DNA from: Lagopus muta
Lineage: Eukaryota > Chordata > Aves > Galliformes > Phasianidae
Assembly: GCF_023343835.1 (NCBI RefSeq)
Contig: NW_026040168.1
Coordinates: 62,001-126,000, forward strand
Direction of reading: 5' to 3'
Length of the DNA: 64,000 nt
Made by a program: the position numbers and the translations under genes
Notes under the pieces: model-generated
The model's database searches: none
What the model was told of the DNA's origin: nothing
What the model saw: only the letters and a program-made list of their open reading frames with translations
Shown: positions 1-64,000 of the stretch, in pieces
How positions within the stretch are numbered: the first letter of the stretch is position 1
Layout: each line of letters starts with the position of its first letter

Positions 1-1750
1 GTCTTTCTTGTAGTGAGGGGCCCAAAACTGAACGCAGTACTCGAGGTGCGGCCTCACCCGGGCCGAGTACAGAGGGATGATCACCTCCCTAGTCCTGCTG
101 ACTGCACGATTTGTGATCCAAGCCAGGATGCCGTTGGCCTTCTTGGCCCCCTGGGCACGCTGCTGGCTCGTGTTCAGGCGGCTGTTGACTAATGCCCCCA
201 GAACCGTTTCCTCGGTGCAGCTTTCCAGCCACCCTTCCCCGAGCCCATAGCGTTGCATGAGGTTGTTGTGAGCAAAGTGCGGGACCTGGCGCTTGGTCTC
301 GTTGAAGCTCCTACAATTGTCCTCAGCCAAGCGATCCAGCCTATCCGGATCCCTGCGTAGGGCCTTCCTACCCTCAGGCAGATCAGCCCTTCCTCCCAAC
401 ATGGTGTCATCTGCAACCTTCCTGAGAGTGCGCTCAATCCCCTCGTCCAGATCACCAACCAAGATATTGAACAGGACCGGCTCAAATGCTGGCCCCCTGG
501 GGAACACCGCTGGCGACCACCGCCAGCTGGACTGAACTCCATTCACCACCACTCTCTGGGCCCGGCCGTCCAGCCAGGTTTTTACCCGGCAGAGTACGCC
601 TGCCCAAGCCGTGGGCTGCCATCTTCTCTGGGAGAATACCGTGGGAGACAGAATCAAAGGCTTCACTGAAGTCTAGGTAGACGACATCCACAGCCTTTGC
701 CTCATCCACTAGGCGGGTCACCTGGTCGTAGAAGGAGATCGGGTCGGTCAAGCAGGACCTGTCTTTAAGGGACCCGCGCTGGCTAGGCCCGGTCCCCTGG
801 TTGTCCCGCACACGCCCTGTGATGTCGCTCCGGGTGATCTGCTCCACGAGCTTCCTCAATACCGAGGTCAGGCTGACAGGCCTGTAGTTCCCCGGATCCT
901 CCATCCGACCCTTCTTGTAGGTGGGCGTCTGTCTCGCTCCAGCTATCGGTAGCGAGATGGTTCGTTATATGCGTATACCCGACGTGAGATTAAGACTCAG
1001 AAAGGAGCCAACTGTTTGCCCAACCAGTTTATTGTGAAAGGTTTTGGTTAGCTAGGCCTGGGGATGGGAGGTGGGACGAAGAAAGCAATAGCAAAAAGAC
1101 AGAAAAGAAAAGCGAGGATTTGTTACAGGAACGCAGAGATTGTTACCACCGCAGTGTCACAATGTTTCATGAGTCTGGTTGGCAGCGGGGGTGGGGGGTG
1201 CAGGTTCTCTTTCTCGGTCGATCACAGGCGGAAGGAAAACACAACAAGGGAATAGCGCGCACAAAGTTTCGGCAGACTCCATACGTATATATACTGTCTG
1301 GCTCTCCTTGGCTTGCTCATCGTAAGGGCACGTCCAGCACAGGTGCAACAGTCAGAACAGACAGAAGTAAAGAAGGCACTGGGAATTGAGGGGCGTTTAT
1401 TCCGCTCCGCGGCCCCGTCTTCCAGCTCAGGGGGCTGAGTACCCTGAGGATAGCTGGTCTGACTGTTAAAGACAGAAGTGAAGAGGGCATTGAGAACTTC
1501 AGCCTTTTCCTCCTCCTTGGTGGTGACGTTCCCCACCGCATCGAATAAAGCAGGGAGATTCTCCTTGGCCCTCCTCTTGCTATTAATATGTTCATAAAAA
1601 CAATGTTTTAATCGTCTCGAGCAACGGTGGCCACATTAAGGTCTCGCTGGGCTTTTGCCCGTCTAATTTTCTCCCTGCGTATTCTAGCAACATCCTTGCA
1701 CTCTTCCCGAGTTGCCTGTCCCTTCTTGCGAAGATGGCACACTCCTGGCC
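1..1750 (-). mobile_element. CR1 LINE fragment, unit 1 (left end cut by window)
   Basis: The minus strand encodes pieces of the CR1 ORF2 reverse transcriptase. From the right edge: a KKGQATREE...REKIRRAKAQ segment (to about 1608), GNVTTKEEEKAEVLNALFTS (about 1536-1390), then after an LTR-like interruption the RT core EDPGNYRPVSLTSV (904 downward), the catalytic YLDFSEAFD block and SGVPQG (near 490). RT continues in another frame with [12 protein letters not shown] and the VADD catalytic pair. The reading frame changes at least near SGVPQG and around the interruption, so it cannot encode a working enzyme. The 5' end of the element is missing (right edge about 1750, judged by loss of recognisable CR1 protein), as is about 65 residues between the 5' part and the RT core. 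It lies head to head with HINTW. Confidence 0.92.
930..1350 (-). mobile_element. LTR-like insert inside CR1, unit 1
   Basis: About 420 bp separate two CR1 protein blocks and carry no CR1 homology. Read on the minus strand the piece begins TGTTG, has a TATATATA box near 1288-1300, an AATAAA signal at 1033-1028 and ends in ACA at 930, an order that fits a solitary retroviral-type LTR (short U3, R, ~80-100 bp U5). Only a 3-bp GAC match flanks it, so a target duplication is not convincing. No internal coding region is present and the family is not recognised. It predates the array expansion, because every unit has it at the same place. It could instead be unrelated promoter-like DNA brought in by recombination. 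Confidence 0.4.
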
Positions 1751-1839
1751 TGCCCGGCCAATACGCGGTCATTCGACGGGAGGGATCGGCACCAAAAAGC
1801 CCCCAGCGCGTTTGAGGAGGAGCCGATAAGGGCAATCCC

Positions 1840-2203
1840 TAATACCCGGGGCCTGTTCTGCAGGCCTCGTTTGGCCGCCGCAGGGGCGCCGCACTTACAG
1901 GGCACAGCTTCCCTTCGCGGAGGCGCCCTCCCGCTCCCCCACGTCGCATCCCCGCGCGCCCGGAGGCGCGCGCAAAGTCCCTGAGCCCCGATAAGCACCG
2001 GGCCGACGGGAGCGGAGCCGCCAACAGGGCGGGGACAAGCGTAAAGGGCACGCGAGACAGCCAACCGAGGCGCTCGAACGGCCGGCGGCGCTCCGTCGGC
2101 CCAATGAGCGCCGCCGAGGGCCGGGCCGGGCCGAGCCGAGCCGAGCCGAGCCGAGAGGGGGAGGTTCGCGGCTGAGGGAGTGTTGTAGCGAGCGCGCGCC
2201 GTC
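1840..2203 (+). promoter_or_regulatory. CpG-rich TATA-less promoter of HINTW copy 1
   Basis: GC- and CpG-rich DNA immediately upstream of the start codon continues into exon 1 and the beginning of intron 1 (to about 2700), as in a housekeeping CpG island. It has a GC box (GGGCGGGG, 2027-2034), a CCAAT box of NF-Y type (CCAATGAG from 2101, 103 nt before the ATG) and a (CCGAG)5 pentamer run at 2131-2155. No TATA box is visible. The transcription start cannot be placed. Stretch 1751-1839 between the CR1 edge and this region holds nothing recognisable. Confidence 0.6.
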
Positions 2204-4526
2204 ATGGCCGGCGGGATGGTTAGGTCGCCGGCCGCCCGGCGCAGTGGCGCCGCTCTCTTCGGAAAAGTCGGCCGCCAGGAGTTCTCCGCCAACGTTATCC
2301 GCGAGAAGAGGAGGAGCCGTTGTGGACGAGGAGGTAGCCGCGGCGTTGCCGTGCGTTGTGCGATTCTTCCCTTGCCCCCCCTTCCCACCCCTCCCCCACC
2401 CTAGCGCGCTCGCCCGCCCGCCCTCTGGAACGAGCGCCCGTTGCGGTGCCGGCGAGTGCGGCGGGGCGAGCGGCGACGTTGCCGCCGGGCGGGCGGACGG
2501 GCCTTTCTGGCCGCTGATGCTCGCTACTGCCGCGCCTCCTCTAAAACCCGGCGCTCCTTCGGTGCCACGGGGCTGCCGTGGCGCGTACTGGCTTGCTGGT
2601 GCCGCCTGGCTCGCCTAGCTTCCCAGCGCCCCCGTGTGGTGTGCGCGCGTGTGTAGAGGCGGGCGTGTGACGCTGAAGCGCTTGGTGGCAGTCGCGGGCG
2701 CTTGCCGCGCGCGATATCTATCAGCCCTTTGGCGCTGCTAGTCGTGCTAGTTGCATTAGAATTAGTTGACCATTGGGATTAGTTGGCCGTTTCCTACAGG
2801 TCGGTGGTATTCCCGTGTGCAAGGCGATAACCTTTGCGTCGATTTGGAAGTGTCTGACGTAGAGCCAGCCTCACCGCACTAATCCGGAACGTTCTTTCGC
2901 CTGAGTACGCGGTGTTCTTGAGGACAGAGAGTCAACCCGGCCTCAGTCGGGATAACCCCAGGTTCTTAGTAAATGCCTTGGTCAAAAGTAGGATAGGAAG
3001 GCGATATTTGGCCATAACTGAAGGATGGTGAGCCACCGTTTGCCGCCTGAGTGGTTAAGCGGGGTCTTAATAAGAGAGTGAAATAAGCGCAAATGGAGGT
3101 GGTTTGGTTTGGGTTTAAAATCGCTCCGTGCTCGTAGCAGCAGGAGCCTGTGAAAACGTGTTTTGTGGATAGAAGGGAGAGGACTTTGCCAATTCAAAGA
3201 TCACTTAGGAAGAATCGCCGTGTTGTCTTGCGTTTGGGGTACGAGTTCAGTGGGGCGTAGCGATCTGCTTAAGCTATTGCCTTTCTCCGGAGCCAACCCC
3301 GTTTTAACCGCGTACTCTTCTTCCTCCAGTGCCTTGTGTTCCGTGATGTTTCAACGCAAGCTCCTATGCTTTTTCCTAGCCGCTCGCGACAAGGCCGTTG
3401 TGAGGTTGTCCGAAGCAGAAGATTCTGGCGCACCTGTAAAGACCGTGGAAGCTTTCTGTACACCGAACGGTGCCTGTAAGTGGTACGTAATTTAGTAGGC
3501 GCTGTCCCGTGGCCTCGTTTCCTCTAGATGTTGCAAAGAGGCACAGTAGGCTATTTGGTGTTTCCCGACACCGTAGTCTTTTGCCTCTAGCTTGTGACGG
3601 AGCTGAGCGTTTTGACTAAGGGTAGCGAGAGAAAGCGATGCTCATTTCTGGGTGCGTGCTTGTAGTGCAAAATGCAGTGCTGTTTGGAAGTATGGCCCGA
3701 TGCCTGTTTTCAGGGTTTCCCGACAGTGGTACTTGCTCAAATGCGGAGAAGAGGGCTTGGGGTTTTGAGCAGGTCGGAGGCGAGGAAGGGGAAAGCTGTC
3801 TGAGGGGTGCTGGATGTTTCATTTTCAGCTATAGAAGTCAAGTTGGATGGCTTTTGCGTGGGCTCGCAAAGCCTACGTCGAGTTTTTCTTTTCTGCCAGA
3901 ATGACTTACGTTGCCCGAAGATATAATGGGGGGCTGGAACCCCGAGACAAATCTGGCTACTGTGCCCGATTTGTAGTCCGTCACTGTCTAGCTGGGGGTG
4001 GGGAGGGGGTTAAAAAAAAAGAAAAAGAAGTAAAAAAACGATGGCAAGTTCCCATAGCTGCCCCTCCCCCCATTGTGCATAATCGGTCTTTGTAACTTTG
4101 CTTAGAATGTGTCAGTTGCAGAAAGGCGGAAATTTGAAGAGCAGCGCTTGAATGGCGAAGAACTAGTTCACCGTGTTCTGTGGATGGTTCTTTGCTCACC
4201 TTCCTTCGCTTCCTGCCCTCTCCGCTCTTCTTTGTGTTGTAGCACGCTACGTTACGTAACGTTATTTCCCCCTCCAGCTTCACAGGCGTTTGATGATTGT
4301 TGGCGAGAAGTGTGCTGCTAACCTGGGCCTGACCGATGGATTCCGGATGGCTGTGAGATACCCCCCCTCAGGCCCTTCCGACTACCGCACGCGTCTCTGT
4401 ATTCTGGGTGGCCGTCAGTTGGGCCAGCCTCCCGGGGAAGACGTTTGCACCGCAGGAGTTGCTGCACGCGTACGGATCGCCACTGAATGGATTTCACGTG
4501 TCGCCCGTCAGTCTAGCCTCCGTTGA
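2204..4526 (+). CDS. HINTW: HINTW copy 1, W-linked HINT1 paralog lacking the histidine triad (3 exons)
   Basis: HINT1 proteins are small HIT-family purine nucleoside phosphoramidases; HINTW is the diverged female-specific avian copy, thought from chicken work to have lost catalysis and perhaps to act by pairing with HINT1. Exon 1 starts at ATG 2204; residues 18-34 (LFGKVGRQEFSANVIRE) align with HINT1 IFGKIIRKEIPA.II.E. Exon 2 starts at 3330 after a pyrimidine-rich tract and encodes CLVFRDVSTQAP, then an arginine-rich stretch, to 3475 (donor GTAAGT). Exon 3 (4286-4526) encodes RLMIVGEKCAANLGLTDGFRM, then RTRLCILGGRQLGQPPG where HINT1 has HVHLHVLGGRQ...PPG, then a ~29-residue tail absent from HINT1. 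The exon 1 donor is unsettled: phase-compatible GTs follow 2344 or 2350 (giving 175 or 177 residues), while the HINT1-like donor after 2333 gives a 48-residue stub. Exon 2 codon 13 is Met. Intron 1 has the long (17-bp plus) form. Confidence 0.85.
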
Positions 4527-4589
4527 CATAGAATTGGTTCTGGTGGGTGCCTGTGGAGGGTAATGAAAAGCTTTGCGCAGCATTTGCAC

Positions 4590-4595
4590 AATAAA
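4590..4595 (+). promoter_or_regulatory. HINTW polyadenylation signal, copy 1
   Basis: Canonical AATAAA 64 nt after the HINTW stop codon. The same signal is kept at the same distance in every copy: 10353, 16099, 21845, 27592, 33357, 39102, 44847, 50592, 56337 and 62097 (first bases). A short 3' UTR is therefore expected. Confidence 0.75.
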
Positions 4596-4599
4596 GATG

Positions 4600-5480
4600 G
4601 AGCACGGAGATATCATCTCTGTCTCGCGTGTCTTACTGATGGAAATGGTCCTGCAAGTTAAAACGGTGGGTCTCCGTCTCCCAAAGATAATATAGGATGT
4701 GCCGTGTGTTTGAGGCCTTGCCGTCTTCCCCCAGCTTCCAAATGAAAGGGCGTGGGTTTTATCGCGTAACAGCAGCATCGACAAGCGGCAGGCGTAGAAT
4801 TATAGAGGAATAAGGTTGGAAGAAAGCTTCCAGATATCATCAGTCGTACGGCCCTGTCCCGAGGCCGAGCAAACGCTACCTGCATGATTGCTGTCCGGTG
4901 CTCGTCAGCCTGTTCTTAACCCATCTCGAAGCTTTGCCGCCGCTTCCGCTTTCTTTTCAGTCGCGGATTTTGCGACGTGGAGAATTAGTTTCTCCCACAG
5001 GAACTTTCCCAAATGGAAAAGACTTTGTGATGCTCGAGACGGCAATTGTCGCGCTTCTGCTGTCTTTGATATTCGGCTGCCCTTCTCCATTTTTCATTTT
5101 TCATACAAACAAAGCATTAAAAAAAAAAAACCCAAAAAACGTAGCATTGTTCCATAACCGGAAGGAGGGGCACTACAGGCACCGTCAGGCTCTAACGTGT
5201 AATCACGTCTCGTGCTTTGTTAGGCCTCTGGCTTTGCTTTAGTCTTTGTTGAATTGCGATTGCATTCAAGGCTGACTGGAGTGGGGGAGTGTCAAAATGC
5301 TAATAGATATTTGCATTAAAAGTTGAATACTTGAAACTCGCCGAGTGAAATTATTGTGTGGCCGTTCCTCAAAGAATCTTGATTTGTCAGCAGTAGATCC
5401 GCTTGCGGGACTGGCGATCGCAGCTGTGAATGACTCTGAATTAAACCGTTTGAAGAAGCGGAATGAAACAACTTGTTACG
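4600..5480. other. Unassigned spacer between HINTW 3' end and next CR1 edge
   Basis: About 880 bp with no recognised gene or element. It holds a long A run followed by CCCAAAAAAC near 5119-5141 whose length and bases vary between units (for example CCCC or CTCC in place of CCC). Open frames of up to 114 codons cross it but show no family resemblance and run through the A tract. The equivalent spacers are 10363-11243, 16109-16989, 21855-22735, 27602-28482, 33367-34247, 39112-39992, 44857-45737, 50602-51482, 56347-57227 and 62107-62987. Confidence 0.5.
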
Positions 5481-7513
5481 TTTTTCCTAATATCCAACCT
5501 GAAGCTCCCCCCCGGCGCAGCTGACGGCCGTTACCTCTTGTCCCACCGCTAGTTACCTGGGAGAAGCGGCCAACCCTCACCTCGCTACAACCACCTTTCG
5601 GGTAGTTGTAAAGAGGCGATAAGGTCTCTCTCTCTGCCCTGAGCCTCCCCTTCTCCAGACAAAACAATCCTAGCTCCCTCAGCCGCTACCCATAGGTCTT
5701 GTGCTCCAGTCCCTTCACCAGCTTGGTTGCCCTCCTCCTCTGGACACGCTCCGGAGCCTCAACGTCTTTCTTGTAGTGAGGGGCCCAAAACTGAACGCAG
5801 TACTCGAGGTGCGGCCTCACCCGGGCCGAGTACAGAGGGATGATCACCTCCCTAGTCCTGCTGACTGCACGATTTGTGATCCAAGCCAGGATGCCGTTGG
5901 CCTTCTTGGCCCCCTGGGCACGCTGCTGGCTCGTGTTCAGGCGGCTGTTGACTAATGCCCCCAGAACCGTTTCCTCGGTGCAGCTTTCCAGCCACCCTTC
6001 CCCGAGCCCATAGCGTTGCATGAGGTTGTTGTGAGCAAAGTGCGGGACCTGGCGCTTGGTCTCGTTGAAGCTCCTACAATTGGCCTCAGCCAAGCGATCC
6101 AGCCTATCCGGATCCCTGCGTAGGGCCTTCCTACCCTCAGGCAGATCAGCCCTTCCTCCCAACATGGTGTCATCTGCAACCTTCCTGAGAGTGCGCTCAA
6201 TCCCCTCGTCCAGATCACCAACCAAGATATTGAACAGGACCGGCTCAAATGCTGGCCCCCTGGGGAACACCGCTGGCGACCACCGCCAGCTGGACTGAAC
6301 TCCATTCACCACCACTCTCTGGGCCCGGCCGTCCAGCCAGGTTTTTACCCGGCAGAGTACGCCTGCCCAAGCCGTGGGCTGCCATCTTCTCTGGGAGAAT
6401 ACCGTGGGAGACAGAATCAAAGGCTTCACTGAAGTCTAGGTAGACGACATCCACAGCCTTTGCCTCATCCACTAGGCGGGTCACCTGGTCGTAGAAGGAG
6501 ATCGGGTCGGTCAAGCAGGACCTGTCTTTAAGGGACCCGCGCTGGCTAGGCCCGGTCCCCTGGTTGTCCCGCACACGCCCTGTGATGTCGCTCCGGGTGA
6601 TCTGCTCCACGAGCTTCCTCAATACCGAGGTCAGGCTGACAGGCCTGTAGTTCCCCGGATCCTCCATCCGACCCTTCTTGTAGGTGGGCGTCTGTCTCGC
6701 TCCAGCTATCGGTAGCGAGATGGTTCGTTATATGCGTATACCCGACGTGAGATTAAGACTCAGAAAGGAGCCAACTGTTTGCCCAACCAGTTTATTGTGA
6801 AAGGTTTTGGTTAGCTAGGCCTGGGGATGGGAGGTGGGACGAAGAAAGCAATAGCAAAAAGACAGAAAAGAAAAGCGAGGATTTGTTACAGGAACGCAGA
6901 GATTGTTACCACCGCAGTGTCACAATGTTTCATGAGTCTGGTTGGCAGCGGGGGTGGGGGGTGCAGGTTCTCTTTCTCGGTCGATCACAGGCGGAAGGAA
7001 AACACAACAAGGGAATAGCGCGCACAAAGTTTCGGCAGACTCCATACGTATATATACTGTCTGGCTCTCCTTGGCTTGCTCATCGTAAGGGCACGTCCAG
7101 CACAGGTGCAACAGTCAGAACAGACAGAAGTAAAGAAGGCACTGGGAATTGAGGGGCGTTTATTCCGCTCCGCGGCCCCGTCTTCCAGCTCAGGGGGCTG
7201 AGTACCCTGAGGATAGCTGGTCTGACTGTTAAAGACAGAAGTGAAGAGGGCATTGAGAACTTCAGCCTTTTCCTCCTCCTTGGTGGTGACGTTCCCCACC
7301 GCATCGAATAAAGCAGGGAGATTCTCCTTGGCCCTCCTCTTGCTATTAATATGTTCATAAAAACAATGTTTTAATCGTCTCGAGCAACGGTGGCCACATT
7401 AAGGTCTCGCTGGGCTTTTGCCCGTCTAATTTTCTCCCTGCGTATTCTAGCAACATCCTTGCACTCTTCCCGAGTTGCCTGTCCCTTCTTGCGAAGATGG
7501 CACACTCCTGGCC
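5481..7513 (-). mobile_element. CR1 LINE fragment, unit 2 (complete example)
   Basis: First full view of the element: 2033 bp. The 3' part of ORF2 runs from the VADD block (about 6260-5686: [16 protein letters not shown], then [19 protein letters not shown] and ERVQRR) into a third frame at 5667-5481 with CLEKGRLR...YPKGGCSEV...[14 protein letters not shown] and a last GWILGK/LDIRK piece. Homology stops at about 5481, before the ORF2 C-terminus and the CR1 3' UTR with its usual short tail repeat. Both ends of the LINE are therefore missing, so the piece was captured by rearrangement rather than being a simple 5'-truncated insertion ending at this point. RT core frame: 6667-6245. Confidence 0.93.
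6693..7113 (-). mobile_element. LTR-like insert, unit 2
   Basis: Same position and content as in unit 1, with TATATATA and AATAAA on the minus strand. No difference of note from unit 1. Confidence 0.4.
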
Positions 7514-7602
7514 TGCCCGGCCAATACGCGGTCATTCGACGGGAGGGATCGGCACCAAAAAGCCCCCAGCGCGTTTGAGGAGGAGCCGATAAGGGCAATC
7601 CC

Positions 7603-7966
7603 TAATACCCGGGGCCTGTTCTGCAGGCCTCGTTTGGCCGCCGCAGGGGCGCCGCACTTACAGGGCACAGCTTCCCTTCGCGGAGGCGCCCTCCCGCTCC
7701 CCCACGTCGCATCCCCGCGCGCCCGGAGGCGCGCGCAAAGTCCCTGAGCCCCGATAAGCACCGGGCCGACGGGAGCGGAGCCGCCAACAGGGCGGGGACA
7801 AGCGTAAAGGGCACGCGAGACAGCCAACCGAGGCGCTCGAACGGCCGGCGGCGCTCCGTCGGCCCAATGAGCGCCGCCGAGGGCCGGGCCGGGCCGAGCC
7901 GAGCCGAGCCGAGCCGAGAGGGGGAGGTTCGCGGCTGAGGGAGTGTTGTAGCGAGCGCGCGCCGTC
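7603..7966 (+). promoter_or_regulatory. HINTW promoter, copy 2
   Basis: CpG-rich, TATA-less. CCAAT at 7864-7868, GC box at 7790-7797, (CCGAG)5 at 7894-7918. Confidence 0.55.
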
Positions 7967-10289
7967 ATGGCCGGCGGGATGGTTAGGTCGCCGGCCGCCC
8001 GGCGCAGTGGCGCCGCTCTCTTCGGAAAAGTCGGCCGCCAGGAGTTCTCCGCCAACGTTATCCGCGAGAAGAGGAGGAGCCGTTGTGGACGAGGAGGTAG
8101 CCGCGGCGTTGCCGTGCGTTGTGCGATTCTTCCCTTGCCCCCCCTTCCCACCCCTCCCCCACCCTAGCGCGCTCGCCCGCCCGCCCTCTGGAACGAGCGC
8201 CCGTTGCGGTGCCGGCGAGTGCGGCGGGGCGAGCGGCGACGTTGCCGCCGGGCGGGCGGACGGGCCTTTCTGGCCGCTGATGCTCGCTACTGCCGCGCCT
8301 CCTCTAAAACCCGGCGCTCCTTCGGTGCCACGGGGCTGCCGTGGCGCGTACTGGCTTGCTGGTGCCGCCTGGCTCGCCTAGCTTCCCAGCGCCCCCGTGT
8401 GGTGTGCGCGCGTGTGTAGAGGCGGGCGTGTGACGCTGAAGCGCTTGGTGGCAGTCGCGGGCGCTTGCCGCGCGCGATATCTATCAGCCCTTTGGCGCTG
8501 CTAGTCGTGCTAGTTGCATTAGAATTAGTTGACCATTGGGATTAGTTGGCCGTTTCCTACAGGTCGGTGGTATTCCCGTGTGCAAGGCGATAACCTTTGC
8601 GTCGATTTGGAAGTGTCTGACGTAGAGCCAGCCTCACCGCGCTAATCCGGAACGTTCTTTCGCCTGAGTACGCGGTGTTCTTGAGGACAGAGAGTCAACC
8701 CGGCCTCAGTCGGGATAACCCCAGGTTCTTAGTAAATGCCTTGGTCAAAAGTAGGATAGGAAGGCGATATTTGGCCATAACTGAAGGATGGTGAGCCACC
8801 GTTTGCCGCCTGAGTGGTTAAGCGGGGTCTTAATAAGAGAGTGAAATAAGCGCAAATGGAGGTGGTTTGGTTTGGGTTTAAAATCGCTCCGTGCTCGTAG
8901 CAGCAGGAGCCTGTGAAAACGTGTTTTGTGGATAGAAGGGAGAGGACTTTGCCAATTCAAAGATCACTTAGGAAGAATCGCCGTGTTGTCTTGCGTTTGG
9001 GGTACGAGTTCAGTGGGGCGTAGCGATCTGCTTAAGCTATTGCCTTTCTCCGGAGCCAACCCCGTTTTAACCGCGTACTCTTCTTCCTCCAGTGCCTTGT
9101 GTTCCGTGATGTTTCAACGCAAGCTCCTATGCTTTTTCCTAGCCGCTCGCGACAAGGCCGTTGTGAGGTTGTCCGAAGCAGAAGATTCTGGCGCACCTGT
9201 AAAGACCGTGGAAGCTTTCTGTACACCGAACGGTGCCTGTAAGTGGTACGTAATTTAGTAGGCGCTGTCCCGTGGCCTCGTTTCCTCTAGATGTTGCAAA
9301 GAGGCACAGTAGGCTATTTGGGGTTTCCCGACACCGTAGTCTTTTGCCTCTAGCTTGTGACGGAGCTGAGCGTTTTGACTAAGGGTAGCGAGAGAAAGCG
9401 ATGCTCATTTCTGGGTGCGTGCTTGTAGTGCAAAATGCAGTGCTGTTTGGAAGTATGGCCCGATGCCTGTTTTCAGGGTTTCCCGACAGTGGTACTTGCT
9501 CAAATGCGGAGAAGAGGGCTTGGGGTTTTGAGCAGGTCGGAGGCGAGGAAGGGGAAAGCTGTCTGAGGGGTGCTGGATGTTTCATTTTCAGCTATAGAAG
9601 TCAAGTTGGATGGCTTTTGCGTGGGCTCGCAAAGCCTACGTCGAGTTTTTCTTTTCTGCCAGAATGACTTACGTTGCCCGAAGATATAATGGGGGGCTGG
9701 AACCCCGAGACAAATCTGGCTACTGTGCCCGATTTGTAGTCCGTCACTGTCTAGCTGGGGGTGGGGAGGGGGTTAAAAAAAAAGAAAAAGAAGTAAAAAA
9801 ACGATGGCAAGTTCCCATAGCTGCCCCTCCCCCCATTGTGCATAATCGGTCTTTGTAACTTTGCTTAGAATGTGTCAGTTGCAGAAAGGCGGAAATTTGA
9901 AGAGCAGCGCTTGAATGGCGAAGAACTAGTTCACCGTGTTCTGTGGATGGTTCTTTGCTCACCTTCCTTCGCTTCCTGCCCTCTCCGCTCTTCTTTGTGT
10001 TGTAGCACGCTACGTTACGTAACGTTATTTCCCCCTCCAGCTTCACAGGCGTTTGATGATTGTTGGCGAGAAGTGTGCTGCTAACCTGGGCCTGACCGAT
10101 GGATTCCGGATGGCTGTGAGATACCCCCCCTCAGGCCCTTCCGACTACCGCACGCGTCTCTGTATTCTGGGTGGCCGTCAGTTGGGCCAGCCTCCCGGGG
10201 AAGACGTTTGCACCGCAGGAGTTGCTGCACGCGTACGGATCGCCACTGAATGGATTTCACGTGTCGCCCGTCAGTCTAGCCTCCGTTGA
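7967..10289 (+). CDS. HINTW: HINTW copy 2
   Basis: Exon 1 from ATG 7967 (phase-compatible donors after 8107 or 8113), exon 2 9093-9238, exon 3 10049-10289. Coding sequence matches copy 1, including Met at exon 2 codon 13 and the ACT codon in exon 3 that only copies 1 and 2 have. Intron 1 has the long form. Introns differ from copy 1 at single bases only. Confidence 0.85.
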
Positions 10290-11243
10290 CATAGAATTGG
10301 TTCTGGTGGGTGCCTGTGGAGGGTAATGAAAAGCTTTGCGCAGCATTTGCACAATAAAGATGGAGCACGGAGATATCATCTCTGTCTCGCGTGTCTTACT
10401 GATGGAAATGGTCCTGCAAGTTAAAACGGTGGGTCTCCGTCTCCCAAAGATAATATAGGATGTGCCGTGTGTTTGAGGCCTTGCCGTCTTCCCCCAGCTT
10501 CCAAATGAAAGGGCGTGGGTTTTATCGCGTAACAGCAGCATCGACAAGCGGCAGGCGTAGAATTATAGAGGAATAAGGTTGGAAGAAAGCTTCCAGATAT
10601 CATCAGTCGTACGGCCCTGTCCCGAGGCCGAGCAAACGCTACCTGCATGATTGCTGTCCGGTGCTCGTCAGCCTGTTCTTAACCCATCTCGAAGCTTTGC
10701 CGCCGCTTCCGCTTTCTTTTCAGTCGCGGATTTTGCGACGTGGAGAATTAGTTTCTCCCACAGGAACTTTCCCAAATGGAAAAGACTTTGTGATGCTCGA
10801 GACGGCAATTGTCGCGCTTCTGCTGTCTTTGATATTCGGCTGCCCTTCTCCATTTTTCATTTTTCATACAAACAAAGCATTAAAAAAAAAAAACCCAAAA
10901 AACGTAGCATTGTTCCATAACCGGAAGGAGGGGCACTACAGGCACCGTCAGGCTCTAACGTGTAATCACGTCTCGTGCTTTGTTAGGCCTCTGGCTTTGC
11001 TTTAGTCTTTGTTGAATTGCGATTGCATTCAAGGCTGACTGGAGTGGGGGAGTGTCAAAATGCTAATAGATATTTGCATTAAAAGTTGAATACTTGAAAC
11101 TCGCCGAGTGAAATTATTGTGTGGCCGTTCCTCAAAGAATCTTGATTTGTCAGCAGTAGATCCGCTTGCGGGACTGGCGATCGCAGCTGTGAATGACTCT
11201 GAATTAAACCGTTTGAAGAAGCGGAATGAAACAACTTGTTACG

Positions 11244-13276
11244 TTTTTCCTAATATCCAACCTGAAGCTCCCCCCCGGCGCAGCTGACGGCCGTTACCTC
11301 TTGTCCCACCGCTAGTTACCTGGGAGAAGCGGCCAACCCTCACCTCGCTACAACCACCTTTCGGGTAGTTGTAAAGAGGCGATAAGGTCTCTCTCTCTGC
11401 CCTGAGCCTCCCCTTCTCCAGACAAAACAATCCCAGCTCCCTCAGCCGCTACCCATAGGTCTTGTGCTCCAGTCCCTTCACCAGCTTGGTTGCCCTCCTC
11501 CTCTGGACACGCTCCGGAGCCTCAACGTCTTTCTTGTAGTGAGGGGCCCAAAACTGAACGCAGTACTCGAGGTGCGGCCTCACCCGGGCCGAGTACAGAG
11601 GGATGATCACCTCCCTAGTCCTGCTGACTGCACGATTTGTGATCCAAGCCAGGATGCCGTTGGCCTTCTTGGCCCCCTGGGCACGCTGCTGGCTCGTGTT
11701 CAGGCGGCTGTTGACTAATGCCCCCAGAACCGTTTCCTCGGTGCAGCTTTCCAGCCACCCTTCCCCGAGCCCATAGCGTTGCATGAGGTTGTTGTGAGCA
11801 AAGTGCGGGACCTGGCGCTTGGTCTCGTTGAAGCTCCTACAATTGGCCTCAGCCAAGCGATCCAGCCTATCCGGATCCCTGCGTAGGGCCTTCCTACCCT
11901 CAGGCAGATCAGCCCTTCCTCCCAACATGGTGTCATCTGCAACCTTCCTGAGAGTGCGCTCAATCCCCTCGTCCAGATCACCAACCAAGATATTGAACAG
12001 GACCGGCTCAAATGCTGGCCCCCTGGGGAACACCGCTGGCGACCACCGCCAGCTGGACTGAACTCCATTCACCACCACTCTCTGGGCCCGGCCGTCCAGC
12101 CAGGTTTTTACCCGGCAGAGTACGCCTGCCCAAGCCGTGGGCTGCCATCTTCTCTGGGAGAATACCGTGGGAGACAGAATCAAAGGCTTCACTGAAGTCT
12201 AGGTAGACGACATCCACAGCCTTTGCCTCATCCACTAGGCGGGTCACCTGGTCGTAGAAGGAGATCGGGTCGGTCAAGCAGGACCTGTCTTTAAGGGACC
12301 CGCGCTGGCTAGGCCCGGTCCCCTGGTTGTCCCGCACACGCCCTGTGATGTCGCTCCGGGTGATCTGCTCCACGAGCTTCCTCAATACCGAGGTCAGGCT
12401 GACAGGCCTGTAGTTCCCCGGATCCTCCATCCGACCCTTCTTGTAGGTGGGCGTCTGTCTCGCTCCAGCTATCGGTAGCGAGATGGTTCGTTATATGCGT
12501 ATACCCGACGTGAGATTAAGACTCAGAAAGGAGCCAACTGTTTGCCCAACCAGTTTATTGTGAAAGGTTTTGGTTAGCTAGGCCTGGGGATGGGAGGTGG
12601 GACGAAGAAAGCAATAGCAAAAAGACAGAAAAGAAAAGCGAGGATTTGTTACAGGAACGCAGAGATTGTTACCACCGCAGTGTCACAATGTTTCATGAGT
12701 CTGGTTGGCAGCGGGGGTGGGGGGTGCAGGTTCTCTTTCTCGGTCGATCACAGGCGGAAGGAAAACACAACAAGGGAATAGCGCGCACAAAGTTTCGGCA
12801 GACTCCATACGTATATATACTGTCTGGCTCTCCTTGGCTTGCTCATGGTAAGGGCACGTCCAGCACAGGTGCAACAGTCAGAACAGACAGAAGTAAAGAA
12901 GGCACTGGGAATTGAGGGGCGTTTATTCCGCTCCGCGGCCCCATCTTCCAGCTCAGGGGGCTGAGTACCCTGAGGATAGCTGGTCTGACTGTTAAAGACA
13001 GAAGTGAAGAGGGCATTGAGAACTTCAGCCTTTTCCTCCTCCTTGGTGGTGACGTTCCCCACCGCATCGAATAAAGCAGGGAGATTCTCCTTGGCCCTCC
13101 TCTTGCTATTAATATGTTCATAAAAACAATGTTTTAATCGTCTCGAGCAACGGTGGCCACATTAAGGTCTCGCTGGGCTTTTGCCCGTCTAATTTTCTCC
13201 CTGCGTATTCTAGCAACATCCTTGCACTCTTCCCGAGTTGCCTGTCCCTTCTTGCGAAGATGGCACACTCCTGGCC
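11244..13276 (-). mobile_element. CR1 LINE fragment, unit 3
   Basis: 2033 bp with the same ends, missing segment and frame breaks as unit 2. RT core frame 12430-12008. Confidence 0.93.
12456..12876 (-). mobile_element. LTR-like insert, unit 3
   Basis: As in unit 2 apart from a C to G change (plus strand) at 12847 that is shared only with unit 8. Confidence 0.4.
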
Positions 13277-13365
13277 TGCCCGGCCAATACGCGGTCATTC
13301 GACGGGAGGGATCGGCACCAAAAAGCCCCCAGCGCGTTTGAGGAGGAGCCGATAAGGGCAATCCC

Positions 13366-13729
13366 TAATACCCGGGGCCTGTTCTGCAGGCCTCGTTTGG
13401 CCGCCGCAGGGGCGCCGCACTTACAGGGCACAGCTTCCCTTCGCGGAGGCGCCCTCCCGCTCCCCCACGTCGCATCCCCGCGCGCCCGGAGGCGCGCGCA
13501 AAGTCCCTGAGCCCCGATAAGCACCGGGCCGACGGGAGCGGAGCCGCCAACAGGGCGGGGACAAGCGTAAAGGGCACGCGAGACAGCCAACCGAGGCGCT
13601 CGAACGGCCGGCGGCGCTCCGTCGGCCCAATGAGCGCCGCCGAGGGCCGGGCCGGGCCGAGCCGAGCCGAGCCGAGCCGAGAGGGGGAGGTTCGCGGCTG
13701 AGGGAGTGTTGTAGCGAGCGCGCGCCGTC
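13366..13729 (+). promoter_or_regulatory. HINTW promoter, copy 3
   Basis: CpG-rich, TATA-less. CCAAT at 13627-13631, GC box at 13553-13560, (CCGAG)5 at 13657-13681. Confidence 0.55.
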
Positions 13730-16035
13730 ATGGCCGGCGGGATGGTTAGGTCGCCGGCCGCCCGGCGCAGTGGCGCCGCTCTCTTCGGAAAAGTCGGCCG
13801 CCAGGAGTTCTCCGCCAACGTTATCCGCGAGAAGAGGAGGAGCCGTTGTGGACGAGGAGGTAGCCGCGGCGTTGCCGTGCGTTGTGCGATTCTTCCCTTG
13901 CCCCCCCTTCCCACCCCTCCCCCACCCTAGCGCGCTCGCCCGCCCGCCCTCTGGAACGAGCGCCCGTTGCGGTGCCGGCGAGTGCGGCGGGGCGAGCGGC
14001 GACGTTGCCGCCGGGCGGGCGGACGGGCCTTTCTGGCCGCTGATGCTCGCTACTGCCGCGCCTCCTCTAAAACCCGGCGCTCCTTCGGTGCCACGGGGCT
14101 GCCGTGGCGCGTACTGGCTTGCTGGTGCCGCCTGGCTCGCCTAGCTTCCCAGCGCCCCCGTGTGGTGTGCGCGCGTGTGTAGAGGCGGGCGTGTGACGCT
14201 GAAGCGCTTGGTGGCAGTCGCGGGCGCTTGCCGCGCGCGATATCTATCAGCCCTTTGGCGCTGCTAGTCGTGCTAGTTCCATTAGAATTAGTTGACCGTT
14301 TCCTACAGGTCGGTGGTATTCCCGTGTGCAAGGCGATAACCTTTGCGTCGATTTGGAAGTGTCTGACGTAGAGCCAGCCTCACCGCGCTAATCCGGAACG
14401 TTCTTTCGCCTGAGTACGCGGTGTTCTTGAGGACAGAGAGTCAACCCGGCCTCAGTCGGGATAACCCCAGGTTCTTAGTAAATGCCTTGGTCAAAAGTAG
14501 GATAGGAAGGCGATATTTGGCCATAACTGAAGGATGGTGAGCCACCGTTTGCCGCCTGAGTGGTTAAGCGGGGTCTTAATAAGAGAGTGAAATAAGCGCA
14601 AATGGAGGTGGTTTGGTTTGGGTTTAAAATCGCTCCGTGCTCGTAGCAGCAGGAGCCTGTGAAAACGTGTTTTGTGGATAGAAGGGAGAGGACTTTGCCA
14701 ATTCAAAGATCACTTAGGAAGAATCGCCGTGTTGTCTTGCGTTTGGGGTACGAGTTCAGTGGGGCATAGCGATCTGCTTAAGCTATTGCCTTTCTCCGGA
14801 GCCAACCCCGTTTTAACCGTGTACTCTTCTTCCTCCAGTGCCTTGTGTTCCGTGATGTTTCAACGCAAGCTCCTACGCTTTTTCCTAGCCGCTCGCGACA
14901 AGGCCGTTGTGAGGTTGTCCGAAGCAGAAGATTCTGGCGCACCTGTAAAGACCGTGGAAGCTTTCTGTACACCGAACGGTGCCTGTAAGTGGTACGTAAT
15001 TTAGTAGGCGCTGTCCCGTGGCCTCGTTTCCTCTTGATGTTGCAAAGAGGCACAGTAGGCTATTTGGGGTTTCCCGACACCGTAGTCTTTTGCCTCTAGC
15101 TTGTGACGGAGCTGAGCGTTTTGACTAAGGGTAGCGAGAGAAAGCGATGCTCATTTCTGGGTGCGTGCTTGTAGTGCAAAATGCAGTGCTGTTTGGAAGT
15201 ATGGCCCGATGCCTGTTTTCAGGGTTTCCCGACAGTGGTACTTGCTCAAATGCGGAGAAGAGGGCTTGGGGTTTTGAGCAGGTCGGAGGCGAGGAAGGGG
15301 AAAGCTGTCTGAGGGGTGCTGGATGTTTCATTTTCAGCTATAGAAGTCAAGTTGGATGGCTTTTGCGTGGGCTCGCAAAGCCTACGTCGAGTTTTTCTTT
15401 TCTGCCAGAATGACTTACGTTGCCCGAAGATATAATGGGGGGCTGGAACCCCGAGACAAATCTGGCTACTGTGCCCGATTTGTAGTCCGTCACTGTCTAG
15501 CTGGGGGTGGGGAGGGGGTTAAAAAAAAAAAAAAGAAGGAAAAAAAACGATGGCAAGTTCCCATAGCTGCCCCTCCCCCCATTGTGCATAATCCGTCTTT
15601 GTAACTTTGCTTGGAATGTGTCAGTTGCAGAAAGGCGGTAATTTGAAGAGCAGCGCTTGAATGGCGAAGAACTAGTTCACCGTGTTCTGTGGATGGTTCT
15701 TTGGTCGCCTTCCTTCGCTTCCTGCCCTCTCCGCTCTTCTTTGTGTTGTAGCACGCTACGTTACGTAACGTTATTTCCCCCTCCAGCTTCACAGGCGTTT
15801 GATGATTGTTGGCGAGAAGTGTGCTGCTAACCTGGGCCTGACCGATGGATTCCGGATGGCTGTGAGATACCCCCCCTCAGGCCCTTCCGACTACCGCACG
15901 CGTCTCTGTATTCTGGGTGGCCGTCAGTTGGGCCAGCCTCCCGGGGAAGACGTTTGCACCGCAGGAGTTGCTGCACGCGTACGGATCGCCACCGAATGGA
16001 TTTCACGTGTCGCCCGTCAGTCTAGCCTCCGTTGA
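13730..16035 (+). CDS. HINTW: HINTW copy 3
   Basis: Exon 1 from ATG 13730 (donors after 13870 or 13876), exon 2 14839-14984, exon 3 15795-16035. Exon 2 codon 13 is Thr. First copy with the short (17-bp minus) form of intron 1. Intron 2 has an A-tract form shared with copy 4. Confidence 0.85.
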
Positions 16036-16989
16036 TATAGAATTGGTTCTGGTGGGTGCCTGTGGAGGGTAATGAAAAGCTTTGCGCAGCATTTGCACAA
16101 TAAAGATGGAGCACGGAGATATCATCTCTGTCTCGCGTGTCTTACTGATGGAAATGGTCCTGCAAGTTAAAACGGTGGGTCTCCGTCTCCCAAAGATAAT
16201 ATAGGATGTGCCGTGTGTTTGAGGCCTTGCCGTCTTCCCCCAGCTTCCAAATGAAAGGGCGTGGGTTTTATCGCGTAACAGCAGCATCGACAAGCGGCAG
16301 GCGTAGAATTATAAAGGAATAAGGTTGGAAGAAAGCTTCCAGATATCATCAGTCGTACGGCCCTGTCCCGAGGCCGAGCAAACGCTACCTGCATGATTGC
16401 TGTCCGGTGCTCGTCAGCCTGTTCTTAACCCATCTCGAAGCTTTGCCGCCGCTTCCGCTTTCTTTTCAGTCGCGGATTTTGCGACGTGGAGAATTAGTTT
16501 CTCCCACAGGAACTTTCCCAAATGGAAAAGACTTTGTGATGCTCGAGACGGCAATTGTCGCGCTTCTGCTGTCTTTGATATTCGGCTGCCCTTCTCCATT
16601 TTTCATTTTTCATACAAACAAAGCATTAAAAAAAAAAACCCCAAAAAACGTAGCATTGTTCCATAACCGGAAGGAGGGGCACTACAGGCACCGTCAGGCT
16701 CTAACGTGTAATCACGTCTCGTGCTTTGTTAGGCCTCTGGCTTTGCTTTAGTCTTTGTTGAATTGCGATTGCATTCAAGGCTGACTGGAGTGGGGGAGTG
16801 TCAAAATGCTAATAGATATTTGCATTAAAAGTTGAATACTTGAAACTCGCCGAGTGAAATTATTGTGTGGCCGTTCCTCAAAGAATCTTGATTTGTCAGC
16901 AGTAGATCCGCTTGCGGGACTGGCGATCGCAGCTGTGAATGACTCTGAATTAAACCGTTTGAAGAAGCGGAATGAAACAACTTGTTACG

Positions 16990-19022
16990 TTTTTCCTAAT
17001 ATCCAACCTGAAGCTCCCCCCCGGCGCAGCTGACGGCCGTTACCTCTTGTCCCACCGCTAGTTACCTGGGAGAAGCGGCCAACCCTCACCTCGCTACAAC
17101 CACCTTTCGGGTAGTTGTAAAGAGGCGATAAGGTCTCTCTCTCTGCCCTGAGCCTCCCCTTCTCCAGACAAAACAATCCCAGCTCCCTCAGCCGCTACCC
17201 ATAGGTCTTGTGCTCCAGTCCCTTCACCAGCTTGGTTGCCCTCCTCCTCTGGACACGCTCCGGAGCCTCAACGTCTTTCTTGTAGTGAGGGGCCCAAAAC
17301 TGAACGCAGTACTCGAGGTGCGGCCTCACCCGGGCCGAGTACAGAGGGATGATCACCTCCCTAGTCCTGCTGACTGCACGATTTGTGATCCAAGCCAGGA
17401 TGCCGTTGGCCTTCTTGGCCCCCTGGGCACGCTGCTGGCTCGTGTTCAGGCGGCTGTTGACTAATGCCCCCAGAACCGTTTCCTCGGTGCAGCTTTCCAG
17501 CCACCCTTCCCCGAGCCCATAGCGTTGCATGAGGTTGTTGTGAGCAAAGTGCGGGACCTGGCGCTTGGTCTCGTTGAAGCTCCTACAATTGGCCTCAGCC
17601 AAGCGATCCAGCCTATCCGGATCCCTGCGTAGGGCCTTCCTACCCTCAGGCAGATCAGCCCTTCCTCCCAACATGGTGTCATCTGCAACCTTCCTGAGAG
17701 TGCGCTCAATCCCCTCGTCCAGATCACCAACCAAGATATTGAACAGGACCGGCTCAAATGCTGGCCCCCTGGGGAACACCGCTGGCGACCACCACCAGCT
17801 GGACTGAACTCCATTCACCACCACTCTCTGGGCCCGGCCGTCCAGCCAGGTTTTTACCCGGCAGAGTACGCCTGCCCAAGCCGTGGGCTGCCATCTTCTC
17901 TGGGAGAATACCGTGGGAGACAGAATCAAAGGCTTCACTGAAGTCTAGGTAGACGACATCCACAGCCTTTGCCTCATCCACTAGGCGGGTCACCTGGTCG
18001 TAGAAGGAGATCGGGTCGGTCAAGCAGGACCTGTCTTTAAGGGACCCGCGCTGGCTAGGCCCGGTCCCCTGGTTGTCCCGCACACGCCCTGTGATGTCGC
18101 TCCGGGTGATCTGCTCCACGAGCTTCCTCAATACCGAGGTCAGGCTGACAGGCCTGTAGTTCCCCGGATCCTCCATCCGACCCTTCTTGTAGGTGGGCGT
18201 CTGTCTCGCTCCAGCTATCGGTAGCGAGATGGTTCGTTATATGCGTATACCCGATGTGAGATTAAGACTCAGAAAGGAGCCAACTGTTTGCCCAACCAGT
18301 TTATTGTGAAAGGTTTTGGTTAGCTAGGCCTGGGGATGGGAGGTGGGACGAAGAAAGCAATAGCAAAAAGACAGAAAAGAAAAGCGAGGATTTGTTACAG
18401 GAACGCAGAGATTGTTACCACCGCAGTGTCACAATGTTTCATGAGTCTGGTTGGCAGCGGGGGTGGAGGGTGCAGGTTCTCTTTCTCGGTCGATCACAGG
18501 CGGAAGGAAAACACAACAAGGGAATAGCGCGCACAAAGTTTCGGCAGACTCCATACGTATATATACTGTCTGGCTCTCCTTGGCTTGCTCATCGTAAGGG
18601 CACGTCCAGCACAGGTGCAACAGTCAGAACAGACAGAAGTAAAGAAGGCACTGGGAATTGAGGGGCGTTTATTCCGCTCCGCGGCCCCATCTTCCAGCTC
18701 AGGGGGCTGAGTACCCTGAGGATAGCTGGTCTGACTGTTAAAGACAGAAGTGAAGAGGGCATTGAGAACTTCAGCCTTTTCCTCCTCCTCGGTGGTGACG
18801 TTCCCCACCGCATCGAATAAAGCAGGGAGATTCTCCTTGGCCCTCCTCTTGCTATTAATATGTTCATAAAAACAATGTTTTAATCGTCTCGAGCAACGGT
18901 GGCCACATTAAGGTCTCGCTGGGCTTTTGCCCGTCTAATTTTCTCCCTGCGTATTCTAGCAACATCCTTGCACTCTTCCCGAGTTGCCTGTCCCTTCTTG
19001 CGAAGATGGCACACTCCTGGCC
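16990..19022 (-). mobile_element. CR1 LINE fragment, unit 4
   Basis: 2033 bp, same structure. Shares with unit 5 alone a CGCC to CACC change near 17791 (Trp for Arg in the SSWRWSP segment). RT core frame 18176-17754. Confidence 0.93.
18202..18622 (-). mobile_element. LTR-like insert, unit 4
   Basis: Same position; carries private single-base differences near 18255 and 18467. Confidence 0.4.
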
Positions 19023-19111
19023 TGCCCGGCCAATACGCGGTCATTCGACGGGAGGGATCGGCACCAAAAAGCCCCCAGCGCGTTTGAGGAGGAGCCGATA
19101 AGGGCAATCCC

Positions 19112-19475
19112 TAATACCCGGGGCCTGTTCTGCAGGCCTCGTTTGGCCGCCGCAGGGGCGCCGCACTTACAGGGCACAGCTTCCCTTCGCGGAGGCGCCC
19201 TCCCGCTCCCCCACGTCGCATCCCCGCGCGCCCGGAGGCGCGCGCAAAGTCCCTGAGCCCCGATAAGCACCGGGCCGACGGGAGCGGAGCCGCCAACAGG
19301 GCGGGGACAAGCGTAAAGGGCACGCGAGACAGCCAACCGAGGCGCTCGAACGGCCGGCGGCGCTCCGTCGGCCCAATGAGCGCCGCCGAGGGCCGGGCCG
19401 GGCCGAGCCGAGCCGAGCCGAGCCGAGAGGGGGAGGTTCGCGGCTGAGGGAGTGTTGTAGCGAGCGCGCGCCGTC
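19112..19475 (+). promoter_or_regulatory. HINTW promoter, copy 4
   Basis: CpG-rich, TATA-less. CCAAT at 19373-19377, GC box at 19299-19306, (CCGAG)5 at 19403-19427. Confidence 0.55.
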
Positions 19476-21781
19476 ATGGCCGGCGGGATGGTTAGGTCGC
19501 CGGCCGCCCGGCGCAGTGGCGCCGCTCTCTTCGGAAAAGTCGGCCGCCAGGAGTTCTCCGCCAACGTTATCCGCGAGAAGAGGAGGAGCCGTTGTGGACG
19601 AGGAGGTAGCCGCGGCGTTGCCGTGCGTTGTGCGATTCTTCCCTTGCCCCCCCTTCCCACCCCTCCCCCACCCTAGCGCGCTCGCCCGCCCGCCCTCTGG
19701 AACGAGCGCCCGTTGCGGTGCCGGCGAGTGCGGCGGGGCGAGCGGCGACGTTGCCGCCGGGCGGGCGGACGGGCCTTTCTGGCCGCTGATGCTCGCTACT
19801 GCCGCGCCTCCTCTAAAACCCGGCGCTCCTTCGGTGCCACGGGGCTGCCGTGGCGCGTACTGGCTTGCTGGTGCCGCCTGGCTCGCCTAGCTTCCCAGCG
19901 CCCCCGTGTGGTGTGCGCGCGTGTGTAGAGGCGGGCGTGTGACGCTGAAGCGCTTGGTGGCAGTCGCGGGCGCTTGCCGCGCGCGATATCTATCAGCCCT
20001 TTGGCGCTGCTAGTCGTGCTAGTTCCATTAGAATTAGTTGACCGTTTCCTACAGGTCGGTGGTATTCCCGTGTGCAAGGCGATAACCTTTGCGTCGATTT
20101 GGAAGTGTCTGACGTAGAGCCAGCCTCACCGCGCTAATCCGGAACGTTCTTTCGCCTGAGTACGCGGTGTTCTTGAGGACAGAGAGTCAACCCGGCCTCA
20201 GTCGGGATAACCCCAGGTTCTTAGTAAATGCCTTGGTCAAAAGTAGGATAGGAAGGCGATATTTGGCCATAACTGAAGGATGGTGAGCCACCGTTTGCCG
20301 CCTGAGTGGTTAAGCGGGGTCTTAATAAGAGAGTGAAATAAGCGCAAATGGAGGTGGTTTGGTTTGGGTTTAAAATCGCTCCGTGCTCGTAGCAGCAGGA
20401 GCCTGTGAAAACGTGTTTTGTGGATAGAAGGGAGAGGACTTTGCCAATTCAAAGATCACTTAGGAAGAATCGCCGTGTTGTCTTGCGTTTGGGGTACGAG
20501 TTCAGTGGGGCATAGCGATCTGCTTAAGCTATTGCCTTTCTCCGGAGCCAACCCCGTTTTAACCGTGTACTCTTCTTCCTCCAGTGCCTTGTGTTCCGTG
20601 ATGTTTCAACGCAAGCTCCTACGCTTTTTCCTAGCCGCTCGCGACAAGGCCGTTGTGAGGTTGTCTGAAGCAGAAGATTCTGGCGCACCTGTAAAGACCG
20701 TGGAAGCTTTCTGTACACCGAACGGTGCCTGTAAGTGGTACGTAATTTAGTAGGCGCTGTCCCGTGGCCTCGTTTCCTCTTGATGTTGCAAAGAGGCACA
20801 GTAGGCTATTTGGGGTTTCCCGACACCGTAGTCTTTTGCCTCTAGCTTGTGACGGAGCTGAGCGTTTTGACTAAGGGTAGCGAGAGAAAGCGATGCTCAT
20901 TTCTGGGTGCGTGCTTGTAGTGCAAAATGCAGTGCTGTTTGGAAGTATGGCCCGATGCCTGTTTTCAGGGTTTCCCGACAGTGGTACTTGCTCAAATGCG
21001 GAGAAGAGGGCTTGGGGTTTTGAGCAGGTCGGAGGCGAGGAAGGGGAAAGCTGTCTGAGGGGTGCTGGATGTTTCATTTTCAGCTATAGAAGTCAAGTTG
21101 GATGGCTTTTGCGTGGGCTCGCAAAGCCTACGTCGAGTTTTTCTTTTCTGCCAGAATGACTTACGTTGCCCGAAGATATAATGGGGGGCTGGAACCCCGA
21201 GACAAATCTGGCTACTGTGCCCGATTTGTAGTCCGTCACTGTCTAGCTGGGGGTGGGGAGGGGGTTAAAAAAAAAAAAAAGAAGGAAAAAAAACGATGGC
21301 AAGTTCCCATAGCTGCCCCTCCCCCCATTGTGCATAATCCGTCTTTGTAACTTTGCTTGGAATGTGTCAGTTGCAGAAAGGCGGTAATTTGAAGAGCAGC
21401 GCTTGAATGGCGAAGAACTAGTTCACCGTGTTCTGTGGATGGTTCTTTGCTCGCCTTCCTTCGCTTCCTGCCCTCTCCGCTCTTCTTTGTGTTGTAGCAC
21501 GCTACGTTACGTAACGTTATTTCCCCCTCCAGCTTCACAGGCGTTTGATGATTGTTGGCGAGAAGTGTGCTGCTAACCTGGGCCTGACCGATGGATTCCG
21601 GATGGCTGTGAGATACCCCCCCTCAGGCCCTTCCGACTACCGCACGCGTCTCTGTATTCTGGGTGGCCGTCAGTTGGGCCAGCCTCCCGGGGAAGACGTT
21701 TGCACCGCAGGAGTTGCTGCACGCGTACGGATCGCCACCGAATGGATTTCACGTGTCGCCCGTCAGTCTAGCCTCCGTTGA
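19476..21781 (+). CDS. HINTW: HINTW copy 4, with nonsense codon in exon 2
   Basis: Exon 1 from ATG 19476 (donors after 19616 or 19622), exon 2 20585-20730, exon 3 21541-21781. In the frame that joins all three exons, codon 28 of exon 2 is TGA (20666-20668) where the other ten copies have CGA. The product would stop about 75 residues in, before the conserved exon 3 block. In the HINT1-like alternative frame of this stretch the same C to T change is silent. Otherwise close to copy 3, with the short intron 1 form. Likely a non-functional copy if the long frame is the one used. Confidence 0.8.
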
Positions 21782-22735
21782 TATAGAATTGGTTCTGGTG
21801 GGTGCCTGTGGAGGGTAATGAAAAGCTTTGCGCAGCATTTGCACAATAAAGATGGAGCACGGAGATATCATCTCTGTCTCGCGTGTCTTACTGATGGAAA
21901 TGGTCCTGCAAGTTAAAACGGTGGGTCTCCGTCTCCCAAAGATAATATAGGATGTGCCGTGTGTTTGAGGCCTTGCCGTCTTCCCCCAGCTTCCAAATGA
22001 AAGGGCGTGGGTTTTATCGCGTAACAGCAGCATCGACAAGCGGCAGGCGTAGAATTATAAAGGAATAAGGTTGGAAGAAAGCTTCCAGATATCATCAGTC
22101 GTACGGCCCTGTCCCGAGGCCGAGCAAACGCTACCTGCATGATTGCTGTCCGGTGCTCGTCAGCCTGTTCTTAACCCATCTCGAAGCTTTGCCGCCGCTT
22201 CCGCTTTCTTTTCAGTCGCGGATTTTGCGACGTGGAGAATTAGTTTCTCCCACAGGAACTTTCCCAAATGGAAAAGACTTTGTGATGCTCGAGACGGCAA
22301 TTGTCGCGCTTCTGCTGTCTTTGATATTCGGCTGCCCTTCTCCATTTTTCATTTTTCATACAAACAAAGCATTAAAAAAAAAAACTCCAAAAAACGTAGC
22401 ATTGTTCCATAACCGGAAGGAGGGGCACTACAGGCACCGTCAGGCTCTAACGTGTAATCACGTCTCGTGCTTTGTTAGGCCTCTGGCTTTGCTTTAGTCT
22501 TTGTTGAATTGCGATTGCATTCAAGGCTGACTGGAGTGGGGGAGTGTCAAAATGCTAATAGATATTTGCATTAAAAGTTGAATACTTGAAACTCGCCGAG
22601 TGAAATTATTGTGTGGCCGTTCCTCAAAGAATCTTGATTTGTCAGCAGTAGATCCGCTTGCGGGACTGGCGATCGCAGCTGTGAATGACTCTGAATTAAA
22701 CCGTTTGAAGAAGCGGAATGAAACAACTTGTTACG

Positions 22736-24768
22736 TTTTTCCTAATATCCAACCTGAAGCTCCCCCCCGGCGCAGCTGACGGCCGTTACCTCTTGTCCCA
22801 CCGCTAGTTACCTGGGAGAAGCGGCCAACCCTCACCTCGCTACAACCACCTTTCGGGTAGTTGTAAAGAGGCGATAAGGTCTCTCTCTCTGCCCTGAGCC
22901 TCCCCTTCTCCAGACAAAACAATCCCAGCTCCCTCAGCCGCTACCCATAGGTCTTGTGCTCCAGTCCCTTCACCAGCTTGGTTGCCCTCCTCCTCTGGAC
23001 ACGCTCCGGAGCCTCAACGTCTTTCTTGTAGTGAGGGGCCCAAAACTGAACGCAGTACTCGAGGTGCGGCCTCACCCGGGCCGAGTACAGAGGGATGATC
23101 ACCTCCCTAGTCCTGCTGACTGCACGATTTGTGATCCAAGCCAGGATGCCGTTGGCCTTCTTGGCCCCCTGGGCACGCTGCTGGCTCGTGTTCAGGCGGC
23201 TGTTGACTAATGCCCCCAGAACCGTTTCCTCGGTGCAGCTTTCCAGCCACCCTTCCCCGAGCCCATAGCGTTGCATGAGGTTGTTGTGAGCAAAGTGCGG
23301 GACCTGGCGCTTGGTCTCGTTGAAGCTCCTACAATTGGCCTCAGCCAAGCGATCCAGCCTATCCGGATCCCTGCGTAGGGCCTTCCTACCCTCAGGCAGA
23401 TCAGCCCTTCCTCCCAACATGGTGTCATCTGCAACCTTCCTGAGAGTGCGCTCAATCCCCTCGTCCAGATCACCAACCAAGATATTGAACAGGACCGGCT
23501 CAAATGCTGGCCCCCTGGGGAACACCGCTGGCGACCACCACCAGCTGGACTGAACTCCATTCACCACCACTCTCTGGGCCCGGCCGTCCAGCCAGGTTTT
23601 TACCCGGCAGAGTACGCCTGCCCAAGCCGTGGGCTGCCATCTTCTCTGGGAGAATACCGTGGGAGACAGAATCAAAGGCTTCACTGAAGTCTAGGTAGAC
23701 GACATCCACAGCCTTTGCCTCATCCACTAGGCGGGTCACCTGGTCGTAGAAGGAGATCGGGTCGGTCAAGCAGGACCTGTCTTTAAGGGACCCGCGCTGG
23801 CTAGGCCCGGTCCCCTGGTTGTCCCGCACACGCCCTGTGATGTCGCTCCGGGTGATCTGCTCCACGAGCTTCCTCAATACCGAGGTCAGGCTGACAGGCC
23901 TGTAGTTCCCCGGATCCTCCATCCGACCCTTCTTGTAGGTGGGCGTCTGTCTCGCTCCAGCTATCGGTAGCGAGATGGTTCGTTATATGCGTATACCCGA
24001 CGTGAGATTAAGACTCAGAAAGGAGCCAACTGTTTGCCCAACCAGTTTATTGTGAAAGGTTTTGGTTAGCTAGGCCTGGGGATGGGAGGTGGGACGAAGA
24101 AAGCAATAGCAAAAAGACAGAAAAGAAAAGCGAGGATTTGTTACAGGAACGCAGAGATTGTTACCACCGCAGTGTCACAATGTTTCATGAGTCTGGTTGG
24201 CAGCGGGGGTGGGGGGTGCAGGTTCTCTTTCTCGGTCGATCACAGGCGGAAGGAAAACACAACAAGGGAATAGCGCGCACAAAGTTTCGGCAGACTCCAT
24301 ACGTATATATACTGTCTGGCTCTCCTTGGCTTGCTCATCGTAAGGGCACGTCCAGCACAGGTGCAACAGTCAGAACAGACAGAAGTAAAGAAGGCACTGG
24401 GAATTGAGGGGCGTTTATTCCGCTCCGCGGCCCCATCTTCCAGCTCAGGGGGCTGAGTACCCTGAGGATAGCTGGTCTGACTGTTAAAGACAGAAGTGAA
24501 GAGGGCATTGAGAACTTCAGCCTTTTCCTCCTCCTTGGTGGTGACGTTCCCCACCGCATCGAATAAAGCAGGGAGATTCTCCTTGGCCCTCCTCTTGCTA
24601 TTAATATGTTCATAAAAACAATGTTTTAATCGTCTCGAGCAACGGTGGCCACATTAAGGTCTCGCTGGGCTTTTGCCCGTCTAATTTTCTCCCTGCGTAT
24701 TCTAGCAACATCCTTGCACTCTTCCCGAGTTGCCTGTCCCTTCTTGCGAAGATGGCACACTCCTGGCC
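22736..24768 (-). mobile_element. CR1 LINE fragment, unit 5
   Basis: 2033 bp, same structure; keeps the CACC variant near 23537 shared with unit 4. RT core frame 23922-23500. Confidence 0.93.
23948..24368 (-). mobile_element. LTR-like insert, unit 5
   Basis: Same position and signals as unit 2. Confidence 0.4.
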
Positions 24769-24857
24769 TGCCCGGCCAATACGCGGTCATTCGACGGGAG
24801 GGATCGGCACCAAAAAGCCCCCAGCGCGTTTGAGGAGGAGCCGATAAGGGCAATCCC

Positions 24858-25221
24858 TAATACCCGGGGCCTGTTCTGCAGGCCTCGTTTGGCCGCCGCA
24901 GGGGCGCCGCACTTACAGGGCACAGCTTCCCTTCGCGGAGGCGCCCTCCCGCTCCCCCACGTCGCATCCCCGCGCGCCCGGAGGCGCGCGCAAAGTCCCT
25001 GAGCCCCGATAAGCACCGGGCCGACGGGAGCGGAGCCGCCAACAGGGCGGGGACAAGCGTAAAGGGCACGCGAGACAGCCAACCGAGGCGCTCGAACGGC
25101 CGGCGGCGCTCCGTCGGCCCAATGAGCGCCGCCGAGGGCCGGGCCGGGCCGAGCCGAGCCGAGCCGAGCCGAGAGGGGGAGGTTCGCGGCTGAGGGAGTG
25201 TTGTAGCGAGCGCGCGCCGTC
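24858..25221 (+). promoter_or_regulatory. HINTW promoter, copy 5
   Basis: CpG-rich, TATA-less. CCAAT at 25119-25123, GC box at 25045-25052, (CCGAG)5 at 25149-25173. Confidence 0.55.
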
Positions 25222-27528
25222 ATGGCCGGCGGGATGGTTAGGTCGCCGGCCGCCCGGCGCAGTGGCGCCGCTCTCTTCGGAAAAGTCGGCCGCCAGGAGT
25301 TCTCCGCCAACGTTATCCGCGAGAAGAGGAGGAGCCGTTGTGGACGAGGAGGTAGCCGCGGCGTTGCCGTGCGTTGTGCGATTCTTCCCTTGCCCCCCCT
25401 TCCCACCCCTCCCCCACCCTAGCGCGCTCGCCCGCCCGCCCTCTGGAACGAGCGCCCGTTGCGGTGCCGGCGAGTGCGGCGGGGCGAGCGGCGACGTTGC
25501 CGCCGGGCGGGCGGACGGGCCTTTCTGGCCGCTGATGCTCGCTACTGCCGCGCCTCCTCTAAAACCCGGCGCTCCTTCGGTGCCACGGGGCTGCCGTGGC
25601 GCGTACTGGCTTGCTGGTGCCGCCTGGCTCGCCTAGCTTCCCAGCGCCCCCGTGTGGTGTGCGCGCGTGTGTAGAGGCGGGCGTGTGACGCTGAAGCGCT
25701 TGGTGGCAGTCGCGGGCGCTTGCCGCGCGCGATATCTATCAGCCCTTTGGCGCTGCTAGTCGTGCTAGTTCCATTAGAATTAGTTGACCGTTTCCTACAG
25801 GTCGGTGGTATTCCCGTGTGCAAGGCGATAACCTTTGCGTCGATTTGGAAGTGTCTGACGTAGAGCCAGCCTCACCGCGCTAATCCGGAACGTTCTTTCG
25901 CCTGAGTACGCGGTGTTCTTGAGGACAGAGAGTCAACCCGGCCTCAGTCGGGATAACCCCAGGTTCTTAGTAAATGCCTTGGTCAAAAGTAGGATAGGAA
26001 GGCGATATTTGGCCATAATTGAAGGATGGTGAGCCACCGTTTGCCGCCTGAGTGGTTAAGCGGGGTCTTAATAAGAGAGTGAAATAAGCGCAAATGGAGG
26101 TGGTTTGGTTTGGGTTTAAAATCGCTCCGTGCTCGTAGCAGCAGGAGCCTGTGAAAACGTGTTTTGTGGATAGAAGGGAGAGGACTTTGCCAATTCAAAG
26201 ATCACTTAGGAAGAATCGCCGTGTTGTCTTGCGTTTGGGGTACGAGTTCAGTGGGGCATAGCGATCTGCTTAAGCTATTGCCTTTCTCCGGAGCCAACCC
26301 CGTTTTAACCGTGTACTCTTCTTCCTCCAGTGCCTTGTGTTCCGTGATGTTTCAACGCAAGCTCCTACGCTTTTTCCTAGCCGCTCGCGACAAGGCCGTT
26401 GTGAGGTTGTCCGAAGCAGAAGATTCTGGCGCACCTGTAAAGACCGTGGAAGCTTTCTGTACACCGAACGGTGCCTGTAAGTGGTACGTAATTTAGTAGG
26501 CGCTGTCCCATGGCCTCGTTTCCTCTAGATGTTGCAAAGAGGCACAGTAGGCTATTTGGGGTTTCCCGACACCGTAGTCTTTTGCCTCTAGCTTGTGACG
26601 GAGCTGAGCGTTTTGACTAAGGGTAGCGAGAGAAAGCGATGCTCATTTCTGGGTGCGTGCTTGTAGTGCAAAATGCAGTGCTGTTTGGAAGTATGGCCCG
26701 ATGCCTGTTTTCAGGGTTTCCCGACAGTGGTACTTGCTCAAATGCGGAGAAGAGGGCTTGGGGTTTTGAGCAGGTCGGAGGCGAGGAAGGGGAAAGCTGT
26801 CTGAGGGGTGCTGGATGTTTCATTTTCAGCTATAGAAGTCAAGTTGGATGGCTTTTGTGTGGGCTCGCAAAGCCTACGTCGAGTTTTTCTTTTCTGCCAG
26901 AATGACTTACGTTGCCCGAAGATATAATGGGGGGCTGGAACCCCGAGACAAATCTGGCTACTGTGCCCGATTTGTAGTCCGTCACTGTCTAGCTGGGGGT
27001 GGGGAGGGGGTTAAAAAAAAAGAAAAAGAAGGAAAAAAAACGATGGCAAGTTCCCATAGCTGCCCCTCCCCCCATTGTGCATAATCGGTCTTTGTAACTT
27101 TGCTTAGAATGTGTCAGTTGCAGAAAGGCGGAAATTTGAAGAGCAGCGCTTGAATGGCGAAGAACTAGTTCACCGCGTTCTGTGGATGGTTCTTTGCTCA
27201 CCTTCCTTCGCTTCCTGCCCTCTCCGCTCTTCTGTGTGTTGTAGCACGCTACGTTACGTAACGTTATTTCCCCCTCCAGCTTCACAGGCGTTTGATGATT
27301 GTTGGCGAGAAGTGTGCTGCTAACCTGGGCCTGACCGATGGATTCCGGATGGCTGTGAGATACCCCCCCTCAGGCCCTTCCGACTACCGCACGCGTCTTT
27401 GTATTCTGGGTGGCCGTCAGTTGGGCCAGCCTCCCGGGGAAGACGTTTGCACCGCAGGAGTTGCTGCACGCGTACGGATCGCCACCGAATGGATTTCACG
27501 TGTCGCCCGTCAGTCTAGCCTCCGTTGA
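25222..27528 (+). CDS. HINTW: HINTW copy 5
   Basis: Exon 1 from ATG 25222 (donors after 25362 or 25368), exon 2 26331-26476, exon 3 27288-27528. Exon 2 codon 13 Thr; exon 3 has one private silent change (CTC to CTT, Leu, near 27399). The 5' half resembles copies 3 and 4 (short intron 1 form, GCATAG near 26257), while intron 2 and the 3' flank match copy 6 (for example TTTTGTGTG near 26855, CTTCTGTGTG near 27230). The switch makes it look like a recombinant. Confidence 0.85.
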
Positions 27529-28482
27529 CATAGAATTGGTTCTGGTGGGTGCCTGTGGAGGGTAATGAAAAGCTTTGCGCAGCATTTGCACAATAAAGAT
27601 GGAGCACGGAGATATCATCTCTGTCTCGCGTGTCTTACTGATGGAAATGGTCCTGCAAGTTAAAACGGTGGGTCTCCATCTCCCAAAGATAATATAGGAT
27701 GTGCCGTGTGTTTGAGGCCTTGCCGTCTTCCCCCAGCTTCCAAATGAAAGGGCGTGGGTTTTATCGCGTAACAGCAGCATCGACAAGCTGCAGGCGTAGA
27801 ATTATAGAGGAATAAGGTTGGAAGAAAGCTTCCAGATATCATCAGTCGTATGGCCCTGTCCCGAGGCCGAGCAAACGCTACCTGCATGATTGCTGTCCGG
27901 TGCTCGTCAGCCTGTTCTTAACCCATCTCGAAGCTTTGCCGCCGCTTCCGCTTTCTTTTCAGTCGCGGATTTTGCGACGTGGAGAATTAGTTTCTCCCAC
28001 AGGAACTTTCCCAAATGGAAAAGACTTTGTGATGCTCGAGACGGCAATTGTCGCGCTTCTGCTGTCTTTGATATTCGGCTGCCCTTCTCCATTTTTCATT
28101 TTTCATACAAACAAAGCATTAAAAAAAAAAACCCCAAAAAACGTAGCATTGTTCCATAACCGGAAGGAGGGGCACTACAGGCACCGTCAGGCTCTAACGT
28201 GTAATCACGTCTCGTGCTTTGTTAGGCCTCTGGCTTTGCTTTAGTCTTTGTTGAATTGCGATTGCATTCAAGGCTGACTGGAGTGGGGGAGTGTCAAAAT
28301 GCTAATAGATATTTGCATTAAAAGTTGAATACTTGAAACTCGCCGAGTGAAATTATTGTGTGGCCGTTCCTCAAAGAATCTTCATTTGTCAGCAGTAGAT
28401 CCGCTTGCGGGACTGGCGATCGCAGCTGTGAATGACTCTGAATTAAACCGTTTGAAGAAGCGGAATGAAACAACTTGTTACG

Positions 28483-30515
28483 TTTTTCCTAATATCCAAC
28501 CTGAAGCTCCCCCCCGGCGCAGCTGACGGCCGTTACCTCTTGTCCCACCGCTAGTTACCTGGGAGAAGCGGCCAACCCTCACCTCGCTACAACCACCTTT
28601 CGGGTAGTTGTAAAGAGGCGATAAGGTCTCTCTCTCTGCCCTGAGCCTCCCCTTCTCCAGACAAAACAATCCCAGCTCCCTCAGCCGCTACCCATAGGTC
28701 TTGTGCTCCAGTCCCTTCACCATCTTGGTTGCCCTCCTCCTCTGGACACGCTCCGGAGCCTCAACGTCTTTCTTGTAGTGAGGGGCCCAAAACTGAACGC
28801 AGTACTCGAGGTGCGGCCTCACCCGGGCCGAGTACAGAGGGATGATCACCTCCCTAGTCCTGCTGACTGCACGATTTGTGATCCAAGCCAGGATGCCGTT
28901 GGCCTTCTTGGCCCCCTGGGCACGCTGCTGGCTCGTGTTCAGGCGGCTGTTGACTAATGCCCCCAGAACCGTTTCCTCGGTGCAGCTTTCCAGCCACCCT
29001 TCCCCGAGCCCATAGCGTTGCATGAGGTTGTTGTGAGCAAAGTGCGGGACCTGGCGCTTGGTCTCGTTGAAGCTCCTACAATTGGCCTCAGCCAAGCGAT
29101 CCAGCCTATCCGGATCCCTGCGTAGGGCCTTCCTACCCTCAGGCAGATCAGCCCTTCCTCCCAACATGGTGTCATCTGCAACCTTCCTGAGAGTGCGCTC
29201 AATCCCCTCGTCCAGATCACCAACCAAGATATTGAACAGGACCGGCTCAAATGCTGGCCCCCTGGGGAACACCGCTGGCGACCACCGCCAGCTGGACTGA
29301 ACTCCATTCACCACCACTCTCTGGGCCCGGCCGTCCAGCCAGGTTTTTACCCGGCAGAGTACGCCTGCCCAAGCCGTGGGCTGCCATCTTCTCTGGGAGA
29401 ATACCGTGGGAGACAGAATCAAAGGCTTCACTGAAGTCTAGGTAGACGACATCCACAGCCTTTGCCTCATCCACTAGGCGGGTCACCTGGTCGTAGAAGG
29501 AGATCGGGTCGGTCAAGCAGGACCTGTCTTTAAGGGACCCGCGCTGGCTAGGCCCGGTCCCCTGGTTGTCCCGCACACGCCCTGTGATGTCGCTCCGGGT
29601 GATCTGCTCCACGAGCTTCCTCAATACCGAGGTCAGGCTGACAGGCCTGTAGTTCCCCGGATCCTCCATCCGACCCTTCTTGTAGGTGGGCGTCTGTCTC
29701 GCTCCAGCTATCGGTAGCGAGATGGTTCGTTATATGCGTATACCCGACGTGAGATTAAGACTCAGAAAGGAGCCAACTGTTTGCCCAACCAGTTTATTGT
29801 GAAAGGTTTTGGTTAGCTAGGCCTGGGGATGGGAGGTGGGACGAAGAAAGCAATAGCAAAAAGACAGAAAAGAAAAGCGAGGATTTGTTACAGGAACGCA
29901 GAGATTGTTACCACCGCAGTGTCACAATGTTTCATGAGTCTGGTTGGCAGCGGGGGTGGGGGGTGCAGGTTCTCTTTCTCGGTCGATCACAGGCGGAAGG
30001 AAAACACAACAAGGGAATAGCGCGCACAAAGTTTCGGCAGACTCCATACGTATATATACTGTCTGGCTCTCCTTGGCTTGCTCATCGTAAGGGCACGTCC
30101 AGCACAGGTGCAACAGTCAGAACAGACAGAAGTAAAGAAGGCACTGGGAATTGAGGGGCGTTTATTCCGCTCCGCGGCCCCATCTTCCAGCTCAGGGGGC
30201 TGAGTACCCTGAGGATAGCTGGTCTGACTGTTAAAGACAGAAGTGAAGAGGGCATTGAGAACTTCAGCCTTTTCCTCCTCCTTGGTGGTGACGTTCCCCA
30301 CCGCATCGAATAAAGCAGGGAGATTCTCCTTGGCCCTCCTCTTGCTATTAATATGTTCATAAAAACAATGTTTTAATCGTCTCGAGCAACGGTGGCCACA
30401 TTAAGGTCTCACTGGGCTTTTGCCCGTCTAATTTTCTCCCTGCGTATTCTAGCAACATCCTTGCACTCTTCCCGAGTTGCCTGTCCCTTCTTGCGAAGAT
30501 GGCACACTCCTGGCC
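28483..30515 (-). mobile_element. CR1 LINE fragment, unit 6
   Basis: 2033 bp, same structure. First unit with CACCATCTTGG (near 28718) instead of CACCAGCTTGG, a Leu to Met change shared by units 6-9. RT core frame 29669-29247. Confidence 0.93.
29695..30115 (-). mobile_element. LTR-like insert, unit 6
   Basis: Same position and signals as unit 2. Confidence 0.4.
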
Positions 30516-30604
30516 TGCCCGGCCAATACGCGGTCATTCGACGGGAGGGATCGGCACCAAAAAGCCCCCAGCGCGTTTGAGGAGGAGCCGATAAGGGCAA
30601 TCCC

Positions 30605-30969
30605 TAATACCCGGGGCCTGTTCTGCAGGCCTCGTTTGGCCGCCGCAGGGGCGCCGCACTTACAGGGCACAGCTTCCCTTCGCGGAGGCGCCCTCCCGCT
30701 CCCCCCACGTCGCATCCCCGCGCGCCCGGAGGCGCGCGCAAAGTCCCTGAGCCCCGATAAGCACCGGGCCGACGGGAGCGGAGCCGCCAACAGGGCGGGG
30801 ACAAGCGTAAAGGGCACGCGAGACAGCCAACCGAGGCGCTCGAACGGCCGGCGGCGCTCCGTCGGCCCAATGAGCGCCGCCGAGGGCCGGGCCGGGCCGA
30901 GCCGAGCCGAGCCGAGCCGAGAGGGGGAGGTTCGCGGCTGAGGGAGTGTTGTAGCGAGCGCGCGCCGTC
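30605..30969 (+). promoter_or_regulatory. HINTW promoter, copy 6
   Basis: One base longer than the other copies because a C run at 30701-30706 has six Cs instead of five. CCAAT at 30867-30871, GC box at 30793-30800, (CCGAG)5 at 30897-30921. Confidence 0.55.
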
Positions 30970-33293
30970 ATGGCCGGCGGGATGGTTAGGTCGCCGGCCG
31001 CCCGGCGCAGTGGCGCCGCTCTCTTCGGAAAAGTCGGCCGCCAGGAGTTCTCCGCCAACGTTATCCGCGAGAAGAGGAGGAGCCGTTGTGGACGAGGAGG
31101 TAGCCGCGGCGTTGCCGTGCGTTGTGCGATTCTTCCCTTGCCCCCCCTTCCCACCCCTCCCCCACCCTAGCGCGCTCGCCCGCCCGCCCTCTGGAACGAG
31201 CGCCCGTTGCGGTGCCGGCGAGTGCGGCGGGGCGAGCGGCGACGTTGCCGCCGGGCGGGCGGACGGGCCTTTCTGGCCGCTGATGCTCGCTACTGCCGCG
31301 CCTCCTCTAAAACCCGGCGCTCCTTCGGTGCCACGGGGCTGCCGTGGCGCGTACTGGCTTGCTGGTGCCGCCTGGCTCGCCTAGCTTCCCAGCGCCCCCG
31401 TGTGGTGTGCGCGCGTGTGTAGAGGCGGGCGTGTGACGCTGAAGCGCTTGGTGGCAGTCGCGGGCGCTTGCCGCGCGCGATATCTATCAGCCCTTTGGCG
31501 CTGCTAGTCGTGCTAGTTCCATTAGAATTAGTTGACCATTGGGATTAGTTGGCCGTTTCCTTCAGGTCGGTGGTATTCCCGTGTGCAAGGCGATAACCTT
31601 TGCGTCGATTTGGAAGTGTCTGACGTAGAGCCAGCCTCACCGCGCTAATCCGGAACGTTCTTTCGCCTGAGTACGCGGTGTTCTTGAGGACAGAGAGTCA
31701 ACCCGGCCTCAGTCGGGATAACCCCAGGTTCTTAGTAAATGCCTTGGTCAAAAGTAGGATAGGAAGGCGATATTTGGCCATAATTGAAGGATGGTGAGCC
31801 ACCGTTTGCCGCCTGAGTGGTTAAGCGGGGTCTTAATAAGAGAGTGAAATAAGCGCAAATGGAGGTGGTTTGGTTTGGGTTTAAAATCGCTCCGTGCTCG
31901 TAGCAGCAGGAGCCTGTGAAAACGTGTTTTGTGGATAGAAGGGAGAGGACTTTGCCAATTCAAAGATCACTTAGGAAGAATCGCCGTGTTGTCTTGCGTT
32001 TGGGGTACGAGTTCAGTGGGGCGTAGCGATCTGCTTAAGCTATTGCCTTTCTCCGGAGCCAACCCCGTTTTAACCGTGTACTCTTCTTCCTCCAGTGCCT
32101 TGTGTTCCGTGATGTTTCAACGCAAGCTCCTACGCTTTTTCCTAGCCGCTCGCGACAAGGCCGTTGTGAGGTTGTCCGAAGCAGAAGATTCTGGCGCACC
32201 TGTAAAGACCGTGGAAGCTTTCTGTACACCGAACGGTGCCTGTAAGTGGTACGTAATTTAGTAGGCGCTGTCCCATGGCCTCGTTTCCTCTAGATGTTGC
32301 AAAGAGGCACAGTAGGCTATTTGGGGTTTCCCGACACCGTAGTCTTTTGCCTCTAGCTTGTGACGGAGCTGAGCGTTTTGACTAAGGGTAGCGAGAGAAA
32401 GCGATGCTCATTTCTGGGTGCGTGCTTGTAGTGCAAAATGCAGTGCTGTTTGGAAGTATGGCCCGATGCCTGTTTTCAGGGTTTCCCGACAGTGGTACTT
32501 GCTCAAATGCGGAGAAGAGGGCTTGGGGTTTTGAGCAGGTCGGAGGCGAGGAAGGGGAAAGCTGTCTGAGGGGTGCTGGATGTTTCATTTTCAGCTATAG
32601 AAGTCAAGTTGGATGGCTTTTGTGTGGGCTCGCAAAGCCTACGTCGAGTTTTTCTTTTCTGCCAGAATGACTTACGTTGCCCGAAGATATAATGGGGGGC
32701 TGGAACCCCGAGACAAATCTGGCTACTGTGCCCGATTTGTAGTCCGTCACTGTCTAGCTGGGGGTGGGGAGGGGGTTAAAAAAAAAGAAAAAGAAGGAAA
32801 AAAAACGATGGCAAGTTCCCATAGCTGCCCCTCCCCCCATTGTGCATAATCGGTCTTTGTAACTTTGCTTAGAATGTGTCAGTTGCAGAAAGGCGGAAAT
32901 TTGAAGAGCAGCGCTTGAATGGCGAAGAACTAGTTCACCGCGTTCTGTGGATGGTTCTTTGCTCACCTTCCTTCGCTTCCTGCCCTCTCCGCTCTTCTGT
33001 GTGTTGTAGCACGCTACGTTACGTAACGTTATTTCCCCCTCCAGCTTCACAGGCGTTTGATGATTGTTGGCGAGAAGTGTGCTGCTAACCTGGGCCTGAC
33101 CGATGGATTCCGGATGGCTGTGAGATACCCCCCCTCAGGCCCTTCCGACTACCGCACGCGTCTCTGTATTCTGGGTGGCCGTCAGTTGGGCCAGCCTCCC
33201 GGGGAAGACGTTTGCACCGCAGGAGTTGCTGCACGCGTACGGATCGCCACCGAATGGATTTCACGTGTCGCCCGTCAGTCTAGCCTCCGTTGA
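30970..33293 (+). CDS. HINTW: HINTW copy 6
   Basis: Exon 1 from ATG 30970 (donors after 31110 or 31116), exon 2 32096-32241, exon 3 33053-33293. Exon 2 codon 13 Thr. Intron 1 has the long form, unlike its neighbours 5 and 7. Intron 2 and the 3' flank are nearly the same as in copy 5. Confidence 0.85.
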
Positions 33294-34247
33294 CATAGAA
33301 TTGGTTCTGGTGGGTGCCTGTGGAGGGTAATGAAAAGCTTTGCGCAGCATTTGCACAATAAAGATGGAGCACGGAGATATCATCTCTGTCTCGCGTGTCT
33401 TACTGATGGAAATGGTCCTGCAAGTTAAAACGGTGGGTCTCCATCTCCCAAAGATAATATAGGATGTGCCGTGTGTTTGAGGCCTTGCCGTCTTCCCCCA
33501 GCTTCCAAATGAAAGGGCGTGGGTTTTATCGCGTAACAGCAGCATCGACAAGCTGCAGGCGTAGAATTATAGAGGAATAAGGTTGGAAGAAAGCTTCCAG
33601 ATATCATCAGTCGTATGGCCCTGTCCCGAGGCCGAGCAAACGCTACCTGCATGATTGCTGTCCGGTGCTCGTCAGCCTGTTCTTAACCCATCTCGAAGCT
33701 TTGCCGCCGCTTCCGCTTTCTTTTCAGTCGCGGATTTTGCGACGTGGAGAATTAGTTTCTCCCACAGGAACTTTCCCAAATGGAAAAGACTTTGTGATGC
33801 TCGAGACGGCAATTGTCGCGCTTCTGCTGTCTTTGATATTCGGCTGCCCTTCTCCATTTTTCATTTTTCATACAAACAAAGCATTAAAAAAAAAAACCCC
33901 AAAAAACGTAGCATTGTTCCATAACCGGAAGGAGGGGCACTACAGGCACCGTCAGGCTCTAACGTGTAATCACGTCTCGTGCTTTGTTAGGCCTCTGGCT
34001 TTGCTTTAGTCTTTGTTGAATTGCGATTGCATTCAAGGCTGACTGGAGTGGGGGAGTGTCAAAATGCTAATAGATATTTGCATTAAAAGTTGAATACTTG
34101 AAACTCGCCGAGTGAAATTATTGTGTGGCCGTTCCTCAAAGAATCTTCATTTGTCAGCAGTAGATCCGCTTGCGGGACTGGCGATCGCAGCTGTGAATGA
34201 CTCTGAATTAAACCGTTTGAAGAAGCGGAATGAAACAACTTGTTACG

Positions 34248-36280
34248 TTTTTCCTAATATCCAACCTGAAGCTCCCCCCCGGCGCAGCTGACGGCCGTTA
34301 CCTCTTGTCCCACCGCTAGTTACCTGGGAGAAGCGGCCAACCCTCACCTCGCTACAACCACCTTTCGGGTAGTTGTAAAGAGGCGATAAGGTCTCTCTCT
34401 CTGCCCTGAGCCTCCCCTTCTCCAGACAAAACAATCCCAGCTCCCTCAGCCGCTACCCATAGGTCTTGTGCTCCAGTCCCTTCACCATCTTGGTTGCCCT
34501 CCTCCTCTGGACACGCTCCGGAGCCTCAACGTCTTTCTTGTAGTGAGGGGCCCAAAACTGAACGCAGTACTCGAGGTGCGGCCTCACCCGGGCCGAGTAC
34601 AGAGGGATGATCACCTCCCTAGTCCTGCTGACTGCACGATTTGTGATCCAAGCCAGGATGCCGTTGGCCTTCTTGGCCCCCTGGGCACGCTGCTGGCTCG
34701 TGTTCAGGCGGCTGTTGACTAATGCCCCCAGAACCGTTTCCTCGGTGCAGCTTTCCAGCCACCCTTCCCCGAGCCCATAGCGTTGCATGAGGTTGTTGTG
34801 AGCAAAGTGCGGGACCTGGCGCTTGGTCTCGTTGAAGCTCCTACAATTGTCCTCAGCCAAGCGATCCAGCCTATCCGGATCCCTGCGTAGGGCCTTCCTA
34901 CCCTCAGGCAGATCAGCCCTTCCTCCCAACATGGTGTCATCTGCAACCTTCCTGAGAGTGCGCTCAATCCCCTCGTCCAGATCACCAACCAAGATATTGA
35001 ACAGGACCGGCTCAAATGCTGGCCCCCTGGGGAACACCGCTGGCGACCACCGCCAGCTGGACTGAACTCCATTCACCACCACTCTCTGGGCCCGGCCGTC
35101 CAGCCAGGTTTTTACCCGGCAGAGTACGCCTGCCCAAGCCGTGGGCTGCCATCTTCTCTGGGAGAATACCGTGGGAGACAGAATCAAAGGCTTCACTGAA
35201 GTCTAGGTAGACGACATCCACAGCCTTTGCCTCATCCACTAGGCGGGTCACCTGGTCGTAGAAGGAGATCGGGTCGGTCAAGCAGGACCTGTCTTTAAGG
35301 GACCCGCGCTGGCTAGGCCCGGTCCCCTGGTTGTCCCGCACACGCCCTGTGATGTCGCTCCGGGTGATCTGCTCCACGAGCTTCCTCAATACCGAGGTCA
35401 GGCTGACAGGCCTGTAGTTCCCCGGATCCTCCATCCGACCCTTCTTGTAGGTGGGCGTCTGTCTCGCTCCAGCTATCGGTAGCGAGATGGTTCGTTATAT
35501 GCGTATACCCGACGTGAGATTAAGACTCAGAAAGGAGCCAACTGTTTGCCCAACCAGTTTATTGTGAAAGGTTTTGGTTAGCTAGGCCTGGGGATGGGAG
35601 GTGGGACGAAGAAAGCAATAGCAAAAAGACAGAAAAGAAAAGCGAGGATTTGTTACAGGAACGCAGAGATTGTTACCACCGCAGTGTCACAATGTTTCAT
35701 GAGTCTGGTTGGCAGCGGGGGTGGGGGGTGCAGGTTCTCTTTCTCGGTCGATCACAGGCGGAAGGAAAACACAACAAGGGAATAGCGCGCACAAAGTTTC
35801 GGCAGACTCCATACGTATATATACTGTCTGGCTCTCCTTGGCTTGCTCATCGTAAGGGCACGTCCAGCACAGGTGCAACAGTCAGAACAGACAGAAGTAA
35901 AGAAGGCACTGGGAATTGAGGGGCGTTTATTCCGCTCCGCGGCCCCATCTTCCAGCTCAGGGGGCTGAGTACCCTGAGGATAGCTGGTCTGACTGTTAAA
36001 GACAGAAGTGAAGAGGGCATTGAGAACTTCAGCCTTTTCCTCCTCCTTGGTGGTGACGTTCCCCACCGCATCGAATAAAGCAGGGAGATTCTCCTTGGCC
36101 CTCCTCTTGCTATTAATATGTTCATAAAAACAATGTTTTAATCGTCTCGAGCAACGGTGGCCACATTAAGGTCTCACTGGGCTTTTGCCCGTCTAATTTT
36201 CTCCCTGCGTATTCTAGCAACATCCTTGCACTCTTCCCGAGTTGCCTGTCCCTTCTTGCGAAGATGGCACACTCCTGGCC
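34248..36280 (-). mobile_element. CR1 LINE fragment, unit 7
   Basis: 2033 bp, same structure. Has ATTGTCCTC (Asp codon) near 34846 as in units 1, 8, 9, 11 and 12, against ATTGGCCTC (Ala) in units 2-6 and 10. RT core frame 35434-35012. Confidence 0.93.
35460..35880 (-). mobile_element. LTR-like insert, unit 7
   Basis: Same position and signals as unit 2. Confidence 0.4.
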
Positions 36281-36369
36281 TGCCCGGCCAATACGCGGTC
36301 ATTCGACGGGAGGGATCGGCACCAAAAAGCCCCCAGCGCGTTTGAGGAGGAGCCGATAAGGGCAATCCC

Positions 36370-36733
36370 TAATACCCGGGGCCTGTTCTGCAGGCCTCGT
36401 TTGGCCGCCGCAGGGGCGCCGCACTTACAGGGCACAGCTTCCCTTCGCGGAGGCGCCCTCCCGCTCCCCCACGTCGCATCCCCGCGCGCCCGGAGGCGCG
36501 CGCAAAGTCCCTGAGCCCCGATAAGCACCGGGCCGACGGGAGCGGAGCCGCCAACAGGGCGGGGACAAGCGTAAAGGGCACGCGAGACAGCCAACCGAGG
36601 CGCTCGAACGGCCGGCGGCGCTCCGTCGGCCCAATGAGCGCCGCCGAGGGCCGGGCCGGGCCGAGCCGAGCCGAGCCGAGCCGAGAGGGGGAGGTTCGCG
36701 GCTGAGGGAGTGTTGTAGCGAGCGCGCGCCGTC
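36370..36733 (+). promoter_or_regulatory. HINTW promoter, copy 7
   Basis: CpG-rich, TATA-less. CCAAT at 36631-36635, GC box at 36557-36564, (CCGAG)5 at 36661-36685. Confidence 0.55.
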
Positions 36734-39038
36734 ATGGCCGGCGGGATGGTTAGGTCGCCGGCCGCCCGGCGCAGTGGCGCCGCTCTCTTCGGAAAAGTCG
36801 GCCGCCAGGAGTTCTCCGCCAACGTTATCCGCGAGAAGAGGAGGAGCCGTTGTGGACGAGGAGGTAGCCGCGGCGTTGCCGTGCGTTGTGCGATTCTTCC
36901 CTTGCCCCCCCTTCCCACCCCTCCCCCACCCTAGCGCGCTCGCCCGCCCGCCCTCTGGAACGAGCGCCCGTTGCGGTGCCGGCGAGTGCGGCGGGGCGAG
37001 CGGCGACGTTGCCGCCGGGCGGGCGGACGGGCCTTTCTGGCCGCTGATGCTCGCTACTGCCGCGCCTCCTCTAAAACCCGGCGCTCCTTCGGTGCCACGG
37101 GGCTGCCGTGGCGCGTACTGGCTTGCTGGTGCCGCCTGGCTCGCCTAGCTTCCCAGCGCCCCCGTGTGGTGTGCGCGCGTGTGTAGAGGCGGGCGTGTGA
37201 CGCTGAAGCGCTTGGTGGCAGTCGCGGGCGCTTGCCGCGCGCGATATCTATCAGCCCTTTGGCGCTGCTAGTCGTGCTAGTCCCATTAGAATTAGTTGAC
37301 CGTTTCCTACAGGTCGGTGGTATTCCCGTGTGCAAGGCGATAACCTTTGCGTCGATTTGGAAGTGTCTGATGTAGAGCCAGCCTCACCGCGCTAATCCGG
37401 AACGTTCTTTCGCCTGAGTACGCGGTGTTCTTGAGGACAGAGAGTCAACCCGGCCTCAGTCGGGATAACCCCAGGTTCTTAGTAAATGCCTTGGTCAAAA
37501 GTAGGATAGGAAGGCGATATTTGGCCATAACTGAAGGATGGTGAGCCACCGTTTGCCGCCTGAGTGGTTAAGCGGGGTCTTAATAAGAGAGTGAAATAAG
37601 CGCAAATGGAGGTGGTTTGGTTTGGGTTTAAAATCGCTCCGTGCTCGTAGCAGCAGGAGCCTGTGAAAACGTGTTTTGTGGATAGAAGGGAGAGGACTTT
37701 GCCAATTCAAAGATCACTTAGGAAGAATCGCCGTGTTGTCTTGCGTTTGGGGTACGAGTTCAGTGGGGCGTAGCGATCTGCTTAAGCTATTGCCTTTCTC
37801 CGGAGTCAACCCCGTTTTAACCGTGTACTCTTCTTCCTCCAGTGCCTTGTGTTCCGTGATGTTTCAACGCAAGCTCCTACGCTTTTTCCTAGCCGCTCGC
37901 GACAAGGCCGTTGTGAGGTTGTCCGAAGCAGAAGATTCTGGCGCACCTGTAAAGACCGTGGAAGCTTTCTGTACACCGAACGGTGCCTGTAAGTGGTACG
38001 TAATTTAGTAGGCGCTGTCCCGTGGCCTCGTTTCCTCTAGATGTTGCAAAGAGGCACAGTAGGCTATTTGGGGTTTCCCGACACCGTAGTCTTTTGCCTC
38101 TAGCTTGTGACGGAGCTGAGCGTTTTGACTAAGGGTAGCGAGAGAAAGCGATGCTCATTTCTGGGTGCGTGCTTGTAGTGCAAAATGCAGTGCTGTTTGG
38201 AAGTATGGCCCGATGCCTGTTTTCAGGGTTTCCCGACAGTGGTACTTGCTCAAATGCGGAGAAGAGGGCTTGGGGTTTTGAGCAGGTCGGAGGCGAGGAA
38301 GGGGAAAGCTGTCTGAGGGGTGCTGGATGTTTCATTTTCAGCTATAGAAGTCAAGTTGGATGGCTTTTGCGTGGGCTCGCAAAGCCTACGTCGAGTTTTT
38401 CTTTTCTGCCAGAATGACTTACGTTGCCCGAAGATATAATGGGGGGCTGGAACCCCGAGACAAATCTGGCTACTGTGCCCGATTTGTAGTCCGTCACTGT
38501 CTAGCTGGGGGTGGGGAGGGGGTTAAAAAAAAAAAAAGAAGGAAAAAAAACGATGGCAAGTTCCCATAGCTGCCCCTCCCCCCATTGTGCATAATCCGTC
38601 TTTGTAACTTTGCTTGGAATGTGTCAGTTGCAGAAAGGCGGTAATTTGAAGAGCAGCGCTTGAATGGCGAAGAACTAGTTCACCGTGTTCTGTGGATGGT
38701 TCTTTGCTCACCTTCCTTCGCTTCCTGCCCTCTCCGCTCTTCTTTGTGTTGTAGCACGCTACGTTACGTAACGTTATTTCCCCCTCCAGCTTCACAGGCG
38801 TTTGATGATTGTTGGCGAGAAGTGTGCTGCTAACCTGGGCCTGACCGATGGATTCCGGATGGCTGTGAGATACCCCCCCTCAGGCCCTTCCGACTACCGC
38901 ACGCGTCTCTGTATTCTGGGTGGCCGTCAGTTGGGCCAGCCTCCCGGGGAAGACGTTTGCACCGCAGGAGTTGCTGCACGCGTACGGATCGCCACCGAAT
39001 GGATTTCACGTGTCGCCCGTCAGTCTAGCCTCCGTTGA
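36734..39038 (+). CDS. HINTW: HINTW copy 7
   Basis: Exon 1 from ATG 36734 (donors after 36874 or 36880), exon 2 37843-37988, exon 3 38798-39038. Exon 2 codon 13 Thr; short intron 1 form. Intron 1 has TCTGATGTAG near 37366, shared with copies 8 and 10. Confidence 0.85.
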
Positions 39039-39992
39039 TATAGAATTGGTTCTGGTGGGTGCCTGTGGAGGGTAATGAAAAGCTTTGCGCAGCATTTGCA
39101 CAATAAAGATGGAGCACGGAGATATCATCTCTGTCTCGCGTGTCTTACTGATGGAAATGGTCCTGCAAGTTAAAACGGTGGGTCTCCGTCTCCCAAAGAT
39201 AATATAGGATGTGCCGTGTGTTTGAGGCCTTGCCGTCTTCCCCCAGCTTCCAAATGAAAGGGCGTGGGTTTTATCGCGTAACAGCAGCATCGACAAGCGG
39301 CAGGCATAGAATTATAAAGGAATAAGGTTGGAAGAAAGCTTCCAGATATCATCAGTCGTACGGCCCTGTCCCGAGGCCGAGCAAACGCTACCTGCATGAT
39401 TGCTGTCCGGTGCTCGTCAGCCTGTTCTTAACCCATCTCGAAGCTTTGCCGCCGCTTCCGCTTTCTTTTCAGTCGCAGATTTTGCGACGTGGAGAATTAG
39501 TTTCTCCCACAGGAACTTTCCCAAATGGAAAAGACTTTGTGATGCTCGAGACGGCAATTGTCGCGCTTCTGCTGTCTTTGATATTCGGCTGCCCTTCTCC
39601 ATTTTTCATTTTTCATACAAACAAAGCATTAAAAAAAAAAAACCCAAAAAACGTAGCATTGTTCCATAACCGGAAGGAGGGGCACTACAGGCACCGTCAG
39701 GCTCTAACGTGTAATCACGTCTCGTGCTTTGTTAGGCCTCTGGCTTTGCTTTAGTCTTTGTTGAATTGCGATTGCATTCAAGGCTGACTGGAGTGGGGGA
39801 GTGTCAAAATGCTAATAGATATTTGCATTAAAAGTTGAATACTTGAAACTCGCCGAGTGAAATTATTGTGTGGCCGTTCCTCAAAGAATCTTCATTTGTC
39901 AGCAGTAGATCCGCTTGCGGGACTGGCGATCGCAGCTGTGAATGACTCTGAATTAAACCGTTTGAAGAAGCGGAATGAAACAACTTGTTACG

Positions 39993-42025
39993 TTTTTCCT
40001 AATATCCAACCTGAAGCTCCCCCCCGGCGCAGCTGACGGCCGTTACCTCTTGTCCCACCGCTAGTTACCTGGGAGAAGCGGCCAACCCTCACCTCGCTAC
40101 AACCACCTTTCGGGTAGTTGTAAAGAGGCGATAAGGTCTCTCTCTCTGCCCTGAGCTTCCCCTTCTCCAGACAAAACAATCCCAGCTCCCTCAGCCGCTA
40201 CCCATAGGTCTTGTGCTCCAGTCCCTTCACCATCTTGGTTGCCCTCCTCCTCTGGACACGCTCCGGAGCCTCAACGTCTTTCTTGTAGTGAGGGGCCCAA
40301 AACTGAACGCAGTACTCGAGGTGCGGCCTCACCCGGGCCGAGTACAGAGGGATGATCACCTCCCTAGTCCTGCTGACTGCACGATTTGTGATCCAAGCCA
40401 GGATGCCGTTGGCCTTCTTGGCCCCCTGGGCACGCTGCTGGCTCGTGTTCAGGCGGCTGTTGACTAATGCCCCCAGAACCGTTTCCTCGGTGCAGCTTTC
40501 CAGCCACCCTTCCCCGAGCCCATAGCGTTGCATGAGGTTGTTGTGAGCAAAGTGCGGGACCTGGCGCTTGGTCTCGTTGAAGCTCCTACAATTGTCCTCA
40601 GCCAAGCGATCCAGCCTATCCGGATCCCTGCGTAGGGCCTTCCTACCCTCAGGCAGATCAGCCCTTCCTCCCAACATGGTGTCATCTGCAACCTTCCTGA
40701 GAGTGCGCTCAATCCCCTCGTCCAGATCACCAACCAAGATATTGAACAGGACCGGCTCAAATGCTGGCCCCCTGGGGAACACCGCTGGCGACCACCGCCA
40801 GCTGGACTGAACTCCATTCACCACCACTCTCTGGGCCCGGCCGTCCAGCCAGGTTTTTACCCGGCAGAGTACGCCTGCCCAAGCCGTGGGCTGCCATCTT
40901 CTCTGGGAGAATACCGTGGGAGACAGAATCAAAGGCTTCACTGAAGTCTAGGTAGACGACATCCACAGCCTTTGCCTCATCCACTAGGCGGGTCACCTGG
41001 TCGTAGAAGGAGATCGGGTCGGTCAAGCAGGACCTGTCTTTAAGGGACCCGCGCTGGCTAGGCCCGGTCCCCTGGTTGTCCCGCACACGCCCTGTGATGT
41101 CGCTCCGGGTGATCTGCTCCACGAGCTTCCTCAATACCGAGGTCAGGCTGACAGGCCTGTAGTTCCCCGGATCCTCCATCCGACCCTTCTTGTAGGTGGG
41201 CGTCTGTCTCGCTCCAGCTATCGGTAGCGAGATGGTTCGTTATATGCGTATACCCGACGTGAGATTAAGACTCAGAAAGGAGCCAACTGTTTGCCCAACC
41301 AGTTTATTGTGAAAGGTTTTGGTTAGCTAGGCCTGGGGATGGGAGGTGGGACGAAGAAAGCAATAGCAAAAAGACAGAAAAGAAAAGCGAGGATTTGTTA
41401 CAGGAACGCAGAGATTGTTACCACCGCAGTGTCACAATGTTTCATGAGTCTGGTTGGCAGCGGGGGTGGGGGGTGCAGGTTCTCTTTCTCGGTCGATCAC
41501 AGGCGGAAGGAAAACACAACAAGGGAATAGCGCGCACAAAGTTTCGGCAGACTCCATACGTATATATACTGTCTGGCTCTCCTTGGCTTGCTCATGGTAA
41601 GGGCACGTCCAGCACAGGTGCAACAGTCAGAACAGACAGAAGTAAAGAAGGCACTGGGAATTGAGGGGCGTTTATTCCGCTCCGCGGCCCCATCTTCCAG
41701 CTCAGGGGGCTGAGTACCCTGAGGATAGCTGGTCTGACTGTTAAAGACAGAAGTGAAGAGGGCATTGAGAACTTCAGCCTTTTCCTCCTCCTTGGTGGTG
41801 ACGTTCCCCACCGCATCGAATAAAGCAGGGAGATTCTCCTTGGCCCTCCTCTTGCTATTAATATGTTCATAAAAACAATGTTTTAATCGTCTCGAGCAAC
41901 GGTGGCCACATTAAGGTCTCGCTGGGCTTTTGCCCGTCTAATTTTCTCCCTGCGTATTCTAGCAACATCCTTGCACTCTTCCCGAGTTGCCTGTCCCTTC
42001 TTGCGAAGATGGCACACTCCTGGCC
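39993..42025 (-). mobile_element. CR1 LINE fragment, unit 8
   Basis: 2033 bp, same structure, with a private change (GAGCTTCCC, near 40154) in the 3' segment. RT core frame 41179-40757. Confidence 0.93.
41205..41625 (-). mobile_element. LTR-like insert, unit 8
   Basis: Carries at 41596 the C to G change otherwise seen only in unit 3. Confidence 0.4.
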
Positions 42026-42114
42026 TGCCCGGCCAATACGCGGTCATTCGACGGGAGGGATCGGCACCAAAAAGCCCCCAGCGCGTTTGAGGAGGAGCCG
42101 ATAAGGGCAATCCC

Positions 42115-42478
42115 TAATACCCGGGGCCTGTTCTGCAGGCCTCGTTTGGCCGCCGCAGGGGCGCCGCACTTACAGGGCACAGCTTCCCTTCGCGGAGGCG
42201 CCCTCCCGCTCCCCCACGTCGCATCCCCGCGCGCCCGGAGGCGCGCGCAAAGTCCCTGAGCCCCGATAAGCACCGGGCCGACGGGAGCGGAGCCGCCAAC
42301 AGGGCGGGGACAAGCGTAAAGGGCACGCGAGACAGCCAACCGAGGCGCTCGAACGGCCGGCGGCGCTCCGTCGGCCCAATGAGCGCCGCCGAGGGCCGGG
42401 CCGGGCCGAGCCGAGCCGAGCCGAGCCGAGAGGGGGAGGTTCGCGGCTGAGGGAGTGTTGTAGCGAGCGCGCGCCGTC
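42115..42478 (+). promoter_or_regulatory. HINTW promoter, copy 8
   Basis: CpG-rich, TATA-less. CCAAT at 42376-42380, GC box at 42302-42309, (CCGAG)5 at 42406-42430. Confidence 0.55.
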
Positions 42479-44783
42479 ATGGCCGGCGGGATGGTTAGGT
42501 CGCCGGCCGCCCGGCGCAGTGGCGCCGCTCTCTTCGGAAAAGTCGGCCGCCAGGAGTTCTCCGCCAACGTTATCCGCGAGAAGAGGAGGAGCCGTTGTGG
42601 ACGAGGAGGTAGCCGCGGCGTTGCCGTGCGTTGTGCGATTCTTCCCTTGCCCCCCCTTCCCACCCCTCCCCCACCCTAGCGCGCTCGCCCGCCCGCCCTC
42701 TGGAACGAGCGCCCGTTGCGGTGCCGGCGAGTGCGGCGGGGCGAGCGGCGACGTTGCCGCCGGGCGGGCGGACGGGCCTTTCTGGCCGCTGATGCTCGCT
42801 ACTGCCGCGCCTCCTCTAAAACCCGGCGCTCCTTCGGTGCCACGGGGCTGCCGTGGCGCGTACTGGCTTGCTGGTGCCGCCTGGCTCGCCTAGCTTCCCA
42901 GCGCCCCCGTGTGGTGTGCGCGCGTGTGTAGAGGCGGGCGTGTGACGCTGAAGCGCTTGGTGGCAGTCGCGGGCGCTTGCCGCGCGCGATATCTATCAGC
43001 CCTTTGGCGCTGCTAGTCGTGCTAGTCCCATTAGAATTAGTTGACCGTTTCCTACAGGTCGGTGGTATTCCCGTGTGCAAGGCGATAACCTTTGCGTCGA
43101 TTTGGAAGTGTCTGATGTAGAGCCAGCCTCACCGCGCTAATCCGGAACGTTCTTTCGCCTGAGTACGCGGTGTTCTTGAGGACAGAGAGTCAACCCGGCC
43201 TCAGTCGGGATAACCCCAGGTTCTTAGTAAATGCCTTGGTCAAAAGTAGGATAGGAAGGCGATATTTGGCCATAACTGAAGGATGGTGAGCCACCGTTTG
43301 CCGCCTGAGTGGTTAAGCGGGGTCTTAATAAGAGAGTGAAATAAGCGCAAATGGAAGTGGTTTGGTTTGGGTTTAAAATCGCTCCGTGCTCGTAGCAGCA
43401 GGAGCCTGTGAAAACGTGTTTTGTGGATAGAAGGGAGAGGACTTTGCCAATTCAAAGATCACTTAGGAAGAATCGCCGTGTTGTCTTGCGTTTGGGGTAC
43501 GAGTTCAGTGGGGCGTAGCGATCTGCTTAAGCTATTGCCTTTCTCCGGAGCCAACCCCGTTTTAACCGCGTACTCTTCTTCCTCCAGTGCCTTGTGTTCC
43601 GTGATGTTTCAACGCAAGCTCCTATGCTTTTTCCTAGCCGCTCGCGACAAGGCCGTTGTGAGGTTGTCCGAAGCAGAAGATTCTGGCGCACCTGTAAAGA
43701 CCGTGGAAGCTTTCTGTACACCGAACGGTGCCTGTAAGTGGTACGTAATTTAGTAGGCGCTGTCCCGTGGCCTCGTTTCCTCTAGATGTTGCAAAGAGGC
43801 ACAGTAGGCTATTTGGGGTTTCCCGACACCGTAGTCTTTTGCCTCTAGCTTGTGACGGAGCTGAGCGTTTTGACTAAGGGTAGCGAGAGAAAGCGATGCT
43901 CATTTCTGGGTGCGTGCTTGTAGTGCAAAATGCAGTGCTGTTTGGAAGTATGGCCCGATGCCTGTTTTCAGGGTTTCCCGACAGTGGTACTTGCTCAAAT
44001 GCGGAGAAGAGGGCTTGGGGTTTTGAGCAGGTCGGAGGCGAGGAAGGGGAAAGCTGTCTGAGGGGTGCTGGATGTTTCATTTTCAGCTATAGAAGTCAAG
44101 TTGGATGGCTTTTGCGTGGGCTCGCAAAGCCTACGTCGAGTTTTTCTTTTCTGCCAGAATGACTTACGTTGCCCGAAGATATAATGGGGGGCTGGAACCC
44201 CGAGACAAATCTGGCTACTGTGCCCGATTTGTAGTCCGTCACTGTCTAGCTGGGGGTGGGGAGGGGGTTAAAAAAAAAAAAAGAAGGAAAAAAAACGATG
44301 GCAAGTTCCCATAGCTGCCCCTCCCCCCATTGTGCATAATCCGTCTTTGTAACTTTGCTTGGAATGTGTCAGTTGCAGAAAGGCGGTAATTTGAAGAGCA
44401 GCGCTTGAATGGCGAAGAACTAGTTCACCGTGTTCTGTGGATGGTTCTTTGCTCACCTTCCTTCGCTTCCTGCCCTCTCCGCTCTTCTTTGTGTTGTAGC
44501 ACGCTACGTTACGTAACGTTATTTCCCCCTCCAGCTTCACAGGCGTTTGATGATTGTTGGCGAGAAGTGTGCTGCTAACCTGGGCCTGACCGATGGATTC
44601 CGGATGGCTGTGAGATACCCCCCCTCAGGCCCTTCCGACTACCGCACGCGTCTCTGTATTCTGGGTGGCCGTCAGTTGGGCCAGCCTCCCGGGGAAGACG
44701 TTTGCACCGCAGGAGTTGCTGCACGCGTACGGATCGCCACCGAATGGATTTCACGTGTCGCCCGTCAGTCTAGCCTCCGTTGA
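42479..44783 (+). CDS. HINTW: HINTW copy 8
   Basis: Exon 1 from ATG 42479 (donors after 42619 or 42625), exon 2 43588-43733, exon 3 44543-44783. Exon 2 carries Met at codon 13 and is preceded by ACCGCGTAC, both as in the distant copies 1 and 2, while the flanking introns follow the copy 7/9 pattern. A short conversion tract over exon 2 would explain it. Confidence 0.85.
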
Positions 44784-45737
44784 TATAGAATTGGTTCTGG
44801 TGGGTGCCTGTGGAGGGTAATGAAAAGCTTTGCGCAGCATTTGCACAATAAAGATGGAGCACGGAGATATCATCTCTGTCTCGCGTGTCTTACTGATGGA
44901 AATGGTCCTGCAAGTTAAAACGGTGGGTCTCCGTCTCCCAAAGATAATATAGGATGTGCCGTGTGTTTGAGGCCTTGCCGTCTTCCCCCAGCTTCCAAAT
45001 GAAAGGGCGTGGGTTTTATCGCGTAACAGCAGCATCGACAAGCGGCAGGCATAGAATTATAAAGGAATAAGGTTGGAAGAAAGCTTCCAGATATCATCAG
45101 TCGTACGGCCCTGTCCCGAGGCCGAGCAAACGCTACCTGCATGATTGCTGTCCGGTGCTCGTCAGCCTGTTCTTAACCCATCTCGAAGCTTTGCCGCCGC
45201 TTCCGCTTTCTTTTCAGTCGCAGATTTTGCGACGTGGAGAATTAGTTTCTCCCACAGGAACTTTCCCAAATGGAAAAGACTTTGTGATGCTCGAGACGGC
45301 AATTGTCGCGCTTCTGCTGTCTTTGATATTCGGCTGCCCTTCTCCATTTTTCATTTTTCATACAAACAAAGCATTAAAAAAAAAAAACCCAAAAAACGTA
45401 GCATTGTTCCATAACCGGAAGGAGGGGCACTACAGGCACCGTCAGGCTCTAACGTGTAATCACGTCTCGTGCTTTGTTAGGCCTCTGGCTTTGCTTTAGT
45501 CTTTGTTGAATTGCGATTGCATTCAAGGCTGACTGGAGTGGGGGAGTGTCAAAATGCTAATAGATATTTGCATTAAAAGTTGAATACTTGAAACTCGCCG
45601 AGTGAAATTATTGTGTGGCCGTTCCTCAAAGAATCTTCATTTGTCAGCAGTAGATCCGCTTGCGGGACTGGCGATCGCAGCTGTGAATGACTCTGAATTA
45701 AACCGTTTGAAGAAGCGGAATGAAACAACTTGTTACG

Positions 45738-47770
45738 TTTTTCCTAATATCCAACCTGAAGCTCCCCCCCGGCGCAGCTGACGGCCGTTACCTCTTGTCC
45801 CACCGCTAGTTACCTGGGAGAAGCGGCCAACCCTCACCTCGCTACAACCACCTTTCGGGTAGTTGTAAAGAGGCGATAAGGTCTCTCTCTCTGCCCTGAG
45901 CCTCCCCTTCTCCAGACAAAACAATCCCAGCTCCCTCAGCCGCTACCCATAGGTCTTGTGCTCCAGTCCCTTCACCATCTTGGTTGCCCTCCTCCTCTGG
46001 ACACGCTCCGGAGCCTCAACGTCTTTCTTGTAGTGAGGGGCCCAAAACTGAACGCAGTACTCGAGGTGCGGCCTCACCCGGGCCGAGTACAGAGGGATGA
46101 TCACCTCCCTAGTCCTGCTGACTGCACGATTTGTGATCCAAGCCAGGATGCCGTTGGCCTTCTTGGCCCCCTGGGCACGCTGCTGGCTCGTGTTCAGGCG
46201 GCTGTTGACTAATGCCCCCAGAACCGTTTCCTCGGTGCAGCTTTCCAGCCACCCTTCCCCGAGCCCATAGCGTTGCATGAGGTTGTTGTGAGCAAAGTGC
46301 GGGACCTGGCGCTTGGTCTCGTTGAAGCTCCTACAATTGTCCTCAGCCAAGCGATCCAGCCTATCCGGATCCCTGCGTAGGGCCTTCCTACCCTCAGGCA
46401 GATCAGCCCTTCCTCCCAACATGGTGTCATCTGCAACCTTCCTGAGAGTGCGCTCAATCCCCTCGTCCAGATCACCAACCAAGATATTGAACAGGACCGG
46501 CTCAAATGCTGGCCCCCTGGGGAACACCGCTGGCGACCACCGCCAGCTGGACTGAACTCCATTCACCACCACTCTCTGGGCCCGGCCGTCCAGCCAGGTT
46601 TTTACCCGGCAGAGTACGCCTGCCCAAGCCGTGGGCTGCCATCTTCTCTGGGAGAATACCGTGGGAGACAGAATCAAAGGCTTCACTGAAGTCTAGGTAG
46701 ACGACATCCACAGCCTTTGCCTCATCCACTAGGCGGGTCACCTGGTCGTAGAAGGAGATCGGGTCGGTCAAGCAGGACCTGTCTTTAAGGGACCCGCGCT
46801 GGCTAGGCCCGGTCCCCTGGTTGTCCCGCACACGCCCTGTGATGTCGCTCCAGGTGATCTGCTCCACGAGCTTCCTCAATACAGAGGTCAGGCTGACAGG
46901 CCTGTAGTTCCCCGGATCCTCCATCCGACCCTTCTTGTAGGTGGGCGTCTGTCTCGCTCCAGCTATCGGTAGCGAGATGGTTCGTTATATGCGTATACCC
47001 GACGTGAGATTAAGACTCAGAAAGGAGCCAACTGTTTGCCCAACCAGTTTATTGTGAAAGGTTTTGGTTAGCTAGGCCTGGGGATGGGAGGTGGGACGAA
47101 GAAAGCAATAGCAAAAAGACAGAAAAGAAAAGCGAGGATTTGTTACAGGAACGCAGAGATTGTTACCACCGCAGTGTCACAATGTTTCATGAGTCTGGTT
47201 GGCAGCGGGGGTGGGGGGTGCAGGTTCTCTTTCTCGGTCGATCACAGGCGGAAGGAAAACACAACAAGGGAATAGCGCGCACAAAGTTTCGGCAGACTCC
47301 ATACGTATATATACTGTCTGGCTCTCCTTGGCTTGCTCATCGTAAGGGCACGTCCAGCACAGGTGCAACAGTCAGAACAGACAGAAGTAAAGAAGGCACT
47401 GGGAATTGAGGGGCGTTTATTCCGCTCCGCGGCCCCATCTTCCAGCTCAGGGGGCTGAGTACCCTGAGGATAGCTGGTCTGACTGTTAAAGACAGAAGTG
47501 AAGAGGGCATTGAGAACTTCAGCCTTTTCCTCCTCCTTGGTGGTGACGTTCCCCACCGCATCGAATAAAGCAGGGAGATTCTCCTTGGCCCTCCTCTTGC
47601 TATTAATATGTTCATAAAAACAATGTTTTAATCGTCTCGAGCAACGGTGGCCACATTAAGGTCTCGCTGGGCTTTTGCCCGTCTAATTTTCTCCCTGCGT
47701 ATTCTAGCAACATCCTTGCACTCTTCCCGAGTTGCCTGTCCCTTCTTGCGAAGATGGCACACTCCTGGCC
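45738..47770 (-). mobile_element. CR1 LINE fragment, unit 9
   Basis: 2033 bp, same structure. GCTCCAGGTG (near 46848) and AATACAGAG (near 46878) are shared only with unit 10. RT core frame 46924-46502. Confidence 0.93.
46950..47370 (-). mobile_element. LTR-like insert, unit 9
   Basis: Same position and signals as unit 2. Confidence 0.4.
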
Positions 47771-47859
47771 TGCCCGGCCAATACGCGGTCATTCGACGGG
47801 AGGGATCGGCACCAAAAAGCCCCCAGCGCGTTTGAGGAGGAGCCGATAAGGGCAATCCC

Positions 47860-48223
47860 TAATACCCGGGGCCTGTTCTGCAGGCCTCGTTTGGCCGCCG
47901 CAGGGGCGCCGCACTTACAGGGCACAGCTTCCCTTCGCGGAGGCGCCCTCCCGCTCCCCCACGTCGCATCCCCGCGCGCCCGGAGGCGCGCGCAAAGTCC
48001 CTGAGCCCCGATAAGCACCGGGCCGACGGGAGCGGAGCCGCCAACAGGGCGGGGACAAGCGTAAAGGGCACGCGAGACAGCCAACCGAGGCGCTCGAACG
48101 GCCGGCGGCGCTCCGTCGGCCCAATGAGCGCCGCCGAGGGCCGGGCCGGGCCGAGCCGAGCCGAGCCGAGCCGAGAGGGGGAGGTTCGCGGCTGAGGGAG
48201 TGTTGTAGCGAGCGCGCGCCGTC
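47860..48223 (+). promoter_or_regulatory. HINTW promoter, copy 9
   Basis: CpG-rich, TATA-less. CCAAT at 48121-48125, GC box at 48047-48054, (CCGAG)5 at 48151-48175. Confidence 0.55.
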
Positions 48224-50528
48224 ATGGCCGGCGGGATGGTTAGGTCGCCGGCCGCCCGGCGCAGTGGCGCCGCTCTCTTCGGAAAAGTCGGCCGCCAGGA
48301 GTTCTCCGCCAACGTTATCCGCGAGAAGAGGAGGAGCCGTTGTGGACGAGGAGGTAGCCGCGGCGTTGCCGTGCGTTGTGCGATTCTTCCCTTGCCCCCC
48401 CTTCCCACCCCTCCCCCACCCTAGCGCGCTCGCCCGCCCGCCCTCTGGAACGAGCGCCCGTTGCGGTGCCGGCGAGTGCGGCGGGGCGAGCGGCGACGTT
48501 GCCGCCGGGCGGGCGGACGGGCCTTTCTGGCCGCTGATGCTCGCTACTGCCGCGCCTCCTCTAAAACCCGGCGCTCCTTCGGTGCCACGGGGCTGCCGTG
48601 GCGCGTACTGGCTTGCTGGTGCCGCCTGGCTCGCCTAGCTTCCCAGCGCCCCCGTGTGGTGTGCGCGCGTGTGTAGAGGCGGGCGTGTGACGCTGAAGCG
48701 CTTGGTGGCAGTCGCGGGCGCTTGCCGCGCGCGATATCTATCAGCCCTTTGGCGCTGCTAGTCGTGCTAGTTCCATTAGAATTAGTTGACCGTTTCCTAC
48801 AGGTCGGTGGTATTCCCGTGTGCAAGGCGATAACCTTTGCGTCGATTTGGAAGTGTCTGACGTAGAGCCAGCCTCACCGCGCTAATCCGGAACGTTCTTT
48901 CGCCTGAGTACGCGGTGTTCTTGAGGACAGAGAGTCAACCCGGCCTCAGTCGGGATAACCCCAGGTTCTTAGTAAATGCCTTGGTCAAAAGTAGGATAGG
49001 AAGGCGATATTTGGCCATAACTGAAGGATGGTGAGCCACCGTTTGCCGCCTGAGTGGTTAAGCGGGGTCTTAATAAGAGAGTGAAATAAGCGCAAATGGA
49101 GGTGGTTTGGTTTGGGTTTAAAATCGCTCCGTGCTCGTAGCAGCAGGAGCCTGTGAAAACGTGTTTTGTGGATAGAAGGGAGAGGACTTTGCCAATTCAA
49201 AGATCACTTAGGAAGAATCGCCGTGTTGTCTTGCGTTTGGGGTACGAGTTCAGTGGGGCGTAGCGATCTGCTTAAGCTATTGCCTTTCTCCGGAGCCAAC
49301 CCCGTTTTAACCGTGTACTCTTCTTCCTCCAGTGCCTTGTGTTCCGTGATGTTTCAACGCAAGCTCCTACGCTTTTTCCTAGCCGCTCGCGACAAGGCCG
49401 TTGTGAGGTTGTCCGAAGCAGAAGATTCTGGCGCACCTGTAAAGACCGTGGAAGCTTTCTGTACACCGAACGGTGCCTGTAAGTGGTACGTAATTTAGTA
49501 GGCGCTGTCCCGTGGCCTCGTTTCCTCTAGATGTTGCAAAGAGGCACAGTAGGCTATTTGGGGTTTCCCGACACCGTAGTCTTTTGCCTCTAGCTTGTGA
49601 CGGAGCTGAGCGTTTTGACTAAGGGTAGCGAGAGAAAGCGATGCTCATTTCTGGGTGCGTGCTTGTAGTGCAAAATGCAGTGCTGTTTGGAAGTATGGCC
49701 CGATGCCTGTTTTCAGGGTTTCCCGACAGTGGTACTTGCTCAAATGCGGAGAAGAGGGCTTGGGGTTTTGAGCAGGTCGGAGGCGAGGAAGGGGAAAGCT
49801 GTCTGAGGGGTGCTGGATGTTTCATTTTCAGCTATAGAAGTCAAGTTGGATGGCTTTTGCGTGGGCTCGCAAAGCCTACGTCGAGTTTTTCTTTTCTGCC
49901 AGAATGACTTACGTTGCCCGAAGATATAATGGGGGGCTGGAACCCCGAGACAAATCTGGCTACTGTGCCCGATTTGTAGTCCGTCACTGTCTAGCTGGGG
50001 GTGGGGAGGGGGTTAAAAAAAAAAAAAGAAGGAAAAAAAACGATGGCAAGTTCCCATAGCTGCCCCTCCCCCCATTGTGCATAATCCGTCTTTGTAACTT
50101 TGCTTGGAATGTGTCAGTTGCAGAAAGGCGGTAATTTGAAGAGCAGCGCTTGAATGGCGAAGAACTAGTTCACCGTGTTCTGTGGATGGTTCTTTGCTCA
50201 CCTTCCTTCGCTTCCTGCCCTCTCCGCTCTTCTTTGTGTTGTAGCACGCTACGTTACGTAACGTTATTTCCCCCTCCAGCTTCACAGGCGTTTGATGATT
50301 GTTGGCGAGAAGTGTGCTGCTAACCTGGGCCTGACCGATGGATTCCGGATGGCTGTGAGATACCCCCCCTCAGGCCCTTCCGACTACCGCACGCGTCTCT
50401 GTATTCTGGGTGGCCGTCAGTTGGGCCAGCCTCCCGGGGAAGACGTTTGCACCGCAGGAGTTGCTGCACGCGTACGGATCGCCACCGAATGGATTTCACG
50501 TGTCGCCCGTCAGTCTAGCCTCCGTTGA
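48224..50528 (+). CDS. HINTW: HINTW copy 9
   Basis: Exon 1 from ATG 48224 (donors after 48364 or 48370), exon 2 49333-49478, exon 3 50288-50528. Exon 2 codon 13 Thr; short intron 1 form. Close to the array majority and without private coding changes. Confidence 0.85.
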
Positions 50529-51482
50529 TATAGAATTGGTTCTGGTGGGTGCCTGTGGAGGGTAATGAAAAGCTTTGCGCAGCATTTGCACAATAAAGAT
50601 GGAGCACGGAGATATCATCTCTGTCTCGCGTGTCTTACTGATGGAAATGGTCCTGCAAGTTAAAACGGTGGGTCTCCGTCTCCCAAAGATAATATAGGAT
50701 GTGCCGTGTGTTTGAGGCCTTGCCGTCTTCCCCCAGCTTCCAAATGAAAGGGCGTGGGTTTTATCGCGTAACAGCAGCATCGACAAGCGGCAGGCATAGA
50801 ATTATAAAGGAATAAGGTTGGAAGAAAGCTTCCAGATATCATCAGTCGTACGGCCCTGTCCCGAGGCCGAGCAAACGCTACCTGCATGATTGCTGTCCGG
50901 TGCTCGTCAGCCTGTTCTTAACCCATCTCGAAGCTTTGCCGCCGCTTCCGCTTTCTTTTCAGTCGCGGATTTTGCGACGTGGAGAATTAGTTTCTCCCAC
51001 AGGAACTTTCCCAAATGGAAAAGACTTTGTGATGCTCGAGACGGCAATTGTCGCGCTTCTGCTGTCTTTGATATTCGGCTGCCCTTCTCCATTTTTCATT
51101 TTTCATACAAACAAAGCATTAAAAAAAAAAAACCCAAAAAACGTAGCATTGTTCCATAACCGGAAGGAGGGGCACTACAGGCACCGTCAGGCTCTAACGT
51201 GTAATCACGTCTCGTGCTTTGTTAGGCCTCTGGCTTTGCTTTAGTCTTTGTTGAATTGCGATTGCATTCAAGGCTGACTGGAGTGGGGGAGTGTCAAAAT
51301 GCTAATAGATATTTGCATTAAAAGTTGAATACTTGAAACTCGCCGAGTGAAATTATTGTGTGGCCGTTCCTCAAAGAATCTTGATTTGTCAGCAGTAGAT
51401 CCGCTTGCGGGACTGGCGATCGCAGCTGTGAATGACTCTGAATTAAACCGTTTGAAGAAGCGGAATGAAACAACTTGTTACG

Positions 51483-53515
51483 TTTTTCCTAATATCCAAC
51501 CTGAAGCTCCCCCCCGGCGCAGCTGACGGCCGTTACCTCTTGTCCCACCGCTAGTTACCTGGGAGAAGCGGCCAACCCTCACCTCGCTACAACCACCTTT
51601 CAGGTAGTTGTAAAGAGGCGATAAGGTCTCTCTCTCTGCCCTGAGCCTCCCCTTCTCCAGACAAAACAATCCCAGCTCCCTCAGCTGCTACCCATAGGTC
51701 TTGTGCTCCAGTCCCTTCACCAGCTTGGTTGCCCTCCTCCTCTGGACACGCTCCGGAGCCTCAACATCTTTCTTGTAGTGAGGGGCCCAAAACTGAACGC
51801 AGTACTCGAGGTGCGGCCTCACCCGGGCCGAGTACAGAGGGATGATCACCTCCCTAGTCCTGCTGACTGCACGATTTGTGATCCAAGCCAGGATGCCGTT
51901 GGCCTTCTTGGCCCCCTGGGCACGCTGCTGGCTCGTGTTCAGGCGGCTGTTGACTAATGCCCCCAGAACCGTTTCCTCAGTGCAGCTTTCCAGCCACCCT
52001 TCCCCGAGCCCATAGCGTTGCATGAGGTTGTTGTGAGCAAAGTGCGGGACCTGGCGCTTGGTCTCGTTGAAGCTCCTACAATTGGCCTCAGCCAAGCGAT
52101 CCAGCCTATCCGGATCCCTGCGTAGGGCCTTCCTACCCTCAAGCAGATCAGCCCTTCCTCCCAACATGGTGTCATCTGCAACCTTCCTGAGAGTGCGCTC
52201 AATCCCCTCGTCCAGATCACCAACCAAGATATTGAACAGGACCGGCTCAAATGCTGGCCCCCTGGGGAACACCGCTGGCGACCACCGCCAGCTGGACTGA
52301 ACTCCATTCACCACCACTCTCTGGGCCCGGCCGTCCAGCCAGGTTTTTACCCGGCAGAGTACGCCTGCCCAAGCCGTGGGCTGCCATCTTCTCTGGGAGA
52401 ATACCGTGGGAGACAGAATCAAAGGCTTCACTGAAGTCTAGGTAGACGACATCCACAGCCTTTGCCTCATCCACTAGGCGGGTCACCTGGTCGTAGAAGG
52501 AGATCGGGTCGGTCAAGCAGGACCTGTCTTTAAGGGACCCGCGCTGGCTAGGCCCGGTCCCCTGGTTGTCCCGCACACGCCCTGTGATGTCGCTCCAGGT
52601 GATCTGCTCCACGAGCTTCCTCAATACAGAGGTCAGGCTGACAGGCCTGTAGTTCCCCGGATCCTCCATCCGACCCTTCTTGTAGGTGGGCGTCTGTCTC
52701 GCTCCAGCTATCGGTAGCGAGATGGTTCGTTATATGCGTATACCCGACGTGAGATTAAGACTCAGAAAGGAGCCAACTGTTTGCCCAACCAGTTTATTGT
52801 GAAAGGTTTTGGTTAGCTAGGCCTGGGGATGGGAGGTGGGACGAAGAAAGCAATAGCAAAAAGACAGAAAAGAAAAGCGAGGATTTGTTACAGGAACGCA
52901 GAGATTGTTACCACCGCATTGTCACAATGTTTCATGAGTCTGGTTGGCAGCGGGGGTGGGGGGTGCAGGTTCTCTTTCTCGGTCGATCACAGGCGGAAGG
53001 AAAACACAACAAGGGAATAGCGCGCACAAAGTTTCGGCAGACTCCATACGTATATATACTGTCTGGCTCTCCTTGGCTTGCTCATCGTAAGGGCACGTCC
53101 AGCACAGGTGCAACAGTCAGAACAGACAGAAGTAAAGAAGGCACTGGGAATTGAGGGGCGTTTATTCCGCTCCGCGGCCCCATCTTCCAGCTCAGGGGGC
53201 TGAGTACCCTGAGGATAGCTGGTCTGACTGTTAAAGACAGAAGTGAAGAGGGCATTGAGAACTTCAGCCTTTTCCTCCTCCTCGGTGGTGACGTTCCCCA
53301 CCGCATCGAATAAAGCAGGGAGATTCTCCTTGGCCCTCCTCTTGCTATTAATATGTTCATAAAAACAATGTTTTAATCGTCTCGAGCAACGGTGGCCACA
53401 TTAAGGTCTCGCTGGGCTTTTGCCCGTCTAATTTTCTCCCTGCGTATTCTAGCAACATCCTTGCACTCTTCCCGAGTTGCCTGTCCCTTCTTGCGAAGAT
53501 GGCACACTCCTGGCC
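51483..53515 (-). mobile_element. CR1 LINE fragment, unit 10
   Basis: 2033 bp, same structure but with several private single-base changes in its left half (for example near 51602, 51766, 51979 and 52141). It carries the Ala-type ATTGGCCTC, unlike units 7-9 and 11. RT core frame 52669-52247. Confidence 0.93.
52695..53115 (-). mobile_element. LTR-like insert, unit 10
   Basis: Same position; one private change near 52919. Confidence 0.4.
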
Positions 53516-53604
53516 TGCCCGGCCAATACGCGGTCATTCGACGGGAGGGATCGGCACCAAAAAGCCCCCAGCGCGTTTGAGGAGGAGCCGATAAGGGCAA
53601 TCCC

Positions 53605-53968
53605 TAATACCCGGGGCCTGTTCTGCAGGCCTCGTTTGGCCGCCGCAGGGGCGCCGCACTTACAGGGCACAGCTTCCCTTCGCGGAGGCGCCCTCCCGCT
53701 CCCCCACGTCGCATCCCCGCGCGCCCGGAGGCGCGCGCAAAGTCCCTGAGCCCCGATAAGCACCGGGCCGACGGGAGCGGAGCCGCCAACAGGGCGGGGA
53801 CAAGCGTAAAGGGCACGCGAGACAGCCAACCGAGGCGCTCGAACGGCCGGCGGCGCTCCGTCGGCCCAATGAGCGCCGCCGAGGGCCGGGCCGGGCCGAG
53901 CCGAGCCGAGCCGAGCCGAGAGGGGGAGGTTCGCGGCTGAGGGAGTGTTGTAGCGAGCGCGCGCCGTC
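53605..53968 (+). promoter_or_regulatory. HINTW promoter, copy 10
   Basis: CpG-rich, TATA-less. CCAAT at 53866-53870, GC box at 53792-53799, (CCGAG)5 at 53896-53920. Confidence 0.55.
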
Positions 53969-56273
53969 ATGGCCGGCGGGATGGTTAGGTCGCCGGCCGC
54001 CCGGCGCAGTGGCGCCGCTCTCTTCGGAAAAGTCGGCCGCCAGGAGTTCTCCGCCAACGTTATCCGCGAGAAGAGGAGGAGCCGTTGTGGACGAGGAGGT
54101 AGCCGCGGCGTTGCCGTGCGTTGTGCGATTCTTCCCTTGCCCCCCCTTCCCACCCCTCCCCCACCCTAGCGCGCTCGCCCGCCCGCCCTCTGGAACGAGC
54201 GCCCGTTGCGGTGCCGGCGAGTGCGGCGGGGCGAGCGGCGACGTTGCCGCCGGGCGGGCGGACGGGCCTTTCTGGCCGCTGATGCTCGCTACTGCCGCGC
54301 CTCCTCTAAAACCCGGCGCTCCTTCGGTGCCACGGGGCTGCCGTGGCGCGTACTGGCTTGCTGGTGCCGCCTGGCTCGCCTAGCTTCCCAGCGCCCCCGT
54401 GTGGTGTGCGCGCGTGTGTAGAGGCGGGCGTGTGACGCTGAAGCGCTTGGTGGCAGTCGCGGGCGCTTGCCGCGCGCGATATCTATCAGCCCTTTGGCGC
54501 TGCTAGTCGTGCTAGTTCCATTAGAATTAGTTGACCGTTTCCTACAGGTCGGTGGTATTCCCGTGTGCAAGGCGATAACCTTTGCGTCGATTTGGAAGTG
54601 TCTGATGTAGAGCCAGCCTCACCGCGCTAATCCGGAACGTTCTTTCGCCTGAGTACGCGGTGTTCTTGAGGACAGAGAGTCAACCCGGCCTCAGTCGGGA
54701 TAACCCCAGGTTCTTAGTAAATGCCTTGGTCAAAAGTAGGATAGGAAGGCGATATTTGGCCATAACTGAAGGATGGTGAGCCACCGTTTGCCGCCTGAGT
54801 GGTTAAGCGGGGTCTTAATAAGAGAGTGAAATAAGCGCAAATGGAAGTGGTTTGGTTTGGGTTTAAAATCGCTCCGTGCTCGTAGCAGCAGGAGCCTGTG
54901 AAAACGTGTTTTGTGGATAGAAGGGAGAGGACTTTGCCAATTCAAAGATCACTTAGGAAGAATCGCCGTGTTGTCTTGCGTTTGGGGTACGAGTTCAGTG
55001 GGGCGTAGCGATCTGCTTAAGCTATTGCCTTTCTCCGGAGCCAACCCCGTTTTAACCGCGTACTCTTCTTCCTCCAGTGCCTTGTGTTCCGTGATGTTTC
55101 AACGCAAGCTCCTACGCTTTTTCCTAGCCGCTCGCGACAAGGCCGTTGTGAGGTTGTCCGAAGCAGAAGATTCTGGCGCACCTGTAAAGACCGTGGAAGC
55201 TTTCTGTACACCGAACGGTGCCTGTAAGTGGTACGTAATTTAGTAGGCGCTGTCCCGTGGCCTCGTTTCCTCTAGATGTTGCAAAGAGGCACAGTAGGCT
55301 ATTTGGGGTTTCCCGACACCGTAGTCTTTTGCCTCTAGCTTGTGACGGAGCTGTGCGTTTTGACTAAGGGTAGCGAGAGAAAGCGATGCTCATTTCTGGG
55401 TGCGTGCTTGTAGTGCAAAATGCAGTGCTGTTTGGAAGTATGGCCCGATGCCTGTTTTCAGGGTTTCCCGACAGTGGTACTTGCTCAAATGCGGAGAAGA
55501 GGGCTTGGGGTTTTGAGCAGGTCGGAGGCGAGGAAGGGGAAAGCTGTCTGAGGGGTGCTGGATGTTTCATTTTCAGCTATAGAAGTCAAGTTGGATGGCT
55601 TTTGCGTGGGCTCGCAAAGCCTACGTCGAGTTTTTCTTTTCTGCCAGAATGACTTACGTTGCCCGAAGATATAATGGGGGGCTGGAACCCCGAGACAAAT
55701 CTGGCTACTGTGCCCGATTTGTAGTCCGTCACTGTCTAGCTGGGGGTGGGGAGGGGGTTAAAAAAAAAAAAAGAAGGAAAAAAAACGATGGCAAGTTCCC
55801 ATAGCTGCCCCTCCCCCCATTGTGCATAATCCGTCTTTGTAACTTTGCTTGGAATGTGTCAGTTGCAGAAAGGCGGTAATTTGAAGAGCAGCGCTTGAAT
55901 GGCGAAGAACTAGTTCACCGTGTTCTGTGGATGGTTCTTTGCTCACCTTCCTTCGCTTCCTGCCCTCTCCGCTCTTCTTTGTGTTGTAGCACGCTACGTT
56001 ACGTAACGTTATTTCCCCCTCCAGCTTCACAGGCGTTTGATGATTGTTGGCGAGAAGTGTGCTGCTAACCTGGGCCTGACCGATGGATTCCGGATGGCTG
56101 TGAGATACCCCCCCTCAGGCCCTTCCGACTACCGCACGCGTCTCTGTATTCTGGGTGGCCGTCAGTTGGGCCAGCCTCCCGGGGAAGACGTTTGCACCGC
56201 AGGAGTTGCTGCACGCGTACGGATCGCCACCGAATGGATTTCACGTGTCGCCCGTCAGTCTAGCCTCCGTTGA
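53969..56273 (+). CDS. HINTW: HINTW copy 10
   Basis: Exon 1 from ATG 53969 (donors after 54109 or 54115), exon 2 55078-55223, exon 3 56033-56273. Exon 2 codon 13 Thr; short intron 1 form with the TCTGATGTAG variant of copies 7 and 8. Confidence 0.85.
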
Positions 56274-57227
56274 CATAGAATTGGTTCTGGTGGGTGCCTG
56301 TGGAGGGTAATGAAAAGCTTTGCGCAGCATTTGCACAATAAAGATGGAGCACGGAGATATCATCTCTGTCTCGCGTGTCTTACTGATGGAAATGGTCCTG
56401 CAAGTTAAAACGGTGGGTCTCCGTCTCCCAAAGATAATATAGGATGTGCCGTGTGTTTGAGGCCTTGCCGTCTTCCCCCAGCTTCCAAATGAAAGGGCGT
56501 GGGTTTTATCGCGTAACAGCAGCATCGACAAGCGGCAGGCGTAGAATTATAGAGGAATAAGGTTGGAAGAAAGCTTCCAGATATCATCAGTCGTATGGCC
56601 CTGTCCCGAGGCTGAGCAAACGCTACCTGCATGATTGCTGTCCGGTGCTCGTCAGCCTGTTCTTAACCCATCTCGAAGCTTTGCCGCCGCTTCCGCTTTC
56701 TTTTCAGTCGCGGATTTTGCGACGTGGAGAATTAGTTTCTCCCACAGGAACTTTCCCAAATGGAAAAGACTTTGTGATGCTCGAGACGGCAATTGTCGCG
56801 CTTCTGCTGTCTTTGATATTCGGCTGCCCTTCTCCATTTTTCATTTTTCATACAAACAAAGCATTAAAAAAAAAAAACCCAAAAAACGTAGCATTGTTCC
56901 ATAACCGGAAGGAGGGGCACTACAGGCACCGTCAGGCTCTAACGTGTAATCACATCTCGTGCTTTGTTAGGCCTCTGGCTTTGCTTTAGTCTTTGTTGAA
57001 TTGCGATTGCATTCAAGGCTGACTGGAGTGGGGGAGTGTCAAAATGCTAATAGATATTTGCATTAAAAGTTGAATACTTGAAACTCGCCGAGTGAAATTA
57101 TTGTGTGGCCGTTCCTCAAAGAATCTTGATTTGTCAGCAGTAGATCCGCTTGCGGGACTGGCGATCGCAGCTGTGAATGACTCTGAATTAAACCGTTTGA
57201 AGAAGCGGAATGAAACAACTTGTTACG

Positions 57228-59260
57228 TTTTTCCTAATATCCAACCTGAAGCTCCCCCCCGGCGCAGCTGACGGCCGTTACCTCTTGTCCCACCGCTAGT
57301 TACCTGGGAGAAGCGGCCAACCCTCACCTCGCTACAACCACCTTTCGGGTAGTTGTAAAGAGGCGATAAGGTCTCTCTCTCTGCCCTGAGCCTCCCCTTC
57401 TCCAGACAAAACAATCCCAGCTCCCTCAGCCGCTACCCATAGGTCTTGTGCTCCAGTCCCTTCACCAGCTTGGTTGCCCTCCTCCTCTGGACACGCTCCG
57501 GAGCCTCAACGTCTTTCTTGTAGTGAGGGGCCCAAAACTGAACGCAGTACTCGAGGTGCGGCCTCACCCGGGCCGAGTACAGAGGGATGATCACCTCCCT
57601 AGTCCTGCTGACTGCACGATTTGTGATCCAAGCCAGGATGCCGTTGGCCTTCTTGGCCCCCTGGGCACGCTGCTGGCTCGTGTTCAGGCGGCTGTTGACT
57701 AATGCCCCCAGAACCGTTTCCTCGGTGCAGCTTTCCAGCCACCCTTCCCCGAGCCCATAGCGTTGCATGAGGTTGTTGTGAGCAAAGTGCGGGACCTGGC
57801 GCTTGGTCTCGTTGAAGCTCCTACAATTGTCCTCAGCCAAGCGATCCAGCCTATCCGGATCCCTGCGTAGGGCCTTCCTACCCTCAGGCAGATCAGCCCT
57901 TCCTCCCAACATGGTGTCATCTGCAACCTTCCTGAGAGTGCGCTCAATCCCCTCGTCCAGATCACCAACCAAGATATTGAACAGGACCGGCTCAAATGCT
58001 GGCCCCCTGGGGAACACCGCTGGCGACCACCGCCAGCTGGACTGAACTCCATTCACCACCACTCTCTGGGCCCGGCCGTCCAGCCAGGTTTTTACCCGGC
58101 AGAGTACGCCTGCCCAAGCCGTGGGCTGCCATCTTCTCTGGGAGAATACCGTGGGAGACAGAATCAAAGGCTTCACTGAAGTCTAGGTAGACGACATCCA
58201 CAGCCTTTGCCTCATCCACTAGGCGGGTCACCTGGTCGTAGAAGGAGATCGGGTCGGTCAAGCAGGACCTGTCTTTAAGGGACCCGCGCTGGCTAGGCCC
58301 GGTCCCCTGGTTGTCCCGCACACGCCCTGTGATGTCGCTCCGGGTGATCTGCTCCACGAGCTTCCTCAATACCGAGGTCAGGCTGACAGGCCTGTAGTTC
58401 CCCGGATCCTCCATCCGACCCTTCTTGTAGGTGGGCGTCTGTCTCGCTCCAGCTATCGGTAGCGAGATGGTTCGTTATATGCGTATACCCGACGTGAGAT
58501 TAAGACTCAGAAAGGAGCCAACTGTTTGCCCAACCAGTTTATTGTGAAAGGTTTTGGTTAGCTAGGCCTGGGGATGGGAGGTGGGACGAAGAAAGCAATA
58601 GCAAAAAGACAGAAAAGAAAAGCGAGGATTTGTTACAGGAACGCAGAGATTGTTACCACCGCAGTGTCACAATGTTTCATGAGTCTGGTTGGCAGCGGGG
58701 GTGGGGGGTGCAGGTTCTCTTTCTCGGTCGATCACAGGCGGAAGGAAAACACAACAAGGGAATAGCGCGCACAAAGTTTCGGCAGACTCCATACGTATAT
58801 ATACTGTCTGGCTCTCCTTGGCTTGCTCATCGTAAGGGCACGTCCAGCACAGGTGCAACAGTCAGAACAGACAGAAGTAAAGAAGGCACTGGGAATTGAG
58901 GGGCGTTTATTCCGCTCCGCAGCCCCATCTTCCAGCTCAGGGGGCTGAGTACCCTGAGGATAGCTGGTCTGACTGTTAAAGACAGAAGTGAAGAGGGCAT
59001 TGAGAACTTCAGCCTTTTCCTCCTCCTTGGTGGTGACGTTCCCCACCGCATCGAATAAAGCAGGGAGATTCTCCTTGGCCCTCCTCTTGCTATTAATATG
59101 TTCATAAAAACAATGTTTTAATCGTCTCGAGCAACGGTGGCCACATTAAGGTCTCGCTGGGCTTTTGCCCGTCTAATTTTCTCCCTGCGTATTCTAGCAA
59201 CATCCTTGCACTCTTCCCGAGTTGCCTGTCCCTTCTTGCGAAGATGGCACACTCCTGGCC
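57228..59260 (-). mobile_element. CR1 LINE fragment, unit 11
   Basis: 2033 bp, same structure; Asp-type ATTGTCCTC variant. RT core frame 58414-57992. Confidence 0.93.
58440..58860 (-). mobile_element. LTR-like insert, unit 11
   Basis: Same position and signals as unit 2. Confidence 0.4.
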
Positions 59261-59349
59261 TGCCCGGCCAATACGCGGTCATTCGACGGGAGGGATCGGC
59301 ACCAAAAAGCCCCCAGCGCGTTTGAGGAGGAGTCGATAAGGGCAATCCC

Positions 59350-59713
59350 TAATACCCGGGGCCTGTTCTGCAGGCCTCGTTTGGCCGCCGCAGGGGCGCC
59401 GCACTTACAGGGCACAGCTTCCCTTCGCGGAGGCGCCCTCCCGCTCCCCCACGTCGCATCCCCGCGCGCCCGGAGGCGCGCGCAAAGTCCCTGAGCCCCG
59501 ATAAGCACCGGGCCGACGGGAGCGGAGCCGCCAACAGGGCGGGGACAAGCGTAAAGGGCACGCGAGACAGCCAACCGAGGCGCTCGAACGGCCGGCGGCG
59601 CTCCGTCGGCCCAATGAGCGCCGCCGAGGGCCGGGCCGGGCCGAGCCGAGCCGAGCCGAGCCGAGAGGGGGAGGTTCGCGGCTGAGGGAGTGTTGTAGCG
59701 AGCGCGCGCCGTC
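59350..59713 (+). promoter_or_regulatory. HINTW promoter, copy 11
   Basis: CpG-rich, TATA-less. CCAAT at 59611-59615, GC box at 59537-59544, (CCGAG)5 at 59641-59665. Confidence 0.55.
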
Positions 59714-62033
59714 ATGGCCGGCGGGATGGTTAGGTCGCCGGCCGCCCGGCGCAGTGGCGCCGCTCTCTTCGGAAAAGTCGGCCGCCAGGAGTTCTCCGCC
59801 AACGTTATCCGCGAGAAGAGGAGGAGCCGTTGTGGACGAGGAGGTAGCCGCGGCGTTGCCGTGCGTTGTGCGATTCTTCCCTTGCCCCCCCTTCCCACCC
59901 CTCCCCCACCCTAGCGCGCTCGCCCGCCCGCCCTCTGGAACGAGCGCCCGTTGCGGTGCCGGCGAGTGCGGCGGGGCGAGCGGCGACGTTGCCGCCGGGC
60001 GGGCGGACGGGCCTTTCTGGCCGCTGATGCTCGCTACTGCCGCGCCTCCTCTAAAACCCGGCGCTCCTTCGGTGCCACGGGGCTGCCGTGGCGCGTACTG
60101 GCTTGCTGGTGCCGCCTGGCTCGCCTAGCTTCCCAGCGCCCCCGTGTGGTGTGCGCGCGTGTGTAGAGGCGGGCGTGTGACGCTGAAGCGCTTGGTGGCA
60201 GTCGCGGGCGCTTGCCGCGCGCGATATCTATCAGCCCTTTGGCGCTGCTAGTCGTGCTAGTTCCATTAGAATTAGTTGACCATTGGGATTAGTTGGCCGT
60301 TTCCTACAGGTCGGTGGTATTCCCGTGTGCAAGGCGATAACCTTTGCGTCGATTTGGAAGTGTCTGACGTAGAGCCAGCCTCACCGCGCTAATCCGGAAC
60401 GTTCTTTCGCCTGAGTACGCGGTGTTCTTGAGGACAGAGTCAACCCGGCCTCAGTCGGGATAACCCCAGGTTCTTAGTAAATGCCTTGGTCAAAAGTAGG
60501 ATAGGAAGGCGATATTTGGCCATAACTGAAGGATGGTGAGCCACTGTTTGCCGCCTGAGTGGTTAAGCGGGGTCTTAATAAGAGAGTGAAATAAGCGCAA
60601 ATGAAGGTGGTTTGGTTTGGGTTTAAAATCGCTCCGTGCTCGTAGCAGCAGGAGCCTGTGAAAACGTGTTTTGTGGATAGAAGGGAGAGGACTTTGCCAA
60701 TTCAAAGATCACTTAGGAAGAATCGCCGTGTTGTCTTGCGTTTGGGGTACGAGTTCAGTGGGGCGTAGCGATCTGCTTAAGCTATTGCCTTTCTCCGGAG
60801 CCAACCCCGTTTTAACCGCGTACTCTTCTTCCTCCAGTGCCTTGCGTTCCGTGATGTTTCAACGCAAGCTCCTACGCTTTTTCCTAGCCGCTCGCGACAA
60901 GGCCGTTGTGAGGTTGTCCGAAGCAGAAGATTCTGGCGCACCTGTAAAGACCGTGGAAGCTTTCTGTACACCGAACGGTGCCTGTAAGTGGTACGTAATT
61001 TAGTAGGCGCTGTCCCGTGGCCTCGTTTCCTCTAGATGTTGCAAAGAGGCACAGTAGGCTATTTGGGGTTTCCCGACACCGTAGTCTTTTGCCTCTAGCT
61101 TGTGACGGAGCTGAGCGTTTTGACTAAGGGTAGCGAGAGAAAGCGATGCTCATTTCTGGGTGCGTGCTTGTAGTGCAAAATGCAGTGCTGTTTGGAAGTA
61201 TGGCCCGATGCCTGTTTTCAGGGTTTCCCGACAGTGGTACTTGCTCAAATGCGGAGAAGAGGGCTTGGGGTTTTGAGCAGGTCGGAGGCGAGGAAGGGGA
61301 AAGCTGTCTGAGGGGTGCTGGATGTTTCATTTTCAGCTATAGAAGTCAAGTTGGATGGCTTTTGCGTGGGCTCGCAAAGCCTACGTCGAGTTTTTCTTTT
61401 CTGCCAGAATGACTTACGTTGCCCGAAGATATAATGGGGGGCTGGAACCCCGAGACAAATCTGGCTACTGTGCCCGATTTGTAGTCCGTCACTGTCTAGC
61501 TGGGGGTGGGGAGGGGGTTAAAAAAAAAAAAAGATGGAAAAAAAACGATGGCAAGTTCCCATAGCTGCCCCTCCCCCCATTGTGCATAATCCGTCTTTGT
61601 AACTTTGCTTGGAATGTGTCAGTTGCAGAAAGGCAGTAATTTGAAAAGCAGCGCTTGAATGGCGAAGAACTAGTTCACCGTGTTCTGTGGATGGTTCTTT
61701 GCTCACCTTCCTTCGCTTCCTGCCCTCTCCGCTCTTCTTTGTGTTGTAGCACGCTACGTTACGTAACGTTATTTCCCCCTCCAGCTTCACAGGCGTTTGA
61801 TGATTGTTGGCGAGAAGTGTGCTGCTAACCTGGGCCTGACCGATGGATTCCGGATGGCTGTGAGATACCCCCCCTCAGGCCCTTCCGACTACCGCACGCG
61901 TCTCTGTATTCTGGGTGGCCGTCAGTTGGGCCAGCCTCCCGGGGAAGACGTTTGCACCGCAGGAGTTGCTGCACGCGTACGGATCGCCACCGAATGGATT
62001 TCACGTGTCGCCCGTCAGTCTAGCCTCCGTTGA
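59714..62033 (+). CDS. HINTW: HINTW copy 11
   Basis: Exon 1 from ATG 59714 (donors after 59854 or 59860), exon 2 60838-60983, exon 3 61793-62033. Exon 2 codon 3 is Ala (GCG) instead of Val, the residue HINT1 has there (CLAF). Intron 1 has the long form plus a private 2-bp loss near 60437 (GACAGAGTC for GACAGAGAGTC). It has more private single-base changes than copies 7-10. Confidence 0.85.
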
Positions 62034-62987
62034 CATAGAATTGGTTCTGGTGGGTGCCTGTGGAGGGTAATGAAAAGCTTTGCGCAGCATTTGCACAATA
62101 AAGATGGAGCACGGAGATATCATCTCTGTCACGCGTGTCTTACTGATGGAAATGGTCCTGCAAGTTAAAACGGTGGGTCTCCGTCTCCCAAAGATAATAT
62201 AGGATGTGCCGTGTGTTTGAGGCCTTGCCGTCTTCCCCCAGCTTCCAAATGAAAGGGCGTGGGTTTTATCGCGTAACAGCAGCATCGACAAGCGGCAGGC
62301 GTAGAATTATAGAGGAATAAGGTTGGAAGAAAGCTTCCAGATATCATCAGTCGTATGGCCCTGTCCCGAGGCCGAGCAAACGCTACCTGCATGATTGCTG
62401 TCCGGTGCTCGTCAGCCTGTTCTTAACCCATCTCGAAGCTTTGCCGCCGCTTCCGCTTTCTTTTCAGTCGCGGATTTTGCGACGTGGAGAATTAGTTTCT
62501 CCCACAGGAACTTTCCCAAATGGAAAAGACTTTGTGATGCTCGAGACGGCAATTGTCGCGCTTCTGCTGTCTTTGATATTCGGCTGCCCTTCTCCATTTT
62601 TCATTTTTCATACAAACAAAGCATTAAAAAAAAAAAACCCAAAAAACGTAGCATTGTTCCATAACCGGAAGGAGGGGCACTACAGGCACCGTCAGGCTCT
62701 AACGTGTAATCACATCTCGTGCTTTGTTAGGCCTCTGGCTTTGCTTTAGTCTTTGTTGAATTGCGATTGCATTCAAGGCTGACTGGAGTGGGGGAGTGTC
62801 AAAATGCTAATAGATATTTGCATTAAAAGTTGAATACTTGAAACTCGCCGAGTGAAATTATTGTGTGGCCGTTCCTCAAAGAATCTTCATTTGTCAGCAG
62901 TAGATCCGCTTGCGGGACTGGCAATCGCAGCTGTGAATGACTCTGAATTAAACCGTTTGAAGAAGCGGAATGAAACAACTTGTTACG

Positions 62988-64000
62988 TTTTTCCTAATAT
63001 CCAACCTGAAGCTCCCCCCCGGCGCAGCTGACGGCCGTTACCTCTTGTCCCACCGCTAGTTACCTGGGAGAAGCGGCCAACCCTCACCTCGCTACAACCA
63101 CCTTTCGGGTAGTTGTAAAGAGGCGATAAGGTCTCTCTCTCTGCCCTGAGCCTCCCCTTCTCCAGACAAAACAATCCCAGCTCCCTCAGCCGCTACCCAT
63201 AGGTCTTGTGCTCCAGTCCCTTCACCAGCCTGGTTGCCCTCCTCCTCTGGACACGCTCCGGAGCCTCAACGTCTTTCTTGTAGTGAGGGGCCCAAAACTG
63301 AACGCAGTACTCGAGGTGCGGCTTCACCCGGGCCGAGTACAGAGGGATGATCACCTCCCTAGTCCTGCTGACTGCACGATTTGTGATCCAAGCCAGGATG
63401 CCGTTGGCCTTCTTGGCCCCCTGGGCACGCTGCTGGCTCGTGTTCAGGCGGCTGTTGACTAATGCCCCCAGAACCGTTTCCTCTGTGCAGCTTTCCAGCC
63501 ACCCTGCCCAAGCCCGTAGCGTTGCATGAGGTTGTTGTGAGCAAAGTGCGGGACCTGGCGCTTGGTCTCGTTGAAGCTCCTACAATTGTCCTCAGCCGAG
63601 CGATCCAGCCTATCCGGATCCCTGCGTAGGGCCTTCCTACCCTCAGGCAGATCAGCCCTTCCTCCCAACATGGTGTCATCTGCAACCTTCCTGAGAGTGC
63701 GCTCAATCCCCTCGTCCAGATCACCAACCAAGATATTGAACAGGACCGGCTCAAATGCTGGCCCCCTGGGGAACACCGCTGGCGACCACCGCCAGCTGGA
63801 CTGAACTCCATTCACCACCACTCTCTGGGCCCGGCCGTCCAGCCAGGTTTTTACCCGGCAGAGTACGCCTGCCCAAGCCGTGGGCTGCCATCTTCTCTGG
63901 GAGAATACCGTGGGAGACAGAATCAAAGGCTTCACTGAAGTCTAGGTAGACGACATCCACAGCCTTTGCCTCATCCACTAGGCGGGTCACCTGGTCGTAG
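62988..64000 (-). mobile_element. CR1 LINE fragment, unit 12 (right end cut by window)
   Basis: The 3' half of the element, from the terminal LDIRK piece through VADD to the YLDFSEAFD block. It is more diverged than its siblings: a cluster of changes and a net 1-bp loss at about 63484-63525 adds a further frame change absent from units 1-11. The HINTW copy of this unit lies beyond the window. Confidence 0.9.

Follow-up and report, generated by a model that had tools for sequence, protein, structure and literature searches.

Ampliconic genes of the mammalian Y chromosome are sex-limited, multi-copy and kept alike by gene conversion; some of their members are broken, and the homogenized copies include intact ones. 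HINTW, the W gametolog of HINT1, has been discussed since 2000 as a possible female factor. The closest described system is the HINT1W array of chicken, reported as a 5,648-bp unit repeated 52 times in tandem, in two clusters and with a GC content of 53.6% (PMC9974502), and duck is described with a single HINTW copy (PMC7787181). The chicken HINTW protein is described as 130 aa long with a Leu/Arg-rich region (PMC12026566), and the endogenous protein was reported as not yet demonstrated as of 2013 (PMC4053838). The rock ptarmigan assembly paper (PMC10320755) does not mention HINTW, and no report of frame loss in a HINTW array was found among the listed open-licence papers.

The window described here is the whole 64,000-bp stretch of DNA that was analyzed (contig C58, positions 62,001-126,000), within a genome of 1,026,658,476 bases in 165 contigs. 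It belongs to an array that resembles the chicken array as published in its W linkage, in carrying a whole gene per unit, in its raised GC and in its two clusters. The unit measures 5,745-5,764 bp here against 5,648 bp, and 52 copies in chicken compare with 24 here, to which a truncated, a lone and nine divergent copies are added. The array is a known kind of amplicon; the difference, judged by the published description of the chicken array, is that the homogenized copies are out of frame. With good confidence, the locus is read as a W-linked HINTW array filled by one frameshifted allele, the open frame occurring only in a small divergent cluster.

Organization of the array

Eleven direct head-to-tail units occupy the window (positions 1 to 64,000, plus strand), with successive periods of 5,763, 5,763, 5,746, 5,746, 5,748, 5,764, 5,745, 5,745, 5,745 and 5,745 bp and pairwise identities of 99.48-99.93%. 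Each unit holds a three-exon HINT1-like gene ending at an AATAAA site on the plus strand and a putative CR1 remnant on the minus strand. The first-pass annotation had read eleven consecutive copies, which is correct for the window, but the array passes beyond both window ends (full extent C58:23,727-163,264) and therefore counts 24 gene-bearing units and a truncated 25th holding exons 1 and 2. That a long array of HINTW is resolved in sequence was rightly recognized.

An exon-3 query of the genome returned 36 places, all 36 of which were scored: 24 at 99-100% identity (C58:25,940 to 158,619), a lone copy at 100% (C58:258,636), nine divergent copies at 91-95% (C58:218,364 to 248,112), and single matches to the Z gene (73%) and to contig C3 (79%). 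The divergent nine-copy cluster lies 52 kb beyond the array, and the stretches of C58 that were read leave out positions 186,001-206,000. A tree of the gene part, with its root drawn at the midpoint, placed the nine divergent copies outside a group of array and lone copy that was supported at 100/100; a grouping of the array that excludes the lone copy was weaker (50/81).

Adjacent array units differ by 4-59 bases, and units near the right end (18, 19, 23 and 24) have the largest numbers of rare variants. The contig contains a run of 23 N 1.2 kb to the left of the array, and the number of copies at this end may therefore be off. This is the point in favor of an artefact, either one locus mis-assembled as a stack or a Z or autosomal HINT1 array. 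Such an origin is extremely improbable: ordered variants and indels set the units apart, to a greater degree at the right end, the Z gene is separate and the autosomal match is single. Rfam gave 0 matches in positions 1-17,272 of the window, and no tRNAs were found in positions 1-12,000.

Gene identity and W linkage

Three protein blocks recur at the unit period, each in 11 of 11 units: CLVFRDVSTQAP (10 units) or CLAFRDVSTQAP (1 unit); LMIVGEKCAANLGL; and LGGRQLGQPPG. In the six frames of the window, H.H.H followed by I, L, V or A occurs 0 times. Exon 3 matches the human HINT1 chains of the PDB (E about 6e-11, HINT1 residues 75-126), with the triad region altered; this match and the missing pattern agree with the earlier description of a HINT1-like gene without the histidine triad. 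No match to the HIT profile PF01230 above the cut-off was obtained with the exon frames of the window, nor any with two spliced open frames of the divergent cluster that were tested, and the positive control, Z HINT1, did match. Searched against the genome, PF01230 gave 4 matches, all on contig C59 and none on C58.

Published RT-qPCR primers for HINTW are spaced 272 bp in chick and quail and 187 bp in duck (PMC11457736). Both sites occur in all 11 window copies, the forward exact and the reverse with 1 mismatch, at a spacing of 272 bp, which upholds the naming of the gene as HINTW. In one shuffled window, used as a control, the best sites for the same primers had 3 and 4 mismatches. Against the window copies, mismatches number 3 and 2 for the chicken HINTW primers of PMC2678266, 3 and 1 for a quail pair, and 7 and 4 for a chicken Z HINT1 pair. 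The mismatch pattern therefore points to a galliform-type HINTW identical to neither published sequence.

On contig C59 (75.3 Mb), an intact HINT1 containing HVHLH lies at 51.51 Mb (HIT profile match 6.1e-31). Six SPIN-family exons were found in the genome, three on C58 and three on C59; CHD1-like matches lie on C59, C57, C13 and C23, and HNRNPK-like matches on C59 and C57. From this gene content C59 is read as the Z, and C58 and C57 are read as pieces of the W. W linkage of the window array, proposed in the first-pass annotation, is supported by the SPIN gametolog of C58, whose partner sits on C59, the contig that also holds HINT1. The contrary outcome named there, a best match to an autosomal or Z-linked HINT1, was not found: Z HINT1, at 73% over exon 3, is on another contig, and the single autosomal match is the 79% retrocopy on C3. 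A Z or autosomal origin of the array was rejected.

Gene model

The window gene shares with Z HINT1 its three exons, homologous splice sites and the conserved helix LMIVGxKCAANLGL. It differs in that Z HINT1 has HVHLH and a HIT match, whereas the two divergent W frames tested lack a HIT match and the array copies lack an open frame. Splice junctions of the W copies were taken from Z HINT1, which has 111 and 105 coding nt ahead of exon 3, and from the intronless C3 copy, and they agree with both. The C3 copy is processed: its exons 1, 2 and 3 are joined directly, and it contains stops. From its HINTW-like start and end residues it is taken for a retrocopy of a HINTW transcript. It aligns with five W copies over 319-381 nt (76-79% identity, scores 267-324) and with Z HINT1 over 224 nt (82% over that part, score 201); its identity to Z is thus the higher, though over a shorter part, which calls for caution about its origin.

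Exon 1 (coding part) measures 130 nt in all 24 array copies and the lone copy, and 125 nt in all nine divergent copies. In the second unit it spans 7967..8096 on the plus strand, with the donor GAG|GTAGCC, and it is identical in the 11 window units, where it starts at 2204, 7967, 13730, 19476, 25222, 30970, 36734, 42479, 48224, 53969 and 59714. Exon 2 has a length of 106 nt in all 34 W copies. In the second unit (9093..9198) it has a premature TGA at its start that overlaps an ATG (TGATG); its plus-strand starts are 3330, 9093, 14839, 20585, 26331, 32096, 37843, 43588, 49333, 55078 and 60838. Exon 3 of the second unit (10041..10366, plus strand) extends from the acceptor to the published primer and the AATAAA site at 10,353, and the 11 exons start at 4278, 10041, 15787, 21533, 27280, 33045, 38790, 44535, 50280, 56025 and 61785, on the same strand.

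Reading frame

Relative to the divergent cluster, exon 1 of all 24 array copies and of the lone copy carries 5 extra nt. With the 130-nt exon 1, the frame meets the TGA of exon 2 after 48 codons in each of these copies, and this TGA lies 89 nt upstream of the exon 2-3 junction. With the 125-nt exon 1, the frame passes from the HINT frame into a shifted Leu/Arg-rich stretch across exons 1 and 2 and returns to the HINT frame up to exon 3. Seven of the nine divergent copies have open frames (six of 130 aa, one of 159) and two have early stops. Eight of the nine divergent copies retain the stop after PPG, which is lost in the remaining divergent copy as well as in the lone copy and all 24 array copies. 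The 130-aa open frame with the Leu/Arg-rich stretch was found in 6/9 divergent copies and 0/24 array copies; the window copies are therefore HINTW-derived and, by the present gene model, not protein-coding HINTW. The chicken protein, described as 130 aa long, Leu/Arg-rich and without a histidine triad (PMC12026566, PMC4053838), fits the six divergent copies and is unlike the 48-codon frame of the window array copies.

The block CLVFRDVSTQAP represents exon 2 read in the old HINT frame, a frame unused by the 130-aa form. All three protein blocks noted earlier are present in every window unit, but CLxFxD..QAP is out of frame leading into exon 3, and the idea that every copy encodes a protein with these three blocks is not supported, given this and the frameshift common to all copies. 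An ordinary array of intact HINTW genes, as first assumed, has in its favor the HINT1-similar blocks of all 11 units and a chicken array described with a comparable unit (PMC9974502). Against it stand the 48 codons in 24/24 copies, with junctions backed by both Z HINT1 and the retrocopy, and the block out of frame with exon 3; it is regarded as very improbable.

The array might still yield a HINTW protein through an alternative exon-2 acceptor, or through a restart at TGATG giving a form of 112 residues that is shortened at the N-terminus and keeps the helix and the C-terminal part; this is unlikely, though less so than an array of intact genes. In one array copy, 85 bare GT/AG donor-acceptor pairs open a frame into exon 3. 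One of them joins the normal donor to an acceptor 37 nt upstream of exon 2, behind a pyrimidine run. The enumeration is no evidence of use, however, and a divergent control copy has nearly as many pairs (63); moreover, the upstream acceptor is GAG, and the usual one is both conserved in Z HINT1 and the one that the retrocopy shows to have been used. The lone copy and 23 of the 24 array copies have an open 112-aa downstream frame. TGATG is, however, old HINT sequence, so that the overlap of stop and ATG is probably due to chance, and one array copy lacks it.

The frameshifted array probably arose by a gain of 5 nt in exon 1 of one HINTW unit, followed by head-to-tail amplification through unequal exchange. 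Since all 24 array copies and the diverged lone copy share the 5 nt, the insertion seems to have originated once, ahead of the present array. Gene conversion would then have kept the units alike and spread a single frameshifted allele throughout the array. Unequal exchange together with gene conversion on a partnerless chromosome is the best-supported mechanism. Under the normal gene model, the frame of array transcripts would end after 48 codons, 89 nt short of the last exon junction, and the transcripts would probably be subject to decay; the array would then make no protein, and the conventional 130-residue HINTW would be open only in the divergent cluster 52 kb further on. A more far-reaching interpretation is plausible, although we hold it at slightly less than even: conversion and amplification fixed a broken HINTW through the 24-copy array, which would be non-coding and persist for its repeats, RNA or chromatin, or for nothing, any protein would come from the small older cluster, and concerted evolution would have acted as a ratchet, not as repair. 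Mammalian Y amplicons keep intact copies, whereas here all homogenized array copies are out of frame. The shared insertion bears on whether amplified HINTW makes protein at all, and a bird whose entire homogenized array lacks the frame would offer a natural way to tell copy number and transcription apart from protein. The resolved sequence suggests that homogenization can both remove and fix damage when it acts on a sex-limited chromosome.

Constraint and variation

When random substitution was simulated, 3.5 of the nine divergent copies were expected to be open, and at least 7 were open in 1.7% of simulations; the estimate is optimistic because the nine copies are related. The divergent cluster has 0 gap events in 398 coding nt versus 36 in 2,952 non-coding nt; introns account for 14 of these in 1,838 nt, and the deficit is weaker against introns alone. 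Unique amino-acid changes in this cluster (75 of 111, versus 79.4 expected; P 0.19) are not rarer than chance, so the case for constraint rests on open frames and absent indels. Exon 1 of the divergent cluster has a pS of 0.28 and a pN of 0.16. Positive selection was considered for the high exon 1 and 2 divergence of this older cluster and was rejected, as silent sites diverge even more.

Within the array, the 5' flank has 8.2 variable sites per kb and exon 1 has 7.7; the introns have 24.1 and 33.3, exon 2 has 84.9, the coding part of exon 3 has 23.8 and the 3' flank has 46.3; six of the nine exon-2 sites come from one tract. The array shows no clear coding constraint, yet the gene start is quiet. 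Only 1 of 130 sites varies in exon 1 and 0 of 80 nt in the 3' UTR; this near-invariance could reflect constraint, and it counts against the broken-frame explanation.

Base composition and proposed gene conversion

The array has a GC content of 55.7% and a CpG observed/expected ratio of 0.88, compared with 0.33 and 0.37 in two flanks. Among 105 rare array variants, 75 are S>W and 16 are W>S, and 40 are CpG transitions. Rare changes are thus mostly AT-ward despite the high GC and CpG, as if such changes were being removed. Low methylation was rejected as the source of the high CpG content, given the 40 CpG transitions. W>S variants have a mean frequency of 0.296 (n = 31) versus 0.166 for S>W variants (n = 106; one-sided P 0.041), but not above the 0.293 of GC-neutral variants (n = 27), and this direct test of GC-biased conversion in the array is equivocal. 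Six consecutive exon-2 variants, spanning at least 24 bp, are shared by array unit 22 and the truncated 25th and match the type found in divergent copies 3 and 4. This tract, common to both clusters, is most simply explained by conversion.

Putative CR1 element and unit types

An antisense reverse transcriptase piece is present once per unit (RVT_1, E 1.5e-10; 482..964, minus strand), and a 39-nt stretch of it has 12 exact occurrences in the window. The CR1 fragment of the first-pass annotation is thereby corroborated as an antisense reverse transcriptase; the element is presumably CR1, a name given from features of its protein. No CR1 3' octamer tail was recognized by eye in the sequence. The 5' stub of the element (1608..1838, minus strand) adjoins the HINTW promoter, and this part of the element is present also in divergent units: it lies upstream of eight of the nine and after the ninth, and none was found upstream of the first. 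The CR1 therefore seems older than the split of the two unit types. Its insertion was considered as the maker of the array unit and was rejected on account of the same eight stubs. A segment of about 2.1 kb (5193..7299, minus strand; 3354-5460 of the natural unit), which takes in most of the CR1 together with about 0.3 kb of spacer, is absent from divergent units. Loss of these 2.1 kb, or other duplication breakpoints, fits the difference between the unit types better. The fourth divergent unit has a different CR1 piece in place of this segment.

Divergent copies and array units

The nine divergent HINTW copies (C58:215,848-248,667, on the contig read as a piece of the W) differ from one another unevenly, with a mean difference of 18% in exon 1, 11% in exon 2 and 3-5% in the introns; stretches of intron 2 and both flanks are likewise high in divergence. 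This uneven distribution looks like patchy homogenisation. A tract of six variants in exon 2 is common to divergent copies 3 and 4, array unit 22 (C58:144,347-150,098) and the truncated 25th unit (C58:161,595-163,264). The fourth divergent unit carries a CR1 piece (C58:230,802-231,505) whose protein is just 54% identical to that of the antisense CR1 remnant of the array units, and it is apparently a different element. Within intron 1, TRF identified a 17-bp tandem duplication in two units of the window (window positions 31519-31551 and 60263-60295); in the 24-unit alignment, 11 units carry a 17-bp stretch at this site and the other 13 lack it. The CpG observed/expected ratio of the array unit (window 1-64000) is 0.88, versus 0.33-0.37 in the W flanks. 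Despite this high ratio, CpG transitions account for 40 of the 105 rare variants among the aligned array units.

Contig start and autosomal copy

The W contig opens with a CTCCT-rich simple repeat (C58:1-600), and no TTAGGG run was found in its first 25 kb. An intronless HINTW-like copy with stops is located on an autosome-sized contig (C3:40,454,270-40,454,681). It is taken to derive from a HINTW-like transcript, and would be a W-to-autosome retrocopy; such retrocopies are unusual in birds.
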